64,000 nucleotides of DNA from Paenibacillus sp. IHBB 10380 (GTDB taxonomy: Bacteria > Bacillota > Bacilli > Paenibacillales > Paenibacillaceae). Position 1 is the first letter of the stretch. Each line of letters opens with the position of its first letter. The DNA is taken from positions 3,844,001 through 3,908,000 of the forward strand of contig NZ_CP010976.1 of NCBI RefSeq assembly GCF_000949425.1, in the 5' to 3' direction. Below, one piece after another: positions 1-64,000 of this stretch. The translations under genes and the position numbers were made by a program. The notes beneath the pieces are model-generated. The model made no database searches. It was not told the DNA's origin and saw nothing but the letters and a program-made list of their open reading frames with translations.

Positions 1-50
1 AAGAAAATCTTACGAATGCTTAACACATGATTAACGCGTTTGAACAACCT

Positions 51-986
51 CTAATATGTAGCTCTTGGAAGTTGCACTGTAAAGACCGTTTTCTTATATG
101 GTTTGCTATGAAGATGGATTTCCCCACCTAATTGTTCAACCAATCTTTTCGTTATCGTGAGACCGAGTCCGCTTCCCTGAAAAGATTTATTCCTAGAATC
201 TTCGAGTGTATACATTCTTTCAAAGATAAGATCATGATGTTGCTCGTTAATTCCCTTCCCCTGATCCCACACATCAATATATACATAAGTTTCGTCACTT
301 CTTAACGTGATACCAATGACCTTACCATCTGCTCCATATCGGATCGCATTGTCCATTAAATTATTCAATATTCGCTCTAAAGCTTCTTCATTAGCATACG
401 CATATATCAGCGCTTCTGGTATTACAATAGCCGCTTCTAGATTCCTTGAATGGATTAGATCATAGAATGACAGAATACTATTCTTACAAACCGTATTCAT
501 ATTTACACGTGTTAAAGCAAAGTCCTTATCACCAGATTCTAATTTGGCCAAGTCAAAAAATTTGTTGATTAACTTTACAATCTCTTCCGATTTTTGATGA
601 ACAAGTATTAATAAACGTTCCCGCTCTCCATCGTCAAGATTAGGATCATGTAGAATCGTCTCAATCGTTCCAAGAACGACAGTCAAGGGTGTTTTTAGAT
701 CATGAGATACATTAGCTAACATTCTTCTCATCACTAACTCAGTTCTTGTGAAATGAGCTGTTAATTCCTGATTTGAATCAAGTAATGAATTAATAGCTGT
801 AAGTAATAATTGCATGGCTGGATCATATGTAATTCTTAGCAGCTTCTCAGAAGATTTCTGCTCCAAGATATGGTTGATCGTAGTGTAGCTATATTTCAAA
901 TCAGCCGTTCTTCTCTTCGCCGACATGTACTGAAAGACAATGATTATAATCAAAAGAATAATAATACCAATCCAAAGAATAGTCAC
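51..986 (-). CDS. Sensor histidine kinase, YcbM-like
   Basis: Membrane sensor kinase of a two-component system. One N-terminal membrane segment (about residues 4-20) with almost no extracellular loop is followed by a HisKA domain with the phospho-acceptor motif SHDLKTPL (His95), an N-box (LNNLMDNAIRY), a G1 box (DQGKGI) and a G2 box (GSGLGL). The 311-aa length and overall sequence resemble B. subtilis YcbM, a family usually linked to a peptide- or antibiotic-responsive ABC transporter. The start lies 1 nt after the stop of the response regulator, so the two are co-transcribed. The partner transporter, if present, would lie left of the window edge. Intramembrane-type sensing is inferred from the missing sensor domain. 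Confidence 0.93.
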   Translation of the reverse strand: MTILWIGIIILLIIIIVFQYMSAKRRTADLKYSYTTINHILEQKSSEKLLRITYDPAMQLLLTAINSLLDSNQELTAHFTRTELVMRRMLANVSHDLKTPLTVVLGTIETILHDPNLDDGERERLLILVHQKSEEIVKLINKFFDLAKLESGDKDFALTRVNMNTVCKNSILSFYDLIHSRNLEAAIVIPEALIYAYANEEALERILNNLMDNAIRYGADGKVIGITLRSDETYVYIDVWDQGKGINEQHHDLIFERMYTLEDSRNKSFQGSGLGLTITKRLVEQLGGEIHLHSKPYKKTVFTVQLPRATY

Positions 987-987
987 A

Positions 988-1686
988 TCAGAACTCTCCT
1001 AATCGATAACCGATTCCCCACAGGGTTTTAATATATTTGGGCTCAGAGGGAGTATCTTCAATCTTCTCTCTCAATCTACTCATATGGACATTGATGATAT
1101 TCTCATCTCCGTGATAGGGTTCATCCCATATCGTTTGGTAAATATGCTCTTTGGTAAATACCTTCTTGGGGTTAGTCAAGAATAGCTTAAGTATTTGTAA
1201 CTCCTTCGAAGTTAACTTTACTTCTTTCCCGTTCTTGCTAATGGTTAAGTTGTCGAGATCCAACTCTATCTCGTGAATCGTAACTATGTTCGCTCTATGA
1301 TCTGCAGGGACATTGGCATAATAACTTACTCTCCTGAGAGCCGCTTTCACTCTAGCAGAAAGTTCAATCATAGAGAATGGCTTGGCAATGTAGTCGTCTG
1401 CCCCAAAACCAAGACCTAGCGCTTTGTCCACTTCACCATCCTTAGCAGATACGATCAGAATCGGAATCAAACTCTTCTCTCTGATTAGTCTTAAGAAATC
1501 CATACCACTTAGCTTCGGAATCATCAGGTCTAGAAGAATCAAATCGAATGGTTCTTGAGCAAATATTCGTAACGCTTCTTCTCCATCCTTCGCGTGGACG
1601 ACAGAGAATCCTTCTTTCTCCAAGTAATTCACTACCATCTCACCGATGGCAGGTTCATCTTCTACGAGTAATATTGTTGCTGACAT
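988..1686 (-). CDS. OmpR/PhoB-family response regulator, YcbL-like
   Basis: DNA-binding response regulator paired with the kinase that follows it by 1 nt. The receiver domain (about residues 1-120) has the acidic pocket (VEDEP) and the phospho-acceptor Asp53 in LLDLM, with the conserved Lys in IAKPF. The C-terminal winged helix (about 130-230) contains the typical LTSKELQILKLF and HMSRLREKI segments. The 232-aa length is normal. It is divergent from the mannanase gene, with about 160 nt between them that must hold both promoters. Target genes are probably the unseen transporter to the left (inference from the YcbLM family). Confidence 0.94.
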   Translation of the reverse strand: MSATILLVEDEPAIGEMVVNYLEKEGFSVVHAKDGEEALRIFAQEPFDLILLDLMIPKLSGMDFLRLIREKSLIPILIVSAKDGEVDKALGLGFGADDYIAKPFSMIELSARVKAALRRVSYYANVPADHRANIVTIHEIELDLDNLTISKNGKEVKLTSKELQILKLFLTNPKKVFTKEHIYQTIWDEPYHGDENIINVHMSRLREKIEDTPSEPKYIKTLWGIGYRLGEF

Positions 1687-1861
1687 CTTGTCTCTTCACC
1701 CACCCATCTTGTTGTTATATCCATGATTGTATCTTAATTTGTTTACAATATCATCCTAATCATTCTCATCAACTTGCTATGCCATCTGCATGGATGAATA
1801 ATCTATTTACTAGGGATAAGCAGGCATTTATGATTAATGCAATAGGAGTGTGAGGATCGAC

Positions 1862-3292
1862 ATGAAGAAAACGTTCATCATTACAGTAGCTTCAATTATG
1901 ACTTTAGTAGCCATTACAATATGGTTCTTCGTTAACCAAGAGCAGCCTATCTACACTTTCGAAGCAGAAAACGGTATCCTGCAAGGAGTTACTACAAGTC
2001 AAGAGGTCACTGGATTCTCTGGAAGCGGATACGTGACAGGGTTTGATCAATCTGAGAATTCTTTATCTATGACTATCACAGCACCCAAAGAAGATATGTA
2101 TCAATTATGGACTGGATATAACGGACCGCATGGGAATAAAAACAGCAGATTGATGCTAAACGATCAGCCGTTTGGTGAAGTGAAATTCCCTCCTACCTTA
2201 ACCTTCTCCGAGATTAACTACGGTAGAGTGAAATTAAATAAAGGAGCTAACCAGCTCAAATTCACAATGGGCTGGGGATGGTACGATATTGATTATGTCA
2301 AAATCCAAAGCGCTCCCTCCAGAGAGGATCATCAAATAGAGAATACGTTAGTTAGCCCTAACGCCTCAGAGGAAGCACTTAGTTTACATCGGTTTTTAGT
2401 GGATCAATATGGTGAATCCATTTTATCGGGACAACAAACACTCCTCCATGCGTTAGAGATCCAAGAAAAGTACGGTAAACTTCCTGCTATGGTTGGATTC
2501 GATCTGATTGAATACTCACCCACTCGCGTTCAGCGCGGATCGGATTCGAAGGAAGTCGAGAATATATTTCAGTGGCACGATCTTGGGGGGATAACGACTC
2601 TTGCTTGGCACTGGAATGCTCCTACAGATCTGATCGACACCGATGAACAGCCTTGGTATAGAGGCTTCTATACTGAAGGAACCACATTCGATATTGAGAA
2701 GGCACTAGCTAACCCAGATTCAGAACAATATCAGCTTCTTCTTAGTGACATAGATGCCATTGCGAAGCAACTTAAGCGTCTACAGGATGCCCATATTCCA
2801 GTTCTTTGGAGACCCCTACATGAGGCAGAGGGTGAATGGTTCTGGTGGGGGGCGAAAGGTCCAGAACCGGCCAAGAAACTGTATCGTCTACTATATGACC
2901 GTTTGACCAACGTCCATCACATCAATAACTTAATCTGGATCTGGAATTCAGAATCACCTGAATGGTATCCAGGAGATGATGTAGTGGATATTGTGAGTGT
3001 TGATTCCTATCCACCCGCTGGTGATTACAGTCCCATCGATAATCGCTACGATAATCTCGTAGAGCTTGTCCAGGATCGTAAGCTTGTAGCCTTAACGGAG
3101 AATGGCCCCATCCCCGATCCAGATCTCCTTCAGGACTATCAGACTCATTGGAGCTGGTTCTGTACATGGGGTGAACACTTCATTCAAGATGGCTTACAGA
3201 ACAGCCAAGAGCATATCCAGCAAATCTATGATCATCCCTATGTTCTCACTTTGGATGAACTCCCAGATTGGAAGACTTCCCGTTTCCCTTAA
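1862..3292 (+). CDS. Secreted GH26 beta-mannanase with CBM35-like module
   Basis: Extracellular or membrane-anchored endo-beta-1,4-mannanase. An N-terminal hydrophobic segment (signal peptide or anchor) is followed by a beta-sandwich carbohydrate-binding module of CBM35 type (starting at YTFEAENGI, about 110 residues) and a GH26 catalytic barrel. The acid/base Glu is in the motif WRPLHEAEGEWFWW (about residue 321) and the nucleophile in LTENG (about residue 413). I start at the ATG at 1862 because GTGAGG lies about 6 nt upstream; a GTG at 1850 would sit right on top of its Shine-Dalgarno sequence. It is monocistronic and closed by a strong hairpin. It fits the plant and fungal polymer-degrading profile shown by the chitinases further along. 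Confidence 0.92.
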   Translation: MKKTFIITVASIMTLVAITIWFFVNQEQPIYTFEAENGILQGVTTSQEVTGFSGSGYVTGFDQSENSLSMTITAPKEDMYQLWTGYNGPHGNKNSRLMLNDQPFGEVKFPPTLTFSEINYGRVKLNKGANQLKFTMGWGWYDIDYVKIQSAPSREDHQIENTLVSPNASEEALSLHRFLVDQYGESILSGQQTLLHALEIQEKYGKLPAMVGFDLIEYSPTRVQRGSDSKEVENIFQWHDLGGITTLAWHWNAPTDLIDTDEQPWYRGFYTEGTTFDIEKALANPDSEQYQLLLSDIDAIAKQLKRLQDAHIPVLWRPLHEAEGEWFWWGAKGPEPAKKLYRLLYDRLTNVHHINNLIWIWNSESPEWYPGDDVVDIVSVDSYPPAGDYSPIDNRYDNLVELVQDRKLVALTENGPIPDPDLLQDYQTHWSWFCTWGEHFIQDGLQNSQEHIQQIYDHPYVLTLDELPDWKTSRFP

Positions 3293-3318
3293 CTTGAGCT
3301 AGTTCTCTTCTATAAAAA

Positions 3319-3347
3319 ATGACCATCAGGATCATCCTGATGGTCAT
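3319..3347. terminator. Bidirectional terminator between mannanase and convergent gene
   Basis: Near-perfect hairpin with arms AATGACCATCAGGA / TCCTGATGGTCATT. It is preceded by an A-run and followed by TCCTTG, and sits between two convergent genes. Confidence 0.85.
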
Positions 3348-3379
3348 TCCTTGAGTTGCTATATTGGCAACTGGTAATA

Positions 3380-4111
3380 TTAATTTCCAGTCGTAGTAAC
3401 CGTTACAGGTGACCATTCCGCAATCACAGTCTGTCCGTGAACGGATACACTGCCTTGTGGAGACAGGTCCTTCTCTGTCATAATGCCCAGTGCGATGGTG
3501 AATTGATTCAATTTCATCGGTATATTCTGCTCACGTCTAATCTCTACACCATTCAAATAAAATACAGCTTCATCGTTAGCTCGATTATACGTAATCTTAT
3601 AGGTGTTAAATTCACGTGGTTTGAAATTCGTATCTTCTTTAAAAATACAGAAGTACCTTGTCTTATCTGATGGAGGAACTTCAACACCCGGAAATGGAAG
3701 AATGCCAAAGACGCTTGCGTATTTGTCATTACCCGCAAAGAAATCTAGCGCGGCTCCGGTTGTGAAATCAAGCAGATTCAGCGAGACATAACCATCATAT
3801 AAATCCCCTGGCGTCGTATTCTGCGAACGAGCACGGATCTGAAGCTCAAAACTAACTTCCCCTTCCTCAGGGACCTCTACAGAATCAACGGAGTAATACA
3901 TGTGTTTAGCATTATCTAGAATTTGAATTTGGTTATGTTGCCGGCTTAAAGGCGCACGAACATATAAGATACCGTTACGTACAATAACCACGGCATCTGG
4001 TTCACGATATTCCCAGAACGTTCCGTCTGGCAACGGAAATCCACCTATTTTCCAAACATGCCCTTCCGATAATATCGTATGAAAATCTCCAAATATCCGT
4101 TGTTGTTCCAT
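3380..4111 (-). CDS. Uncharacterised protein, possible concanavalin-like beta-sandwich
   Basis: About 243 residues without signal peptide or membrane segment. I do not recognise a catalytic motif. The sequence alternates beta-strand-like segments with motifs such as WKIGGFPLPDGTFWEYREPD, DGYVSLNLLDF and YKITYNRANDEAVFYLNGVEI, which look like a concanavalin A-like lectin/glucanase sandwich (a DUF6081-type annotation is possible). I prefer the ATG at 4111, preceded by GAGGG at 7 nt, over the ORF's first ATG at 4132. Seven to thirty nt separate it from the UbiA gene upstream, so the pair probably forms an operon. The function in relation to the prenyltransferase is unknown. Confidence 0.75.
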   Translation of the reverse strand: MEQQRIFGDFHTILSEGHVWKIGGFPLPDGTFWEYREPDAVVIVRNGILYVRAPLSRQHNQIQILDNAKHMYYSVDSVEVPEEGEVSFELQIRARSQNTTPGDLYDGYVSLNLLDFTTGAALDFFAGNDKYASVFGILPFPGVEVPPSDKTRYFCIFKEDTNFKPREFNTYKITYNRANDEAVFYLNGVEIRREQNIPMKLNQFTIALGIMTEKDLSPQGSVSVHGQTVIAEWSPVTVTTTGN

Positions 4112-4139
4112 CTCTAATCCCTCTTCTTTCATTATATAT

Positions 4140-5090
4140 TTAGATGAATCCTTGAATAATCATGATCACGATAAGTACCATTCCGAAACGAAGCGTTGTC
4201 TTCACGGAATTGCCCATCAAAGGTAAATAAGCTTGCGAGGGGTTCTGCTCCTTCAGCCTACCGTATACCCGATACAGCGGAATGAACGTGAGGAACGCAA
4301 TAATAGCGTAGTAAGGAAGCGCCCCACCGAACATGCAAACCACAAGCGAGATTGCGGCGAGTAATAATAGAAGTCGTGAGAAGCGAAGCGCTTTGGATTC
4401 ACCCCACACAACGATTAGCGTATTTTTACCAGCCTGACGATCTAATCTCCAATGTAAAAAATGATGATTGAACAAAATAAGTGTCGTCAGCAGTCCAATG
4501 GGTAAAGATAGTAGTAACGCCCGAATATCCATATGTGACGTCTGTACATAATAAGCTCCCATAACAGGTAATAAACCAAAAGAAAGAAAAATAGCAACCT
4601 CACTGAATCCTTTGCCTCGATATCCAAGTCTCAGTGGAGGGGCAACATAGAAATAAGCGATCATTCCTCCAAGTAAACCTAGAATTAATGCCCACCAACC
4701 ACTATATAGGCTAAGAATAATACCTGATAGTAAGGCAATTCCGAATAGGCTCCACGTCACAACTGTAAAAGTACGTAGACTCCATGTCCCATTCGTCAGA
4801 AATCCAGAGTGGCTGGTGATCGCATCCACCTCTTCCTCCACTGCCGTGTCGGCCCCATTCTTATAGTCCCATAAATCATTTATCATATTAGAAAAAAGAT
4901 GGGCTACCGCCGATCCAATTAACGTTAAAATAAATAATCCAATGTGAAACACGTCATTCCATACGAATGCCCCTAGCGCTCCTAGTGCAACTGGAATGAG
5001 CATGACAAGAATAATTGAAGCTCGTGATGCCTTCATAAATTGTCTAAACTTGTCCACTACATAACCCTCCTGTTCTCTAAATCTCTTCAT
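4140..5090 (-). CDS. UbiA-family membrane prenyltransferase (MenA-like)
   Basis: Integral membrane prenyltransferase with about 8-9 hydrophobic segments. The first Asp-rich motif reads NDLWDYKNGAD and the second lies in WRLDRQAGKNTL; both bind the Mg-diphosphate of the isoprenoid donor. The family includes 1,4-dihydroxy-2-naphthoate prenyltransferase (MenA, menaquinone), but no other menaquinone gene is near and the acceptor cannot be told from sequence. It starts with ATG at 5090 and is divergent from the PHP gene. It is co-directional with the unknown beta-sandwich protein downstream. Confidence 0.9.
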   Translation of the reverse strand: MKRFREQEGYVVDKFRQFMKASRASIILVMLIPVALGALGAFVWNDVFHIGLFILTLIGSAVAHLFSNMINDLWDYKNGADTAVEEEVDAITSHSGFLTNGTWSLRTFTVVTWSLFGIALLSGIILSLYSGWWALILGLLGGMIAYFYVAPPLRLGYRGKGFSEVAIFLSFGLLPVMGAYYVQTSHMDIRALLLSLPIGLLTTLILFNHHFLHWRLDRQAGKNTLIVVWGESKALRFSRLLLLLAAISLVVCMFGGALPYYAIIAFLTFIPLYRVYGRLKEQNPSQAYLPLMGNSVKTTLRFGMVLIVIMIIQGFI

Positions 5091-5242
5091 TTAAAGAATA
5101 TCATATCTTGTAGGATAGTGTCACATATGTGGAGCTAGTTTAATGTTCCGCTTATTTAACATGTCTTTTACAATTGTCTGAGTTAGAGCTAACGGTTGAT
5201 CGATATAATGAATGAAGTGTTACAACTAAAGGAGGCTACGCA

Positions 5243-6265
5243 TTGAAAATTGATTTTCACTTTCATCTAGAAGAAGGAGCTTATTCTCTGTCATGGCTTA
5301 ACCGTACAGGGTTAGCGCTAGAACAGACCTCTCGAAATCATTCGAGTCATACGGATTGTGAATCCCGTGCTTGGATTGAACATATCACAAGAAGTCTCTC
5401 CCGTAGAATGAAAGAAGGCTGTTACTCAGAGGATTGGATTACAAGATATCTAGAACAAGGTCGTAAGAAGGGGATCACCAAATTCGGTGTTGTCGATCAT
5501 TTATATCGCTTCCAGGAGTTTAAAAGCTACTATGAAGAATTCATGCGATTAGATGACAGTCCATTAGGAAAAGTGCAACGGCAATGGTTAGATAGGGTAT
5601 GTACTTACTCAATAGAAGATTACTTATCCGGAACGCGGAATGCAGCGAGGTTCTATGAGGAACTATCTATTGGTATTGAGGCAGACTACTTCCCTGGTAG
5701 TCAAGAGAAACTTAAAACCCTTCTTGCCCCTTATCAGCTTGATTATGTCATCGGCTCTGTTCATTTTTACGAGGGCTGGAAATTCGATAATCCTGATACG
5801 CAGAGTCAATTTGAAACTTATGATCTTGATTCACTCTATAAGCAACATTATCAAACCGTGATTGAAGCCATACACAGTGGACTTTTTCAATTCATGGCGC
5901 ATTTGGATCATATAAAGGTGCTCGGTCATCGTCCTACAGTAGATGAACTAACCGTTCACTATAACGATGTCGCTGCTGCCCTTGCTATTGCCGATGTCGC
6001 TACAGAAGTAAATACAGGGTTAGCCTATCGCTATCCAGCAAAGGAAATAAGCCCGAGTGCTTCATTTTTATCTATTCTAAAGGATTATGAAGTGCCCATC
6101 ACACTCTCATCCGATGCGCATTTTCCAGATGAATTAGGCACGATGCTAGATGATGCCATCCAACTCGCTAAAGAGACTGGCTATGAAGAAATCGTTTATT
6201 TCAAAAATAAACAACGACTCGTTATCCCCTTATATTCTTCTGCAAACATCCCCGTGTTAGCCTAG
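5243..6265 (+). CDS. PHP-domain metal-dependent hydrolase (HisK-like)
   Basis: Member of the polymerase and histidinol phosphatase (PHP) superfamily, 340 aa. The N-terminal metal-binding motif is DFHFHLEEG. Further metal ligands appear in GVVDHLYRF, IGIEADYFPG, IGSVHFYEGW, FMAHLDHIK and LSSDAHFPDELG, which covers the full PHP set, so the enzyme is probably active. The substrate is not determined; histidinol phosphatase-like activity is possible but no his gene is adjacent. The start is TTG at 5243, supported by AAAGGAGG 7 nt upstream. A strong terminator follows. Confidence 0.9.
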   Translation: MKIDFHFHLEEGAYSLSWLNRTGLALEQTSRNHSSHTDCESRAWIEHITRSLSRRMKEGCYSEDWITRYLEQGRKKGITKFGVVDHLYRFQEFKSYYEEFMRLDDSPLGKVQRQWLDRVCTYSIEDYLSGTRNAARFYEELSIGIEADYFPGSQEKLKTLLAPYQLDYVIGSVHFYEGWKFDNPDTQSQFETYDLDSLYKQHYQTVIEAIHSGLFQFMAHLDHIKVLGHRPTVDELTVHYNDVAAALAIADVATEVNTGLAYRYPAKEISPSASFLSILKDYEVPITLSSDAHFPDELGTMLDDAIQLAKETGYEEIVYFKNKQRLVIPLYSSANIPVLA

Positions 6266-6329
6266 CACCTAGCATAATAAAAGCTTACTATCCTTAGATA
6301 ATTCCATCATCCTTTTCCTAAAAGCACAC

Positions 6330-6364
6330 AGATCCCCTATGTACGATAGTAGGGGATCTTTCAT
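6330..6364 (+). terminator. Rho-independent terminator after PHP gene
   Basis: Perfect 10-bp stem AGATCCCCTA / TAGGGGATCT with a 10-nt loop, followed by TTTCATT. Confidence 0.85.
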
Positions 6365-6401
6365 TGGATCATGTATTCATATAATATCCTTAACCTCACA
6401 A

Positions 6402-6424
6402 AAAAGCCGCCTTAAAGGCGACTT
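6402..6424 (-). terminator. Terminator of the 69-aa gene
   Basis: On the minus strand the stem GTCGCCTT / AAGGCGGC is followed directly by TTTTTT, just past the stop of the small gene. Confidence 0.8.
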
Positions 6425-6433
6425 GTGGGAGAG

Positions 6434-6643
6434 TTATTCAAGTTCTTTTGCAGGATCTTGTTTGGATGAATTCTTAACTTTAATATAGGTAATATTGCAC
6501 AGATTAAACGTGTAATCTTCGTAAGTAACCCAGCCCTTTTGCTTTTCCGTCAGTAACTTAATCAACTTGTCAGGATCATTTGTTCTAATGATTACGCTGT
6601 GTTCATTACCGAAGAATATGCTAACCTTTCTCTCATCAGCCAC
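6434..6643 (-). CDS. Small conserved-looking protein of unknown function
   Basis: 69 residues, basic N-terminus, no membrane segment or cysteine cluster. The start is GTG at 6643, with an excellent GGAGGTGG Shine-Dalgarno 6 nt away, and it has its own terminator, so it is a real gene. It reads beta-rich (KVSIFFGNEHSVIIRT, YTFNLCNITYIKVKN), similar in feel to small phage/firmicute cytosolic DUFs, but I cannot assign a family. It is monocistronic. Confidence 0.75.
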   Translation of the reverse strand: MADERKVSIFFGNEHSVIIRTNDPDKLIKLLTEKQKGWVTYEDYTFNLCNITYIKVKNSSKQDPAKELE

Positions 6644-6752
6644 TGTATACCACCTCCATTACTCTCTCATTTCGACGTGATACAGCTAATTCCTTTATTG
6701 GATACTGTCTGGAGAACCATCAAGTTTTTTATCATTTTACAGATTTGATGGA

Positions 6753-8165
6753 TCACAAAGTCCGCGCCAATGCCGTCAATCGCTGCATGCCTTCACGTAG
6801 TAATACCTCATTAGCAAAGGAGTAACTGAGGCGTATCCATGACTTCAGCTCCCCCAGTGGATCACATATCTCACCAGGAACAAAGGAGATCGAATGCTCT
6901 ATACTTTTTCTGAAAAGCGCTTCCGCTGAGAGCTGATCCGGCAGTTTGACCCACAGATTCAGCCCCCCTTTTGGAGCCGTCCATTCCCAACCTGCCATCA
7001 ACAATTCTTCCTCCATAATCTCTTTATGAACCTGTAGTGCAATTCGCAGCTTGCCGAGATGCTGCTGAAGTCGTGGTGAGGTGTAATAATGTAGAAAAAT
7101 TTTCTGATTGAGCAACGGAGTACCATTATCCGCTAGCGATTTGGCCGTAATCAACCGCTCCATGAACGGAAAGCGGCAGGCCACTGCACAGATCCGTAAG
7201 CCTGGAGCAACATACTTGCTGAAGCTGCTGATATATATCACCCAGCCCTCTGTATCATAGGCGAAAAAAGGCAGCGGTGGCTTCTTACCAAAATATATAT
7301 CCCTGAATGGATCATCCTCCACCAGCAGACAGCGGTAGCGCTCCGCCAGCTCCACCAACAATTTGCGCTGCCACGCTGGTACCGTATATCCGGTTGGATT
7401 ATGGTGAGTCGGATTCATATAGAACATACGAGGCTTATGCTTCGCCATCAGAGCTTCCACTTCATCTAGATCATATCCGCTTGGAGTGATATTCACAGGA
7501 ATAAGCCTCGCACCTTCAAGGCGAAAAATATCCATAGCAACACCGAAAGTCGGCCGCTCCACAAGCACCGTGTCCATGGGTCCTAGCATAATTTTGGCTA
7601 TCAGATTAATAGCCTGCTGTGCTCCTGAAGTGATCAGCAATTCCTCTGCTGATAGCTGTAGCCGATGATGCTCCCTGAAATGTCGGCTCAGCGACTCCCG
7701 GAGCTCATCATCACCCTGTACAGTGGAATAGGTACCCATTACCTTCGGATACAGATCGAACACTTTCTTAACATAGTCCGATAAATACAGGTTCGGCAGT
7801 AGATTGGGATCAATCAATGCCTGTGAGAACTGGTACTTAACTGGGTTACGCTGTATATCGGAAAGCGAGTTGGAGAGCAAATACGAAGAAACTACGGCGC
7901 CTTCTTCAACATCTTCGTAACATACGCTTTCCGCCGACACGTAATAGCCGGATTTATCCTTTACATAAACTTTGCCATCTTCAGTCAACCGTCTATATGC
8001 CTTAAACACCGTCAGCCGATGCACTTTAATTTCTTCAGCAAGCAGCCGAATGGACGGCAGTTTATCATGCGCTTTCCACTCCCCCCGCTCCATGCGGTTC
8101 AAAACCAACTCATACACTTGCCGGAATAAGGGATGACTCTGCTCAGCTCCCGCCACTTTTTTCAT
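6753..8165 (-). CDS. MocR/PdxR-type regulator (GntR HTH fused to aminotransferase fold)
   Basis: Transcription factor of 470 aa. Residues 1-80 form a GntR winged helix (KLPSIRLLAEEIKVHRLTV). Residues about 110-465 form a fold-type I aminotransferase domain with NPTHHNPTGYT and the PLP-binding Lys in SSFSKYVAPGLR. MocR proteins use PLP as a co-effector and commonly control a divergently oriented gene; here that is the EamA/DMT transporter. The start ATG at 8165 leaves a 159-nt intergenic region carrying a direct repeat suited to MocR binding. The effector may be an amino acid or amine exported by the transporter (inference). Confidence 0.94.
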   Translation of the reverse strand: MKKVAGAEQSHPLFRQVYELVLNRMERGEWKAHDKLPSIRLLAEEIKVHRLTVFKAYRRLTEDGKVYVKDKSGYYVSAESVCYEDVEEGAVVSSYLLSNSLSDIQRNPVKYQFSQALIDPNLLPNLYLSDYVKKVFDLYPKVMGTYSTVQGDDELRESLSRHFREHHRLQLSAEELLITSGAQQAINLIAKIMLGPMDTVLVERPTFGVAMDIFRLEGARLIPVNITPSGYDLDEVEALMAKHKPRMFYMNPTHHNPTGYTVPAWQRKLLVELAERYRCLLVEDDPFRDIYFGKKPPLPFFAYDTEGWVIYISSFSKYVAPGLRICAVACRFPFMERLITAKSLADNGTPLLNQKIFLHYYTSPRLQQHLGKLRIALQVHKEIMEEELLMAGWEWTAPKGGLNLWVKLPDQLSAEALFRKSIEHSISFVPGEICDPLGELKSWIRLSYSFANEVLLREGMQRLTALARTL

Positions 8166-8220
8166 ACAGACACAACTCCTCTCTTGAACAGCTATTTACA
8201 GTATTGTACACGATTTCCGG

Positions 8221-8252
8221 TATGATCTGTTCTACGGTGTATAATCTGTTCT
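8221..8252. promoter_or_regulatory. Direct repeat, candidate MocR operator overlapping a -10 box
   Basis: TATGATCTGTTCT (8221-8233) and TATAATCTGTTCT (8240-8252) match at 12 of 13 positions with a 19-bp period, about two helical turns. The second copy contains TATAAT, a likely -10 for the transporter gene, with a poor -35 (activator-dependent type). MocR/GabR proteins are known to bind direct repeats. The functional role is inferred. Confidence 0.6.
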
Positions 8253-8324
8253 GTTACCTAGCCTATATGATTAACGAAGTGATCAAAGCACCACGGTTGC
8301 AACACATCTAAAGGGGAAATGAAC

Positions 8325-9251
8325 ATGATTCTTTTGGCTTATGCTCTTGTATGTCTTATATTTGGTACAACCTTTTTGGCGATCAAAATCGGTGTGGATG
8401 CCGGTGCGCCACCCTTCCTCTCTGCGGGACTGCGGTTTTTTCTGGCGGGCACTATTCTGTTCCTGTGGATGGTGTGGAAACGCAAGGCTAGCTTCTCTCT
8501 GCTGCTACGCAAAGAAATGCTGTTCACCGGGGCTGCGCTGACATTTGGAACCTTCTCTGCCCTGTATTGGGCTGAACAATATGTATCTTCGGGACTCGCC
8601 GCGGTGCTATCGGCTACCGGGCCAATCATGATTTTGCTCATGCAGACCGCTTTTCTTCGTCAAAAAGCCCCTTTACATTCAATATATGGTGGCATTATCG
8701 GTTTCATAGGTGTGCTGCTACTGGTTCTACCGAACCTTTCAATGGATATTTCTCCACTATGGCTCATCGGCTGCGCCGTCGTTCTGATCGGGGAATGCTG
8801 CTACGCAGCTGGAGCAATCTATTCCAAAAAAGTAATTACTAGCCTGTCTGACGTCTCACCCATCGCACTAAATGCGGCACAAATGATGTATGGTGGAGCG
8901 TTGCTGTTCATTCTATCTTTGGCTACTGAAGATGTGCAACTCGAATTTCTTTTCTCTTTCCAAACAGCCGGTTCACTGCTCTATCTAACCGTAATCGGCT
9001 CCATGGTCGGGCACACCTTGTTCTACTGGCTCGTAGCCAAAACGAATCCCGTCTTCCCCTCAACCTGGCTCTATATTTCTCCTCCAATTGCCGTCGGCGT
9101 AGGCTTCCTATTTTACAATGAGACTGTCTCTTGGGTAACGATTCTTGGTGTGGTTACCATCATTGCCGGTACCGTGCTTGTGAATACGAGCGCATTGAAG
9201 CAATTAATACTAAAACGACAACTTAGAGCCGATTCATTCACAAAAATCTGA
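8325..9251 (+). CDS. EamA/DMT-family exporter
   Basis: Ten-segment drug/metabolite transporter, about 308 aa, with the two EamA repeats (about residues 5-135 and 150-290) and typical sequences FGTTFLAIKIG, LRFFLAG, SATGPI and YISPPIAVGVGFLFYNE. It probably exports a small amine or amino-acid-like solute. I choose the second ATG (8325), because AAGGGG lies 8 nt upstream of it and only 2 nt upstream of the ATG at 8319. It is divergent from the MocR regulator that probably controls it, and ends at a strong hairpin. Confidence 0.92.
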   Translation: MILLAYALVCLIFGTTFLAIKIGVDAGAPPFLSAGLRFFLAGTILFLWMVWKRKASFSLLLRKEMLFTGAALTFGTFSALYWAEQYVSSGLAAVLSATGPIMILLMQTAFLRQKAPLHSIYGGIIGFIGVLLLVLPNLSMDISPLWLIGCAVVLIGECCYAAGAIYSKKVITSLSDVSPIALNAAQMMYGGALLFILSLATEDVQLEFLFSFQTAGSLLYLTVIGSMVGHTLFYWLVAKTNPVFPSTWLYISPPIAVGVGFLFYNETVSWVTILGVVTIIAGTVLVNTSALKQLILKRQLRADSFTKI

Positions 9252-9303
9252 TATAGCACATACGCCTAGTCTAGTCCGATCAGGCAAGAGTAGTTTCAAA
9301 ATA

Positions 9304-9340
9304 ATAAATAGCTGCCGAGAAATTCTCGGCAGCTATTTAT
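9304..9340. terminator. Bidirectional terminator
   Basis: Perfect long hairpin ATAAATAGCTGCCGAGAA / TTCTCGGCAGCTATTTAT between the convergent transporter and chitinase genes. Confidence 0.88.
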
Positions 9341-9379
9341 CCTAATTGTGTTCTTTTACATAAAATGATGTTCTTTCAT

Positions 9380-11221
9380 TTACTGTAACAACCACAATGC
9401 TGGCACGTTTGATGGCTCCCATCCTTGGAGTGAGGTGTGGCTTTGTCTACAAGAATAAGTTGCGCCTCCGTAGGTCACTAATTTCCCTACTGTATAACTG
9501 ACGCCCGCTGCCCATGGATCGGTTCCAGACTGATTATTATCCGTTGTTGACTGTATTGATGTACCCGTGGATACATTGCCAGCCGCGTCTTTAGCCGTTA
9601 CGGTAAACGTGTAAGCTGTATTAGCATTTAGTCCGTTAACCGTTGCAGTTGTTCCCATTACTGACGTTACTAAACTCGAACCATTAAACACATCGTATCC
9701 TGTAACACCCACATTATCTGTCGATGCTGTCCAACTCAAGCTTACGCTGGAGGCTGTTTTTCCGCTCACCTGTAGATTCGTTGGCGCCGTTGGAGCCGTT
9801 GTATCCACACTCGAAGCATTCGTCGTTACCGTTAACGCGTTACTTGCAACCGATTGGTTCCCTGCTGCGTCTTTGGCCTTCACCGTGAACGTGTAGGCTG
9901 TGTTAGCAGACAATCCACTAATCGTTGTGGATGTACCTGCAACGTTTATTGAGTTACTACCATATGATACCGTATATCCTGTCACACCTACATTGTCAGT
10001 AGATGCATTCCATGATAGGTTCACACTGTTTGATGTTTTGGATGGAGAACTCAAATTACCCGGTACGGACGGAGGAATAAGATCCTCTACTCCACCTGGT
10101 TCGAATTGGTTCAAATAAGTGCGGTGATTGCTAGAAAACTCGAAATTATTGAATTTATCCCAGTTGATCGACCAAGTCATCAGACCTCTCATACCGGGAT
10201 GCGCTCCGTTACGCAGCTGGTAGCCTCCTCCGTACGAAACACCCTTCATTAAATAGTTCAACGCTTTATGCACTTCCGCTACAGAAGTAAATCCTCCTCC
10301 AGCATTTGCGTTAGCAGGAAGTCCTATGACGACCTGATCAGGACGTAGTGCCGGGAAAAGATTGTTAGGATTTCTTCCTACCGGGAAGCCCGTAAGCATC
10401 ATATCCACCATAGCGACATGGAAATCAGCACTGCCCATGGAATAATATCGATCATCAAGAGCGGTGATTGAGCCGGAATTATAATGCTGTACCTGCAGCC
10501 AATCTAGAATATCACGCAGCGCATAGATGACAGGCAGATATGATCCAGCCCTATTGTCGCATGAAATACAGCTTCCTCCATAGAAGGAATACCCTAGCTG
10601 AACAAAGAAAGTCTCCGGCGCCATCGTCAGCATGAAGCTCTCACCATAGAAATCATGCAGCTCTCTTACCGCAGAGATCAGATTAGTAATGACCGGTGTC
10701 TGAGGACTGCGGAAATCACTATCCCCAGCATTAAGATAGAGCGAATGCCCTTCGAAATCAATATCAAAACCGTTAAAGCCGTATTTCGTAATGATCCCCT
10801 TCATGGTAGAAACGAATTTGTCACGTGCCTGCGTATTAACTAACTGTACCTGCCCGTTGGCACCTCCGATTGAGATCATGACTTTCTTCCCTTGACTTTG
10901 CAGATATTGAACATCTGCAATGAAATCAGCTTCCGTTGCATTGTATGGAGCGAAGCCAATCGTCCCGCCCTGCGCCCCATTGATAGGCTCAGCAAAAGAA
11001 ACGTTGATAACGTCAAAGTCGGATGATACGTCCCGAAGTCTTATATTGCCTGATCCGTTATCGAAGTTATGCCAATACCCTACGATCAACTTCTTGCTCA
11101 CTGGAATGGAAGCATACGCTTGTGGAGCATGCCATTGGTACCCCGTAAACAGAAGGGCAATAATCAATGTGAACATAATTGCACGTAGAAATGGACGAGT
11201 CATTCTTAGGTTCTCCCTCAT
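9380..11221 (-). CDS. Secreted GH18 chitinase with two FnIII and a CBM5/12
   Basis: Secreted hydrolase of 613 aa. Signal peptide (about 1-38, ending AYAS), GH18 barrel (about 43-375), two FnIII domains (about 385-470 and 475-560) and a C-terminal CBM5/12 chitin-binding domain (WAAGVSYTVGKLV to the final WLLQ). The GH18 motif reads NGFDIDFE with catalytic Glu157; the first, least conserved Asp is Asn150. The start is either M1 (GGGGG 11 nt upstream) or M7 (GGGAG 9 nt upstream). It lies 18 nt behind the larger chitinase and forms an operon with it. The first FnIII is almost identical in DNA to one of the FnIII repeats in the neighbour, a sign of recombination. Confidence 0.94.
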   Translation of the reverse strand: MRENLRMTRPFLRAIMFTLIIALLFTGYQWHAPQAYASIPVSKKLIVGYWHNFDNGSGNIRLRDVSSDFDVINVSFAEPINGAQGGTIGFAPYNATEADFIADVQYLQSQGKKVMISIGGANGQVQLVNTQARDKFVSTMKGIITKYGFNGFDIDFEGHSLYLNAGDSDFRSPQTPVITNLISAVRELHDFYGESFMLTMAPETFFVQLGYSFYGGSCISCDNRAGSYLPVIYALRDILDWLQVQHYNSGSITALDDRYYSMGSADFHVAMVDMMLTGFPVGRNPNNLFPALRPDQVVIGLPANANAGGGFTSVAEVHKALNYLMKGVSYGGGYQLRNGAHPGMRGLMTWSINWDKFNNFEFSSNHRTYLNQFEPGGVEDLIPPSVPGNLSSPSKTSNSVNLSWNASTDNVGVTGYTVSYGSNSINVAGTSTTISGLSANTAYTFTVKAKDAAGNQSVASNALTVTTNASSVDTTAPTAPTNLQVSGKTASSVSLSWTASTDNVGVTGYDVFNGSSLVTSVMGTTATVNGLNANTAYTFTVTAKDAAGNVSTGTSIQSTTDNNQSGTDPWAAGVSYTVGKLVTYGGATYSCRQSHTSLQGWEPSNVPALWLLQ

Positions 11222-11239
11222 GGCTATTTGTCCCCCTTC

Positions 11240-14011
11240 TTATTGCACTCTCCATAAAGCCGGTACATTGCTAGGCTCCCAGCCCCCAAGAGAGGTATGC
11301 GGCTGATTGCAAATATAAGTCTTGCCTCCGTACGTCACTATATCATTGACTTTGTAGCTGACATTCGTCGCCCATGCGGTCGGACCACCAGTCGCATCCG
11401 TCGTCTCATCGATGGATGCTCCGGCCGAAATATTACCCGCTGCATCCCTTGCTGTTACTGTGAACGTATAGGTCGTGCTTGCCGAAAGACCGCTTACTGC
11501 AGCCGTCGTTCCTGTTACATTCACGCTCGTCGTACCATAAGTTACCGTATAGCCCGTCACCCCAACATTATCTGTGGAAGCATTCCATGACAGATTAACG
11601 ATAGAGGCACTCTTCCCTGTTACTTGCAGATTCGCAGGTTGCGTCGGAGCTATCGTATCCACCGGTACTGCTGTCGTTGATGCTTGCACAGGAGTACTCG
11701 CGGCAGATACATTGCCTGCTGCATCTCTGGCCTTAACTGTAAAGGTATACGCTGTATCCGCATTCAGCCCAGACACCGTAGTCGATGTCTCTGTTACATT
11801 CAGCGTTGTTGTACCATACGTCAATGTGTAGCCCGTCACCCCAACATTATCCGTCGAAGCATCCCACGTAAGGCTGATTGTGGAGGCCGTTGCTCCGGTT
11901 GCGCTAAGATTACTCGGTACCGATGGCGCAATCGTGTCGCCTGCTTCGCCGCATAGACCGATCAGCTTCCATACACCCGCTGTCCCGCTTTGATCCGGCT
12001 GGTCTCCTCTCGTCCACCACTTGGCTTCATAGCTATTACCGTTATACGATGCGCGCTGTCCACCCGTATACACCGAATTCGCATTCCACGCTGCAACGGA
12101 GCATACGGTAGCCGCGTCCGTTGTTACGGACAGGGGGGAGCTTGCGCCCGATACATTCCCTGCTGCATCTTTTGCCTTCACCGTGAAGGTATACGCCGTA
12201 TTAGCAGATAGTCCGCTAATCGTTGTGCTTGTTCCAGTTACATTCACATTCGTTGTTCCGTATGTTACCGTATAGCCCGCCACACCCACATTATCCGTGG
12301 AAGCATTCCACGACAGACTAACGCTGGATGAAGATTTTCCCGTCGTCTGCAAATTTCCCGGCACAGTCGGCGGTGTCGTATCTACTACGGCGGCTTCGGT
12401 CGTTACTTGAAGTGGAGCACTTGCAACCGATTGATTTCCTGCTGCGTCTTTGGCCTTCACAGTAAACGTATAGGCTGTGTTGGCAGACAATCCACTAATC
12501 GTTGTCGATGTACCTGCTACGTTTACAGAGTTATTACCATAGGACACGGTATACCCTGTTACACCTACATTGTCGGTAGATGCATTCCATGATAGGTTCA
12601 CACTGTTTGATGTTTTGGATGGAGAACTCAAATTACCCGGTACAGTTGGTGCTTGATTGTCAATGACGGTTGTACCCTGCAAATCACTGGCTAATTTATT
12701 CAGCAATACTTTATTACGATCTCCGCTGAAATCCCAGAACATCGCACCGCCTAAACCCTTAGACTTAATGAAATTTGTTTTATGACCAAAAGATTCTACA
12801 TCATCATAGCTGATGAAGTTACCATTGGATGGGTTAAACAAGTAAGGCACTTTGGCAACATCGTTCCAATAACGTGTATATCCATTTTTATTGATATAGC
12901 TATTTTGGAGATCCGTGAAATCATACACACCTTTCTCCCATGTTCCTGTGGTTGCGGCACTACAATTCTGATATTGGCCATTGCCTGAATTCTGACAGCT
13001 ACTCCAACCACGACCATAGAATGGGGTACCCAAAACAATTTTGTTTGCGGGTACACCTGCATTCAGATAATTTTGAACGCCTGCTTGAATATTGAAGTCT
13101 GCAGCATCCGGTACACCTGCTGCAGCGGCAGCTGGATCGCTATATAATGGCGAATTGTGAGCGCTGACCGTTTGCCAACCCCCGTTAAAATCGTATGTCA
13201 TGATATTGATCCAATCCAGAATATTGGCAATACTACTCAATTCGTTATTCGCTACATAAGTAGGACTAGCCCCTGAAGCAATGGTCAGTAAGTATTGTTT
13301 ACCATCAACTATTTCTGCGGCATTCAGCTTATCTCGGACCGCTTGCAGTAACAGCGTATGATTTTGTTTATCTGCCGGACGATAGCTATTACCTGCTAGA
13401 CCGCCACCAACCGGGTATTCCCAGTCCAGATCGATACCATCAAATTGATATTTACGTAAAAATTCAACAGCAGAGTTGGCAAAAACTTCACGGGTCGCTG
13501 CCGTTGCTGCGACGTCAGAGAAGCGGTTAGACCAAGACCATCCACCTACCGAAATAATCGTTTTAAGCTGCGGATTCGCTTTTTTCAAATTGATCAGCTG
13601 CCCAAAGCTCCCCTTAATGGGTTTATCCCAAGTATCGCCTGCCATGCTCTTTTGAACATCAACCCACGGATCGCCTACGACGATCGTTCCGTTGGGAACA
13701 TTGATCGTTCCAACTTCATCCTGACAAGTCCATGTTACCGGATTCGGACCTGTTGGATCTGGGTTACCATGTTTACCGTTCCAGCATATGTCTGCAAATG
13801 CAAAATTAATATGAGTTACTTTAGAAGCGTCTATATCACTAACCAGATAATTACGGCCATACGCACCCCAAGATGGGTAGTATCCTACTACTTTATAACC
13901 TTCTGCAGCTTGAACCCTCACAGCACCAAAAAATTGAAACATGGATAGAATCAACGCAGCAATTAAAACTAAAATAGTAGATTTTCGAAATAATTTTACC
14001 TTTACTATCAT
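11240..14011 (-). CDS. Large secreted GH18 chitinase, four FnIII and two CBM5/12
   Basis: 923-aa extracellular chitinase. Signal peptide 1-35 (cleavage after VQA), GH18 domain about 37-450 with motif DGIDLDWEYP (catalytic Glu198), then FnIII-FnIII, an internal CBM5/12 of the AKWWTRGDQPD type, FnIII-FnIII and a C-terminal CBM5/12 (GGWEPSNVPALWRVQ). Each FnIII carries the signature ASTDNVGV.GYT and NTAYTFTVKAKDAAGN. The start ATG at 14011 has GGAGG 9 nt upstream. It is the first gene of a two-chitinase operon, with a cre site about 35 nt before the start codon, so catabolite repression is likely. It degrades chitin to oligosaccharides outside the cell. Confidence 0.96.
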   Translation of the reverse strand: MIVKVKLFRKSTILVLIAALILSMFQFFGAVRVQAAEGYKVVGYYPSWGAYGRNYLVSDIDASKVTHINFAFADICWNGKHGNPDPTGPNPVTWTCQDEVGTINVPNGTIVVGDPWVDVQKSMAGDTWDKPIKGSFGQLINLKKANPQLKTIISVGGWSWSNRFSDVAATAATREVFANSAVEFLRKYQFDGIDLDWEYPVGGGLAGNSYRPADKQNHTLLLQAVRDKLNAAEIVDGKQYLLTIASGASPTYVANNELSSIANILDWINIMTYDFNGGWQTVSAHNSPLYSDPAAAAAGVPDAADFNIQAGVQNYLNAGVPANKIVLGTPFYGRGWSSCQNSGNGQYQNCSAATTGTWEKGVYDFTDLQNSYINKNGYTRYWNDVAKVPYLFNPSNGNFISYDDVESFGHKTNFIKSKGLGGAMFWDFSGDRNKVLLNKLASDLQGTTVIDNQAPTVPGNLSSPSKTSNSVNLSWNASTDNVGVTGYTVSYGNNSVNVAGTSTTISGLSANTAYTFTVKAKDAAGNQSVASAPLQVTTEAAVVDTTPPTVPGNLQTTGKSSSSVSLSWNASTDNVGVAGYTVTYGTTNVNVTGTSTTISGLSANTAYTFTVKAKDAAGNVSGASSPLSVTTDAATVCSVAAWNANSVYTGGQRASYNGNSYEAKWWTRGDQPDQSGTAGVWKLIGLCGEAGDTIAPSVPSNLSATGATASTISLTWDASTDNVGVTGYTLTYGTTTLNVTETSTTVSGLNADTAYTFTVKARDAAGNVSAASTPVQASTTAVPVDTIAPTQPANLQVTGKSASIVNLSWNASTDNVGVTGYTVTYGTTSVNVTGTTAAVSGLSASTTYTFTVTARDAAGNISAGASIDETTDATGGPTAWATNVSYKVNDIVTYGGKTYICNQPHTSLGGWEPSNVPALWRVQ

Positions 14012-14045
14012 TTCTAAAAGCCTCCTTGTTTTTTAAAAGATTTAA

Positions 14046-14059
14046 TGATAACGCTTACA
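14046..14059. promoter_or_regulatory. cre site (CcpA operator) upstream of chitinase operon
   Basis: TGATAACGCTTACA fits the cre consensus TGWNANCGNTNWCA at every position and lies just upstream of the chitinase Shine-Dalgarno, where CcpA would block transcription. Catabolite repression of chitinase is inferred. Confidence 0.75.
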
Positions 14060-14290
14060 AATTAACAACAACTTACCTCCTTTAAAAAATTTATTTCATC
14101 CTTGTATGACAGAAATATTAATTTCGTTCACAACAAGAAAGGAAACCAATAATAGGTATTTGAACAAAATTTGGAAAGTTACATCTTACATGTGTATTTT
14201 CTATGAAATTTAAGCAAAATAACAGGGATAATATTCCATTATAAGGGATATATTCTTCTAAAATTAAACGATATCTCATTAGAATAAAAA
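14060..14290. other. Intergenic region upstream of chitinase operon
   Basis: AT-rich stretch holding the promoter region for the chitinase operon. I see no convincing gene; a 61-codon minus ORF at 14118-14303 lacks a ribosome binding site and runs through the terminator. Confidence 0.6.
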
Positions 14291-14316
14291 AACGGACAAG
14301 CATAGGCTCGTCCGTT
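14291..14316 (-). terminator. Rho-independent terminator (second of two)
   Basis: Hairpin AACGGACAAGC / GCTCGTCCGTT with one mismatch. On the minus strand a T-run follows (A-run at 14285-14292). Confidence 0.8.
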
Positions 14317-14410
14317 AATAAGCTTTAAAGATATCGCTATAGAGTCGAATGGTGAAAAATACTACTGAATCCGTGAGATGACGTCCACTGCCAATACAAA
14401 ATTATAACGC

Positions 14411-14440
14411 AAAAAAGCCAGAGTGAATGCTCTGGCTTTT
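14411..14440. terminator. Terminator after rhamnose reductase gene
   Basis: Stem AAAAGCCAGAG / CTCTGGCTTTT, T-runs on both sides, directly downstream of the stop at 14458. Confidence 0.85.
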
Positions 14441-14457
14441 CCGCATTATAATTTTGC

Positions 14458-15294
14458 TTATATTTTCAAAAAACACTCCAGCGCCTCTCTCCAAGGAGGT
14501 AAATCTGTAAACCCATTCCTCTTAATCGCGCTGTGCCCTAATACTGAATTACGTGGCCTTGCTGCTGGTCTTGGAAACTCCTCAGTTGAACAGGCTTCTA
14601 CGGTCACATCATTCATTTCCTGTATTTCAAATATAGCTTTCGCCAAATCATACCAAGTACATTGTCCGACATTGGTGGCATGATATACTCCATATTTATC
14701 AGATTCAATTAATTCCAATAGAAAATGTACCAAATCGACCGTATACGTAGGAGAACCTGTTTGATCGTTAACTACTCGAATGCTCTTCCGTTCTTTTCCT
14801 AATTGAATCATCGTTTTGACAAAGTTGTTCCCATATTTCCCGTAAACCCATGAAGTGCGAACAATAAAGTGGGATAAGCATAATGAAGCGGCATATTGTT
14901 CACCCGCATATTTAGATTCTCCATAAACCCCTAGTGGTGATGGAACATCATGTTCGCTATAAGGTTCATCGTTTGTGCCATCGAACACATAGTCCGTGCT
15001 AATATAAACCAGTTTTGCTCCTACATCCTCTGCAGCAATAGCGACATTGCGTGTACCATATGCATTGACTTCGAAAGCATCTTCCAAATTGGATTCCGCT
15101 TGATCAACAGCTGTATACGCTGCCGCGTGAATAATAACATCAGGTTTGATTTCCCTAGCTATTCTTGTTATCTCTTCAATATTCGTAATATCCAATGTAT
15201 CCCTACCAAAAGCGAATACTTGGTGAATAGAATTGAAGATATCGACAATATCAGAGCCTAGCTGTCCATTGGCACCGGTGATTAATACCCTCAT
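14458..15294 (-). CDS. rfbD: dTDP-4-dehydrorhamnose reductase
   Basis: Short-chain reductase making dTDP-L-rhamnose from the 4-keto intermediate. The start ATG at 15294 gives 278 aa beginning MRVLITGANGQLGSD, a Rossmann GxxGxxG motif; GGGAGG lies 6 nt before it, whereas the longer in-frame extension upstream to 15444 lacks a good signal and is unlike the family. The catalytic YGESKYAGE (YxxxK) and the STDYVFDG motif are present. It is an orphan: rfbA, rfbB and rfbC are not in this window. It may supply rhamnose to the polysaccharide locus 15-25 kb away (inference). Its own terminators follow. Confidence 0.93.
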   Translation of the reverse strand: MRVLITGANGQLGSDIVDIFNSIHQVFAFGRDTLDITNIEEITRIAREIKPDVIIHAAAYTAVDQAESNLEDAFEVNAYGTRNVAIAAEDVGAKLVYISTDYVFDGTNDEPYSEHDVPSPLGVYGESKYAGEQYAASLCLSHFIVRTSWVYGKYGNNFVKTMIQLGKERKSIRVVNDQTGSPTYTVDLVHFLLELIESDKYGVYHATNVGQCTWYDLAKAIFEIQEMNDVTVEACSTEEFPRPAARPRNSVLGHSAIKRNGFTDLPPWREALECFLKI

Positions 15295-15606
15295 TATGCC
15301 CCTCCCCATTCCTGCTCCATCTTCGAAGGAGCCTTGAAACTCGTCCCACCCGTAACTAGAGTATTCATATTCATTGTCGGGCCTCCTGTATAAAGTTAAT
15401 CTCAGCATTGAATATTTTCTGTCTTTGTCTGACAGGATCAGCATCGATATAACTCTCTTTTGCGTTATTCGATACTGATAGTATCACATATCCCGCACTA
15501 ATATACAATTGGTATCACAACAACATAATGGTCAATCCAAGGAACAATCAGCACTTGCATAAAAAGCGAAGTCCCACCGAAAGCTTTATAGCTTAAAGCT
15601 CCTATT
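15295..15606. other. Intergenic region without a gene
   Basis: About 310 nt between rfbD and the glucosidase terminator. It should contain the rfbD promoter. The open frame extending upstream from rfbD to 15444 has no start signal. Nothing else seen. Confidence 0.5.
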
Positions 15607-15650
15607 AAAAAAACAGGAAGCTAGGATCCCCCCCAGCTTCCTGTTTTTTA
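15607..15650. terminator. Terminator of the glucoside operon
   Basis: Long hairpin AAAACAGGAAGCT / AGCTTCCTGTTTT with A and T runs on both sides, just past the GH13 stop codon. Confidence 0.9.
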
Positions 15651-15659
15651 TTAATCGTT

Positions 15660-17342
15660 CTATTGCAATTGATACACCCTAGCTTCATAGGGTTTCAGAC
15701 TGAATGCGGCAATCTCTTCATCAGGATTAACCTCATAGTTAGCAATAAGCAATTCCTTGTCCGAGAATTTTATATCATTCGGTAATTTAAACAAGGCTTG
15801 TTCTTCAGAGAAGTTGCATATAATCAATAGTTTCTCATCGTTCAGGCTTCTAGTAAAAGCATATATTTGTTCATTATCAGCTAAGAGTAGCTCATATTTT
15901 CCATAGACGATATTGAGGTTTTCCTTACGTAACTTGATCAATTTTTTATAATAATGATATATTGAATCTTTATCCTCAACTGCCGCATCCGCATTAATTA
16001 CTTTATAATTAGGATTCACAGCTATCCAAGGCTGCCCTGTTGTGAAGCCTGCATTAGATTCCTTGGACCATTGAACCGGTGTTCGAGCATTATCTCTTCC
16101 CCGTTCATGGATCGCATGCATGATTTCTTGCGAAGTAAGATGCTTGCTTTCCGTATAATCCCTGTATACATTCAGTGATTCGATGTCCCGGTATTCATCA
16201 ATAGATTCAAACGTAACATTGGTCATACCAATCTCTTCACCTTGATAAATATAGGGTGTCCCTTTCAGCATATGAAGGCAAGTGGCGAGCATTTTTCCGG
16301 ATATAACCCGATACTCTTCACAATCATTTCCAAAACGTGAGATAGCCCTTGGCTGGTCATGATTACTCCAGTACAAGCTGTTCCATCCATCTTCTTCAAG
16401 CCCGACTTGCCATCTGGAGAAGATCGTCTTCAGATCCGTCAGCTTCCATGGCCCCGGTGTCCACTTACCAAACCTACCATTGCCTATATCCACGTGTTCA
16501 AAATGGAAGACCATATCAAGCTCATTACGCGCACTCCCTGTGTAAAGCTTCGCTTCTTCCGAACTTACACCGGGCATTTCACCTACCGTGATAGTATCGT
16601 ATTTCGATAATACTTCCCTATTCATCTCTTGCATAAATTCATGGATTCGTGGTCCGTTCATGTAATATGGGCCACCATTACCATATGGGGTACCATTCAT
16701 TGTTCCATCTAGGAAACGCTGGTCCTTGGATATAAAGTTAACTACATCCATTCGGAAACCATCGACGCCCTTGTCCAACCAGTACACCATCATGTCGTAA
16801 ACTTCTTTTCGTAAATCGGGGTTCTCCCAATTTAAGTCAGGCTGTTTTTTACTAAATAGGTGCAAATAATATTCGTCCGTAGATGGGTCATACTCCCACG
16901 TACTCCCCCCAAAAGCAGCACCCCAATTGGTCGGAGGCTTACCTTCTTTACCAGGTCTCCAAATGTAATAATCACGATAAGGGCTATCCTTGGCCGATCG
17001 GGATTCGAAGAACCAGTCATGCTCATCCGAGGTATGATTCACGACAAGATCCAACATGATTTTGATATTGTGCTTGTGAGCCTCCTCCAGCATTTCATCA
17101 AAATCACTCATCGTTCCGAACTCATCCATAATGTCTCGATAATCATTAATATCATAACCATTATCATCATTCGGTGATTTATAGACTGGGGACAACCAGA
17201 TGACATCAATACCTAAATCCTGTAAATGGGCCAATTTTTGAGTAATTCCCTTGATGTCACCGATGCCATCACCGTTACTGTCCTTGAAGCTGCGAGGGTA
17301 TATTTGATACACTACGCTTTCTTTCCACCATTTTCTTTCCAT
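15660..17342 (-). CDS. malL: Oligo-1,6-glucosidase / alpha-glucosidase, GH13
   Basis: Intracellular GH13_31 enzyme, 560 aa, no signal peptide. N-terminus WWKESVVYQIYPRSFKDSNGDGIGD is diagnostic. The catalytic nucleophile Asp is in DGFRMDVVNFI, the acid/base Glu in TVGEMPGV and the transition-state Asp in SNHDQPRAISRFG. It hydrolyses isomaltose, sucrose or maltose-type oligosaccharides brought in by the ABC transporter encoded just upstream. Last gene of the operon (33 nt after the permease). The exact substrate cannot be decided from sequence. Confidence 0.95.
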   Translation of the reverse strand: MERKWWKESVVYQIYPRSFKDSNGDGIGDIKGITQKLAHLQDLGIDVIWLSPVYKSPNDDNGYDINDYRDIMDEFGTMSDFDEMLEEAHKHNIKIMLDLVVNHTSDEHDWFFESRSAKDSPYRDYYIWRPGKEGKPPTNWGAAFGGSTWEYDPSTDEYYLHLFSKKQPDLNWENPDLRKEVYDMMVYWLDKGVDGFRMDVVNFISKDQRFLDGTMNGTPYGNGGPYYMNGPRIHEFMQEMNREVLSKYDTITVGEMPGVSSEEAKLYTGSARNELDMVFHFEHVDIGNGRFGKWTPGPWKLTDLKTIFSRWQVGLEEDGWNSLYWSNHDQPRAISRFGNDCEEYRVISGKMLATCLHMLKGTPYIYQGEEIGMTNVTFESIDEYRDIESLNVYRDYTESKHLTSQEIMHAIHERGRDNARTPVQWSKESNAGFTTGQPWIAVNPNYKVINADAAVEDKDSIYHYYKKLIKLRKENLNIVYGKYELLLADNEQIYAFTRSLNDEKLLIICNFSEEQALFKLPNDIKFSDKELLIANYEVNPDEEIAAFSLKPYEARVYQLQ

Positions 17343-17374
17343 CTCTACTCTCTCCTATCTATACGTAGGGTTCA

Positions 17375-18196
17375 TTATTTAATCGCACCCTGAGTGATGC
17401 CGTTAATAATCCATTTTTGCGCGAACAGATACACGATGACCATCGGCGTTAAAGCAAGCAGGTAAGAAGCGAACGCGAGATTGAAATCGGTGCCGAATTG
17501 TCCTTGGAACACATATTGCACAAGAGGAAGCGTGTAGGAATCTTGATCTCCCAGCAAAATGAGCGGTAGCATGAAGTCATTCCAAGTCGACAAACAGGAT
17601 AAAATTCCAATCGTTGCGCTGATTGGCGCGAGGAGAGGGAAAATGATTTTCCAATACGTCCCCCACGTCGAGGCACCATCCATCGTCGCCGCTTCTTCAA
17701 GCTCATACGGAATAGAACGGATATATCCAACATACACGAAAATATTAAAGGCAAGGCCGTACACGACATAGAGAATGATTAACCCCGTAATATTATTCAT
17801 ATGAAAGTCCGTCGTTACCTTAACCACAGGTAGCATAATGATCTGGAAAGGAATGAACATCGCACTAATGAAATAGAAATACAGTACTTTGAAGAATTTC
17901 ATGTTCATATTTCGCGCAATCGCATAAGCCACCATCGAGTTTGTCAGCAGAATGAATACCACTGAAATGATAGTTATCACCGCACTATTCTTTAAGGCAT
18001 TGAAAAAATTCGTCGCCTCGATCGCATTGCGGAAATTCTCAAAGTGAAGCCCCGTTGGCAGCGAGAAGATCGAAAGAGCCATTTCCTCTGGGTTCTTCAA
18101 TGCGATGCTGATCGTCATATAGAGCGGGAACAAAATGAGCAGAGAACCCAACGCAATAAGTATAGTAACGGTCCAATTCGTTGTCTTTCTCATCAC
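17375..18196 (-). CDS. Sugar ABC transporter permease, MalG/CUT1 type
   Basis: Inner-membrane permease of 273 aa with six hydrophobic segments and the EAA loop (ELEEAATMDGASTWGTYWKIIFPLLAP) that docks the ATPase. CUT1 family, taking up oligosaccharides. It overlaps the preceding permease by 4 nt (ATGA). No ATPase gene is present in the operon, so a shared MsmX/MalK-type ATPase encoded elsewhere must energise it. Confidence 0.94.
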   Translation of the reverse strand: MMRKTTNWTVTILIALGSLLILFPLYMTISIALKNPEEMALSIFSLPTGLHFENFRNAIEATNFFNALKNSAVITIISVVFILLTNSMVAYAIARNMNMKFFKVLYFYFISAMFIPFQIIMLPVVKVTTDFHMNNITGLIILYVVYGLAFNIFVYVGYIRSIPYELEEAATMDGASTWGTYWKIIFPLLAPISATIGILSCLSTWNDFMLPLILLGDQDSYTLPLVQYVFQGQFGTDFNLAFASYLLALTPMVIVYLFAQKWIINGITQGAIK

Positions 18197-19059
18197 ATAT
18201 CCATCTCCCGTTTCTGTAAAAATTTAAGCTGTAGCACGGAGATTACAACGATAACAATAAAGTAAATGACAGCGTTCGCCGATTGATAGGCAAATTCTCC
18301 GCCCTGAAATCCCCCCGTATAAATAAGCAACGCAATGGATTGTGTCGAGCGTCCCGGGCCGCCTCCCGTCAGAGCAACGATCTGATCGAATACCATCAGT
18401 CCGCTCTTCATGGCAAGCACCATATTGATGGTGAAGAAGGAAGCAAGTAATGGGAAAGTAATGCTCCAAAATTCTCTGAATTTACTTGCCCCATCCAGAT
18501 TCGATGCCTCATACAAGTCCTTCGGAATCGTCTGAAGTCCAGCCAAATACAAAATCGTATTAAACGCGATACCCTGCCATACAGCAACTATAACAATCCC
18601 TATCCACGCCCAATCGGCGTTACCGAGAATATTTTGCGAAAGAAATTCACTACCCAGTTTTGCTCCCCAGACAGTGAAAACATTAGAGAACAAGTAGTTG
18701 AAGATGAAGCCGACAATTAGTACGCTGAGAATGTTGGGCAGGAAGTATACTCCCCGAAAAAAGTTCTTGAATTTAATCTTCGCGTTCAGTCCCAGCGCAA
18801 TAATCAGGCTGAGTATATTAACAAAGATGGTCATAATAATGGCATATTTGAAAGTGAATAAATAGGAATTAATCACATTCTCATCCTTAAAGATGTTCAC
18901 AAAGTTCTTGAATCCTACATAATCGTAACTCTCGCTGAAGCCATCCCAGTTCGTAAACGCATAAAAGATCCCTTGAATCGCAGGGAATGTATGAAAAGTA
19001 AAGAACAGCAACAAAGCGGGTACTGTCATCAGGTAAAAGGCAATGCGGCGTTTAGCCAT
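18193..19059 (-). CDS. Sugar ABC transporter permease, MalF/CUT1 type
   Basis: Partner permease, 288 aa, six membrane segments, EAA motif DLYEASNLDGASKFREFWSITFPLL. Located between the binding protein (69 nt upstream) and the second permease (4-nt overlap). Confidence 0.94.
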   Translation of the reverse strand: MAKRRIAFYLMTVPALLLFFTFHTFPAIQGIFYAFTNWDGFSESYDYVGFKNFVNIFKDENVINSYLFTFKYAIIMTIFVNILSLIIALGLNAKIKFKNFFRGVYFLPNILSVLIVGFIFNYLFSNVFTVWGAKLGSEFLSQNILGNADWAWIGIVIVAVWQGIAFNTILYLAGLQTIPKDLYEASNLDGASKFREFWSITFPLLASFFTINMVLAMKSGLMVFDQIVALTGGGPGRSTQSIALLIYTGGFQGGEFAYQSANAVIYFIVIVVISVLQLKFLQKREMDM

Positions 19060-19128
19060 AAGTGGGTCTCCCTTCTGAAAAGCAGCGGAGAAAAGAATAC
19101 TACATACTCCTCTCCGCGCATTTCCGTA

Positions 19129-20370
19129 TTATTTACGGTTGCTAACTTTGTCCCACTCAGTGTCGAGTTTGGTCAGATAAGCGTCAATATCCTTCTTTTG
19201 CAAAAATTCTTGAAAAATTGTATCTACTTTCATACCAGCAGGGATATAATGATCCGAGAAATCAACCAAGTTACCGCTTTCGAAAGATTCCTTCAGGCCA
19301 GCCACACTGACATCATCTTGTGTAACACCTGTCACAGCTGAGAACGCCTTTTGCTCGGATATATATTGTTTCACGTTGTCCGGCTGGAGCAGAAAGTCTA
19401 CAAATTTCTTGGCCTCTTCTTTGTGCTTCGAGCTCTTAGCAACAGTCAGCAGTGTATCAACACCGGAAACGAGCTTATTCTTTGCTGGATCATTCGTGCT
19501 TGGGAAGGGGAATACACCCAATTCAATATCCGGATTGGCTTTTACAATTTCCGGAATGGCCCATACGCCCTGCAAATACATGGCAGACTCACCTTTAGCA
19601 AAAGCGATGTTGCCGTCATTATAACCTTTACCAAAAATATCCTTTTGTGCAAAATCAAGCAGCTTTATCTGCTTCTCAGCTACCTCACGATACGTATCCT
19701 TGAACGTCACAGTGCCTGCCGCACGTTGGGTGAAGAAATCAAGACCTACGATGTTGCTCTCCAGAGGATTGAACGATGGAAGTGTTGTCCACGAATCCTT
19801 TAGTGTGAGATAAAAAGCGTTCTGGCCAGAATCCTTAATCTTTTGGGCAACTGCTATGAACTCGTCCCAGGTTTTCGGAATCGTAAGGTTCATCTCTTTG
19901 AAGATCGCCTTGTTATAAATAACACCGTTCGCATTGGTTGAGAAAGGAATACCATTCATCTCTGTCAACCCAGTCATACTTTTCAGCATCTCTAGATATG
20001 CTGGTTGAATATTATCAATAAGCGGGTCATTCGTAAAATCTTCGAATAGTCCGCTTTTAGAAAGAGTCGAGAACGTATCCGTTGCACCTATTCCGACTAC
20101 GTCAGGAATATCCTTTTTCGCTACGCGCGTCTTCAGAACCGTTTCTGCATCCGGTGGATTCACTTGGGATACCTTAATGTTTGGGTTAGCTTCATTGAAC
20201 TTGGCGACTAACTTGTCGAAAGTGGCTTTAGCTTCAGACTTGTTCTGGAAGAATTCAATTTCTACCGTGCTGCCTGAAGCACCTTCGGAATTACCGTTAT
20301 TACCACATGCACTAAGCAAAGAGATCGCGAGCACGCCTGCCAAAAGAGGTTTAATTACTTTTTTCATCAT
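19129..20370 (-). CDS. Sugar-binding lipoprotein of ABC transporter
   Basis: Extracytoplasmic solute-binding protein, 413 aa, family 1 (maltose/oligosaccharide type). A lipoprotein signal peptide with lipobox LLSAC (Cys at about residue 22) is followed by a Gly/Asn/Ser-rich linker and the two-lobed binding domain. Start ATG at 20370 with AGGGGG upstream. First gene of the transporter-glucosidase operon and preceded by two LacI-type operators. The ligand is probably an alpha-glucoside, judged from the GH13 enzyme. Confidence 0.94.
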   Translation of the reverse strand: MMKKVIKPLLAGVLAISLLSACGNNGNSEGASGSTVEIEFFQNKSEAKATFDKLVAKFNEANPNIKVSQVNPPDAETVLKTRVAKKDIPDVVGIGATDTFSTLSKSGLFEDFTNDPLIDNIQPAYLEMLKSMTGLTEMNGIPFSTNANGVIYNKAIFKEMNLTIPKTWDEFIAVAQKIKDSGQNAFYLTLKDSWTTLPSFNPLESNIVGLDFFTQRAAGTVTFKDTYREVAEKQIKLLDFAQKDIFGKGYNDGNIAFAKGESAMYLQGVWAIPEIVKANPDIELGVFPFPSTNDPAKNKLVSGVDTLLTVAKSSKHKEEAKKFVDFLLQPDNVKQYISEQKAFSAVTGVTQDDVSVAGLKESFESGNLVDFSDHYIPAGMKVDTIFQEFLQKKDIDAYLTKLDTEWDKVSNRK

Positions 20371-20446
20371 CTAATCCCCCTGAGAAAATTAATTTGGTGG
20401 TTATTCTGGTTTGTAGTTATTCCTTAATCTCCCACTTAACCAAAAA

Positions 20447-20458
20447 GTAAACGTTTAC
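20447..20458. promoter_or_regulatory. LacI-type operator 1 (binding-protein promoter)
   Basis: Perfect palindrome GTAAACGTTTAC, 77 nt upstream of the binding-protein start. Confidence 0.85.
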
Positions 20459-20532
20459 GTTCTATTCATATGTCTACCATTCTCTTGTGCCAGATCCCTC
20501 CCAGTCTCAAATGTACATTTAACATCTTAACA

Positions 20533-20544
20533 GTAAACGTTTAC
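20533..20544. promoter_or_regulatory. LacI-type operator 2
   Basis: Second perfect GTAAACGTTTAC, 86 bp centre to centre from operator 1, close to the 3' end of the regulator gene. The spacing would allow looping by a tetramer or dimer pair (inference). Confidence 0.85.
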
Positions 20545-20562
20545 GTCTATTGGAAAAAGGAC

Positions 20563-21585
20563 TCAAGTAAGTCGCCTTACCGTCTGTCTTTCAACAATCC
20601 TATGGGGCATAATACTACTGTCCGCCACGCAGTGATTCTCAATCATATCAATCAGCTTCCCGGAAGCCAACTTCCCCATGTCATAAAGCCGCTGATCCAC
20701 TGTTGTTAAAGGCGGCACTGCCATTTCAGCAAGCTTCAGATTATCGTAACCGATCACAGAAATGTCGTCAGGAACTTTGAGGCCATGCTTGGCAGCAACG
20801 GACAGAACTGCAACCGCCATCTCGTCACTTGCCGCAAAGATAGCCGTAGCCTCAGGCGCAGTCTGAATCAGCTTCTCCATAGCTATACACCCCTTATCAA
20901 ACCTGAAATTCCCATAGACTAGATAATGCTCTTTAAAAGGAATTCCGTAATCCTGTAACGCCTTCTGGTAGCCTTCTATTCTGGTTGCTCCCGCCATTTT
21001 ATCAGTCTCGGTTCCGCTAACCATGGCAATTTCCCGGTGACCATTTAAGATCAAATATTCCACCGCATCATACGCTGCCTGCTTATCGTCCACTTTGATG
21101 TAGGGCACGGAAGCATAATCCGCTTTGGAGGATACCAGTACAACAGGAACTTTCATCGCTTGTAGTACTTCATAATACTCTTCCTTCAGCATTTCGCTGG
21201 AGAATATGATACCATCCACCTGCTTCTCCCGAAGCACGTCCAGGTATTTCATCGTACGCTTGCCATCCTCATCCGTATTGCAGACAAAGACACTGTAGTT
21301 GTGGTCGTTGGCATACTCTTCTATACCGTGAAGAATGTCCGAGGAGAAATAACTCGATACACTCGGAAACATAACCCCGATCGTCTGCGTGCGCTTATTA
21401 ATGAGGCCGCGGGCGATTGCATTGGGTTGATATCCTATTTCTTTAATAACTTGATTTACCTTTTGCTTCGTTTTGTCCGAGTACCCGGAAAGATTATTAA
21501 GCACCCGAGAGACAGTGGCAATAGAGACATTAGCTTCCCTTGCTACATCTTTAATCGTTGGATTGTTTGAAGAGTTTGAATTCAT
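20563..21585 (-). CDS. LacI-family repressor of the glucoside operon
   Basis: Transcription repressor, 340 aa from the ATG at 21585, which has GAGGAA 7 nt upstream; the longer open frame to 21618 has no site. HTH at residues about 8-28 (TIKDVAREANVSIATVSRVLNN) followed by a periplasmic-binding-like sensor domain. Four operators of the form GTAAACGTTTAC flank it: two before the binding-protein gene downstream and two before its own start. It therefore most likely represses both itself and the transport operon until an alpha-glucoside binds. Confidence 0.93.
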   Translation of the reverse strand: MNSNSSNNPTIKDVAREANVSIATVSRVLNNLSGYSDKTKQKVNQVIKEIGYQPNAIARGLINKRTQTIGVMFPSVSSYFSSDILHGIEEYANDHNYSVFVCNTDEDGKRTMKYLDVLREKQVDGIIFSSEMLKEEYYEVLQAMKVPVVLVSSKADYASVPYIKVDDKQAAYDAVEYLILNGHREIAMVSGTETDKMAGATRIEGYQKALQDYGIPFKEHYLVYGNFRFDKGCIAMEKLIQTAPEATAIFAASDEMAVAVLSVAAKHGLKVPDDISVIGYDNLKLAEMAVPPLTTVDQRLYDMGKLASGKLIDMIENHCVADSSIMPHRIVERQTVRRLT

Positions 21586-21622
21586 ATCGATTCCTCTTTT
21601 ACCTTTCATGTAGAACATGAAT

Positions 21623-21634
21623 GTAAACGTTTAC
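21623..21634. promoter_or_regulatory. LacI-type operator 3 (regulator promoter)
   Basis: Perfect GTAAACGTTTAC 38 nt before the regulator start; autoregulation is likely. Confidence 0.85.
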
Positions 21635-21666
21635 TGTTCGTTTATAAAATATAAGCAATTCCATAC

Positions 21667-21678
21667 GTAAACGCTTAC
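21667..21678. promoter_or_regulatory. LacI-type operator 4
   Basis: GTAAACGCTTAC, one mismatch from the palindrome, 44 bp from operator 3. Confidence 0.75.
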
Positions 21679-21776
21679 CTAAAATATAAATCTTCATGTA
21701 CTTTTTGTCAACTATTAATGACATAGACCCTTTTGGCTACTTGGAGTATACAAGCTTATTTGAATAAAACGATAAA

Positions 21777-21808
21777 AAAGGGGCTCCTATATCTAGGAAA
21801 CCCCCTTT
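21777..21808 (-). terminator. Terminator of the small lipoprotein gene
   Basis: Imperfect hairpin AAAGGGG / CCCCCTTT with an inner CTCCTA/TAGGAA pairing, minus-strand T-run; it overlaps the stop codon at 21793. Confidence 0.6.
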
Positions 21809-22254
21809 ACATCTTCAAAACTCATATGCATTGTATGAAATAATTTTCCTTCTTCTGTCTTCGGATCAAAAGGATTGGATTGGGGTAATCCAACTAAATA
21901 TACCAAGTCTCCTTTTTCACCAAGGTATTCGCCAATACTTGGACCTTCTTCTTTTTCTGATTCAGCATATACGTTCTTATCCATTACAGAGAAAGATAAT
22001 AAAACTTCTCGGTTTTCATCTTTACTATCTTTAGGACTGAGTAAGAAGCTGACTTCTCCTTTTATATTTTCTTCGTTCTCAATCTCTTTAACTTGGTAAT
22101 TCTTTTCCCATATTGATGGGATTTTAAATTCAAACCCTAATTTTTCATTTTTATACACATTCTCATTTAAGGATTTATCCTTAGTTTCCTTCCCACATGC
22201 AATTAAAGATACGCTAAGAACAAAAATCATAAATAATACTACAAACTTTTTCAT
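21793..22254 (-). CDS. Small lipoprotein of unknown function
   Basis: 153 aa. Signal peptide with lipobox SLIAC (Cys at about residue 20), then a Lys/Asn/Glu-rich segment and a domain containing LGFEFKIPSIWEKNYQVKE, the kind of opening seen in PsbP/DUF-type surface lipoproteins of Bacillales. Monocistronic. No partner suggests a role. Composition is more AT-rich than the adjacent sugar operon. Confidence 0.8.
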   Translation of the reverse strand: MKKFVVLFMIFVLSVSLIACGKETKDKSLNENVYKNEKLGFEFKIPSIWEKNYQVKEIENEENIKGEVSFLLSPKDSKDENREVLLSFSVMDKNVYAESEKEEGPSIGEYLGEKGDLVYLVGLPQSNPFDPKTEEGKLFHTMHMSFEDVKGVS

Positions 22255-22699
22255 ACATACTCATCCCTTTTCTATTAAACTACTATGGAGCATATACTTT
22301 TTATTCTATAGAAGGGTAACGAAAAGATTACACCTATGTAATTAATCTAGGGAAGGAGCTGCTAGCATTTAACTAGTTTAGACACCTTAAGCTACATAAT
22401 CAGAAATAAACAAATAATGTTTAGAAATTCTTGAATAATAATGATACATACTTATGCGTACGCTTTTGTTTATGGGCTCTACCAGTAATATACAGGTAAA
22501 GCTTTTTTAAAGTGAACAAAATCATCATTAATCCTCAATCCAATAATAGGTGTTGGCATTCGATGCCAGAGGAGCTAAAGGTTTGTTCTCCTCTCTCCCC
22601 CATCCCTCTGCAAGAAGTTAGATATTCACAATTCTTATATGGATAAATTAACTTACTAATCCACAAACTACATATAATTTGAAATGAAGGAGAGTAATT
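22255..22699. other. Gene-free AT-rich region upstream of sspH
   Basis: About 445 nt with no ORF that has a start signal. It should contain the lipoprotein promoter at its left end and the sporulation promoter of sspH at its right end; I could not assign boxes with confidence. Confidence 0.5.
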
Positions 22700-22876
22700 A
22701 TGCACAAACAACGAGCAATTGAAATTTCCGAATCACCAATAATGGAAAATGTGACTTACCAAGGAACTCCTGTATTTATTCAACATGTTAATGATGACGG
22801 CACAGCGAGGATATATCCACTTGATAAATCAGAGCAAGAACTGACTGTATCCTTAGAAAGTCTGATTGAGAATTAA
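22700..22876 (+). CDS. sspH: Small acid-soluble spore protein H
   Basis: 58-aa spore-core protein. The sequence follows the SspH pattern: QRA.EI.ESP at the N-terminus, VTYQGTPVFIQHVNDDG in the middle and TARIYPLDK near the end. AAGGAGAG lies 6 nt before the ATG. In Bacillus such proteins are made in the forespore under sigma-G. Its presence shows that the host sporulates. Confidence 0.92.
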   Translation: MHKQRAIEISESPIMENVTYQGTPVFIQHVNDDGTARIYPLDKSEQELTVSLESLIEN

Positions 22877-22883
22877 ATGAAAC

Positions 22884-23081
22884 ATGCTACTTGTATACTG
22901 GATCTGGCGTTTTGGAGCTGCCTATGCATTAGAATTTATTGGAGTAATTGGAGCTATACCTTTTGCAAATGCAATAGCCACAGTAGCCGCTGGTGGGGTG
23001 ATAGTAGCTACTGCCTACCAAGGGTATAGCAGTTGGAATACCCTAAATAAAGCAATGGCAAACGCATATTCAATTATTTGA
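22884..23081 (+). CDS. Hydrophobic small ORF of unknown function
   Basis: 65 codons beginning 7 nt after the sspH stop. Very hydrophobic and Gly/Ala-rich (GVIGAIPFANAIATVAAGGVIVATAYQGYSSW), with two likely membrane helices; it looks somewhat like a bacteriocin or small membrane peptide. No clear Shine-Dalgarno, though coupling to sspH is possible. A strong terminator follows, so the sequence is probably transcribed. It could be the relic of a longer gene. Confidence 0.4.
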   Translation: MLLVYWIWRFGAAYALEFIGVIGAIPFANAIATVAAGGVIVATAYQGYSSWNTLNKAMANAYSII

Positions 23082-23094
23082 TTTGATCTATAAG

Positions 23095-23127
23095 AAAAAA
23101 TCTGCATTTATGATGCAGATTTTTTTG
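23095..23127 (+). terminator. Terminator after sspH unit
   Basis: Stem AAAAAATCTGCAT / ATGCAGATTTTTTT with a 5-nt loop. Confidence 0.88.
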
Positions 23128-23191
23128 TTTATATACATTTTTAGATTAGTTAGTTAAGATAAACTCAAATAAACTAGTGAGGTATTATGCA

Positions 23192-23367
23192 TGAAGAAGA
23201 CTTCTAAATGGATCGTTTATTTATGTTGGTATGGGGCTTTAGGAATTAACATACATCTTCTAATAAAATCAGTTTCAAATAACGAGCCCATATTCACTAA
23301 TGTTGTAGGAGTGGTTTTATTGATCATTTTTATTTTGGTTTTACACTTTAGTATTAAGAATAAATAA
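23192..23367 (+). pseudogene. Small two-helix membrane protein, apparently frameshifted
   Basis: Starting at ATG 23192 (GAGG 8 nt upstream) the frame reads MKKTSKWIVY and then stops early. The next frame continues from about 23221 with LCWYGALGINIHLL and a long hydrophobic stretch FTNVVGVVLLIIFILVLHFSI to the stop at 23367. One missing base near 23220 would restore a 58-residue two-helix protein. Alternatively a 52-aa ORF starts at ATG 23209 without a good ribosome binding site. Confidence 0.4.
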
Positions 23368-23396
23368 AATAGTTTCTGTCTATTCTTATGAATAAC

Positions 23397-23573
23397 TCAT
23401 TTAAATTCCATCAAGTCCTCAAAGAACCCCATAATCTTCAGCGTGTTCGGAATCGTCGATACACCTTCTTCAATTCGACGGTCTACAGTGCTGTGAGCTA
23501 CCTCACGACGCATAAACAGAATCGCTTCTTTAACTTCCGGATCAATAATCTGATTGTGCGCTCGTAAAAACAT
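23397..23573 (-). CDS. Short ORF of unknown function, possible gene fragment
   Basis: 58 codons, MFLRAHNQIIDPEV to FFEDLMEFK, helical and charged. No clear ribosome binding site. The region around it is made of gene debris, so it is probably the end of a broken gene. I do not recognise the family. Confidence 0.35.
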   Translation of the reverse strand: MFLRAHNQIIDPEVKEAILFMRREVAHSTVDRRIEEGVSTIPNTLKIMGFFEDLMEFK

Positions 23574-23648
23574 CACAGTATATAATCTATACCTACCATA
23601 CCCACTTTTGTTTACGGTTTGCAGCCTTGTTTACACGTACTATATCGA

Positions 23649-23831
23649 TTATTTCAATGTCAAAACCACAGGATTCAAAAATCTCTCTCGGCAGTCGATC
23701 CGACTCATAATCTTCAATAAATAAGCGTTTGAATTCATCTGTGTACGTAATGCTTTTTTGCTGACATTTTTCACATACGGGTTAGCTTTTAACTTGTTCA
23801 CATCATGTTGACTAAATAATTTGACACTCAT
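23649..23831 (-). pseudogene. Transposase-type HTH protein fragment (left copy)
   Basis: 60 residues. The segment LFSQHDVNKLKANPYVKNVSKKAL matches, position by position, the segment in the divergent ORF at 24137-24322 and resembles the N-terminus of HTH proteins that accompany IS3-type transposases (pattern F..H[DE][VI]..L..NP.V...[ST].K). It then breaks off into unrelated sequence. The remainder of the element is missing. Confidence 0.5.
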
Positions 23832-23889
23832 AGCTCTCTCTCCGAATTCCTATTATTTTTATTCTTTAAGTAGGCTCTAATTCATAATC

Positions 23890-24080
23890 AGTGCTTGCAG
23901 AAAATAGAATCTATCCTGATCGTAGCGGAGAGGATGGAATTGTCGTGGAGAAGCGTAGCGTTCGCCTTTGCCCCTGAATTTTTACCACAAAGAGCAGTAA
24001 ATTCAAAGAAAATTTGGGGGCAACAGCGATCGGAAGGACAATCCATCCGCGTAGCGGTCATCTATCAACTTGATACATTT
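23890..24080. repeat. Possible intergenic repeat with GTAGCGG arms
   Basis: Contains CGTAGCGGAGAGGATGGAATTG near the left and, inverted, CAATCCATCCGCGTAGCGG near the right, sharing GGATGGA(A)TTG in opposite orientation, plus a further AGCGTAGCG. The look is that of an interspersed non-coding repeat rather than a gene. No other copy is in this window, so repetition in the genome is a guess. Confidence 0.35.
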
Positions 24081-24136
24081 GTCAGGCACTGATTTTGGTG
24101 TTGAGCCTTTAAGTATATACAAAAGTGAATCATTTC

Positions 24137-24322
24137 ATGAACAAAGCGAGAGGAACTTCAAAGATATTTAACGAACATGAGATCAAGCAATTGGAAGTGA
24201 ATCCCCATGTTCAGAACGCCACGGAGAAGAGCGTTACTTATTCACCCGCCTTTAAGCTGGCTGCAGTGAAAGCCTACGAGAAAGGACCAAAAGATTCGGA
24301 GGGTGGAACGAAGGCGGTATAA
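24137..24322 (+). pseudogene. Transposase-type HTH protein fragment (right copy)
   Basis: About 60 residues (MNKARGTSKIFNEHEIKQLEVNPHV and onward, FKLAAVKAYEKG) resembling the first HTH of an IS3-family OrfA-like protein, truncated after GPKDSEGG. It is divergent from the similar fragment at 23649-23831. Together they frame about 300 nt of debris. Confidence 0.5.
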
Positions 24323-24373
24323 CGGAGGTCATGGCGGTGACTATCTTGGGGGGATCCATGATTCGATTTTTGA

Positions 24374-24412
24374 AAAGGCAGCTACTCTCTGTATGAAGGA
24401 GCGGCTGCCTTT
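24374..24412. terminator. Terminator at the end of the polysaccharide/lasso operon
   Basis: AAAGGCAGC / GCTGCCTTT hairpin just beyond the exporter stop codon, in the right place to end the leftward 17-kb gene series. Confidence 0.75.
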
Positions 24413-24442
24413 ATCCTATCCTGCTTATCTCCTCAAGGCTAT

Positions 24443-26248
24443 TTACATCTGAGCACCCCTTTGATAATTGAGTAGCTGCCTGAAGGTGCCTTTGCTCTCC
24501 TGCGACAGCTGCTGATAGCCGCCTTGCTGAATAACCTCACCCTGCTCCATGACAATCACCTGATCCGCATTGCGAATGGTAGATAGCCGGTGAGCGATGA
24601 CGATAATGGTCATGCTTCCTTTCAGAAGCTCCAGCGACTCTTGAATCAGCCGTTCGTTCTCACTGTCCAGCGCGCTTGTCGCTTCATCCAGCACAAGAAT
24701 AGCAGGACGCTTCAAGATCGCTCTTGCCAGCACAATCCGCTGCCGTTCTCCTCCTGACAACCGGATACCCCGGTCACCAATTACCGTATCCAGACCTTGC
24801 GGAAGCTTGCGCACAAATTCTTCAGAGGCCGAAAATTTCAAAGCTTTCCACAGCTCGGCATCATTAGCGAAAGGATCGACCAGCTTCAGATTATCCCGAA
24901 TGCTCTCATTGAAGAGAAAGGGATCCTGCGCCACATATCCGATCGAACTACGCAGAGACAGAAGTTGCAGCTCATCTCTAAGAGACACGCCGTCAATCAT
25001 CACCTGCCCATTCTCTGGATGAATCAGCCCCATCAACATATCGATGAGCGTGCTTTTGCCCGCACCTGATTTGCCAACGATTGCCGTCATGCGGTTAGCA
25101 GGAATATGTATATTAATGTCACTCAAAGCGAATACGAGTGTATTGGAATCGTATCGGTAGTTCACATCCCGAAATTCTATTCCGTCCTGCATATTCAAAC
25201 GGGCAGGTTCACTCATAGAGGCAATTTCTCCGATTTCCCTGTCTGCCTCGTATTCCATTTGCAGCTTGCGCATCGCTTGAAAGGCTGGAAAATTGGATAC
25301 AAGCTGCTCGGTATTCGATTGAATGCCAATAAACCTCGGCCACAGCCGCGAGAAGATAAGAACAACGATAATTAATTGTTCAGCTGGTGTATGGATAACC
25401 TCAAGTGCCAGATAGACGAAACCGGCAACTAATACAACAGCGGATAGGCGATAAATAAGCTGAGACAGAGAATTAACCCTCCCCAATTGGATAAAGTTAT
25501 TTTCCATTTTTTCAGACAGATTTTGGAACCAGTAAATATGAGACTGCTCCAGTCTATTGCTTTTAATATCCTTAATACCATTGAAATGATCGCTGATCCC
25601 TGCAAAATAGTGCTTAGACAGTTCTGTTGTCTGTTCACCAATAAGCTTCGACTTCTTAATGAATTTACGTGAGTAAAGAGCTAGTAGCCCGCCGCTGACC
25701 AGAACAACCAACGTTAGTAGAGGAGACAACCATAAGGCAAGGCCAATCTGTATGATTGTGAAAATTACGGAAGAAATCATCTGCAAGAATAAGGAAGTGC
25801 CGTAATTTACGCGCCCGAGTTCATTAGACATAATATGGTTAAAGTCTGACTTGCGCTTGCGAAGGTAGAACTCCCATTTCGCTTGTAGCAATCCTCGATA
25901 CGTCTCGATCCGAAGCGTACGAATAAACCCTTGTAGAATCCTCGAATTCAACAAGGTCTGACTTCGTTGGAGCAGTGCCTGGCCCCCCACAATGACGACA
26001 TATACAGCCAGCACAATTGGCAAATTCAACTCAAACGACCATGACTCGATTAGGGCTAGAAGAGAAGAGATCAGCGGTATTCCATCCATATTCATTTGAA
26101 ATACACCTATTATGCTGAGCAGGGGAACGATCAAATAAATGCCAATGCCATCCAATAAACTTATTAGCAGAGTCAGCGACATATTGATGTACAGTCTGAT
26201 CCCTGCGACATGATGCATTTTACGAATAAAATAAAATAGATCCTTCAT
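24443..26248 (-). CDS. padeD: Lasso peptide ABC exporter (fused TMD-NBD)
   Basis: 601-aa exporter half-transporter. About six membrane helices (residues 20-310) precede an ATPase domain (about 350-595) with Walker A GKSGAGKST, signature LSGGERQR, Walker B VLVLDEATSALD and the H-loop IAHRLST. There is no N-terminal C39 peptidase, as expected where leader cleavage is done by a separate B2 protease. It follows B1-B2 by 22 nt, so it most probably exports the mature lasso peptide and may give self-immunity. Confidence 0.9.
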   Translation of the reverse strand: MKDLFYFIRKMHHVAGIRLYINMSLTLLISLLDGIGIYLIVPLLSIIGVFQMNMDGIPLISSLLALIESWSFELNLPIVLAVYVVIVGGQALLQRSQTLLNSRILQGFIRTLRIETYRGLLQAKWEFYLRKRKSDFNHIMSNELGRVNYGTSLFLQMISSVIFTIIQIGLALWLSPLLTLVVLVSGGLLALYSRKFIKKSKLIGEQTTELSKHYFAGISDHFNGIKDIKSNRLEQSHIYWFQNLSEKMENNFIQLGRVNSLSQLIYRLSAVVLVAGFVYLALEVIHTPAEQLIIVVLIFSRLWPRFIGIQSNTEQLVSNFPAFQAMRKLQMEYEADREIGEIASMSEPARLNMQDGIEFRDVNYRYDSNTLVFALSDINIHIPANRMTAIVGKSGAGKSTLIDMLMGLIHPENGQVMIDGVSLRDELQLLSLRSSIGYVAQDPFLFNESIRDNLKLVDPFANDAELWKALKFSASEEFVRKLPQGLDTVIGDRGIRLSGGERQRIVLARAILKRPAILVLDEATSALDSENERLIQESLELLKGSMTIIVIAHRLSTIRNADQVIVMEQGEVIQQGGYQQLSQESKGTFRQLLNYQRGAQM

Positions 26249-26270
26249 TAAGAATAACCCCTTATGCGGA

Positions 26271-26753
26271 TTACCGCCTCATAGTCGCTAGAGTTTCAGC
26301 CTGTTTACCATTCCCGAAAATCCCTACGACCGCATACCTTTCGTGTCCTTCTTTACCTGTTAATATGTAAGTGCCGCTACGCAGCCAAGCATGCGCAACC
26401 ATCTGTCCCTTGTCATCCCGGCCGCTTCCCAGATACAAGGTGCTTGGAATTCCTCTTCGCTCAAGCATCTTCATCGCGGCGATGGCCTTGACCAAGCACT
26501 GGCTCTCCCACCATGTTACTCGGCTCATTGCATGGACGGCCTTCGACACTTTACGCAGCAGTAAGAAGTCGTGCTCCGTATAGCTCGTATACGGCGTTTC
26601 CTTCATATATTCCCCAAAGGAAGGAGCTACTTTGGAGAAAGGCAGTAGCTTAAGCATCCTCCCCCACGCCAAATAGAAATAAGCTTCTGCGAACATCCGC
26701 TTTACATCAAGAGGATAAGTACTAAATCTGCGCACTTTCTTATACAAGCTCAT
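26271..26753 (-). CDS. padeB2: Lasso peptide leader peptidase B2 (transglutaminase-like)
   Basis: 160-aa B2 protein, start ATG at 26753 overlapping the B1 stop (TAATG). The longer ORF to 26825 overlaps B1 and is unlikely. Catalytic Cys86 is in WWESQCLVKAIAAM and His121 in GQMVAHAWLRSG, the family's conserved C...HAW arrangement. A clear third Asp of the triad about 12 residues after the His is not obvious here. It cuts the precursor after the leader, delivered by B1, before the cyclase closes the ring. Confidence 0.9.
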   Translation of the reverse strand: MSLYKKVRRFSTYPLDVKRMFAEAYFYLAWGRMLKLLPFSKVAPSFGEYMKETPYTSYTEHDFLLLRKVSKAVHAMSRVTWWESQCLVKAIAAMKMLERRGIPSTLYLGSGRDDKGQMVAHAWLRSGTYILTGKEGHERYAVVGIFGNGKQAETLATMRR

Positions 26754-27046
26754 TATTGCTTTCTCACCTGTACGAGTCCTTCGGCTGCAAGCTGATGCAG
26801 GAATGTGTATACTTGCTGCTCGCATACGTCAGGTTCGATTTCATACTCCATCACTAATTGCTCAACCATGCCAGCAATGGTGGCATGTGAAGCAACAAGC
26901 TCCCATATCCGGCCACCGATCTGACCGAGATTATAGTATTTTCCGTTTTCGATGCTCAGCATCACTTTCTCGCCATCCATATCGCTTACCAGGAAACCTT
27001 CAGATTGTAAGATAAGATCATCAGCTGCGATTAATTCAATGCTCAT
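26753..27046 (-). CDS. padeB1: Lasso peptide RRE protein B1 (PqqD-like)
   Basis: 97-aa PqqD-like RiPP recognition element with the typical stretch ENGKYYNLGQIGGRIWELV. It binds the leader of the precursor through the YxxPxLxxL-type motif and presents it to B2. The start has GGAGG nearby. The stop overlaps the B2 start. The precursor gene is not here but about 17 kb away on the other strand, an unusual separation. Confidence 0.92.
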   Translation of the reverse strand: MSIELIAADDLILQSEGFLVSDMDGEKVMLSIENGKYYNLGQIGGRIWELVASHATIAGMVEQLVMEYEIEPDVCEQQVYTFLHQLAAEGLVQVRKQ

Positions 27047-27138
27047 GAATAGTAGCCTCCTCTATTGAAATAAAATACATAATTCCACATGATATAAATT
27101 GTCATTAATTTGAAATTAGGGAAAGTATCTCACAACGT

Positions 27139-28368
27139 TTATACGGATTGTTGTTTCATACGCCGCCAGAACCATAGAAAAGGCCGAAGTGGGAAATAGA
27201 GAAAATGGAGCGATTTAGGTAGTGGTAACAATATGGCATCTCGTGAGCTAGGATGAAGCCTGTTTAACAAGTAAGCTATTTTCTGTTTTCCCGACATCAA
27301 TGAAAATAGGTAGCGATTATAATGCCGTGCTACACTTTTCTCCGGTACCGGGTTTAATTTAACTATTCTTTTAATATAATAGAGGGCCATTTCTGCTAGT
27401 CGATGAGATTTAGAACTAATCGTTAATAATTCTAAATCATGAGGAATCTCCGTTGAAAGCAGGTTCGATAATAAGATGAATGCCTGCCCTGCGTTATGCT
27501 GTCCTCCATATTGATCGAAATGAATTTTCATATTTCCACTGCTTATTTTAGGTAGCAACCGTTCAATATCAATTAACCAACGTAATCGAAACCAGCCATG
27601 CCTAGCACCATGGTCCGTAAGATAGTAGAGCAGATCTTCATTTCCCAAATAGTGAAAAGTTTGATTGGATGTCACATCATTTTTACGTTCCCACAGTTGA
27701 TCGAATGAGAATGACTCGCTGAAATGAGGATTCAATCGCCAGTGAATTTCAACTTGTGCAAAGTGCTCCTTATGCTCGAAGGATAGGTGATGTGATTTCT
27801 TCTTCCAATTGTCCAATATATGCTCATCCTTCGACTCGTAACCAAGCTGTGCCAATATTTCCTCTGCCTTCTCCACGTCTTCTGCATGAACTAGAATATC
27901 TAGATCTTTGGATGTCCTGTGCGCCAGATCTCCATATAGCTGTATAGCAAGAATAGGCCCCTTCAACAAAAGGGTACGTATTCCACTGTTGGTTAATGCT
28001 TTGCAAATATGACTCATTTCCCTGCTAAGATGCAGCATCTTAATTGTGTTGTTATTATATTGATGATGAAGTGTTTCCATAACGTTAGCTGGAATGAGTG
28101 AGGGCTCAAGTCCTTTCAATTTCAAATAGACAAGAGGATAAACACGATGATGCACAACAAGCTTCACAAACAATTTCCAGTCCAAATTGGAGGTGTTTTG
28201 CTTAACGATAATCTCATCCAGCAAATCATCGCGTAAAATAAATATTAAAAATAATAATTCTTTTGATACATCACTCAGGTCCAATTTAATTGCATCTAAT
28301 ATCAATGTACCCACCCCACTATCTAACAGATAGATTTTGTCATAACGAAATAATCGGCACTTGTTCAC
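27139..28368 (-). CDS. Nucleotidyltransferase-family protein of lasso cluster
   Basis: 409 aa, NTP_transf_5-like. Core motif LLLKGPILAIQLYGDL...RTSKDLDILVHAED carries the metal-binding DxD (DLDIL). Such proteins occur in paeninodin-type lasso clusters beside the HPr-kinase-like enzyme, where a tailoring role has been proposed. The annotated GTG start at 28368 has only a distant GAGG; a TTG at 28305 (GGGGTGGG 6 nt upstream, protein beginning LILDAIKLDLSD) is the better candidate. It sits between the last glycosyltransferase and B1. Confidence 0.8.
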   Translation of the reverse strand: MNKCRLFRYDKIYLLDSGVGTLILDAIKLDLSDVSKELLFLIFILRDDLLDEIIVKQNTSNLDWKLFVKLVVHHRVYPLVYLKLKGLEPSLIPANVMETLHHQYNNNTIKMLHLSREMSHICKALTNSGIRTLLLKGPILAIQLYGDLAHRTSKDLDILVHAEDVEKAEEILAQLGYESKDEHILDNWKKKSHHLSFEHKEHFAQVEIHWRLNPHFSESFSFDQLWERKNDVTSNQTFHYLGNEDLLYYLTDHGARHGWFRLRWLIDIERLLPKISSGNMKIHFDQYGGQHNAGQAFILLSNLLSTEIPHDLELLTISSKSHRLAEMALYYIKRIVKLNPVPEKSVARHYNRYLFSLMSGKQKIAYLLNRLHPSSRDAILLPLPKSLHFLYFPLRPFLWFWRRMKQQSV

Positions 28369-28391
28369 TCACGATGTCATCCTCAATCAAT

Positions 28392-29501
28392 TCACTGCCT
28401 GTCTGCACAGACCATAAGACCATCAATACTGGACTGCAGCCGTTCTATAAATAAATGCTCACTGAATTTCTCAGCATGCTGCCGAATAAGTTCTGGATTC
28501 CAATGATATTGATCGAACCGTTCGATCGTTGCCATCAATGAGCTTACCGACTGCTCCTCGAAAAATAACCCTGTCTGTTCAGCTACAACCGTGTCCAGGG
28601 CTCCGCCCACACAATAAGCAATGATCGGCCTGCCGCATGCATTGACTTCAAGCGGTGTTATGCCAAAATCTTCAATGCCGGGAAAGATCAGCGCTTTGCA
28701 ATGCTGCATGTAACGGACGACCTCTTCATCACTTCTCCTCCCAAGAAAAGTAACGGTATCGTCTGCAAGCTGCTCAAGCCTCTGCCGATCTGGGCCATCT
28801 CCAACTACGAGCAAACGCTGACCCATCCGGGTACAAGCCTCTACGGCCAAATCAATTTTTTTGTACGATACCAACCTGGAGACAACAAGAAAATAATCCT
28901 CTGGCTCCCCTTCATTGACGCTAAACCGGCTAATTTCTACGGGAGGGAAAATAATCTGGGCATTCATTCCATAACAATCTCTGATTCGCTCTTTCACAAT
29001 GGTAGAATTAGCAATCAGGTGATCAACCCACTTGGAATTGTTCTTATCCCATGTCTGAAGAGGGTAGATCAACCATTTCGCAAGTTTTTTCACATAATTC
29101 GGCACTTGAACGCTCTCCATATACGCTTCATAATTCCATGCAAATCGCATGGGTGTATGGCAGTAGCAGATATGGACACTCTTCCTATCCTTACGCACCC
29201 CTTTGGCATAAGCACTGCTGGAACTGAGAATGAGGTCATAACCCTTCACGTTCATTGAACGTACCGCGAACGGGTATAACCAGAAGAACATTTTGAATTT
29301 TCCTAATATTCCTGGAATTCGCTGCATCCAAGACGTCCTGATGTCAGCGTCCTTTAATTCTGGAAAAAGTTTATTTCGATCTACAATCGTTGTATAAATC
29401 GGTGCTTCGGGGAACATTTTGTGGAATACAGCCACTACCCGTTCCGCGCCGCCCATTTGATTGAGATAATCATGCACAATGGCTACTTTCAGATCCCGCA
29501 T
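28392..29501 (-). CDS. GT4 glycosyltransferase
   Basis: 369-aa GT-B fold glycosyltransferase, WbaZ/mannosyltransferase-like (KVAIVHDYLNQMGGAERVV at the N-terminus). The sugar-nucleotide site appears as FPGIEDFGITPLEVNACGRPIIAY (EX7E-type). Adds one sugar to the polyprenyl-linked repeat unit; the sugar cannot be specified. Its ATG touches the stop of the next gene upstream (1-nt overlap), a tight operon. Confidence 0.9.
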   Translation of the reverse strand: MRDLKVAIVHDYLNQMGGAERVVAVFHKMFPEAPIYTTIVDRNKLFPELKDADIRTSWMQRIPGILGKFKMFFWLYPFAVRSMNVKGYDLILSSSSAYAKGVRKDRKSVHICYCHTPMRFAWNYEAYMESVQVPNYVKKLAKWLIYPLQTWDKNNSKWVDHLIANSTIVKERIRDCYGMNAQIIFPPVEISRFSVNEGEPEDYFLVVSRLVSYKKIDLAVEACTRMGQRLLVVGDGPDRQRLEQLADDTVTFLGRRSDEEVVRYMQHCKALIFPGIEDFGITPLEVNACGRPIIAYCVGGALDTVVAEQTGLFFEEQSVSSLMATIERFDQYHWNPELIRQHAEKFSEHLFIERLQSSIDGLMVCADRQ

Positions 29502-30697
29502 TACATCATCTCCCTTGCACGCTGATGTTCCAACAATTTGCCGCCGGGTCTCGCCAATAGCTGCTGATAAATCAATTCGATCTTTTGAGACGTCTGTACG
29601 ATGGAGAACCTATCTTTTGCCTGCTCCTGTCCATTGTGACTAAGCGTAGACCATACGATCTCATCATCGAGCACCTGACGGATGCAATGTGTGAGTTTCT
29701 CGATATTTCCGATCTCATACATCAATCCACTCACACCATGTTGAATGATCTCTTGTACGCCTCCCCCTCGTGTCCCCACGACAGGCGTCCCTTGTGACAT
29801 AGCTTCAATAATGACCCTGCCGAAGGGTTCATTATCTGAACATAATAAAAGGAGATCTGCTGCACAGCAGATCTCCAATACATCTTCTCTGAATCCTGTA
29901 AACATAACTTTATCTTCAAGGTTTAAAGATTTAACCTTCTCTTTCAGTTTGTCGAGATATCGTTCGTTCTCTTGCCTAAACTTGGCTTCTCCGACAATCC
30001 ATAGAACCGTGTTCCGCTCCTCACGAACAAGACTGGCGAATGCTTCTATTGCATCTTCTTGTCTCTTCCACGGAGCAATCTGACCTATAATCACCAACAC
30101 TCGTGCTTCCTGCGGTGTTCTTAATTCTAAACGGATTGTTTCTCTTAACACTTGTCTTACCTCGGAATTAAAACTCCTTAGTTCCACACCGTTATGCACG
30201 AGATGGCACCGTCCTGCTACAGAAGGATGATCTATACCTTGAATGACAGATTCGGAAATACCGATGAGTGCCTGAGCGCTACTCCCTGCGAACTTTCGAA
30301 CGAGCATGCCAATATAACCCTGCGGAGGCATGTCTCGTAGATGCCACACAACCGGTAATCGGTGGTACCATCTGAATAAGCCTGCCATAATTCCTGCTCT
30401 TATAGAATTGGCATGTATGAGATCCACCCGACTTTTTTTCATAAGAAGAGCAAGCCTCCATCCTGCCCACAGCATCCCAATAACATAGATAACAAGAAGG
30501 AGCGGATTTCTGGTCATTCTCGCCCGGAAGCTGGGCAGAGCAACGACTTCGAGTCCTTGGCTGCGCGCTCTCTGCAGCAAATCTCCCTCTGGTGCAAACA
30601 ATATCGGATGGGCTTTTGTTATATGTTTTGCAGTCAACAACAGACTGATCTCCGCTCCGCTGATTGTACTCGTATGGTTATAAAAGGCGATTCTCAT
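29501..30697 (-). CDS. GT4 glycosyltransferase
   Basis: 398 aa. N-terminal Rossmann-type domain (FYNHTSTISGAEISLL) and C-terminal nucleotide-sugar domain with EPFGRVIIEAMSQGTPVVGTRGGGVQEII. Overlaps the neighbouring gene by 4 nt. Part of the polysaccharide operon, specificity unknown. Confidence 0.9.
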   Translation of the reverse strand: MRIAFYNHTSTISGAEISLLLTAKHITKAHPILFAPEGDLLQRARSQGLEVVALPSFRARMTRNPLLLVIYVIGMLWAGWRLALLMKKSRVDLIHANSIRAGIMAGLFRWYHRLPVVWHLRDMPPQGYIGMLVRKFAGSSAQALIGISESVIQGIDHPSVAGRCHLVHNGVELRSFNSEVRQVLRETIRLELRTPQEARVLVIIGQIAPWKRQEDAIEAFASLVREERNTVLWIVGEAKFRQENERYLDKLKEKVKSLNLEDKVMFTGFREDVLEICCAADLLLLCSDNEPFGRVIIEAMSQGTPVVGTRGGGVQEIIQHGVSGLMYEIGNIEKLTHCIRQVLDDEIVWSTLSHNGQEQAKDRFSIVQTSQKIELIYQQLLARPGGKLLEHQRAREMM

Positions 30698-31884
30698 CTT
30701 CTGAATTCCTTTCTTTTACCAATTTCTTCTGTGAATACATTGGTCACAGCTTCCGCGACTCTCCCCCATGTATATTGATTCAGTACATGTTCTCTGCATG
30801 CTTCCCGAGAAGGAAGGAATGAATCCTTATTCAGGACATCAATAATCTTCTTACTTATAGACTCAGATGTTCCGTCTTTAAACATTAAATCGTCGGATAT
30901 TTGATGTAAAATCTCTTTCGTTCCCCCGTAAGGAGTTCCCAACACTGGCGTTCCACAGGCAAGAGACTCTACGGTAATAAGACCGAAGCCCTCTAGTGTG
31001 AGGGTTGGAACTAAGCTAACATCTGCTGCTTGGTAATACTGCACAAGTTCCTCATTTGAAATTCTGCCGAGCAATTTAACATTGGAAGAAAGCCCAAGTT
31101 GATTGATTAGTGCTTCATATTCCGCTCGCATTGGTCCATCTCCTCCGATGAACAATCGAACATTAGGGGATATACGGACAACATCAGCCATGGCATGAAT
31201 CAAACGGTCAATCCCCATCCTTCGGACCAGCCTTCTTATGCAGAAGAGCAAAGGTTGATTAGACGATATGCCTAGTTGTGTTCTTAGTTCCTCACGATTC
31301 GGATGAGGTCGGAAGCGATTATGATCAACTGCACCTGGTATAATGTGAATTTTCTTCTCATCCACTCCGTAGGTTTCGGTCAATATATCTCGAAAGTACT
31401 CGCTAAGTACAATAAAGCTATCAGAACGGCGGTAAGTCAATTGTTCTACTTGCTTCTTCATCCACAACCTTGCTTCCTTAACGACTTTAGTCGCTGAATT
31501 CGTCTGTTGTACCTCCGTTTCCAATGCCCAAGGACCATGGAAATGAGAAACAATTGGTATGTGTGATGGAATCAGATTTCTCGTGACCATCGTAGTATAG
31601 AAAGCAAAATGGGGATTGAATACGTCCGGATGAAAAGAGCCCATCGCTTGATGTGTATGTTTCCGAATGGATTTCATTCGGGATAGATAATGTTTAATGT
31701 CCATTTCATGCGTAACATTTCTAATATTAAGATCAGTACTTATATGAGACCCTTTTGGTGCAAATACGAAGCCAAGTTCGGAATGACCATGTTCTTTCAT
31801 GGCAGTAGAGTAATCGGCAAAATAACGATTCAGCCCACCATACTGGACATCTATCCAACCCATTCCAGTCGAAAGTACATTCAT
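30694..31884 (-). CDS. GT4 glycosyltransferase
   Basis: 396 aa, GT-B fold. N-terminal MGWIDVQYGGLNRYF, then GAVDHNRFRP and the donor-site segment LEGFGLITVESLACGTPVLGTPYGGTKEIL. It stops 4 nt inside the next glycosyltransferase (overlap). Confidence 0.9.
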   Translation of the reverse strand: MNVLSTGMGWIDVQYGGLNRYFADYSTAMKEHGHSELGFVFAPKGSHISTDLNIRNVTHEMDIKHYLSRMKSIRKHTHQAMGSFHPDVFNPHFAFYTTMVTRNLIPSHIPIVSHFHGPWALETEVQQTNSATKVVKEARLWMKKQVEQLTYRRSDSFIVLSEYFRDILTETYGVDEKKIHIIPGAVDHNRFRPHPNREELRTQLGISSNQPLLFCIRRLVRRMGIDRLIHAMADVVRISPNVRLFIGGDGPMRAEYEALINQLGLSSNVKLLGRISNEELVQYYQAADVSLVPTLTLEGFGLITVESLACGTPVLGTPYGGTKEILHQISDDLMFKDGTSESISKKIIDVLNKDSFLPSREACREHVLNQYTWGRVAEAVTNVFTEEIGKRKEFRR

Positions 31885-31911
31885 AATTATCTCTCTTTTC
31901 TTCAGTATGAT

Positions 31912-32988
31912 TTAACTAATTAGTAGTTCCTCATAAATCTTTAACGTGTCTCTCGCCACTCTTTCTACTGAATAATATTCCAGTCCTTGCAGAGCACGCT
32001 TTCGGTATTTGTCACTCATTTCTGAGTTCTGAAGCATCGAAATGATAGCTTCCGCCAACCTTTCTGGTGATTTAGGCGGTACTAACATACCTGATTCCCC
32101 GAAATCAAGAGCCTCAGGAATTCCATCAACATCAGTTGCGACGATCGCACAACCCGCCTCCCGAGCCTCAATCAATACTAGGCCAAATGATTCTTTGTGC
32201 GATGCTAATACAAAAATATCAGCTGCTTCCATATAATTGTGCGGATTAGATTGATAGCCCATAAAGTGAATGTTATCTTTTCCAATAGATTGGTTAGCTT
32301 TCAATTCAAATTTAGATCTGTCTGGACCCTCGCCTAAAACATACAAATTAGCTTCAGGATATTTCGCAACAACAATTTCGAATGCTTCAATTAAATCAAT
32401 AATTCCTTTCCGTTCATACAGGCCAGCAACCGTTACTATGGATAGCCCTTTGAGACATGCTCCGCCCTTATCACCTTTCCGCGAACTTCCAATCGTTCCA
32501 TTTAAAACAATGTGAAGTTTTTGCTTCTGCACCCCTCGGCTCACCATTGATGTGGCTACCGCCTGACTTACAGCTATTACTGAATCGCCAACTTTCATAA
32601 AGTTCGCGCTCTTCTGAAACTCATTATGTACATGCGTTACAATTTTATATTTCTGGAACCCTTTCAAATATCTTGAGAGCAAAGCTCCAGTCATCATATG
32701 TGCATGGATTATATCTGGCTTAAATTGTTTGACCATTTTCCGAAAATTAAAAAAAGCCTGCATCATTTGTGCGGGCTTTCTCGTCTGATCAAGTTTATAA
32801 TGTTGAATATTGTTCTTTAACAGCAGTTCTATATACTCACCACCCTCAGATGCAACCGCCACATTGTGACCTAGTTTTGCTTGCTCGCAAGCTAAGTCGA
32901 TCATGACATTTACGATTCCGTTACCGCACTGCTTGACATGATTGGCTATATGAAGAATATTCATGCTCTCACCCCATTTCGATTTCAC
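31912..32988 (-). CDS. GT4 glycosyltransferase
   Basis: Probably about 350 aa from the internal ATG of MNILHIANHVKQCGNGIVNV; the extra eight residues upstream are less likely. Donor site HKESFGLVLIEAREAGCAIVATDVDGIPEAL. Co-directional with the operon. Confidence 0.9.
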   Translation of the reverse strand: MKSKWGESMNILHIANHVKQCGNGIVNVMIDLACEQAKLGHNVAVASEGGEYIELLLKNNIQHYKLDQTRKPAQMMQAFFNFRKMVKQFKPDIIHAHMMTGALLSRYLKGFQKYKIVTHVHNEFQKSANFMKVGDSVIAVSQAVATSMVSRGVQKQKLHIVLNGTIGSSRKGDKGGACLKGLSIVTVAGLYERKGIIDLIEAFEIVVAKYPEANLYVLGEGPDRSKFELKANQSIGKDNIHFMGYQSNPHNYMEAADIFVLASHKESFGLVLIEAREAGCAIVATDVDGIPEALDFGESGMLVPPKSPERLAEAIISMLQNSEMSDKYRKRALQGLEYYSVERVARDTLKIYEELLIS

Positions 32989-33011
32989 TTTAATCGGTTT
33001 ATTAGCTCCTA

Positions 33012-34355
33012 CTACATAGATTCTTTACTTCGACCTTTCTGAATACGGATACGCTGAAGTAACCATAAGATATCCTTCTTTGAAACGATCCAATCTTCGA
33101 ATTTAACATTATACTTAATGGTATATATAAGAAAAACTACAAGTAATTCAACAAGCGATGTTATTAGCAATGATATCGCTGCTCCTTCTATGCCTAAAGG
33201 AGGAATTAATAAGTTTAACAATATTACGTTTAATCCAAGTGATGTTATTCGAATAATGGTTACAGATCCTGGTTTGCCAATCGACATAAAGCCTTGGGAG
33301 AGTATCCATGAGGTACTCGTTATCGCCGTTTGAAAAATTAATATTCTAAATACTCCTATTGCTTCAATAAATGATTGCCCATACAGGATTATTAAAAGAT
33401 ACGGGGCTACAATAAAAATCCCAATACCTAATATAATTGTTATTACAGTACTAATTCTAAATACTTTAAAAGTTAGATTAAGAGCATCCGCTTGTTCAAG
33501 CCCTGATGCTTTGGGAAACAATACCGAGGTAATTGCATTTTGAATCGTATTTAACATATTAGAAAGATTCAGAGAGACTACATAGAGTCCTAGACTGCTT
33601 GGAGACAACAATCCAACAACTAATATCTGGTCAATGTACCCAGAGAATGTTCCCGCAACGTCTGTACCATAGGATCTAATTCCATATCCAAGCAGCTTTT
33701 TTCCGGATTCAATCTTGTTCTTCTGCTTCAGCTTATATTTTAAGATGAATTTTATTGTTATCCATATTGCAACTGGGATTGCAGGGAATAGATATGCCAC
33801 TGATGTATAGAACGGTGTGACGTGACCTGTAATGACAAGACCATAAAGAAGGATTAATGTGCTAAATACGGGAACATATCTGATAAAGTTATAAAGATGA
33901 TATTCTTCTCTAGATTGAAGAGTAGCGACGTTGATCGTCCCAAGCATTGCGATTGGCGACATTATTAATGCCCAAGTTGCAAATTCAATAACTTCCTTAG
34001 AATAGCCTTTCATCCAATATGGAATAATGACAGACCCAATTGCCATCGCAACACAACCGAGTATTAAACTCATATACAAAGATGTGATATACAATGATCC
34101 CTGATTTCCGTCCTTTTTCTTCATATAATAAACTAATGAGGCCGGAATCCCTAAAGTTAACGTATAAGCCAGAAATCTTGGCCACATAATCATCGCCGCT
34201 TGTTCTCCACGCCCCTCTGGCCCTAGATACCTCGCGATGATAATACCTGTTAATACATTTAATCCAAGTATAAAAACATTAGATACAAAAATTTGTAAAA
34301 CATTTCCTAAACTCCCCAATTTACTTCTTTGTTTAATCAAATTTACTATAGCCAT
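33012..34355 (-). CDS. Wzx-type polysaccharide flippase
   Basis: 447-aa membrane protein with about 12 helices, MATE/MOP (polysaccharide_synt) type: N-terminal GTGIIIARYLGPEGRGEQAAMIMWP is typical. It would flip the undecaprenyl-linked repeat unit to the outer face. Together with the polymerase gene three genes upstream it shows a Wzx/Wzy-dependent pathway. Confidence 0.9.
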   Translation of the reverse strand: MAIVNLIKQRSKLGSLGNVLQIFVSNVFILGLNVLTGIIIARYLGPEGRGEQAAMIMWPRFLAYTLTLGIPASLVYYMKKKDGNQGSLYITSLYMSLILGCVAMAIGSVIIPYWMKGYSKEVIEFATWALIMSPIAMLGTINVATLQSREEYHLYNFIRYVPVFSTLILLYGLVITGHVTPFYTSVAYLFPAIPVAIWITIKFILKYKLKQKNKIESGKKLLGYGIRSYGTDVAGTFSGYIDQILVVGLLSPSSLGLYVVSLNLSNMLNTIQNAITSVLFPKASGLEQADALNLTFKVFRISTVITIILGIGIFIVAPYLLIILYGQSFIEAIGVFRILIFQTAITSTSWILSQGFMSIGKPGSVTIIRITSLGLNVILLNLLIPPLGIEGAAISLLITSLVELLVVFLIYTIKYNVKFEDWIVSKKDILWLLQRIRIQKGRSKESM

Positions 34356-34379
34356 ATGTTTTATCCCTTCAGGCCTGCT

Positions 34380-35519
34380 TCACTGGTATTTAACTTTTGA
34401 AGTGTAGTTGATTATTTGCAAGTATTTATATGACATGTTTCCCCATGAATTTTTTTGGGCATCTTCCCTTGCTCTCAATGCCATCATCTTTAATCCTTCT
34501 TTATTAGAAAGAAGTTCCCTAATGACGTTTATTAAAGTTGCTGTATCCTCTGGATCTTCAATAACAACTGCAGAATGATCAGACAAAAGTTCAACTGCAC
34601 CACATCTGCTACTTGTTATAACCGGTAATCCTGAAGCCATTGCCTCTAATATAACAAGCGAAAACGGTTCATATTTCGAGGGAAAAACAAACAAATCAGC
34701 GAGTGACATGATTTCCGCGATATCTTTTCTGTGTCCTAGAAAATGAACACGATGACCTATACCTAAATCTTTTGCTATACCGGGGTAATTACTCTTTTCA
34801 GTATTTCCAAGCACGATTAGGTTTACATTCTCTACCATAGCCATAGCACGAAGTACCGTATCTAAATTCTTCCTTTTAGATTTCAAGTCTCCAGCAAACA
34901 AAGCATATGTTGTATTTGTATCCAGATGAAAATCTGCCCGATTAACCGATCGTGGATAAAACTCATTCAAATCAACACCATTTGAAATAACTGAGATACG
35001 GTTAGACTGTATTTTTGCATCCTGCACTAGTTCTTGTTTAACCTGTTCGGACACTGCAATGATTTGTTTGGTACGTTTCAGTGCAATACGCTCTAAGAAA
35101 GAATTTAAGCTATTGTATAATAACTGATAAAGGCTTTTTACATTTTTTTGATCCCGATACGGATGATACTCTGACTTTACCCATGCACTATGGACAAAAT
35201 GAATGCAATTAATATCAGAACGTGCATAGGTAATAAACCCATTAACCACGATAAGATCCATCTTTTTCTGATGAGTCCATATCCAGATAGCAGAGAACAA
35301 CGCAAATAATTGATACTGCAATAAAGCTGTCGGAATTTTTAACACATTCATTATTTTAATCCATTTTATTTGGCTATGGTTCCGAAGTTCTTCTGATAGC
35401 TCTGTAGATATAACTATGATTTCGTGTCCTTGTTTTAAAGCCTCTATGATCACCTCATAATTTACTCTTCCTTGTCCGTCTCCTTTCTTCACCACGTGTG
35501 TAACGAAACAGATTTTCAT
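34380..35519 (-). CDS. GT4 glycosyltransferase
   Basis: 379 aa, GT-B fold. Motifs ISNGVDLNEFYPRS, FAGDLKSKRKN and KYEPFSLVILEAMASGLPVITSSRCGAVELL. It overlaps the SGNH hydrolase gene by 4 nt. Confidence 0.9.
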   Translation of the reverse strand: MKICFVTHVVKKGDGQGRVNYEVIIEALKQGHEIIVISTELSEELRNHSQIKWIKIMNVLKIPTALLQYQLFALFSAIWIWTHQKKMDLIVVNGFITYARSDINCIHFVHSAWVKSEYHPYRDQKNVKSLYQLLYNSLNSFLERIALKRTKQIIAVSEQVKQELVQDAKIQSNRISVISNGVDLNEFYPRSVNRADFHLDTNTTYALFAGDLKSKRKNLDTVLRAMAMVENVNLIVLGNTEKSNYPGIAKDLGIGHRVHFLGHRKDIAEIMSLADLFVFPSKYEPFSLVILEAMASGLPVITSSRCGAVELLSDHSAVVIEDPEDTATLINVIRELLSNKEGLKMMALRAREDAQKNSWGNMSYKYLQIINYTSKVKYQ

Positions 35520-36301
35520 GGGCTCACCCCTCTCATTACATTGTTATTACTCAAAAGAGAATGCTGGATGATTGTGCCCAAGAGTGCCTCGGCAATTTGG
35601 TTATGACCCTGTTCATTAGGATGAAAGCGATCCATAAAATAATCATTCCATTTATGTAAATACTGTGATGAGTCACACATAAATATTCTGTCACTAGATT
35701 TATTCAGCTCAGATAGCTCTTTGAATACCTCTCTATATTTCCTCATAGATTCCGGTGATCCCGGGAAATATCTTTCTTCGATATCACCTGGCATTAGAAA
35801 TATAATATTTGTTTGTTTATTGTGATTAAGGATCGTCATAGTAAAATCTGTTGTTTGTTTTTTAAATTCCGTTAGACTCATCCACTGTTTTCCACCAAAT
35901 ACTTTAATAAGGGTAACTTTTACCCTCCATCGGAGCCCTGACTCTATCTTTTCCAACCATTTCCTAGTCTTTCGGGTCGAATAGTAGGGTCTTGGGTCCA
36001 TCCACCCCGCTCTCCTCCACCTTTTAGGTACTAACTTTAGGTACTTTGTTTGTTCTCTTACGAGGGATTCAGTATTCCCATGCGCAAAAACGATAATGTC
36101 CGGTTGTAATTCTAGAATTTCTTCCTCATATTTCTCTCTGGACTCATTAACCTGCATTGCACTAGCTCCATAATTAATGATCTGAACGGATTGTGAATAA
36201 GAAGAATTCAGTTTCAATTTTAATAAATCTGCATAGCTTGTTCTAAATCGAATTACGCCCAATCCTTCTGTAATTGAATCACCTAAAAAAACGATTAACA
36301 T
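35516..36301 (-). CDS. SGNH/GDSL hydrolase family protein
   Basis: About 261 aa from the ATG at 36301, which has AGGAG 7 nt upstream and lies 1 nt from the stop of the upstream polymerase gene. Block I is FLGDSITEG (catalytic Ser), later GNTES, and the C-terminal block V is DRFHPNEQGHNQIAEA with Asp/His. Such proteins in EPS loci act as O-acetyl esterases or, less often, acetyl transferases on the polysaccharide; the role here is inferred. Confidence 0.85.
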   Translation of the reverse strand: MLIVFLGDSITEGLGVIRFRTSYADLLKLKLNSSYSQSVQIINYGASAMQVNESREKYEEEILELQPDIIVFAHGNTESLVREQTKYLKLVPKRWRRAGWMDPRPYYSTRKTRKWLEKIESGLRWRVKVTLIKVFGGKQWMSLTEFKKQTTDFTMTILNHNKQTNIIFLMPGDIEERYFPGSPESMRKYREVFKELSELNKSSDRIFMCDSSQYLHKWNDYFMDRFHPNEQGHNQIAEALLGTIIQHSLLSNNNVMRGVSP

Positions 36302-36302
36302 G

Positions 36303-37745
36303 CTATGTCTCCTCTCCATTTGAGGACTTGGGTATGTAAGCGAGTGAAATAATAAACAACAGAATAAATCCACTTAATCCACGCAATATATTACTTGCAA
36401 ATAAAAGAAATAAAACGGCACTAATGGCAGCAAATGAAATAGGAGAATAGACTTTCTCTGTTTTACTTAACTTGAAAAGGTTAACAAAGAGGTATCCCAA
36501 TGATATTGTTATAGCTAATCCCAATGGGAGTCCAAATGTATAAAATAAGTTTAAATAACCATTATCAAATGCTGCTAGCGTATCTGCATTTTGCGTTAAT
36601 TTCACTCCTTGCCCTGAACTTCCCAAACCCCTTCCTACAGGATTAGCCAATACTTCTGATAATATATTGCTTGAAAAGCTCATTCTTTCATTGAATGAAT
36701 GATCTTCTTCTAATGATCCAAATGTATTAATACGAGATGTCACATTATTAGCGCCCGGTAGTATTGGAAGGATAAATATGTAAGCCGATAGAATGATGAC
36801 ACACAGAAGAAGCAATTGTATTTTATTTCTTATGTGAGATCTGATAAAGTAGGCGATCACCATAATTATATAGGCAATCCATCCAACACGAACCAGAGTA
36901 AGAAGCAATGCAAATGCTACAATCATCATTCCAATGATTCCAAATCCTCTCCATTTTTTCTGAACGGTCATTATAGCCAATGCTAATCCAAAAAACACAC
37001 CTGCTGGTCCTGGTGAATTCAGGAAAGAAAAGACTCGAAAGTTCTGAGACTCAGGAAGCCCAATGGAATTCATCTCAGCATTTACCATCCAAAATTTATC
37101 CCACGGGGGAAGAACAGTATATTGATATATTCCATATGCAGCAATGATTACTGCAAGATAAGAGAAACTTCTCAGCCACTTAGCACGGACATCCCTATCG
37201 AAACAGCTTACATTCACATAAATTAAAACAAGAAACGGAACAATATAATTTAGTAAATCATATACTGATGCTAGTCCATATTTTAGAAATCCGATGCAAA
37301 ATCCATAAAGTAAAGCTACTCCCATAATTTTAGATATGAAGCTAATTCTACGGTCAATTAGCTTGATGTTTTTGATAATTGGTAATAATATCGTCAAACT
37401 TACACAATAGGGTATTAGCGAAATGATGGAGGTATCGCTGTACAACTGAAAGGACCAATCCATTAAGCGCCTTATTTCTGGACTCACTACCCATATCAGT
37501 AGACTATATGGAAGTAATAAGTTTGATCTATAGGCATAGATTTGCAATGAAATTAACATACTCAGGAGCAGAAATGTAAATTCTAGAAGCTTCATATGGA
37601 GTGAATCTATTGAACCAGCAACTCCAACAATTGAGCCAAGAGCGATTACTCCCGCAAGTTTTATTAGTCCATATAAAAACATTCTAATACCTGGCCTTAA
37701 AGTACTTATTCCAAAGATCCTCTCCACGTTTTCCAACCACCCCAT
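36303..37745 (-). CDS. Wzy-type O-antigen/polysaccharide polymerase
   Basis: 480-aa (or 459 from an internal ATG at 37682 with AGGT upstream) membrane protein with about 12 helices and a large outside loop (INTFGSLEEDHSFNERMSFSSNIL), followed by GRGLGSSGQG, characteristic of O-antigen ligase/Wzy proteins (Wzy_C). Joins repeat units on the outer face. If the first start is right it overlaps the GT2 gene by 40 nt. Confidence 0.85.
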   Translation of the reverse strand: MGWLENVERIFGISTLRPGIRMFLYGLIKLAGVIALGSIVGVAGSIDSLHMKLLEFTFLLLSMLISLQIYAYRSNLLLPYSLLIWVVSPEIRRLMDWSFQLYSDTSIISLIPYCVSLTILLPIIKNIKLIDRRISFISKIMGVALLYGFCIGFLKYGLASVYDLLNYIVPFLVLIYVNVSCFDRDVRAKWLRSFSYLAVIIAAYGIYQYTVLPPWDKFWMVNAEMNSIGLPESQNFRVFSFLNSPGPAGVFFGLALAIMTVQKKWRGFGIIGMMIVAFALLLTLVRVGWIAYIIMVIAYFIRSHIRNKIQLLLLCVIILSAYIFILPILPGANNVTSRINTFGSLEEDHSFNERMSFSSNILSEVLANPVGRGLGSSGQGVKLTQNADTLAAFDNGYLNLFYTFGLPLGLAITISLGYLFVNLFKLSKTEKVYSPISFAAISAVLFLLFASNILRGLSGFILLFIISLAYIPKSSNGEET

Positions 37746-38629
37746 CTACCTTTATATGAAATAATTATTTTTTTAAAACTATTGTATTTCTCTTTTGGCA
37801 GTATTCTAATAAATTGAACAACTCCGGGTGAGGACTTGCTTCCAATCAGAATGATCCATCCGATAAATAACAATCTCCTTTTCCAATTCAGATGTTTAAG
37901 TAAAGTATACGTCTCATTATGTGCCGTATTGAAAAAGGCTGTTTCATTGAAGCTATTTCTTTTATCCTCATCAAATCTTTCAGCTGGAAAATGATCAACG
38001 CATACTAGTGGATCATAAATAAGTTTCCAGCCTTTCTTTTTAACGGATAGACTGAACTCCATTTCATTATAAATTTGAGCACCTGTACCCTTTAACTTCT
38101 CGTCAAATTTCAAATCTAGAATTGCATCTTTCCTAAAGCTCATATTGGCACCTTTAAGAATATCCACCTCACGAGTGTTTCCCAGTCCAATATGATGATT
38201 CCCTATGATTCGGCCATAGGGCTTTATAATACCAACCTGTTGTTTAATAGCTGGAACCGGTTCGCCACGAAAGTGTACGATATCTCTACCTCCAACTCCG
38301 CCTATATCAGGTTTCGTTATATAATAATTCTCTATTTTTTCAAGCCAATTAGAATAGGGAACGGTATCATCATCGGTTAAAACCACAATAGATCCTGTGC
38401 TTTGCTTAATCCCCAAATTCAATGCAGCTATCACGCCTGTCTGTTCTATGAGAACAACCTTTAAGTTTTTTATGGAAATAGATGATAAATATTCCAATGT
38501 ACTGTCATCTGTGTTTCTTACAACGACTATGATTTCATCAGGGTATCTCGTTTGTTTTTTAATTCCTTCTATACAGTTCAATAAAGCGTCTACCCTTTGA
38601 TACGACGGTACAATTACACTAATTTTCAT
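37706..38629 (-). CDS. GT2 family glycosyltransferase
   Basis: 307 aa, GT-A fold. MKISVIVPSYQRVDALLNCI at the N-terminus, DXD-type motif VLTDDDTVPY, then GVGGRDI and a C-terminal part with a possible membrane-associated helix. Transfers a sugar to the growing lipid-linked unit. Confidence 0.9.
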   Translation of the reverse strand: MKISVIVPSYQRVDALLNCIEGIKKQTRYPDEIIVVVRNTDDSTLEYLSSISIKNLKVVLIEQTGVIAALNLGIKQSTGSIVVLTDDDTVPYSNWLEKIENYYITKPDIGGVGGRDIVHFRGEPVPAIKQQVGIIKPYGRIIGNHHIGLGNTREVDILKGANMSFRKDAILDLKFDEKLKGTGAQIYNEMEFSLSVKKKGWKLIYDPLVCVDHFPAERFDEDKRNSFNETAFFNTAHNETYTLLKHLNWKRRLLFIGWIILIGSKSSPGVVQFIRILPKEKYNSFKKIIISYKGRWGGWKTWRGSLE

Positions 38630-38694
38630 ATTAATCCCTCTAATTGAATTTATATTAATACAAGAAACTTGGAGATATGATTAGAAAGAGCACC

Positions 38695-39585
38695 TCAGCG
38701 ATTTATTCTGACAAGATGTTCACGTTGGAGAATACTTTCCATACCTTGCAGCAGCGGTTTACGCAGCTCTTCATTCTGAAGCGCAAAGTTAAGCGTAGTC
38801 ATTATAAAGCCCATTTTCTCGCCTACATCATAACGAATTCCCTCGAAGTCGTATGCATACACTCCTTGACTCTCATTCAGCTTTTGTATAGCATCCGTCA
38901 ACTGAATTTCTCCACCAGCCCCTTCCTCCTGATATTCCAGAAACCCGAATATTTCCGGAGTCAATATGTATCTGCCCATAATCGCCAGATTAGACGGTGC
39001 TTTGCCTGCTGACGGCTTCTCTACCAAATAATCCACCTCATATAAACGGCCGAACCTTTCCAGTGCGGCTACTATGCCATAGCGTTGCGTTTGGTCACGG
39101 GGAACCGTTTGAACGCCAATCACAGATTTTTGTACTTGCTCGAACTGCTCCGCCAGCTGCCGGATGCAAGGTGTCTGTGATTGTACGATATCATCCCCGA
39201 GTAGCACGGCAAACGGCTCGTTACCGATAAAGTTACGGGCGCACCATACGGCATGGCCAAGTCCTTTCGCTTCCTTTTGGCGTATGTAATGAATTTCTAC
39301 ATTTGAGGAACGGCGCACTTCGTCAAGCAGATCAAACTTTCCTTTGCTGAACAAATTATTTTCTAGCTCGAAAGCATGATCAAAGTGGTCTTCAATGGCG
39401 CGTTTACCTTTGCCTGTCACAATAATAATATCCTCAATGCCTGAAGCCACCGCTTCTTCCACAATGTATTGAATAGTGGGTTTATCGACAATCGGAAGCA
39501 TTTCCTTCGGCATGGCTTTTGTTGCGGGTAAGAAGCGCGTCCCAAGACCCGCTGCAGGAATAATTGCTTTTTTCACTTTTTTCAT
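38695..39585 (-). CDS. galU: UTP-glucose-1-phosphate uridylyltransferase
   Basis: Makes UDP-glucose for polysaccharide. 296 aa with the hallmark [41 protein letters not shown], and [10 protein letters not shown] for UDP-glucose binding. All family motifs are present. It lies between the modulator/kinase pair and the glycosyltransferases, in the same direction. Confidence 0.96.
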
Positions 39586-39847
39586 TCTTCATCCACTACC
39601 TCTCTCTATTTATTCTTTTGACTAATGCCAATATGAATGTCTTAGTAGTAGAAAAGCCTAGCTATATACTCTTCGATTAGAAAAGAACATAGCTAAACTT
39701 TCTAAATTAGGGCATTCAACCCTGCCTCACATCACACCCTTGACAATGATGTCTAAGGTCCTTAAGACCCACAGCGTGAACGAGTGTCTACAGTGATAGA
39801 GGTGCAGTAGACATTACCTTTACTCCCGATAGTACCTCGCTAGTTGT
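39586..39847. other. Intergenic region between galU and the tyrosine kinase gene
   Basis: 262 nt in the middle of the operon, the longest gap in the series. There is no ORF with a start signal and no clear T-rich terminator; it may hold a secondary promoter for galU and the genes after it or an RNA element. Confidence 0.4.
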
Positions 39848-40537
39848 CTAACCTTTCATTCCGTAATAATTCATATAGAAGTTCGATTGGTTATCTCTAT
39901 TCATACGGTTAAGCACAATACCCAACAATCGAGCGTTGACATGATCCAACTGCCCTTTAGCTTTCTTCAAATGAACTTTCTTCACCTTCCCTGCGGCAAC
40001 CACCATAATAACGCCATCGCACAAAGTGCTGGCTATGACACTATCCGTTACAGACAATACCGGCGGGGAATCCATGAGAATAACATCATATTCTTGTTCC
40101 AGCTGCTCCAGCATTTCCCGCATTGCTGTAGAATCAATGAGATCTGACGGATTTCCAGGTATCGGTCCGGAAGAAAGCAGCGATAAATGACTGACCATAG
40201 TTTCCTGGATCGCGTCTTGTACACTTGTGTGTCCTGTTAACACCGTGCTTAAGCCTTGACGATTCGATTGGGAGAAAATATGGTGCAGTGACGGCTTACG
40301 CATATCCATATCAATAAGAAGCACATTCTTACCTTCCTGTGCATAGGTGATTGCCAAGTTGCTTATCGTTGTGGTTTTCCCTTCTCCTGCCTGAGCGGAA
40401 GTGACCATGATGGTCTTCAATGCCTGATCTATAGAAGAATAATGGATATTGGTTCGAAGCAGCCGATACACTTCCGATATAGGCGATTCGGGATTCATGG
40501 AAACAATTAAGCTGCTATCATTGATTGATCGACGCAT
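39848..40537 (-). CDS. BY-kinase, CpsD/EpsB-type
   Basis: 229-aa cytoplasmic tyrosine autokinase from ATG 40537 (GGTGAG 7 nt upstream). Walker A SAQAGEGKTT, Walker A' LLIDMDMRKP and Walker B VILMDSPP. The C-terminus NFYMNYYGMKG is a short Tyr cluster for autophosphorylation. It works with the adjacent membrane modulator to set chain length and synthesis. Confidence 0.93.
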   Translation of the reverse strand: MRRSINDSSLIVSMNPESPISEVYRLLRTNIHYSSIDQALKTIMVTSAQAGEGKTTTISNLAITYAQEGKNVLLIDMDMRKPSLHHIFSQSNRQGLSTVLTGHTSVQDAIQETMVSHLSLLSSGPIPGNPSDLIDSTAMREMLEQLEQEYDVILMDSPPVLSVTDSVIASTLCDGVIMVVAAGKVKKVHLKKAKGQLDHVNARLLGIVLNRMNRDNQSNFYMNYYGMKG

Positions 40538-41273
40538 ACTTGCTCTCACCTACTTTTGGTTTTTGTAATGCCTTCGTCCTCCGGGAGATCTTCAGATCAC
40601 CCTTTGTGATCTTCCCTACAACGGCAAGCACTGAAACGTCCATGATTTCAACAATTTCGGCTTCTGTCTTCAATGTATCGTCAAGATAATCGAGCAGAAA
40701 TACCAGTCCAATCGCCAGCATAAGCGAAACAACAAGGCTGATTAGAATGTTCATGATCGGATTAATATTGATCGGAGAAGGGGATGCTGTCGTGTCTGCC
40801 TCGCTTAAGATGGTGATGTTGTCTGCATTCATAATGTGAGGTATTTCAGCTTTAAATACTGTGGAGACAGCATTTACGATTGCGGCGGCCTTGGCGTAGG
40901 ATGTATCCTCATAGACTAAATTCATCACTTGTGAATTGTTTGCCGAAGTGACAGATATCTTTGAAGACATTTCCCTGGAATTTGATCCTAATTCAGGGAA
41001 TTTTTCAACAACTTTATTCATAATGGCAGATGATCTGATAATCTCTTTATAAGAATTAATAAGGATGATGCTTGTTTGTATAGTACCCGCATTAAGTGTT
41101 TCCACTTCACCCACCGAAGCTGACTGATTAACGATAAGCTTGGCGTTGGCCGAATAGATCGGTATCGTAAAGTACAAGCTTTTGACTAATGTCGCTGCGA
41201 TCGCGATGATAATAATGGCTACTATCAGCCACCATTTCTTCTGAATAATTCTAAAGTACTGTTTGAGTTCCAT
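40518..41273 (-). CDS. Polysaccharide co-polymerase, CpsC/EpsA-type (Wzz)
   Basis: 251-aa membrane modulator, two helices (about 15-38 and 175-195) around an extracellular domain, and a cytoplasmic tail that activates the BY-kinase. First gene of the leftward locus; overlaps the kinase gene by 20 nt. The upstream region carries several GATAC-N5-GTATC palindromes. Confidence 0.92.
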   Translation of the reverse strand: MELKQYFRIIQKKWWLIVAIIIIAIAATLVKSLYFTIPIYSANAKLIVNQSASVGEVETLNAGTIQTSIILINSYKEIIRSSAIMNKVVEKFPELGSNSREMSSKISVTSANNSQVMNLVYEDTSYAKAAAIVNAVSTVFKAEIPHIMNADNITILSEADTTASPSPININPIMNILISLVVSLMLAIGLVFLLDYLDDTLKTEAEIVEIMDVSVLAVVGKITKGDLKISRRTKALQKPKVGESKYASINQ

Positions 41274-41390
41274 CCCCTTGCAACCCCTCGCTCAATTTGT
41301 AGAATATGTGTAGCAGAAAGGGTTGTATTTGACTTCCATCTTAGATGATCTGACAAATATTCCCCGAATTCACTCACAGAAACTTTTTGT

Positions 41391-41405
41391 GATACATTAT
41401 GTATC
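41391..41405. promoter_or_regulatory. GATAC-N5-GTATC palindrome, site 1
   Basis: GATAC ATTAT GTATC, exact inverted repeat, 118 nt before the polysaccharide modulator gene. Shared with the lasso promoter region. Confidence 0.7.
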
Positions 41406-41425
41406 ATTTATATCCCATACTTTAC

Positions 41426-41440
41426 GATACGGTTTGTATC
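41426..41440. promoter_or_regulatory. GATAC-N5-GTATC palindrome, site 2
   Basis: GATAC GGTTT GTATC, 35 bp centre to centre from site 1. Confidence 0.7.
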
Positions 41441-41695
41441 ATGTCAAGAATATATTTCAACCTGTTTTTCTGTTAGCGCTTACTAATTAGCTTCATGATT
41501 TGATACATCAAAGAAGCTGATTCTTTAGAGTCCCCACAGTACTTCTAATAAAACAGTCAATTTCGATCTTGAACCGGTACTAGAACTCCTATATACTGAC
41601 TTGATTAGTTACAATTCGTATCAACATTTTTATCATATTCCGATATCATAAAATCATGTATATAATAGAAGCGCTTTCACAAAAGGAGATGTCAT
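41441..41695. other. Divergent control region between polysaccharide operon and VanZ gene
   Basis: About 420 nt in all (41274-41695) without a gene: it contains palindromes 1 and 2, a degenerate third (41608-41622), AT-rich promoter sequence and the VanZ ribosome binding site. Confidence 0.55.
41608..41622. promoter_or_regulatory. Degenerate GATAC-type palindrome, site 3
   Basis: GTTAC AATTC GTATC, one mismatch to the motif, 74 nt before the VanZ start. Confidence 0.45.
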
Positions 41696-42118
41696 ATGCG
41701 TATTATTCTTACTGTTATATGGGCTTTCGTCCTGTTCGTTTTCACTTGCTCGGTTAACCTTCATCTGCTCATCAAATATCATATTGTTGATTTCCATTTC
41801 AATCCGATTCCGGATTGGTCGGAGCTGTTTAGGCTTGATTTTCAATGGACAAATCATGATTGGGTTCAGCGAAAAATAGGACATTTCTTCGGTTTCTTTA
41901 TCCTCGCTCTTCTCGCATCAAACTTTGGTAAATACAAGTCCGCCTTCTACCTCTCTGTCTTCTATGCAGCCCTAACCGAAATTCTTCAGCTATTCTTCTT
42001 CCGGGGCGGTCGGGTCTATGACATTGCCAGCGATTCAGCCGGCATTCTCTTTGCTTATTTATTATGTCTAATCCTGTTCCGCAAAAGCTCAAGGCGTACA
42101 AGATACATAAACAAATAA
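41696..42118 (+). CDS. VanZ-family membrane protein
   Basis: 140 aa, four hydrophobic segments, with the VanZ-like pattern RKIGHFFGFFILALLASNF ... EILQLFF..GR..D..SD..G. AAAGGAG lies 7 nt before the ATG. The family is linked to low-level teicoplanin resistance but its function is not known. It stands alone between the polysaccharide operon and the lasso cyclase gene, in the latter's direction. Confidence 0.82.
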   Translation: MRIILTVIWAFVLFVFTCSVNLHLLIKYHIVDFHFNPIPDWSELFRLDFQWTNHDWVQRKIGHFFGFFILALLASNFGKYKSAFYLSVFYAALTEILQLFFFRGGRVYDIASDSAGILFAYLLCLILFRKSSRRTRYINK

Positions 42119-42171
42119 AATAAATTATGAATTTTTTTATTCATTATACATATTATTAGAAAAATTAACTT

Positions 42172-42186
42172 GATACATATCGTATA
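42172..42186. promoter_or_regulatory. GATAC-type palindrome, site 4 (lasso promoter)
   Basis: GATAC ATATC GTATA, one mismatch to the motif, 74 nt upstream of the cyclase start. Confidence 0.6.
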
Positions 42187-42205
42187 CTTGTTATATGATG
42201 ATGAC

Positions 42206-42220
42206 GATACAAATTGTATC
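42206..42220. promoter_or_regulatory. GATAC-N5-GTATC palindrome, site 5 (lasso promoter)
   Basis: GATAC AAATT GTATC, exact, 34 bp from site 4, 40 nt before the cyclase start. Sites 4-5 have the same 34-35 bp spacing as sites 1-2. Confidence 0.7.
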
Positions 42221-42259
42221 AATTACTATAATTGATCGTTCATAACGGAGGAAGACCGA

Positions 42260-44209
42260 ATGAGTGCAATAGCCGGTATTTATAGATTCAATGGAGAACC
42301 CGTTCAAATCGAACAAGGCGGCTTTATGATGGAAGCGCTGAAGCAGTATCCGGCTAATCAGAGCGCACTATGGCATAAGGATCACATTATGCTTGGATGC
42401 CATGCACAATGGATCACAGAGCAATCCATTCACGAAACACTGCCTTACTACGACCCGAATCGAGGACTTGCCATAACGGCAGATGCCATCATTGACAACC
42501 GGGATGAATTAATGGATCAATTGCAAGTCTTACATAACCTTAGGAAAAACATGACAGATAGTGAAGTTATACTGCTCGCGTATGAGCAGTGGGGTGAACG
42601 AATGCCCGAACGATTGGTCGGAGATTTTGCCTTCGTAATCTGGGATGAGAGAAAGAAGCACCTTTTTGGAGCAAGGGATTTCTCAGGTGCTCGTACGCTC
42701 TATTATCACCGCAATGAAGAACAGTTATCTTTCTGCACCGTGGTCAATTCATTGTTGTCATTGCCTTATATACATAAAGAGCTTAACGAAGAATGGCTCG
42801 CCGAATTCCTCGCGATTAGCGGTGTTTTCGAACCACCAGATCTTTCAACTACTATTTATAAGCATATTGAGCAGTTACCGCCGTCTCATACGATAAGCAT
42901 CAAGCATAATAGGGTAGTTATCACCAAATACAATGCCCTTACGGATATAACTCCTTTGCAGCTTGCATCATCGCAAGATTATGAAGAAGCGTTCCGGGAC
43001 GTGTTCAATAGAGCCGTTACGACAAGGCTCCAACGAAGCAACCGAAATGTCGGTTCTCATCTTAGCGGAGGATTAGACTCAGGAGCAGTCGTTAGCTTTG
43101 CTGCTAGAGCCTTGAAGAAGGATAACCGTACACTTCATACATTCAGTTACGTCCCTGATGATGGATTCGTCGATTGGACACCGAAGCACAGATTTGCGGA
43201 CGAAAGACCCCTCATACAGCAGACGGTACAGTATGTAGGGAACATTAACGATAATTACTTGGATTTCAAAGGAAGAAGCTCTTTCTCGGAAATCGATGAT
43301 TGGCTTGATATTATGGAGTCGCCCTACAAGTTCTTCGATAATTCATTCTGGTTGAGAGGAATCTATGAACAAGCACAGCAGCGCGGAATCGGTATTCTGC
43401 TCAATGGTGCCAGAGGGAATTACAGTATCTCTTGGGGTCCCGCAATCGAGTATTATGCCAAACTTATGAAGAAGTTCGAATGGCTTCGCTTATCTAGAGA
43501 AATCAATCTCTTCAGCAAGAATGTCGGAGTCGGACGCAAGCGTGTCTATTCCATTGTCAGCCGTAAGGCATACCCGATTCTGGAACGAGTAAGACCTTCC
43601 AGAGTACCCTATGTTTATCCGCAATTAATAAATACAGATTATGCGAAGCTAACCGGAATCTATGACAAGCTTTACGATCATAAATTCACTGGTATTGGAT
43701 CTACAAAAGATCTTCCAGCAGATCCGCTTGAAGCGAGAAAGCAACATTTCGATCGTGTAAATATGTGGAGTATGACAGGGACAAGTGGGTGTAAGCTCTC
43801 TCTTCGTTATTCGGTCTGGAGCCATGATCCAACCAATGATCTACGGGTAATTCGATTCTGCCTCTCAACTCCGATGGAACAATTCGTTCAGGATGGCATC
43901 GATCGATCATTAGTTAGACGGTCTACGAAAGGCTGGCTCCCTGATTCCATCCGGCTCAATCAACGTACCCGAGGGACACAAGCAGCCGATTCTATTCATC
44001 GAATGTCTAAGGAATGGCCTGTTTTTTTCGAGGAGCTTGAGCATCTGAGCCGTGATTCTCGAATGCAGCATATCATCAACATGCCTGTCTTCCATGATGC
44101 ACTAGCAGAAGCCTGCAATGGCCTTAATCCGAATCAGGCCTACAGTCCTACCATCAAGCTGTTAATGCGCAGCTTAATCGTGTACCGATTTCTTCAAAAA
44201 AACTTTTGA
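42260..44209 (+). CDS. padeC: Lasso cyclase (asparagine synthetase-like C protein)
   Basis: 649-aa macrolactam synthetase. An N-terminal glutaminase-like domain starts MSAIAGIYRF; the residue after Met is Ser, not the catalytic Cys of true AsnB, so glutamine hydrolysis is not expected. The C-terminal synthetase domain has the ATP-pyrophosphatase motif SHLSGGLDSGAV at about residue 270. It adenylates the side-chain carboxylate of the ring Asp and joins it to the new N-terminus. ATG at 42260 preceded by GGAGGAAG. It is followed 15 nt later by the precursor gene. Confidence 0.94.
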   Translation: MSAIAGIYRFNGEPVQIEQGGFMMEALKQYPANQSALWHKDHIMLGCHAQWITEQSIHETLPYYDPNRGLAITADAIIDNRDELMDQLQVLHNLRKNMTDSEVILLAYEQWGERMPERLVGDFAFVIWDERKKHLFGARDFSGARTLYYHRNEEQLSFCTVVNSLLSLPYIHKELNEEWLAEFLAISGVFEPPDLSTTIYKHIEQLPPSHTISIKHNRVVITKYNALTDITPLQLASSQDYEEAFRDVFNRAVTTRLQRSNRNVGSHLSGGLDSGAVVSFAARALKKDNRTLHTFSYVPDDGFVDWTPKHRFADERPLIQQTVQYVGNINDNYLDFKGRSSFSEIDDWLDIMESPYKFFDNSFWLRGIYEQAQQRGIGILLNGARGNYSISWGPAIEYYAKLMKKFEWLRLSREINLFSKNVGVGRKRVYSIVSRKAYPILERVRPSRVPYVYPQLINTDYAKLTGIYDKLYDHKFTGIGSTKDLPADPLEARKQHFDRVNMWSMTGTSGCKLSLRYSVWSHDPTNDLRVIRFCLSTPMEQFVQDGIDRSLVRRSTKGWLPDSIRLNQRTRGTQAADSIHRMSKEWPVFFEELEHLSRDSRMQHIINMPVFHDALAEACNGLNPNQAYSPTIKLLMRSLIVYRFLQKNF

Positions 44210-44224
44210 AAGGAGGTGATACAT

Positions 44225-44350
44225 ATGAAAAAAGAGTGGAACGTACCTGCATTGGAAGTACTTAGTATAAACATGACGATGGCTGGTCCTGGTGATTCAA
44301 GACCGGATGGGGTACAACCGGACCCTGATGAAAGTGTACACTACAGCTAA
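44225..44350 (+). CDS. padeA: Lasso peptide precursor, paeninodin-like
   Basis: 41 codons. Leader of 19 residues, MKKEWNVPALEVLSINMTM, with the recognition pattern W..P.L..L (Trp in place of the usual Tyr) and Thr at leader position -2. The core of 22 residues starts AGPGDSRPD: Ala1 joined to Asp9 would give a 9-residue ring, as in paeninodin. The core ends DESVHYS, so the last residue Ser22 fits the kinase's phosphorylation site. AAAGGAGGTGA lies 6 nt before the ATG. Compared with paeninodin the core is one residue shorter and differs in the ring (Asp5, Arg7) and tail; it is probably a new variant. Confidence 0.93.
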   Translation: MKKEWNVPALEVLSINMTMAGPGDSRPDGVQPDPDESVHYS

Positions 44351-44378
44351 ACATAAGATATCATTCTGATTGAAGCAC

Positions 44379-44418
44379 AGCCCTTATAGACCTTAATGGG
44401 TATAAGGGCTATCTTATT
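44379..44418 (+). terminator. Hairpin between precursor and kinase (partial terminator)
   Basis: Perfect 10-bp stem AGCCCTTATA / TATAAGGGCT with a 12-nt loop followed by ATCTTATTTTATT. It would let most transcripts end after the precursor and less kinase be made (inference). Confidence 0.7.
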
Positions 44419-44450
44419 TTATTCGTATATTAAGCAATGGGGTGAGAACA

Positions 44451-45371
44451 GTGGTTCATACAATTAGCAATACTATATATAAAGCCTTCGGGTATTCCAT
44501 ACAAAGTGACATCCCCCTGCCTGAACTGCAGCAGATAGACAATCCTGAAAGTGATATCAATATTACCATCCATTGTGCTGACTTAACCGAAAGATGGTTA
44601 GAACTTTCTGTCTCACCTAAGAAATTCGTAGTGACCAAGAATTTGATTATGTTCTGGATACCGGATCTGGCCGTCTTCGCCGTGGAAGGTGGAACAACCA
44701 TCACTATTTCACCCGAGAAAGGTGCGGACGAAGATAAAATTCGACTATATATTCTTGGATCATGCATGGGCGCTATTTTACTACAGAGAAGAATCCTCCC
44801 TTTGCATGGCAGTGCGGTAGTTATTGATCATAAAGCTTACGCTTTCATAGGTGATTCCGGCCACGGCAAGTCTACCCTTGCATCCTCTTTTATCCAGCGG
44901 GGATTCCAGCTGTTAACCGACGACGTCATCGCCGTTACTCTGGATATCCACAATATCCCTTATGTGACGCCAGCTTATCCTCAACAGAAGCTTTGGCAAG
45001 AGAGCCTCGATACCTTCGGCATGAATTCGGATCAATTCCGTCCGTTATTCGAACGCGAAACCAAATATGCAATCCCCGTTGCCTCCCACTTTTCAGCCGA
45101 CACCCTTCCTCTAGCCGGTATATTTGAGCTGATCAAGATGGATTGCAGCCACACCGGGATTCGAGCAATAGAGAAGTTAGAGCGGCTTCCGCTCCTGTAT
45201 CGTCATACATACCGTAATTTTTTTCTTCCAGACAGCGGGTTAACCCAATGGCATTTTGAGACGACAGCCCGTATGTCCGGCAGTATCGAAATTTACCAAC
45301 TGCGGCGCCCACTAAACGAGTCTACAGTTCATCAGTTGACCGATATGATTCTATCTGCAATCGGGAAATAA
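44451..45371 (+). CDS. padeK: HPr-kinase-like lasso peptide kinase
   Basis: About 306 aa. The start is probably GTG 44451 (GGGGTGAG 5-6 nt upstream; another GTG at 44442). It has a P-loop GDSGHGKSTLASSF and LLTDDVIAV, like the catalytic core of HPr kinase/phosphorylase without the N-terminal domain. In the paeninodin system the homologue phosphorylates the C-terminal Ser of the precursor. It comes right after the precursor gene here, and the conserved C-terminal Ser supports the same reaction. Confidence 0.9.
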   Translation: MVHTISNTIYKAFGYSIQSDIPLPELQQIDNPESDINITIHCADLTERWLELSVSPKKFVVTKNLIMFWIPDLAVFAVEGGTTITISPEKGADEDKIRLYILGSCMGAILLQRRILPLHGSAVVIDHKAYAFIGDSGHGKSTLASSFIQRGFQLLTDDVIAVTLDIHNIPYVTPAYPQQKLWQESLDTFGMNSDQFRPLFERETKYAIPVASHFSADTLPLAGIFELIKMDCSHTGIRAIEKLERLPLLYRHTYRNFFLPDSGLTQWHFETTARMSGSIEIYQLRRPLNESTVHQLTDMILSAIGK

Positions 45372-45505
45372 AAAGAGTTGCATGCGCTACTAATAACCAA
45401 GAGAAAGGGTGTCCGCCGTCAGGCGGACTCTGTAAATAGTTTGAGCCATTGGATAGAGAACTACGTGAAACTTTATAATGATTCCGGCCATACTGTCATC
45501 CCCCT

Positions 45506-48445
45506 TTATATTCCTTCTACTACAAAATTATTAAACCTTGTCGGAGGCGGAGTAGATATAGTTCCAACACTGCGATGTCTCAAGCCTACATTTTGAGACG
45601 ATCCAAACACTGTTATGTCTACAGGAGTGAGCTTATAAATGAGTTTTAAATCCCCGTTAAGGTATACAGATATAACATTGTCCTTAACTGCCACCCTCAT
45701 TTTGAAATAGACATCATCTACTGGAGTGAACGCTTCGGATGCAAGCTGTGCCCCTAATCCGTCCAACCTTTTAGAAATTATTAAAGCTATGTTTGTGAGT
45801 TCGACCCAAAAGTAGTTATTCGTGTCTATATATTTAATCATAATACCAGGTCTGCTATAATTCGAACCATCTGCTGATTGACCTTTCATAGTGCACCCAA
45901 CATTGTAATTCGTGGTTCCTACAGATAGGAATGCAAGTTGTGTTGATCTAGCATCAATAGGATAAGCTTCATTTGATAATGTTCCCCATTTCCCGGAAAC
46001 GGTCCATGTCCCACCAATGATACTGCCTAATGAAGTCGTGCTATCAGCTTGGTCAAATGAAGCATAAGCCAAAGCATCTAATGTTGTTGTTAAAGTACCA
46101 TCGTCAGCTACACTTAATTTGTAAGGTACTCCACTCGGTGAATACACCTTTGTTTTGATGTTCGTATTTTCAGACTGTAGAGATCCATTTGTTAGGGTTA
46201 GTTTACTTCTATTCCCGTCAACGGTGTCCGTCAATATTAATCCGCTTTTATCTCCTATTTCAAAATCTGCATTTGTATATGCATGATGAACAGGGGAATA
46301 AGTTCCTGTGTGGTCATAACTAACCATTACTCCAGCCATATAAATTGGGGTCGTCTTGTTAAAACCACCAAATTGTGCCTGTGAAAAGGTACCACTAGGT
46401 TGTTTCAGTCCTCTATTTCGTATTCTTAACCATTTGAGAGCAGGAACAGCGTAAGTTTGATCATATAACGAAGGAGCTGAAACGAACCCAAGTCTAGTTC
46501 TGATACTTGTTTGCACTTCACACAATACAAAATATTCAAAGCATATTTCTCTTCCTGTATCTGCAACGGGAGGAAAGATACCGGAAGTTAAATATAAAGA
46601 TGGATTATTTATACCATCTGGTTTTACTTTTAGTATTTTAGCGTTCTCTCCTAAATATGATTTAGCTTCACCGCTCAAGCCTATAGGAAGTTGCGATAAG
46701 TCCGTCACCATAGATAACGTAGTCCCATTATTTGTAATCCAACTTGATAATAATTCAGGATTTTTTGATAATTGTCCATGACTTATAGGGTTGTATGCTC
46801 TAGCATGTATCACGTCTTCCACTGCTTTGGGAGTTGTTAATGTCAAGGATGCCGTTTCCTTTTTCCTCCTAACCGTGATCTGACTTGGATCATTGCCAAG
46901 TCCATCCAACATGATATCATCCGTTGCTATATGATCAAAATAGGCAACCCCTATCGCTCCTGCTGAATAAGGCGATTTATAAGCACCGCCCGCATCCCAA
47001 TTATCCATGATTAGCTTGTTATTGATTTTACCAAAATGAAAGCAATATTTTTGTTTTTCTGCGGGGTTCATTAAATCATCAGGGAGGGAATACTGCCATC
47101 TGCCTGGCTCGTCTGTATAGTTAATAGGGGACCAAGTTAAACCCGATCCTGAATAGTGACCGCTTGAATCGGATTTTGGTAATAATTTAATGCATGCTTC
47201 ACCCGTCATTTCAAACCGTACTGATTCAAACGCACCGTTTAACCCGGCACAGTTAACAAGTGAGTCATAATCATCAGTATCTTTGACTTGATAAAAACAG
47301 TATGGACTAAAGCCCATATGGACTCTATTCATCCTTACCAACATTCCACCACGATGATTAGAAGTGTTGATTATGCCCAACATTATACCGCAAAATGAAC
47401 CACTTACACTCCCACCTTGAAAGAAATAGTCCCCGCTGTTTCTGCGGCAATAGACACCAATCAGGCCATTCCAACCACAATCATAGCTTGTTATATGACC
47501 TTTCATACTGTTTAATAACAGTCCAACTTTTACCGATGTAGTCGAAATATTCCGAAACATGGGGGTAGCCGACCCAGATATATCTATAGCAACAACACCC
47601 TTAGCAAACATATCGTAGGTCCCTGCTTCGAACTTACTTTTATCGACCCATCTAGATAGATACCGCGAATTATAAGCCACGACACCTGATATTCTAAAGT
47701 TCTCAAATACCGCACTTACACCTGCGTTTGAAATTCTTATACATGGGAGTAAATCGGTTGTTGTATCGATAGGGTCAAACAATATCAAAGTTCCGCTATT
47801 TCCGCTATCAATATATGTTTCTACTCCTTTTATTCCTCTAGAATTGTTTTCTATGGTGGACTTAACCTTGTACGTTTTCGCACCCAATAGCACTTTTCTC
47901 TTTTTTGCACATAGAGTCATGGCGTCATTAAATGCTTTTGCATCATCAGTAATTCCGTCACCTTTCGCTCCTGTCCATTCAGGGCATATTCCATTAACTT
48001 TGAAATCCCCACCGATAACACCACTTAGAGACATATCAAATATCCAATCATCATCACTTGCAACCCATGTACCATTAATGGTGATCGTCACTCCATTAGC
48101 AGGTTTTAATCTAGCATTACGACCAAATACTAGTTTCTTATTTGTAGGAATGGTTATATTGTGCCCAATTAGATAAACTCCTTTTGGGATAAATATTTGG
48201 TCACAAGATGCTGTTAGTGCTGATATTAATCCTCCATAGCTATCTAGTACACCTGTTGGATCAACGTTATATTTACTAATGCTTACCCCATATTTGTCTA
48301 ATTTATTTTGTTGTCTCATCTCTGATTCTTGAATTTCAATGCTAATTATTCCATTAGCGACTTCCATAGTCCTCAAATCTAAATCTTCCGAAGCTAGCAT
48401 ATCGTCTTTAATTTCATTTGAATTGACTCCTTGCTCTTCTGTCAT
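45506..48445 (-). CDS. Phage tail-spike-like pectate lyase fold protein
   Basis: 979 aa without signal peptide. N-terminal helical part, then a Pectate_lyase_3 type right-handed beta-helix with the motif GAKGDGITDDAKAFNDAM (about residue 160), and a C-terminal concanavalin/LamG-like domain (about 800-979, YASFDQADSTTSLGSIIGGTW to FNNFVVEGI). Such proteins are typical of phage tail spikes that degrade capsule, or of prophage-like appendages. Its place just beside a lasso and polysaccharide locus is curious. Shine-Dalgarno GGGGGG 6 nt upstream of the ATG at 48445. Confidence 0.8.
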   Translation of the reverse strand: MTEEQGVNSNEIKDDMLASEDLDLRTMEVANGIISIEIQESEMRQQNKLDKYGVSISKYNVDPTGVLDSYGGLISALTASCDQIFIPKGVYLIGHNITIPTNKKLVFGRNARLKPANGVTITINGTWVASDDDWIFDMSLSGVIGGDFKVNGICPEWTGAKGDGITDDAKAFNDAMTLCAKKRKVLLGAKTYKVKSTIENNSRGIKGVETYIDSGNSGTLILFDPIDTTTDLLPCIRISNAGVSAVFENFRISGVVAYNSRYLSRWVDKSKFEAGTYDMFAKGVVAIDISGSATPMFRNISTTSVKVGLLLNSMKGHITSYDCGWNGLIGVYCRRNSGDYFFQGGSVSGSFCGIMLGIINTSNHRGGMLVRMNRVHMGFSPYCFYQVKDTDDYDSLVNCAGLNGAFESVRFEMTGEACIKLLPKSDSSGHYSGSGLTWSPINYTDEPGRWQYSLPDDLMNPAEKQKYCFHFGKINNKLIMDNWDAGGAYKSPYSAGAIGVAYFDHIATDDIMLDGLGNDPSQITVRRKKETASLTLTTPKAVEDVIHARAYNPISHGQLSKNPELLSSWITNNGTTLSMVTDLSQLPIGLSGEAKSYLGENAKILKVKPDGINNPSLYLTSGIFPPVADTGREICFEYFVLCEVQTSIRTRLGFVSAPSLYDQTYAVPALKWLRIRNRGLKQPSGTFSQAQFGGFNKTTPIYMAGVMVSYDHTGTYSPVHHAYTNADFEIGDKSGLILTDTVDGNRSKLTLTNGSLQSENTNIKTKVYSPSGVPYKLSVADDGTLTTTLDALAYASFDQADSTTSLGSIIGGTWTVSGKWGTLSNEAYPIDARSTQLAFLSVGTTNYNVGCTMKGQSADGSNYSRPGIMIKYIDTNNYFWVELTNIALIISKRLDGLGAQLASEAFTPVDDVYFKMRVAVKDNVISVYLNGDLKLIYKLTPVDITVFGSSQNVGLRHRSVGTISTPPPTRFNNFVVEGI

Positions 48446-48627
48446 TGCTATCCCCCCCTGATTACGTGATCGTTATAAACTTACCGATACTAATAGCCCT
48501 TATGAACTACCCTTCATCCCTTTCCTGGCTGTCAGCGGGGTTGTTAGTAACCACTTGGAAATATCCAGAGGTGTTCCCTTTGAACGATGAAAATTGGTGG
48601 ACTCCTTCAGTAGTTCAACCTTCTGAG

Positions 48628-48765
48628 CTAAAGTAAAGGACGTATCATAGAAGCTAATCCGATATTGCCATGCCCTTTAATCCGCTTTGCTAGACCCCGT
48701 ATTTGACCAGTTAGAGAACCAGTAACTCCAGAAACGGGTGGATTATTTCGTACTTCACATTCCAT
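48628..48765 (-). CDS. Short phage-like ORF
   Basis: 45 codons from ATG 48765, MECEVRNNPPVSGVTGSLTG and onward. It lies in the same direction as the tail-spike gene, 182 nt upstream. The protein is unknown; position suggests a piece of a prophage tail module. Confidence 0.4.
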   Translation of the reverse strand: MECEVRNNPPVSGVTGSLTGQIRGLAKRIKGHGNIGLASMIRPLL

Positions 48766-48779
48766 CGAATGCAATGTTA

Positions 48780-48911
48780 TCACTCCTGACTTGTTACCGT
48801 ACCATTTATATTCAGATTGCCGTTAAATGTAACCATTAGAGCATTCTGAACAACGCCTAAAGCCGTTACATTAGGGGAACCGCTTGAGTCAATGGATACA
48901 ATCACCCACAT
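48780..48911 (-). CDS. Short phage-like ORF
   Basis: 43 codons, MWVIVSIDSSGSPNVTALGV and onward, ending GTVTSQE. Beta-rich, resembles the end of a tail-fibre or structural protein. Located immediately upstream of the preceding ORF; probably a truncated remnant. Confidence 0.4.
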   Translation of the reverse strand: MWVIVSIDSSGSPNVTALGVVQNALMVTFNGNLNINGTVTSQE

Positions 48912-49058
48912 GGATTTAATCATGAGCTAGTGATGTTGCCGACGACACTATAGATGATATTCATTCCACTGGTAGAATGATCTTCAAATATGCGGGCGCA
49001 TTGAGGCAATTGATATTAAAGCGAAGATTGAGGATGGATTGCTGCAATAGAAAAAGAT

Positions 49059-49107
49059 AGACGCGTTTCAAGGAGTTCTAAGAACCCTTGAAACGCGTCT
49101 TATATGT
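49059..49107. terminator. Terminator of the alcohol dehydrogenase gene
   Basis: 15-bp perfect stem AGACGCGTTTCAAGG / CCTTGAAACGCGTCT; minus-strand T-run follows. Confidence 0.9.
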
Positions 49108-49133
49108 TTGCTCTACCCTACCTGTAATAACTG

Positions 49134-50183
49134 TTATTCAGCTTTCACAAGAATTTTCACATGATTTTTTTCTTTCAAAAGTGCTTCAAAGCCTTCTTCA
49201 ACAACTTCATCAAGCCTAATCCGTTTCGTTACAAGTTTCTCAGCGGAGAAGTAGCCTTGAGCCATCAAACTGATAACAGCAGGAAATACGTTGCGATAAC
49301 CTATAATCCCTTTGATGGTGCGTTCCATCATAACAATGTTATTAGGTTTAATAGGCGCTTCTTTCTCAAAAATGCTGACAATCATCAATTCGCCGCCTAC
49401 TTTCGTCGAATTAAGGGCCTGTGTAAGGACAGGGGGAACACCGGTGACTTCATAAGCGACGTCTGCACCGCCGTTCGTGCGTTTGTGGATTTCTTCCACA
49501 ACATCATATTGTTTAGGATCAATTACGATTGCGCCAAGTTCAGTCGCTTTTTGCTTCCGTTCGGCGGACAACTCAACAGCATAAATCTCTGCTGCGCCGG
49601 AGGCTTTCAATGCTTCAATAACGAGCAAGCCGATTGGACCTGCACCGAATACTACAGCTTTATCGCCAACTTTAAGTTTGCTTTGACGGACGGCATGAAG
49701 TGCAACTGCGGAAGGTTCAACAAGTGCACCTTGCTCATAGGAGACGCTATCTGGAATTTTGTGGACCATATATTCTTCAGCAGCCACGTATTCAGAGAAA
49801 CCTCCTCCGCCTCCCGCAAGACCGAGGAAGCCCATTGTGGAGCAAAGGTTATAGTAACCTGTTTTACAGGCATCGCATTTACCACATGAATAGATAGGTT
49901 CTACAACGACACGATCGCCAACGTTCACTTTGGTTACACCTTCGCCAACCTCTACGACTTTCCCGGAAAATTCATGTCCCATAACGATAGGGGCCTTTTC
50001 TCCAGTGATTGGATGTGATGCACCCTCTGGAATGAAGATTGGACCTGCTGTATATTCGTGCAAGTCGCTGCCGCAAATACCGCACCACTCGACTTTGATT
50101 TTGACTTTACCTGGTAGAGCGGTTGGTTCTTCAATGTTCTCTAAACGCAAATCTTTTAGTCCATGCCATCTTAATGCTTTCAT
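49134..50183 (-). CDS. bdhA: 2,3-butanediol dehydrogenase, zinc-dependent
   Basis: Medium-chain alcohol dehydrogenase of about 350 aa (start at one of two closely spaced ATGs, 50192 or 50183). Catalytic zinc site GICGSDLHEY, GHEFSGKVVEVG; structural zinc Cys cluster CGKCDACKTGYYNLC; Rossmann motif GAGPIGL. It closely follows the BdhA sequence (LRWHGLKDLRLENIEEP at the start) and reduces acetoin/diacetyl or oxidises (R,R)-butanediol with NAD. Divergent from a LacI regulator with a palindromic operator in between. Confidence 0.92.
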   Translation of the reverse strand: MKALRWHGLKDLRLENIEEPTALPGKVKIKVEWCGICGSDLHEYTAGPIFIPEGASHPITGEKAPIVMGHEFSGKVVEVGEGVTKVNVGDRVVVEPIYSCGKCDACKTGYYNLCSTMGFLGLAGGGGGFSEYVAAEEYMVHKIPDSVSYEQGALVEPSAVALHAVRQSKLKVGDKAVVFGAGPIGLLVIEALKASGAAEIYAVELSAERKQKATELGAIVIDPKQYDVVEEIHKRTNGGADVAYEVTGVPPVLTQALNSTKVGGELMIVSIFEKEAPIKPNNIVMMERTIKGIIGYRNVFPAVISLMAQGYFSAEKLVTKRIRLDEVVEEGFEALLKEKNHVKILVKAE

Positions 50184-50255
50184 TTGTTTCATCTCCCTAG
50201 ATAAGTAGAATTACGAATAATACTCTATTAATTACGGAAATATAATGACTATTTA

Positions 50256-50267
50256 GGAAACGTTTCC
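50256..50267. promoter_or_regulatory. LacI-type operator at the butanediol dehydrogenase promoter
   Basis: Perfect palindrome GGAAACGTTTCC; probably bound by the divergent LacI protein. Confidence 0.7.
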
Positions 50268-50350
50268 ACGCACTACTATGTCACATTATCGACAAATTGT
50301 CAATGTTAATGTCGTATGAATATGACAATGTTCATATTAAAACCAGTTAT

Positions 50351-50397
50351 GGTATAATAAATATGTAGTTTATGTATACTATTGTGGAAACAATTTC
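50351..50397 (+). promoter_or_regulatory. Promoter and second operator of lacI-type gene
   Basis: TATAAT at about 50353 is a good -10. GGAAACAATTTC (50386-50397) matches the first operator except in the middle and lies just downstream, suggesting autoregulation. It also argues that translation starts after 50400. Confidence 0.6.
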
Positions 50398-50420
50398 ATA
50401 TCAGTTGGGAAGTGCTGGGA

Positions 50421-51449
50421 TTGGGAAATAATAAAGTTACGATAGAAGATGTAGCTGCCCGAGCGGGTGTTGGGATCGCTACAGTTTCTAGAGCCATTAA
50501 TAATACGGGCGGAATTAGTCCAAAGACAAAGGAAAAAGTACTGGCTGCTGTCGAGGAGCTTGGATTTATTCCAAATTCATTTGCACAAAACTTGAAGTTT
50601 CGTCAAACCAAACAAATTGCCTTGGCTGTACCTGATATTCGCAACGCTTTTATTCCGGAAATTGCCTATTCGGTCGAACAGGCGGCGAAGCATTATGGCT
50701 ATCGTGTCGTTCAGATTAATACATTAGGGAATATAAGATCGGAGTTAGAGCTGCTGCGTGATATGAAGAAGCTTCATGTGGATGGCCTAATTATTTTGCC
50801 GCTTGCTTATCCCAAAACACTCAAAGATCTCATTAATAAAGCCAGCCTTCCAATCTCCATCATCAATTACGGGAAAACATTAGATACAGATGTTAAGGCG
50901 GATATTGTAAGTCTCTCCACGCAAGAGGGCAAGCTAGTCATGGAGCACTTGATTAGCATAGGAAGAACGAGAATTGGCTATGCTGGTGCTCCAAAAGAGA
51001 TCATTGAGGAGAGATTCTTTGCCTATGAGGATGCACTAGATCAATTCGACCGATCATTAGTCTATTTCGGCGACGATTTCTCACTGCAGACGGGAGCTAA
51101 AGCAGCGGATTACTTTGTTAGTCTTACTCATATGCCCGATGCCATCTATGCAGGAAATGATATGGTCGCGATTGGGCTGCTGAATCGCTTCAAAGAATTG
51201 GACGTTCGTGTGCCAGAAGATATTGCTATCGTTGGAGTCGATAACAATTTATTATGTAAAATCACGACTCCGAAGATTAGCTCAGTCTCCATCATGGGGG
51301 CGGAAGTAGCCAAGGTGGCGACGGAGCTTCTGCTGCAGCGTATAGTTGAGCAGAAAAAAGGTCTTTATGAGAGGGTACAGTTCGAGCCAAGACTGATCGT
51401 TAGAGAATCCAGCTTAAGCCGGACTCGCACCACTCAGCAAATTGAATAG
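50421..51449 (+). CDS. LacI-family transcription regulator
   Basis: About 340 aa from the TTG/GTG near 50411-50421 (the frame is open from 50382, but that part overlaps an operator). HTH KVTIEDVAARAGVGIATVSRAINN and the sensor domain with YAGNDMVAIGLL. Likely controls bdhA and itself. Effector unknown. Confidence 0.88.
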   Translation: MGNNKVTIEDVAARAGVGIATVSRAINNTGGISPKTKEKVLAAVEELGFIPNSFAQNLKFRQTKQIALAVPDIRNAFIPEIAYSVEQAAKHYGYRVVQINTLGNIRSELELLRDMKKLHVDGLIILPLAYPKTLKDLINKASLPISIINYGKTLDTDVKADIVSLSTQEGKLVMEHLISIGRTRIGYAGAPKEIIEERFFAYEDALDQFDRSLVYFGDDFSLQTGAKAADYFVSLTHMPDAIYAGNDMVAIGLLNRFKELDVRVPEDIAIVGVDNNLLCKITTPKISSVSIMGAEVAKVATELLLQRIVEQKKGLYERVQFEPRLIVRESSLSRTRTTQQIE

Positions 51450-51533
51450 AGCAGAATAACGAATGGACTTGATGACAGTGGTGCAAGAATTCTTGCAGTT
51501 TGATGATATACGTTTATAATTAAAACAAATAAA

Positions 51534-51575
51534 GAAGCATCGCGTAAGTTTACTACTCTTACGTGATGCTTCTTC
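51534..51575 (+). terminator. Terminator after the LacI regulator
   Basis: Stem GAAGCATCGCGTAAG / CTTACGTGATGCTTC (one G-U) and T-rich tail. Confidence 0.85.
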
Positions 51576-51691
51576 ACAATGCCATGCCTCTAAATAATCA
51601 TCTTACACTGATAAACGATAATTAGCGGAGCATGATACACTGACTGTTTCAACCATTTCCCTCATTCATCATTATTTATTCTAACGAAATC

Positions 51692-52891
51692 TTATACATA
51701 CTGATCTCGACCGGAGAACATACCAAGTGCCATAACTAGGCCAGAGATAATGATTAATGTGATGATTGGAATGGTCCATATTTGGGCCATATCATACAAA
51801 TATCCAATAAATATGGGCCCTACTGCTGCAAGTAAATAACCCGTTGATTGTGCCATTCCAGATAACTCTGCAGATTGACTTGCGTTCCGAGTACGAATTC
51901 CTAAATAACTTAGAGCCAATGGGAAGTTTCCTCCCAATGCAATACCAATTAAAATTATACTTATAATCATAATAGGATATGATGCACCTAACAATAATCC
52001 TCCATAACCAACAATCGAGCACATACCTAATGTGAATGCAATCCACACCTGTGAGCGTACCCGTCCTGCGATAATAGGAATGAGGAAACTAGCCGGTAAT
52101 CCCACTAGTTGTGTAAACGAAAGCAACCAGCCTGCTGTCCCTCTACTTATTCCATAATTATGTAAGATTTCAGGTAACCAAGACATTGTTACATAAAATA
52201 GCGAAGACTGGAATCCCATGAATAAGGCTATTTTCCAGGCAAGAGGTGAACGCCAGATTCGACTAGCGCTGGTACTAACACGTTTTATTGCTTTATCCTT
52301 TCCTCGATTTAATTTGAGAAGAAAGGTCCAGACCAAGATAGCTATTACTGCCGGTATACCCCATACGATTAAGGCCCCCTGCCACCCAAGGTTCAAATCA
52401 CTTGCTAAAGGAACACTAACCCCTGATGCTAACGATGCAAACAATCCCATTGAAGTTGAATATACACTTGTCATCAGACCGAATTTATGTGGAAATTTAT
52501 CCTTAACAACGACCGGTAAAAGAACATTTCCAATAGCTATGCCCACTCCAACCAATAGAGTTCCAGAGAAAAGAAACAACGTTATTGAAATAGATCGAAT
52601 GCATATACCGATTAAAAGAACAATCAAACCTAATAGTAACGTTTTCTCATTGGTTAAACGATTGGCGATTTTGGGAACAAGGGACGACATTACGGCAAAA
52701 GATATTAAAGGAATACTCATTAATAATCCTGCACTCCAATGTGCTAGACCAACATCTTCCTGTATGATACCAACTAATGGACCTACGGATGTAATAGCTG
52801 GCCGTAAATTAAAGGCCATCAGTATAATACCCGTAATGAGTAAAACCATATATAACGATTTCTTTTTAATATTTGAATGTTGTAATTCCAT
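51692..52891 (-). CDS. MFS transporter, CynX/NimT type
   Basis: About 399 aa and 12 membrane helices from the ATG at 52891. The start LYMVLLITGIILMAFNLRPAITSVGPLVG is characteristic of CynX/YeaN-type MFS permeases. The substrate is not known. A truncated Lrp/AsnC regulator lies upstream. Confidence 0.88.
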   Translation of the reverse strand: MELQHSNIKKKSLYMVLLITGIILMAFNLRPAITSVGPLVGIIQEDVGLAHWSAGLLMSIPLISFAVMSSLVPKIANRLTNEKTLLLGLIVLLIGICIRSISITLFLFSGTLLVGVGIAIGNVLLPVVVKDKFPHKFGLMTSVYSTSMGLFASLASGVSVPLASDLNLGWQGALIVWGIPAVIAILVWTFLLKLNRGKDKAIKRVSTSASRIWRSPLAWKIALFMGFQSSLFYVTMSWLPEILHNYGISRGTAGWLLSFTQLVGLPASFLIPIIAGRVRSQVWIAFTLGMCSIVGYGGLLLGASYPIMIISIILIGIALGGNFPLALSYLGIRTRNASQSAELSGMAQSTGYLLAAVGPIFIGYLYDMAQIWTIPIITLIIISGLVMALGMFSGRDQYV

Positions 52892-52994
52892 TAAACACAA
52901 TCTCCCCTCAAATAATCCAACTTACTAAAGGATCCGTAGATACCTTCACAAGCGCATAAGAATGAATCCCAATAGAGTCTCCTCTAATGGGATT

Positions 52995-53105
52995 CTAAAT
53001 TCTCTTTGGTACGTAAAGTTGAACATGTTCCCCAATATCCTTCCAACTTATACGTGAATTCCCTTTCAATAATTCTAATATTTCTAAGTCTACTTGATCT
53101 AACAT
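52995..53105 (-). pseudogene. Truncated Lrp/AsnC-family regulator
   Basis: 36 residues: MLDQVDLEILELLKGNSRIS followed by WKDIGEHVQLYVPKRI, then a stop. This matches the first two helices of an Lrp/AsnC HTH domain and then ends; the rest of the HTH and the whole RAM domain are missing. It is upstream and co-directional with the MFS transporter that it may once have controlled. Confidence 0.65.
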
Positions 53106-53390
53106 GATGTAATTTTTTCGAAGTGAAATCAAAAGACTCTAAAGACATTCACTAGCTTATTCTGCGTTTTTCAGATGATCATTATCCTTTTTATAGTGCA
53201 CTGACCAGTGCAGAATTAGTTATAACATATAAGAACAAAGAATGAAAGTATAAGCTACCTAGAGTTTGCTAACATACGTAAATGCTTTTCCTAGTTGACT
53301 CTTTGCAGCGTTAAACGTGACCAGTTCTCATACACTGAGTGGAAATAGCTTACACTATTTATCCCATGTTATAAGGCTTTTCAGCCTATA
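53106..53390. other. Intergenic region with an imperfect palindrome
   Basis: No gene seen. Contains TGCACTGACCAGTGCA (53197-53212), palindromic except for the two central bases, and then AT-rich sequence up to the groEL-like repeat. Confidence 0.45.
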
Positions 53391-53406
53391 TTACATCATG
53401 CCGCCC
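53372..53406 (-). repeat. groEL-3'-end-like att repeat, copy 1
   Basis: TTACATCATGCCGCCC at 53391-53406. On the minus strand it reads GGC GGC ATG ATG TAA (Gly-Gly-Met-Met-stop), the typical GroEL C-terminus, followed by a hairpin AAGGC/GCCTATA. Copies at 56313 and 59326. No groEL gene adjoins. Confidence 0.65.
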
Positions 53407-53472
53407 GTGATTCTAACGCATTAACCCCTAAAGTTTAGACACAAGTTCTCTTAATCTTAGGATATCTTATTT

Positions 53473-54180
53473 TTATTTAAAATTGATTCGATTTAATATT
53501 TTTGCTTTTTGATAATGAAATATTGATTCAGATAATTCAAAGATGATTCCGTTAGTTAAGCATACCGTATTTTCGATAATCAATGCTGGATCTAGTGGAT
53601 TAACATGCAACAATCCCGCACTTTCTTCATCAATTCTTTCACAGTTAATGACTTTGTCCGCAAAACCAATACTTAATTTCAAGTCGTCTATAAGGTAATT
53701 ATAAATAGAACTCGATGCAATATCTTCATTTAAATAGGGCACAATATCTTTTTTAAAGTAACTTATTTCGATTGAAAAGGGTTCTTTATCTACAATTCGC
53801 AGCCGCTTAATATAATAAAGTTTTGCTCCTACTTCACAACGCATTTGTTCTGCTTTTACTTCATCAGCTTCTAGCACATGTAAATCTAGAATTTTCGTCT
53901 CAATTATTTTTGAATTCAAATCTTTTGTTAATCCTCTAAGACTGCCTAAATTGATATAATCTGTTACCGATTTTTCCCGTAAAAACATTCCACTTCCTTG
54001 CACCTGATAGATATATCCGCGATTGACCAACTGATTAATTGCTTTTCGAATCGTATTTCGGCTCACTTCAAATTGTTTTATCAGTTCTTCTTCAGTCGGC
54101 AACTTTTTCAATTTGTCAAATTTCCCATCCTGAATTTCCCGTTCTAAACAATCAGCTATTTCTTTATATTTTATAGCCAT
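53473..54180 (-). CDS. GntR/UTRA-family regulator
   Basis: 235 aa. N-terminal winged helix KLPTEEELIKQFEVSRNTIRKAINQLVNRGYIYQVQGSGMFL and a C-terminal UTRA effector domain. It most likely represses the neighbouring 6-phospho-beta-glucosidase gene, with the phosphorylated sugar as effector. Same strand, 88 nt after it. Confidence 0.9.
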   Translation of the reverse strand: MAIKYKEIADCLEREIQDGKFDKLKKLPTEEELIKQFEVSRNTIRKAINQLVNRGYIYQVQGSGMFLREKSVTDYINLGSLRGLTKDLNSKIIETKILDLHVLEADEVKAEQMRCEVGAKLYYIKRLRIVDKEPFSIEISYFKKDIVPYLNEDIASSSIYNYLIDDLKLSIGFADKVINCERIDEESAGLLHVNPLDPALIIENTVCLTNGIIFELSESIFHYQKAKILNRINFK

Positions 54181-54267
54181 ATAATCTCCCTATTTTCGTT
54201 CAATCATTTACTGTCTCTATTATACACACAACCTTTCAATTCATATCAAAAGGTTTTTCTGGGTTAC

Positions 54268-55677
54268 TTACAGCTCTTCTCCTCTCGTCTCAATAATATG
54301 CTTATACCAATGAAACGACAGCTTTTTCTTTCGGTTTAAGTTATTATTATGATCCACATAAATAAATCCGTATTGCTTTTTATACCCGTTTAACCAGCTT
54401 AGTAGATCAATGACTGACCATGCGTAATACCCTTTTAAATGAATACCTTCTTCGATTGCACGCTTGATCACTTGTAAATGTTGCTCAATATATTTAATAC
54501 GAGGAACATCCACTACTTCATCATCAATAATCGGATCCTCATCACCAAGTCCGTTTTCTGTTACATACATTTTAATATCACCATAACGCTCTTTTAACAT
54601 ATGCAGCCCGACTAGGAATCCTTCAGGTGAGATCTCCCATCCCCATCTTGTATATGTTTTATCTTCCATTTTTACAGTCCGATAAAAACCATCAAAAGAC
54701 GGGTTGCCTGGAGTTAGAGTAGATGTTTCTCTTGAATGTTCCATAGATGAAACAGCTTCGTGATTTTTTGCTACTCGAATGGGCTGGTAATAATTAAGTC
54801 CAATAAAATCATTTTTTCCCGCATTTCTTTTTAACATTTCTAGTTCTTCTTCTGTCCAACTTGGTGTCCAGCCTTTCTCCTTTAATTGCTCAACCACATA
54901 CGACGGATATTCTCCTTTTAAAATAGGGTCATAGTACCAAAAAGTTTCATATTCATTGGCATGTCGAGCAGCTAATACATTCTCTTTATTGTCATCTACA
55001 CTGTAAGCTGGTAAGAAAACATGGGTAATACCAATCATACCGTAATGATTCAGTGCCTTATAGACTTCTACGGCTTTTGCATGTGCATAAAACACGTAAT
55101 GTGTCGCTTGAAAGTATTTATTCTCATCGTTTTGGATACCAGGAGGATGTGCCCCTTTTAAATAGCCTAATCCGCAAAACATAACCGTTTCATTAAACGT
55201 AATCCAATGTTTGACACGGTCTCCGAATGCCCGAAAACAAACTTCTGCATACTTAACGAAGGCTTCAGCTGTTCGCTTATTCGTCCATCCCCCATCTTCT
55301 TCAAGCATCAGAGGCAAATCCCAATGATACAGCGTAACAAATGGAACAATCCCATATTTTAAACATTCATTAATGACATGATTATAAAATTTCAAGCCTT
55401 TTTCATTGACTTCTCCGTCTCCTGTTGGCAAAATACGTGCCCATGAAATGGAGAATCGGTACGATTCAAGTCCCATCTCCGCCATTAATTTAATGTCTTC
55501 TTTATATCGATGATAATGATCTATGGCTACGTCTCCGTTTGTGCCCTCATATGTTTTCCCAGGAATCTTTGAAAAGACATCCCAATTCGTTAACCCTTTA
55601 CCATCTTCATTCCATGCTCCTTCTATTTGATAAGAAGCAGATGCTGCTCCAAATAAAAAATCATGTGGAAACTTCAT
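54268..55677 (-). CDS. 6-phospho-beta-glucosidase, GH1
   Basis: About 469 aa from ATG 55677 (GGAGGG 8 nt before). GH1: N-terminal FPHDFLFGAASASYQIEGAWNEDGKG, acid/base Glu in HWITFNETVMF and nucleophile in MYVTENGLGDED. Cytoplasmic. It acts on phosphorylated cellobiose, salicin or arbutin brought in by a PTS, but no PTS gene is near, so the phospho-sugar must come from a transporter elsewhere, or the enzyme acts on plain beta-glucosides. It lies within the att-flanked segment. Confidence 0.92.
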   Translation of the reverse strand: MKFPHDFLFGAASASYQIEGAWNEDGKGLTNWDVFSKIPGKTYEGTNGDVAIDHYHRYKEDIKLMAEMGLESYRFSISWARILPTGDGEVNEKGLKFYNHVINECLKYGIVPFVTLYHWDLPLMLEEDGGWTNKRTAEAFVKYAEVCFRAFGDRVKHWITFNETVMFCGLGYLKGAHPPGIQNDENKYFQATHYVFYAHAKAVEVYKALNHYGMIGITHVFLPAYSVDDNKENVLAARHANEYETFWYYDPILKGEYPSYVVEQLKEKGWTPSWTEEELEMLKRNAGKNDFIGLNYYQPIRVAKNHEAVSSMEHSRETSTLTPGNPSFDGFYRTVKMEDKTYTRWGWEISPEGFLVGLHMLKERYGDIKMYVTENGLGDEDPIIDDEVVDVPRIKYIEQHLQVIKRAIEEGIHLKGYYAWSVIDLLSWLNGYKKQYGFIYVDHNNNLNRKKKLSFHWYKHIIETRGEEL

Positions 55678-55889
55678 TAATAAACCCTCCATTTTTATAC
55701 CAACTCATTTAATTTATTACTATATATTTTATTTATAGGTACAAATTATAAAGAGATTATACACTTATTATCGACATTTAACAATTGAAATATACTAATA
55801 TTTATGCTCATCTCACCAGTTCAGTAAACTATGATACGGACACTCTTATATTGGAGATGGGGAAGTTGATTCAACTTACTTAATTTGAT
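55678..55889. other. Intergenic region upstream of the glucosidase gene
   Basis: Very AT-rich. Holds the glucosidase promoter on the minus strand. No gene seen. Confidence 0.45.
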
Positions 55890-55892
55890 AAT

Positions 55893-56077
55893 AATGTATA
55901 GTAATATATCTAGGAACCCCTTCATTATTGTTTTTCTCGGAAGACCTTGATCAACTATATAAGGACTTTTCAGATAAAAAAATAACCGTCGGAGAAATTG
56001 TCAATGTGCCTGAGGGAAGAGTATTTAACTTTGCTGATGATGAAGACAATTATTTTGCTGTGGTGGAAAAAAAGTAA
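55893..56077 (+). pseudogene. Glyoxalase/VOC-fold protein, C-terminal fragment
   Basis: The open frame after a TAA reads ...SEDLDQLYKDFSDKK and GEIVNVPEGRVFNFADDEDNYFAVVEKK to the stop at 56077: the last third of a VOC-family (glyoxalase/bleomycin-resistance) protein. No start or N-terminal half; truncated. Confidence 0.65.
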
Positions 56078-56097
56078 CCCATACAAAATATATTTTA

Positions 56098-56123
56098 GCT
56101 GAGCTTCCTCTAATGGAAGCCTT
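56098..56123 (+). terminator. Terminator after VOC fragment
   Basis: Short stem GCTTCC / GGAAGC followed by CTTTTT. Confidence 0.6.
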
Positions 56124-56200
56124 TTTCACTAAGAAACAAGATTGAGCATAAATTTATTCTTACTAAGAATACTGTCAGTTCAGAATATACAGTTACAACT

Positions 56201-56242
56201 AGAAGAGGCTTCTCATGAAGTTCAACTCATGTGAAGCCTCTT
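56201..56242. terminator. Hairpin of unknown attachment
   Basis: AGAGGCTTC ... GAAGCCTCT with an AGTTCAAC-type loop region; probably a terminator left from a lost gene. Confidence 0.5.
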
Positions 56243-56291
56243 ATTTAAATCTATGTTGACAAGCAAGTTCCCTTACGGGAATCACTTGATG

Positions 56292-56328
56292 CATAAGGGT
56301 TTAAACCCCTTATTACATCATGCCGCCC
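56292..56328 (-). repeat. groEL-3'-end-like att repeat, copy 2
   Basis: The best copy. On the minus strand it reads ATG GGC GGC ATG ATG TAA TAA (M-G-G-M-M-stop) and then a hairpin AAGGGGTTTAAACCCTT. Core TTACATCATGCCGCCC at 56313-56328. Confidence 0.7.
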
Positions 56329-56591
56329 ATCTTTTTTTATGTTTCAGTTCTGTTCGTCTGAATTCATTACCCTAATCGCAGCAAGGTTTTATATATCACT
56401 TTAAAATATAAGTATCGTTCTCATTCAAGTTTGTATGCAGAAGATGTGATTTTCTCGTGACTTTTTGAGAAGCGGAAGTATCAACCTATCCTGAACGCGC
56501 TAAGATTCGAACGTCAGAAGGTCCAACGTGGATTCCTTACGAGGATTACTAACATAGAACGGGTTGTTCAGACGCTCATTGAATATAAACA

Positions 56592-56624
56592 GGAGACCAC
56601 ATTGGCGTTATGCCTTTGTGGTCT
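56592..56624. terminator. Hairpin downstream of yjcZ
   Basis: AGACCACA / TGTGGTCT arms with a roughly 15-nt loop, 40 nt after the yjcZ stop. Confidence 0.5.
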
Positions 56625-56663
56625 TGTTGTATCGTATAAGGTTATTTAAGAATACACATTAGT

Positions 56664-56777
56664 TTAGTAACAGAACGCACTGGTAATGATAACCAACAAA
56701 ATGAACAGAACTAAAATTGCCCCTGTACTTCCACCAACACCACAACCTCTGCCGTATCCTCCAACAGCTTCTCCCAT
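56664..56777 (-). CDS. YjcZ-family small sporulation protein
   Basis: 37 aa: Gly-rich N-terminus MGEAVGGYGRGCGVGGS and a membrane helix ILVLFILLVIITSAF, the YjcZ/SscA-like layout. AAAGGAGG is 7 nt before the ATG. Probably expressed in sporulation and too short for standard gene callers. Confidence 0.82.
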   Translation of the reverse strand: MGEAVGGYGRGCGVGGSTGAILVLFILLVIITSAFCY

Positions 56778-56867
56778 AGTAATTCCTCCTTTCCAATCGG
56801 GTACAGATTACTATATGTAAAAACTTAAAATGGAGATTGGGTTTAATGGTAAGGAAGATTCTGATCT

Positions 56868-57062
56868 TTATGTCGGGTTATTTTTTTGTTCAGGAAAATT
56901 ATCCTTACCTAGATGATCCAAGGGATACCACTTTCTCCGAACGGGTCCTGATCCATACTTAACAGTATCTACGTTTTCGAATGCTACTAGAGCCATATCT
57001 GTTTGTGGCATAACGTCGTAAACATTTCCTATGCCCCACTCTTGATAAATCTGATGCTTCAC
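56868..57062 (-). CDS. Small protein, unknown
   Basis: 64 aa from GTG 57062 (AGGA 7 nt upstream). Soluble, includes WGIGNVYDVMPQTDMALVAFENVD and GPVRRKWYPLDHLG. Similar small proteins occur in prophages, but I recognise no family. Situated between yjcZ and the broken DNA methylase. Confidence 0.5.
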   Translation of the reverse strand: MKHQIYQEWGIGNVYDVMPQTDMALVAFENVDTVKYGSGPVRRKWYPLDHLGKDNFPEQKNNPT

Positions 57063-57241
57063 CTGTCTTCCTAAATTAATTTGAACAATTAACTTTTTCG
57101 TAACTTTGCTGTATAATTCAGGAAATTGTAGATTTTATAGACGTGACCGATTTGAAACAATATTCTCGTTTGGAAAAGGTTGTTATCTTTTCTCTGTTAG
57201 GATTAGCCGCTCTTTTTTAGGAGGTCCTTTTATTTAAGTGC

Positions 57242-57977
57242 TTATATATTCAATACAGGGGTGTAACCTAAAATAATGTAAGTTGCATAATGAGAATCTT
57301 TTTCTATAATGATATGATTTCTTTTGGTCCGCTCTGCTGCTTCTGCAGTCACACAACTACCACCACAATTATCAAGAACTGTTTCTCCTTCATTCGTGTA
57401 CGTTTTGATCAAGTACTCGCACAATTCAACAGGATTTTGGTTGGGGTGTACACGTTCTGAATCGTCATTATTGACTACTGGGTAGTAAAGCACGCTTCGC
57501 GGATATCGTTCTGTCTTCCCTGCCTCATTCGACCAAGGGATTCCGTCTCCATAAACAGTTGATTTGTGATTGTTCGTTGCTGCATTCATCGGCTTGTGAC
57601 CCTGTGACATTTGAGGGTTATAAGTTGGCGTTCGTTTATAAAAGACAAGAATGTTCTCATGTGCCTATTAACGGCATCAATCCTTTGTTCAGATAATCTG
57701 TAGCCTTGTTCTTTTCCCATATCCATTCATACCGGAACAATCTCATATTGCTTGCAGCTAGGACCTTATCAAAGGGCGCTTTAGCAAATAAAACAATGGC
57801 TTCGTGATCCTTAATCATCCGCTCATAGTGAAACCACAATAGATCAAATGGTAGTACTGAATCCCAAGGGCTCTTTGTAGTCCCATAAGGCAAATCACAA
57901 AAGATCATATCCACGCTTCTGTCAGGGATTTGAGGGAAGACATCAAAACAGTCAGCATTTATGATTTGGTTCAGCAT
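57242..57977 (-). pseudogene. Phage-type DNA methylase, frameshifted
   Basis: Adenine/cytosine-N4 methylase in two frames. The first part (57977 to about 57660) has DMIFCDLPYGTTKSPWD, a DPPY-type catalytic motif with Leu as second residue, and WIWEKNKATDYLNKGLMPL. Near 57665 the frame shifts, and the continuation HENILVFYKRTPTYNPQ ... HPNQNPVELCEYLIKTYTNEGETVLDNCGGS runs to the stop at 57242. An insertion of about two bases would explain it. Inactive unless the shift is a sequencing error. Confidence 0.8.
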
Positions 57978-58013
57978 GACTTTTTACGTCTTATCTATAA
58001 AGGAGTTGATCAA

Positions 58014-58223
58014 ATGTTCATTTTTTATTTTTTACTTGGTAGTGCAGTGATTGCTCTTGGTATTTTTGCTATTAAGCATCCAGATTCATGGTGGTTTAAA
58101 AGGATAGGTGACGACCGTGAACGCAGCAATATGTGGATATCATATATAAAATTTGCTGGAAAAATAACTATAGGATTCGGTGCATTAATCATCCTGTTAA
58201 GCACACAACACCTCTTTTTTTAA
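58014..58223 (+). CDS. Small membrane protein, two helices
   Basis: 69 aa from ATG 58014 (AAGGAG 8 nt before). Two helices (about 2-18 and 48-64) around a Trp/Arg segment HPDSWWFKRIGDD, resembling DUF6199-type proteins. The longer in-frame start at 57930 overlaps the methylase and is unlikely. Confidence 0.65.
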   Translation: MFIFYFLLGSAVIALGIFAIKHPDSWWFKRIGDDRERSNMWISYIKFAGKITIGFGALIILLSTQHLFF

Positions 58224-58340
58224 TGCGAGTGAATGAACTATATTTCGGTTTTTTATATGCTCTAATCGAGTTGATTATATTTGTACCTTATTTTCTTAAA
58301 TCTAAAAGAGTAGCTATCACTTTTTCAAAATGATCAAATA

Positions 58341-58369
58341 TTGATGTATTTTTTTGACTGTGCTAAGAT
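58341..58369 (+). promoter_or_regulatory. Promoter of antitoxin RNA
   Basis: -35 TTGATG (58341-58346), 17-nt spacer, -10 TAAGAT (58364-58369) with a TG-type extension. Confidence 0.65.
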
Positions 58370-58375
58370 AAACTT

Positions 58376-58490
58376 AAATAAGGAGCCGTGCGCTAACACG
58401 ACTCCAGAGTACAATCCGCTATAAGAGCGGTTGGCTGGCAAGGTGATCAAAAATAGACCGAATCCTTACCGGGGCGGTCTATTTCCTTTT
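58376..58490 (+). ncRNA. Putative type I antitoxin RNA
   Basis: About 115-nt transcript predicted from the promoter above: hairpins GGAGCCGTG/CACGACTCC and CCGCT/AGCGG, and a terminator stem AAATAGACCG / CGGTCTATTT followed by T-rich sequence. Its 3' end runs into the 3' end of the convergent toxin gene, the arrangement known for BsrG/SR4 and TxpA/RatA. No ORF is needed. Confidence 0.65.
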
Positions 58491-58562
58491 ATGGAAAGAA
58501 AGTATCAACACAACCAAAGTCGCAAATGAAATCATTAACGTCAAAGCTTGGTGTACCTCCAT
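58467..58562 (-). CDS. Holin-like type I toxin
   Basis: 31 aa: MEVHQALTLMISFATLVVLI then LLSIKGNRPPR. This is the membrane peptide of the holin-like toxin family (Hol_Tox type: short, one helix, LTLMISFATLVV). GGGAGG lies 8 nt before the ATG; a TATAAT at 58621-58626 (reverse) is a likely -10. The C-terminus differs from the usual short Lys tail and reads through the shared terminator hairpin. Confidence 0.82.
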
Positions 58563-58628
58563 TAGCATTACCTCCCTTCCGGGAGATTAGCCGACCGCCC
58601 TTATGCCATTGTACTCGCCTATTATATC

Positions 58629-58660
58629 AGACCATACCCGAGTTGAGTATGGTCTTTTTG
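58629..58660 (+). terminator. Hairpin beside toxin promoter
   Basis: AGACCATAC / GTATGGTCT stem then TTTTT. Terminator for rightward reading or an operator at the toxin promoter. Confidence 0.6.
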
Positions 58661-59252
58661 ATGTACCTCACCTACAATATAGACAAGAACCCACTAGAAG
58701 AAGAGTCGACTATGAAAGGTAGTTTTGTTGAGGAAAAAAATATCACGTTCAAAGAATTTTCAGCCACTTGGTTGGATTTATCAGATATTGATTTAGTTGA
58801 ACATCGAATTTCAATTACTAAGACATATTACAACCCAACTAATAACATCAAAGAATATACTCTTCTTACGCCAAATACTAAGAAGTCAATTCGTTTCATT
58901 GAAATAGTATGAAGAACTCATAAATGATCTGATTAAGCACCGGAATTACAGGATGAGAAGCGCGAGGAATACGGAGATAGATATCACGATAAAGGTTGTT
59001 ATTGCTAAAATGGACGATGATAATCCGGATATCCTGAAAAAGATTGCAGGACTAAAAACAAACCTTACACCACACTCTCTGAGACATACACATGTTTCTC
59101 TTCTAGCTGAGGCTGGAGTAAATCTTCAAGACATCATGGATCGGCTCGGACACAAGGATGACGACACAGCTAAAAACGTTTATTTACATGTTACTAAACC
59201 GAAAAAGAAAGAGGCTTCTCACAAGTTCCGCGAACTCATGAAAAACCTCTAA
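58661..59252 (+). pseudogene. Tyrosine recombinase (phage integrase), decayed
   Basis: Remnants of one integrase in several frames. About 58661-58912: a stretch of the core-binding domain (NITFKEFSATWL) joined directly to the catalytic domain (DIDLVEHRISITKTYYNPTNNI), so a piece of about 100 or more residues is missing. Around 58918-59000 the frame changes at least twice (ELQDEKREEYGDRYHDKG can be read in another frame). At the end, intact HSLRHTHVSLLAEAG, LGHKDDDTAKNVYLHVT with the nucleophile Tyr. It ends 74 nt before copy 3 of the att repeat. Confidence 0.85.
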
Positions 59253-59592
59253 GAAATCCTTTTGTTACCTTTTTAGTGTTTTTCAACTAAGAAAGGTTGA
59301 TGCAACAAGGGGTTTTTGACCCTTATTACATCATGCCGCTTATGATATTAGGTGAGTTTTTTGTGTATTTTAGGTCTTATCATAGGTTTTCTATCCGAAT
59401 CCCCTTAAAAATCAGTCCTATATTTCCAAGTAAATATGATGTGTTTGGTATGCGGGAACATATTAACCTAGAGTTTGAGCAACTCAAGTTATTCAAAAGA
59501 CTGTATTGTAGATCTACATTTCCAGCTCCAACCAAGCCACACACTCAACATGACTTGTCTGCCTGTCCCATTGCTCATGACTCTCCTTCATT
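59253..59592. other. Intergenic region with att repeat 3
   Basis: Contains the third groEL-like repeat and otherwise AT-rich sequence; no plausible gene seen. A 99-codon frame at 59297-59596 lacks a start site and crosses the repeat. Confidence 0.5.
59302..59339 (-). repeat. groEL-3'-end-like att repeat, copy 3
   Basis: TTACATCATGCCGC (59326-59339), preceded by the hairpin AAGGGGTTTTTGACCCTT, similar in layout to copy 2, including TTGATGCA at the edge. It is 74 nt beyond the integrase end, where an attachment site would be expected. Confidence 0.65.
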
Positions 59593-61044
59593 CTAGTCAA
59601 ATTTACAATCTTTAAGAGGAATGACTTTGGTCTTGTACACAAATTTATAGCCTAGCCATACACCTAAGAATAACGGAATTCCGATATAGGAAACAAGCAC
59701 GCCATACCAATCGATCGTTTCTCCAGTGAAAGCTTTAAAGTTCTGGCCGATAATAACGAACATGCATAATGCAAAGGCAAATAGTGGACCTAACGGGAAC
59801 CACTTGGCTTTATAAGGAAGTTCACTTAAATCCCGACCTTGTGCAACGAATGCCCTACGGAAACGGTAATGACTAATTGCGATTCCAAGCCATGTAATAA
59901 ATCCGCACATGCCAGAAGCATTCAGCAGCCATAAATACACAACCCCATCACCGAAGAAGGAAGCTAGGAACGCAAGCATGCCGACTGCACAAGTGACCAG
60001 CAGCGCATTAATAGGAATACCGCGTTTGTTTAATTTCTCTAGAAACTTAGGTGCTTTGCCCTCTTTGGCAAGTACCCACAGTACACGTGTAGATGCATAC
60101 ATCCCCGAGTTACCAGCAGACAGCACCGAAGTCAAAATGACGGCATTCATAATAGCAGCCGCGAAGGCGAATCCCGCTTTCTCAAAAACAAGGGTGAACG
60201 GACTAACTGCAATATTCTCAATACCAGCTTGCATCAAGCTCGGATGTGTAAAAGGAACCAACATGCCAATTACGAAGATTGCAAAAATATAGAAAAGCAG
60301 AATACGCCAGAAGATTTGTTTAATGGCCTTCGGTACGTTCTCACGTGGGTTCTCACTTTCACCCGCTGCAATGCCGACAAGCTCGGTTCCTTGGAACGAA
60401 TAACCCGCTGCCATAAAGATACCAAGAAACGCTAGAAAACCACCATGGAACGGTCCACCGTCTAGTGTGAAATTACTGAAGCCAGTTGGCTTCGAGCCGC
60501 CCATTATTCCAAATATCATAAGCACCCCAACAATCAAGAAGATGATGACAACGGCAATTTTGATCAATGCAAACCAGTATTCCGATTCACCATATCCTTT
60601 GACAGACAGTAAATTCAAACCGAAAATAATGGCAAGGAACAGGAAGCTCCACAGATAAGAAGGACTATCAGGAAACCAATATTTAATAATAAGAGTTGCT
60701 GCTGCAAGCTCAGAGGCAATCGTAATCGCCCAGTTAAACCAGAAATTCCATCCCAGGGCGAAGCCCAAAGAAGGATCCACGAAGCGGCTCGCATATGTGT
60801 TAAAAGATCCAGATTCTGGCATATAGGTTGCAAGTTCTCCCAAACTAGTCATAAGGAAGTACACCATAATACCCACCGCTATATAAGCGAGAAGAGCTCC
60901 CCCTGGACCAGCTTCTGCTATTGCACTACCACTAGCAAGGAACAAGCCTGTACCAATGGAGCCTCCAAGTGCAATCATCGTGAGGTGACGAGCCTTGAGC
61001 CCGCGTTTCAACTGCTGTGGCTCAGTCGAATTGTTTGATGACAT
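59593..61044 (-). CDS. lysP: Lysine-specific permease, APC family
   Basis: About 483 aa from ATG 61044 (AGGAGTG 7 nt before). Twelve membrane helices; the start RGLKARHLTMIALGGSIGTGLFLASG is the AAT-family amino acid permease signature. The leader carries a lysine riboswitch, which fixes the likely substrate as lysine. Low lysine would allow expression. LysP imports lysine by proton symport. Confidence 0.9.
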   Translation of the reverse strand: MSSNNSTEPQQLKRGLKARHLTMIALGGSIGTGLFLASGSAIAEAGPGGALLAYIAVGIMVYFLMTSLGELATYMPESGSFNTYASRFVDPSLGFALGWNFWFNWAITIASELAAATLIIKYWFPDSPSYLWSFLFLAIIFGLNLLSVKGYGESEYWFALIKIAVVIIFLIVGVLMIFGIMGGSKPTGFSNFTLDGGPFHGGFLAFLGIFMAAGYSFQGTELVGIAAGESENPRENVPKAIKQIFWRILLFYIFAIFVIGMLVPFTHPSLMQAGIENIAVSPFTLVFEKAGFAFAAAIMNAVILTSVLSAGNSGMYASTRVLWVLAKEGKAPKFLEKLNKRGIPINALLVTCAVGMLAFLASFFGDGVVYLWLLNASGMCGFITWLGIAISHYRFRRAFVAQGRDLSELPYKAKWFPLGPLFAFALCMFVIIGQNFKAFTGETIDWYGVLVSYIGIPLFLGVWLGYKFVYKTKVIPLKDCKFD

Positions 61045-61142
61045 TAAAAACACTCCTTAATCATGATGTCGATCCATTGTTCTGGAGTGGGAAACAAGAA
61101 GAAACGGTGACACTTTCTTTCAGAACATACGTTTCTTATGGT

Positions 61143-61173
61143 CACAAAAAAACGCTCACAGCGGTGAACGTTT
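61143..61173 (-). terminator. Riboswitch terminator
   Basis: On the minus strand AACGTTCAC / GTGAGCGTT (one mismatch), followed by TTTTTTT, between the aptamer and lysP. Confidence 0.8.
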
Positions 61174-61212
61174 TATATCATTCCCATCTTATCTTCTTTG
61201 AAGATAGCTCAT

Positions 61213-61402
61213 CACAAATTTACTTATCATAAATTTGTGACAGTTCTGCACCTTCCGGCAACAGTCCCAGCCCAATTGCCCAGAGCAGCAATCAAACTTC
61301 GGCGGTAGTTCCTTTCAACAGTTTCAATGACGTTCTCTGCGTCTCCACTGATTTACTTCTAACAACCGCGACCTCTACCTCACCGTTTGATAGGATGAGG
61401 GT
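61213..61402 (-). promoter_or_regulatory. Lysine riboswitch (L box)
   Basis: On the minus strand the leader has the conserved L-box pieces in order: GAGGTAGAGGTCGCGG, AGAAGTA, GAAAGGAACTACCGCCGAAG, CTGGG, and GACTGTTGCCGGAAGG. These match the aptamer core that binds lysine. A further hairpin (TCACAAATTTA/TAAATTTGTGA) and a terminator follow, then lysP. Confidence 0.88.
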
Positions 61403-61574
61403 TGTATTCAATTCAATTTAATTTAATTTACAAGAACATTATAGCGAACATTGAGAGGGTAAACAATGGTATAAAAAGTATATTAGAACCTAAAACCGAT
61501 GGAGAGTAACATAATGTGAAATAAGAGGGTGTCCAATAAACTGGACATTATTTTCTGTCATTAGTCTTGCAGAC
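61403..61574. other. Intergenic region
   Basis: Holds the lysP promoter on the minus strand. TGTCCA/TGGACA hairpin at 61527-61546. No gene seen. Confidence 0.4.
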
Positions 61575-61781
61575 ATGTCGGTGGGATTTTGGCTCTTCGT
61601 TATTGTTGCTATTATTACTGGCGTAATCTTGTATAATGTTCATCCAAGCAAACAAACCGTGTTCTCATTCGTTGCAGTTGGAGGGGGTGCCGCTATGGGA
61701 TGGTTCGTTGGAGGGATCTTGTCTTTCATAGTGTCGCTATTCGCTGTAACTGAAAAGATAGGAAATAAAGTGAATAAGTAG
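61575..61781 (+). CDS. Small membrane protein, unknown
   Basis: 68 aa, two or three hydrophobic segments (FWLFVIVAIITGVILYNV, FVAVGGGAAMGWFVGGILSFIVSLF). No convincing ribosome binding site before the ATG, so the start is uncertain. A terminator-like hairpin follows. Confidence 0.5.
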   Translation: MSVGFWLFVIVAIITGVILYNVHPSKQTVFSFVAVGGGAAMGWFVGGILSFIVSLFAVTEKIGNKVNK

Positions 61782-61842
61782 CTAGATGAGTAGGGATTAG
61801 AAGCAGATTATTGACCAAAAAAATCAATGAACAAGAAGTAAA

Positions 61843-61877
61843 AGAAGGGTGCACGACTACTCGGCGCCCTTCCATTT
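61843..61877 (+). terminator. Terminator after small membrane gene
   Basis: Stem GAAGGGTGC / GCGCCCTTC followed by CATTTTATT. Confidence 0.75.
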
Positions 61878-62135
61878 TATTAACACTGTACACTCCACAT
61901 GCATCGAATATGTATACTTAAGCCCCAACATGGATATTTAACATCCACGCCTCAACCCTTAACACATATTTCTGGTTTACCATCACTTGTGATAAGGCTC
62001 CCCGCAGTTGATCTTAAATCTGTTTAGCAAAACATCAGCAAAGAACTTAACAGAGCCTTTTAAGAAAAAAAGGCTCAAGCGTTATGTCCGCTTGGATACG
62101 AATAGATATTACACTCAGGTAAATGTGGCGAAAAA
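61878..62135. other. Gene-free region
   Basis: No ORF with a start signal; a short frame at 62008 overlaps the pseudogene downstream. Nothing recognised. Confidence 0.45.
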
Positions 62136-62963
62136 TTATAACTTTCTCACTACCGACACACAGCACTCAACGTGCACGGTATGCGGAAACAGGTCGACAG
62201 GTTGCAGGGTTTGAAGCGTGTAGCCCCGAATGGTGCAATTCAGTTACATCCGTTGCGAATGTGTCAGGATTGCATGATACATAGACGATCCGTTTTAGTT
62301 TAGAGCGTCCAATGCGGCGCATCACTTTTCCGCCAACTCCGCTACATGGTGGGTCTATCAACAGAATATCTGCGAATCCTAAATGATCATGAATCTCATC
62401 TAGTCCCCTGCGTGCATCACGAGCAAGGAATGTCCTGTTATGCAAATCATTATCGATGGCATTCCATTTTGCGGATTCAATCGATGTCTCGACAGTCTCG
62501 ATTCCTGCCAATTCACCGTCAGGCGTATTTGTAGCAAACAATGCCAACATCATTTCGCCGGTCGCAAACGATTCCCGCACCATCAAATGACGAAGAAGCC
62601 CATCATGTGCATCTTTGTCACAGTCTTTAAGGCCGAACTCTTTTACCCATTCCCTGACTTCCAACATGCCATCTCCCATATTCCGGCCTGCAATCAGACA
62701 CGTTTCCAATGGGATGATCTTACGAAATTTCCTTGTTCATGCATTCCAATATCCCATACACAACCTCCGCAAAGCTCAAAATGAGGACAAGGTGCATCCG
62801 TCCGTTCGTGGCTTGCAGCTAGAATCTCTACAGGCATTACTTTTCTTCGTTTCTTATCGGGATCATCGACGACAACCTGCACTGACTCCCCTATAAGTGT
62901 CTGCGGAATCGTTAGTTTCAACTTTCTAAAATTGGAACCTGTATCACTCTCACGCCAAATCAC
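62136..62963 (-). pseudogene. TrmA/RlmCD-type 23S rRNA uracil methyltransferase, decayed
   Basis: The N-terminal part (62963 to about 62700) has a TRAM-like start and the 4Fe-4S motif CPHFELCGGC. The middle is missing, and another frame takes over at about 62700 (ETCLIAGRNMGDGML). The catalytic domain then has DILLIDPPCSGVGGKV and the active Cys in YVSCNPDTFATD. Near 62215 the frame shifts again, as LQTLQPVDLFPHTVHVEC, the normal C-terminus, can be read in a neighbouring frame down to the stop at 62136. At least two frameshifts and one deletion, so not functional. Confidence 0.85.
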
Positions 62964-63328
62964 AACTATTCCATTGCCTTATTCATCTAAATGGTCAATT
63001 TCCGCGACGAGCGTTTGTTCTTTTATATTAGTCAAGAAATGATTCTCTTTTCAACAGTCCATTCATGTATTGAAGGATTATTCCCACAATGCTTCTGTAC
63101 CTCTTCAAAACAGACATACCTTATCATTATCACGAGAATGGGGCAGAATGAACATGCACTTCATACAAATTCAACAACATCAAGTGTGATGGGTGACAGA
63201 CACCAAAAATATGTCTGTCGCTCACACAATTGATTCTGTGCTTCAAACGAAAAAAAATGATACTATGTATGATGGGTAAAGGACTTTGCTACATATCGTT
63301 TTTATATGTTGCAACAGGAGGAGATAAT
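62964..63328. other. Intergenic region with imperfect inverted repeat
   Basis: No gene. At 63186-63227 there is an imperfect inverted repeat TGTGATGGGTGACAGACA / TGTCTGTCGCTCACA (9-nt loop), which looks like a mobile-element end or a hairpin. Confidence 0.4.
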
Positions 63329-64000
63329 ATGAGTAACGAACAAAATTTTTGGCTTGACTTACCAAAGCCGTTTTTTATATTAGCACCAATGGAAGATGTT
63401 ACAGATGTTGTATTTCGTCACGTCATTAGTGAAGCTGCAAAACCTGACGTGTTTTTCACGGAATTCACAAATACAGAAAGTTATTGTCACCCTTTAGGAA
63501 AAGACAGTGTACGTGGTCGATTAACGTTCACAGAAGATGAGCAACCGATTGTCGCTCATATTTGGGGCAATAAACCTGCATTTTTTGAACAGATGAGTAT
63601 TGATATGAAAAAACTTGGTTTTCGTGGTATCGATTTAAACATGGGATGCCCAGTACAAAACGTAGCATCCAATGGAAAAGGGGCTGGATTAATACATCAT
63701 CCTGAAGTTGCAGCAGAAATTATTCAAGCAGCAAAAGCAGGTGGATTGCCGGTTAGTGTTAAAACAAGATTGGGTTACTTTGATATTGACGAGTGGCGCG
63801 ATTGGTTAGGACATATATTGAAACAAGATATTGCGAATCTTTCCATTCACCTTCGTACAAAAAAAGAGATGAGTAAAGTAGATGCACACTGGGAACTAAT
63901 CCCTGAAATAAAAAAATTACGCGATGAAATTGCTCCAAATACGTTGATAACCATTAATGGAGATATTCCTGACCGCGCAACAGGATTAAAATTAGTAGAA
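63329..64000 (+). CDS. tRNA-dihydrouridine synthase, 5' part
   Basis: The first 224 codons; the gene runs off the window. AGGAGGAG is 7 nt upstream of the ATG. Flavin-binding start [16 protein letters not shown], then [18 protein letters not shown] with the catalytic Cys, and [11 protein letters not shown]: the Dus family order is kept. It reduces uridine to dihydrouridine in tRNA. Sequence is clearly AT-richer than most of the window, which may mean it was acquired. Confidence 0.9.

Follow-up and report, generated by a model that had tools for sequence, protein, structure and literature searches.

Lasso peptide genes divided around an exopolysaccharide operon in Paenibacillus, with sequence signs of common control

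In the window, the whole 64,000-nucleotide stretch of Paenibacillus sp. IHBB 10380 DNA that was analyzed, the lasso peptide genes lie in two blocks: C, A, and K at 42.3-45.4 kb on the plus strand, and N, B1, B2, and D at 24.4-28.4 kb on the minus strand, where they terminate a leftward Wzx/Wzy operon. Between the blocks, all on the minus strand, are the genes for Wzx, a Wzy_C protein, six glycosyltransferases, a GDSL protein, GalU, a CpsD-like protein, and Wzz. We propose that these blocks are co-regulated halves of one paeninodin/pseudomycoidin-type pathway arranged around an exopolysaccharide operon, with N adding a sugar that matches the variable polysaccharide cassette; on sequence grounds, we give this reading a probability of roughly two in three. 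The same division was seen in every genus genome with the window's cyclase type (18 of 100, class A below).

Results

The lasso genes and the polysaccharide operon

The original prediction placed the lasso pathway on either side of the polysaccharide genes, and both gene identities and coordinates bear this out. The asparagine-synthetase-type cyclase C (42260-44209, plus strand) was recognized by homologs and by NCBIfam model NF033535, which it matches at 370 bits, under the 525-bit cut-off. The precursor A (44225-44350, plus strand), read from the sequence, has the leader MKKEWNVPALEVLSINMTM and the predicted core AGPGDSRPDGVQPDPDESVHYS, in which Asp9 is predicted to form the ring and Ser is C-terminal. 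A search for the W..P pattern between C and K found a precursor in 18/18 class A loci, and all of them also carry Thr at -2, Asp9, and the final Ser. K (44442-45371, plus strand) has weak HPr-kinase matches, the best reaching 26.4 bits against a Pfam cut-off of 33.3 bits over about 50 residues of the P-loop region; its position and its conservation in 18/18 loci fit an HPr-kinase-like protein, predicted to phosphorylate the C-terminal Ser of A. In the minus-strand block, the leader-binding PqqD-like RRE protein B1 (26753-27046) and the leader peptidase B2 (26271-26825) score above the cut-offs of NF033536 and NF033537, respectively, and D (24443-26248) is an ABC exporter. A terminator-like hairpin 3' of D (24374-24412, minus strand) was read from the sequence and is absent from the terminator scan output. 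The paeninodin-type gene set (C, B2, a discrete PqqD-like B1, and the ABC exporter D) and precursor traits (WxxP leader, Thr at -2, ring Asp, and C-terminal Ser) are thereby all present.

The remaining gene of this block, N (27139-28368, minus strand), encodes a PsmN-like NTP_transf_5 nucleotidyltransferase (PF14907) with an intact active-site motif and no sequence relative in the PDB at E values up to 0.1. Homolog alignment suggests that its start is probably the TTG at 28305. The 23-nt operon spacing claimed for the gap upstream of N depends on this start codon: it holds with the annotated start and becomes 86 nt if the TTG is used. A second B1-B2-exporter set, which had been named as the finding that would count against the split, was not found; C is single-copy, and a genome-wide search for further B2 genes returned nothing beyond the window copy.

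Four GT4 glycosyltransferases (GT4a-GT4d, 28392-32988) belong to the variable cassette and are followed, in coordinate order, by the Wzx flippase (33012-34355) and by GT4e, the GDSL protein, the Wzy_C polymerase (36303-37745), and GT2 (together 34380-38629). Beyond these are a GalU-like nucleotidyltransferase (PF00483, the name GalU being our own; 38695-39585), a CpsD-like kinase with a ParA/AAA_31-type P-loop (39848-40549), and a Wzz-like chain-length/kinase-activator protein (40518-41273), all on the minus strand. A VanZ-like membrane protein, encoded in 17/18 loci, lies on the plus strand (41696-42118). Wzx, Wzy, Wzz, and glycosyltransferases, as looked for in a Wzx/Wzy locus, were all found. 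Contrary to the original prediction, the locus is nevertheless not complete, since no initiating sugar-1-phosphate transferase (PF02397) was detected among the 20 ORFs scanned at 24.4-48.4 kb. Of the other 17 class A loci, 15 encode a homolog of a PF02397-type transferase (one member tested). No SipW-like/SpI peptidase or second RRE was recognized among the same 20 Pfam-scanned ORFs.

A shared putative operator and an antitermination element

A 15-bp palindrome, GATAC-N5-GTATC, recurs upstream of genes in both arms. Two copies lie near the start of the polysaccharide operon, operator 1 (GATACATTATGTATC, 41391-41405) on the polysaccharide promoter side and operator 2 (GATACGGTTTGTATC, 41426-41440); an operator-like site with one mismatch is found 5' of VanZ (41608-41622), and operator 3 (GATACAAATTGTATC, 42206-42220) is 54 nt 5' of C. 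Across class A, the palindrome was present upstream of Wzz in 18/18 loci (17 within 250 nt, G065 at 344), upstream of C in 18/18 (14 exact, 4 with one mismatch), and upstream of VanZ in 17/17 (13 exact, 4 with one mismatch), against background frequencies of 0.0003 for exact sites and 0.008 for sites with at most one mismatch in 3,000 shuffled 250-nt stretches. It also precedes B1 in 5/18 loci; the window has no operator there. In G110, which also shows the frame, a search of 88 kb gave no consensus operator. The same palindrome lies within about 150 nt 5' of 12 of 15 XRE regulator homologs and is lacking from the other three. Orthologs of this 122-aa regulator (E up to 1e-50) occur in 18/18 class A genomes and in 0/54 genomes with other lasso types, but 17 of 28 genomes that lack a lasso cyclase have them as well, so XRE is probably a general polysaccharide regulator.

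An EAR/epsC RNA (RF01735), a processive antitermination element, was identified at 39709-39819 on the minus strand (90.8 bits, E 1.8e-14). It lies between CpsD and GalU, i.e., between the second and third genes, in 18/18 class A loci, and in none of the 11 class B and C genomes tested. It was also detected in G110, G195, and G216, and G300 has none at the gathering score. Further along, within the GT4b coding gene and upstream of N-B1-B2-D, is an intrinsic terminator (29851-29876, minus strand) with an 11-bp stem followed by TTTTATTATG. Of the 13 loci bearing GT4b, 12 retain this terminator, and its codons in those 12 rank first among 390 windows, with a third-position identity of 0.92 versus 0.48. 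A strict scan, which also missed terminators 3' of D, found no counterpart in G300 or in five loci with other cassettes. Because our sigma-70 promoter and terminator scan gave no excess over shuffles (53 vs 54.6 and 11 vs 12.7), only the GT4b terminator, the one kept across species, is used as evidence here. The coordinated production that had been predicted thus gains support from sequence: through the operator, the EAR, and the intragenic terminator, the two halves of the lasso pathway would be linked with the polysaccharide operon.

Conservation and origin of the split

Comparison of gene order in related Paenibacillus genomes, as the original prediction proposed, gave a common class A frame of D-B2-B1-N-[variable cassette]-GalU-CpsD-Wzz on one side and (VanZ)-C-A-K on the other. 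In 18/18 genus genomes with this C type, 12-22 kb separates C from B2, which is encoded on the other strand, and this recurrence indicates that the split is more than chance. As the frame is common to 18 species and modified versions of it occur in two further genera, the split is not something local to the window genome. In a second lasso lineage, the genes are divided by an eps-like locus, at a different junction. A search for related loci in genome contigs returned a single match, P. glacialis DSM 22343, a relative that shares the frame. G110, at one point taken for a contiguous cluster, was rejected as such when a longer stretch of DNA showed the split frame. Sister genomes G070 and G032 have the left block in common but not C-K, so the lasso blocks can be replaced separately. 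Correlations with rpoB distance were 0.41 for the left block, 0.22 for C-K, 0.41 for the Wzz block, and 0.10 for N, and the distances of the two lasso blocks correlate with each other (r 0.88).

The split may have arisen by insertion of polysaccharide genes into a lasso cluster that was older and still contiguous, an evolutionary accident that has been tolerated ever since. This concerns origin only and is compatible with our main explanation; we regard it as possible but doubtful. In the cyclase tree, the split clade is surrounded by contiguous clusters (43 genus genomes, plus G176 and G158 from a different genus). From this placement, contiguity is probably the older state, and to this extent the insertion suggested by the original prediction fits. 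The compact relatives, however, show signs of loss and not of an empty ancestral site. G304 has no polysaccharide genes yet retains both lasso blocks and an intact N, and its Wzz, CpsD, and (weak) VanZ scars, the first two in particular, indicate that the polysaccharide genes were lost secondarily. In the rpoB tree (built from a codon alignment), G090 and G051 branch from within the split genomes, and in them the eps gene tested was absent genome-wide at E 1e-150. The idea that compact class C relatives are empty ancestral sites was rejected on this tree position and on the G304 scars; all three look like later losses. Insertion would moreover require one block to invert, and in G195 and G216, where B2 was not found within 73 and 75 kb, respectively, the lasso genes head a polysaccharide operon, so the association of the two may precede the split.

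N and the variable cassette

Given the frame, N tracks cassette content (partial r 0.783, P 0.0001), whereas B1, B2, D, C, K, Wzz, and GalU have no significant positive link to it. N is not unique in this, as CpsD shows a similar link to the cassette (partial r 0.595, P 0.0001). G028 and G300, from different genera, have all seven other cassette genes in common (62-79%), and their N proteins are each other's nearest (62%). Taken with the apparent shared control, the way N, a probable sugar-attaching gene, changes along with the polymer genes suggests joint production, and perhaps joint decoration, of peptide and polymer.

Since N adjoins the cassette directly, hitchhiking is possible. The locus might be a recombination hot spot without functional meaning, where cassettes are swapped by homologous recombination between conserved flanks, the lasso genes are incidental flanks, and the position of the breakpoints carries N along. 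Its mosaic structure, the weak rpoB correlations (0.10-0.41), and the separate movement of its blocks agree with this. On the other hand, GalU, the mirror-image neighbor at the other cassette edge, does not follow the cassette (partial r -0.29), and G304 kept N and both lasso blocks after deleting its polysaccharide genes. The common operators, the EAR, and the kept terminator suggest selection for joint expression, and the second lineage, split at a different junction, also speaks against the hot-spot reading, which we consider unlikely.

Discussion

It is highly improbable that N-B1-B2-D serve another peptide (e.g., an LPP) while C-A-K use genes elsewhere: LPP clusters do also hold an RRE, a kinase, an NTP-transferase, and an exporter, many of them without a cyclase (PMC13381572, in the part used here), but no second B2 was found in the genome, B1 fits the Bacillus-type lasso RRE model, the leader of A has the WxxP form that the same part reports for paeninodins, both blocks persist where the polysaccharide genes are gone (G304), and block distances correlate.

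Under the single, co-regulated pathway that we favor, an XRE-type and probably autoregulated repressor would bind GATAC-N5-GTATC in the divergent promoters of Wzz and VanZ/C and would switch the polysaccharide arm and the C-A-K arm together. The EAR RNA, made after CpsD, would let polymerase read past the GT4b terminator, and N-B1-B2-D would be well expressed only if the entire polysaccharide operon were transcribed. K would phosphorylate the C-terminal Ser, B1/B2 would take off the leader, C would close the A1-D9 ring, and D would export the product. We propose that N attaches a cassette-matched sugar to the phosphoserine. A bolder version, which we hold to be rather unlikely, makes the lasso peptide an exopolysaccharide component: N would couple its phosphorylated C-terminus to the cassette's sugar or oligosaccharide, and the conjugate would be displayed or secreted with the polymer. 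Were this true, each cassette would bring its own N.

According to the part of PMC13381572 used here, what paeninodins do biologically is unknown. With the frame, the operators, antitermination gating, and a cassette-linked enzyme, the general remark that such clusters are often near capsule genes gives way to specific predictions, open to testing, on the purpose of the lasso peptide and on its glycosylation. Cluster-mining tools that assume contiguity should also take note, as B2 can sit 12-54 kb from the cyclase. Our literature search found a 2026 paper on paeninodin/capsule co-location and no report of the split frame, its control, or N exchange.

The window locus resembles the paeninodin clusters of Paenibacillus dendritiformis (PadeA/C/K/B1/B2/D) in its cyclase, candidate HPr-like kinase, discrete B1/B2, exporter, C-terminal Ser, and WxxP leader. 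The original cluster of that species reportedly has a contiguous layout, whereas the window locus is split around a polysaccharide operon and adds N, the operator, and the EAR. The title of a 2026 JACS paper on cebulassopin reports lasso peptides from a "split biosynthetic operon." With the pseudomycoidin cluster of Bacillus pseudomycoides (psm; PsmK, PsmN), the window has K and an annotated nucleotidyltransferase N in common, but the window N is part of a polysaccharide operon, along with whose cassette it is exchanged, and its likeness to PsmN is judged from published descriptions. According to the portions of two reviews used here (PMC9266682, PMC8498205), PsmN modifies phosphoserine with one or two hexoses. 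In P. alginolyticus DSM5050, paeninodin-like and LPP clusters are embedded in capsule loci, with polysaccharide co-location, K, N, and an MsbA-like exporter as in the window; a lasso B1 and an LPP gene were upregulated together with an eps gene, and mass spectrometry gave no ions attributable to lasso or LPP products (PMC13381572, 2026, as far as the part used here describes). Unlike those loci, the window has no SpI peptidase or second RRE recognized among its scanned ORFs. Finally, the B. subtilis eps operon, in the part of PMC7858274 used here, is long, contains internal terminators, and carries its EAR between the second and third genes. The window operon is alike in EAR position and in being a long polysaccharide operon with internal terminators, but it differs in carrying lasso maturation genes at its distal end.

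Distribution of the split lasso peptide locus

Gene calls in the window (G000:C1:3844001-3908000) place the lasso cyclase (C), precursor (A) and HPr-kinase-like (K) genes at 42.3-45.4 kb on the plus strand, and the NTP_transf_5 nucleotidyltransferase (N), leader-binding (B1), leader peptidase (B2) and ABC exporter (D) genes at 24.4-28.4 kb on the minus strand as the distal end of a Wzx/Wzy operon, bearing out the division of the pathway described by the original prediction. The precursor, read directly from the DNA, has the leader MKKEWNVPALEVLSINMTM and the core AGPGDSRPDGVQPDPDESVHYS. A second complete B1-B2-exporter set next to the precursor elsewhere in the genome had been named as evidence against this arrangement, but genome searches returned only one B2 and one cyclase of this kind. 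The polysaccharide locus had also been called complete, which is not right because it has no initiating sugar transferase. Between A and K (44375-44430), direct reading identified an inverted repeat and then a T-rich stretch, perhaps an attenuator for the precursor:kinase ratio. Adjoining K is a gene (45506-48445, minus strand) for a 979-aa protein with weak pectate-lyase-like matches that possibly acts on polysaccharide; its relatives lie between Wzz and VanZ in 10/18 class A loci.

We searched for C and B2 in 100 genomes of the genus, and C was present in 72. In class A (C at least 64% identical; 18 genomes including that of the window), 12-22 kb separate C from B2 in every genome, and the two genes are always on opposite strands. 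Gene maps of these 18 loci share a frame of D-B2-B1-N, variable sugar genes and GalU-CpsD-Wzz, followed by divergent VanZ (a membrane protein gene, present in 17), C, A and K. Four genomes also have a nucleotide-sugar epimerase-type gene between N and B1; the middle of the frame differs in five genomes, and Wzx in two more. All 18 precursors, located by a W..P search between C and K, carry Thr at -2 and Asp9 and end in Ser. In class B (C about 48-52% identical; 43 genomes, counted row by row), C and B2 lie within about 2 kb on the same strand. Class C (about 35%; 11 genomes) shows a spacing of 37-54 kb in seven genomes, 4 kb in two, and separate contigs in two. Additional C copies occur in G029 and G089. 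In the class A genome G034, a further, more divergent cyclase (44%; G034:C13:6850-8790) has no B2 match nearby, and an operator site lies 27-41 nt upstream of its match start.

Among 295 family genomes, a close C (E up to 1e-240) was found in seven outside the genus. In G300, which belongs to another genus, the frame lacks VanZ and GalU. The frame also occurs in G110, from a third genus, where 8 kb are inserted before C, a second K adjoins B1 and an additional D follows K. The lasso locus is compact in G304 and contiguous in G176 and G158. In G195 and G216, C-A-K-B1-D heads a polysaccharide operon, and B2 was not found in the 73 and 75 kb searched, respectively. Cyclic di-GMP-II riboswitches (L149:2122-2205 in G195; L150:12464-12547 in G216) lie upstream of a transcription unit seemingly running from C-A-K-B1-D into Wzz-CpsD-EAR and eps genes.

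Operator sites and antitermination elements

The 15-bp palindrome GATAC-N5-GTATC occurs upstream of Wzz in 18/18 class A loci (17 within 250 nt; G065 at 344). It also lies upstream of C in all 18 (exact in 14, a single mismatch in 4), of VanZ in all 17 loci that have this gene (13 and 4, respectively), and of B1 in 5/18 (4 exact). Allowing one mismatch within 250 nt, it was found upstream of N in one of the 18 loci and of GalU, K and D in none; 0.8% of 3,000 shuffled 250-nt stretches reach this level. The window's whole genome has 11 exact sites, whereas the reversed control gives 4. The lasso/polysaccharide locus accounts for three of the 11; others precede two XRE regulator genes and flank a second polysaccharide locus. 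A stricter pattern, GATACANNNTGTATC, matched 36 times across seven class A genomes (reversed control, 0) and 1, 0 and 2 times in three other genomes.

A site lies within about 150 nt upstream of 12 of 15 XRE homologs; the other three, one only 32% identical, were checked by the stricter pattern only. At E up to 1e-50, orthologs of the XRE gene are present in all 18 class A genomes, in 17 of 28 genomes that have no cyclase and in none of the 54 that have other lasso types; weaker homologs (about 41-43%) are found in G044, G058 and G089. No operator was found in 11 class B/C regions. Outside the genus, G300, G304 and G158 have operators near C or B1, G158 also with an XRE homolog (66%) nearby; the examined stretches of G110, G195, G216 and G176 contain no consensus site. 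These positions suggest that the XRE protein pairs with the operator. An XRE-family gene also adjoins the lasso locus close to K in G034, G004 and G012, all class A.

The antitermination RNA EAR (RF01735) is found between CpsD and GalU in all 18 class A loci, that of the window included, and likewise in G110; it follows CpsD in G195 and G216. It is absent from G300 at the gathering score and from all 11 class B/C genomes tested. Passages of PMC7858274 describe EAR as required in B. subtilis for full eps operon readthrough past internal terminators. Within GT4b, a glycosyltransferase gene upstream of N-B1-B2-D, a stem of 10-11 pairs followed by a T tail is present in 12 of the 13 loci that carry GT4b and is decayed in G004. 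Its codons have a third-position identity of 0.92 across the 12 loci, versus 0.48 for the gene, ranking first of 390 windows. A strict scan found no comparable terminator in five other cassettes or G300, a weak negative since it also missed any after D there. A LoaP antiterminator gene (L104:3326-3928, plus strand), which may be linked to EAR-bearing operons, lies near a second XRE gene (4990-5226, minus strand) that has two operators directly upstream.

The second polysaccharide locus (G000:C1:3956753-3974865; L110, L111) is outside the window, about 67-85 kb beyond the lasso locus. Paralogs of Wzz, CpsD and GalU are encoded there, along with an XRE gene in divergent orientation. The locus also has a separate EAR and operators at either end; no lasso genes were recognised in it.

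Evolution of the split arrangement

Block distances within the locus correlate poorly with rpoB, and blocks have been replaced independently (G070/G032 distance 0.04 for the left block, 0.37 for C-K). The locus thus behaves as about three modules that can be exchanged: one for export and leader removal, one for the glycan together with N, and one for cyclase, precursor and kinase.

No polysaccharide genes lie between N and C in compact G304. Within the 1184 nt separating these two genes are a fragment of Wzz (57% over 47 aa, E 6e-14), which abuts a CpsD end, and a weakly matching fragment of VanZ (17 aa, E 0.005). Between G304 and split G300 of the same genus, identity is 93-98% for D, B2, B1 and K, 81% for C and 48% for N. 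The polysaccharide operon was thus deleted in G304, whereas the two lasso blocks were kept, as was an intact N. Operators persist there, exact upstream of B1 and with one mismatch about 56 nt upstream of C.

Class C (L066-L087) forms a second lasso lineage, whose genes are split around an eps-like locus of 33-50 kb. The break separates D from B2 rather than K from B1, so this is a separate split. A SlrR/SinR-like gene adjoins B2, its identity tested in G090 only, and other mapped class C loci have a 109-119 aa ORF at that position; an Hsp90 gene beside B1 was identified in G090 only. Compact G090 and G051 nest within split genomes in the rpoB tree and lack the single eps gene tested (E up to 1e-150), fitting polysaccharide loss. 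In the cyclase tree, where G110 is labeled contiguous although it is in fact split, the class A clade sits among contiguous clusters, and contiguity is thus probably ancestral.

The title of a 2026 paper on cebulassopins, as it is cited, refers to a split lasso operon. Our literature search, covering parts of the sources, found no earlier account of the split frame, the operator, EAR or the exchange of N. According to the text available from PMC13381572, no product was detected in P. alginolyticus, and the role of paeninodins is stated to be unknown. That same text describes paeninodin-like clusters that lie within capsule loci, with pbaB1, lppB and one eps gene upregulated synchronously in P. 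alginolyticus (PMC13381572).
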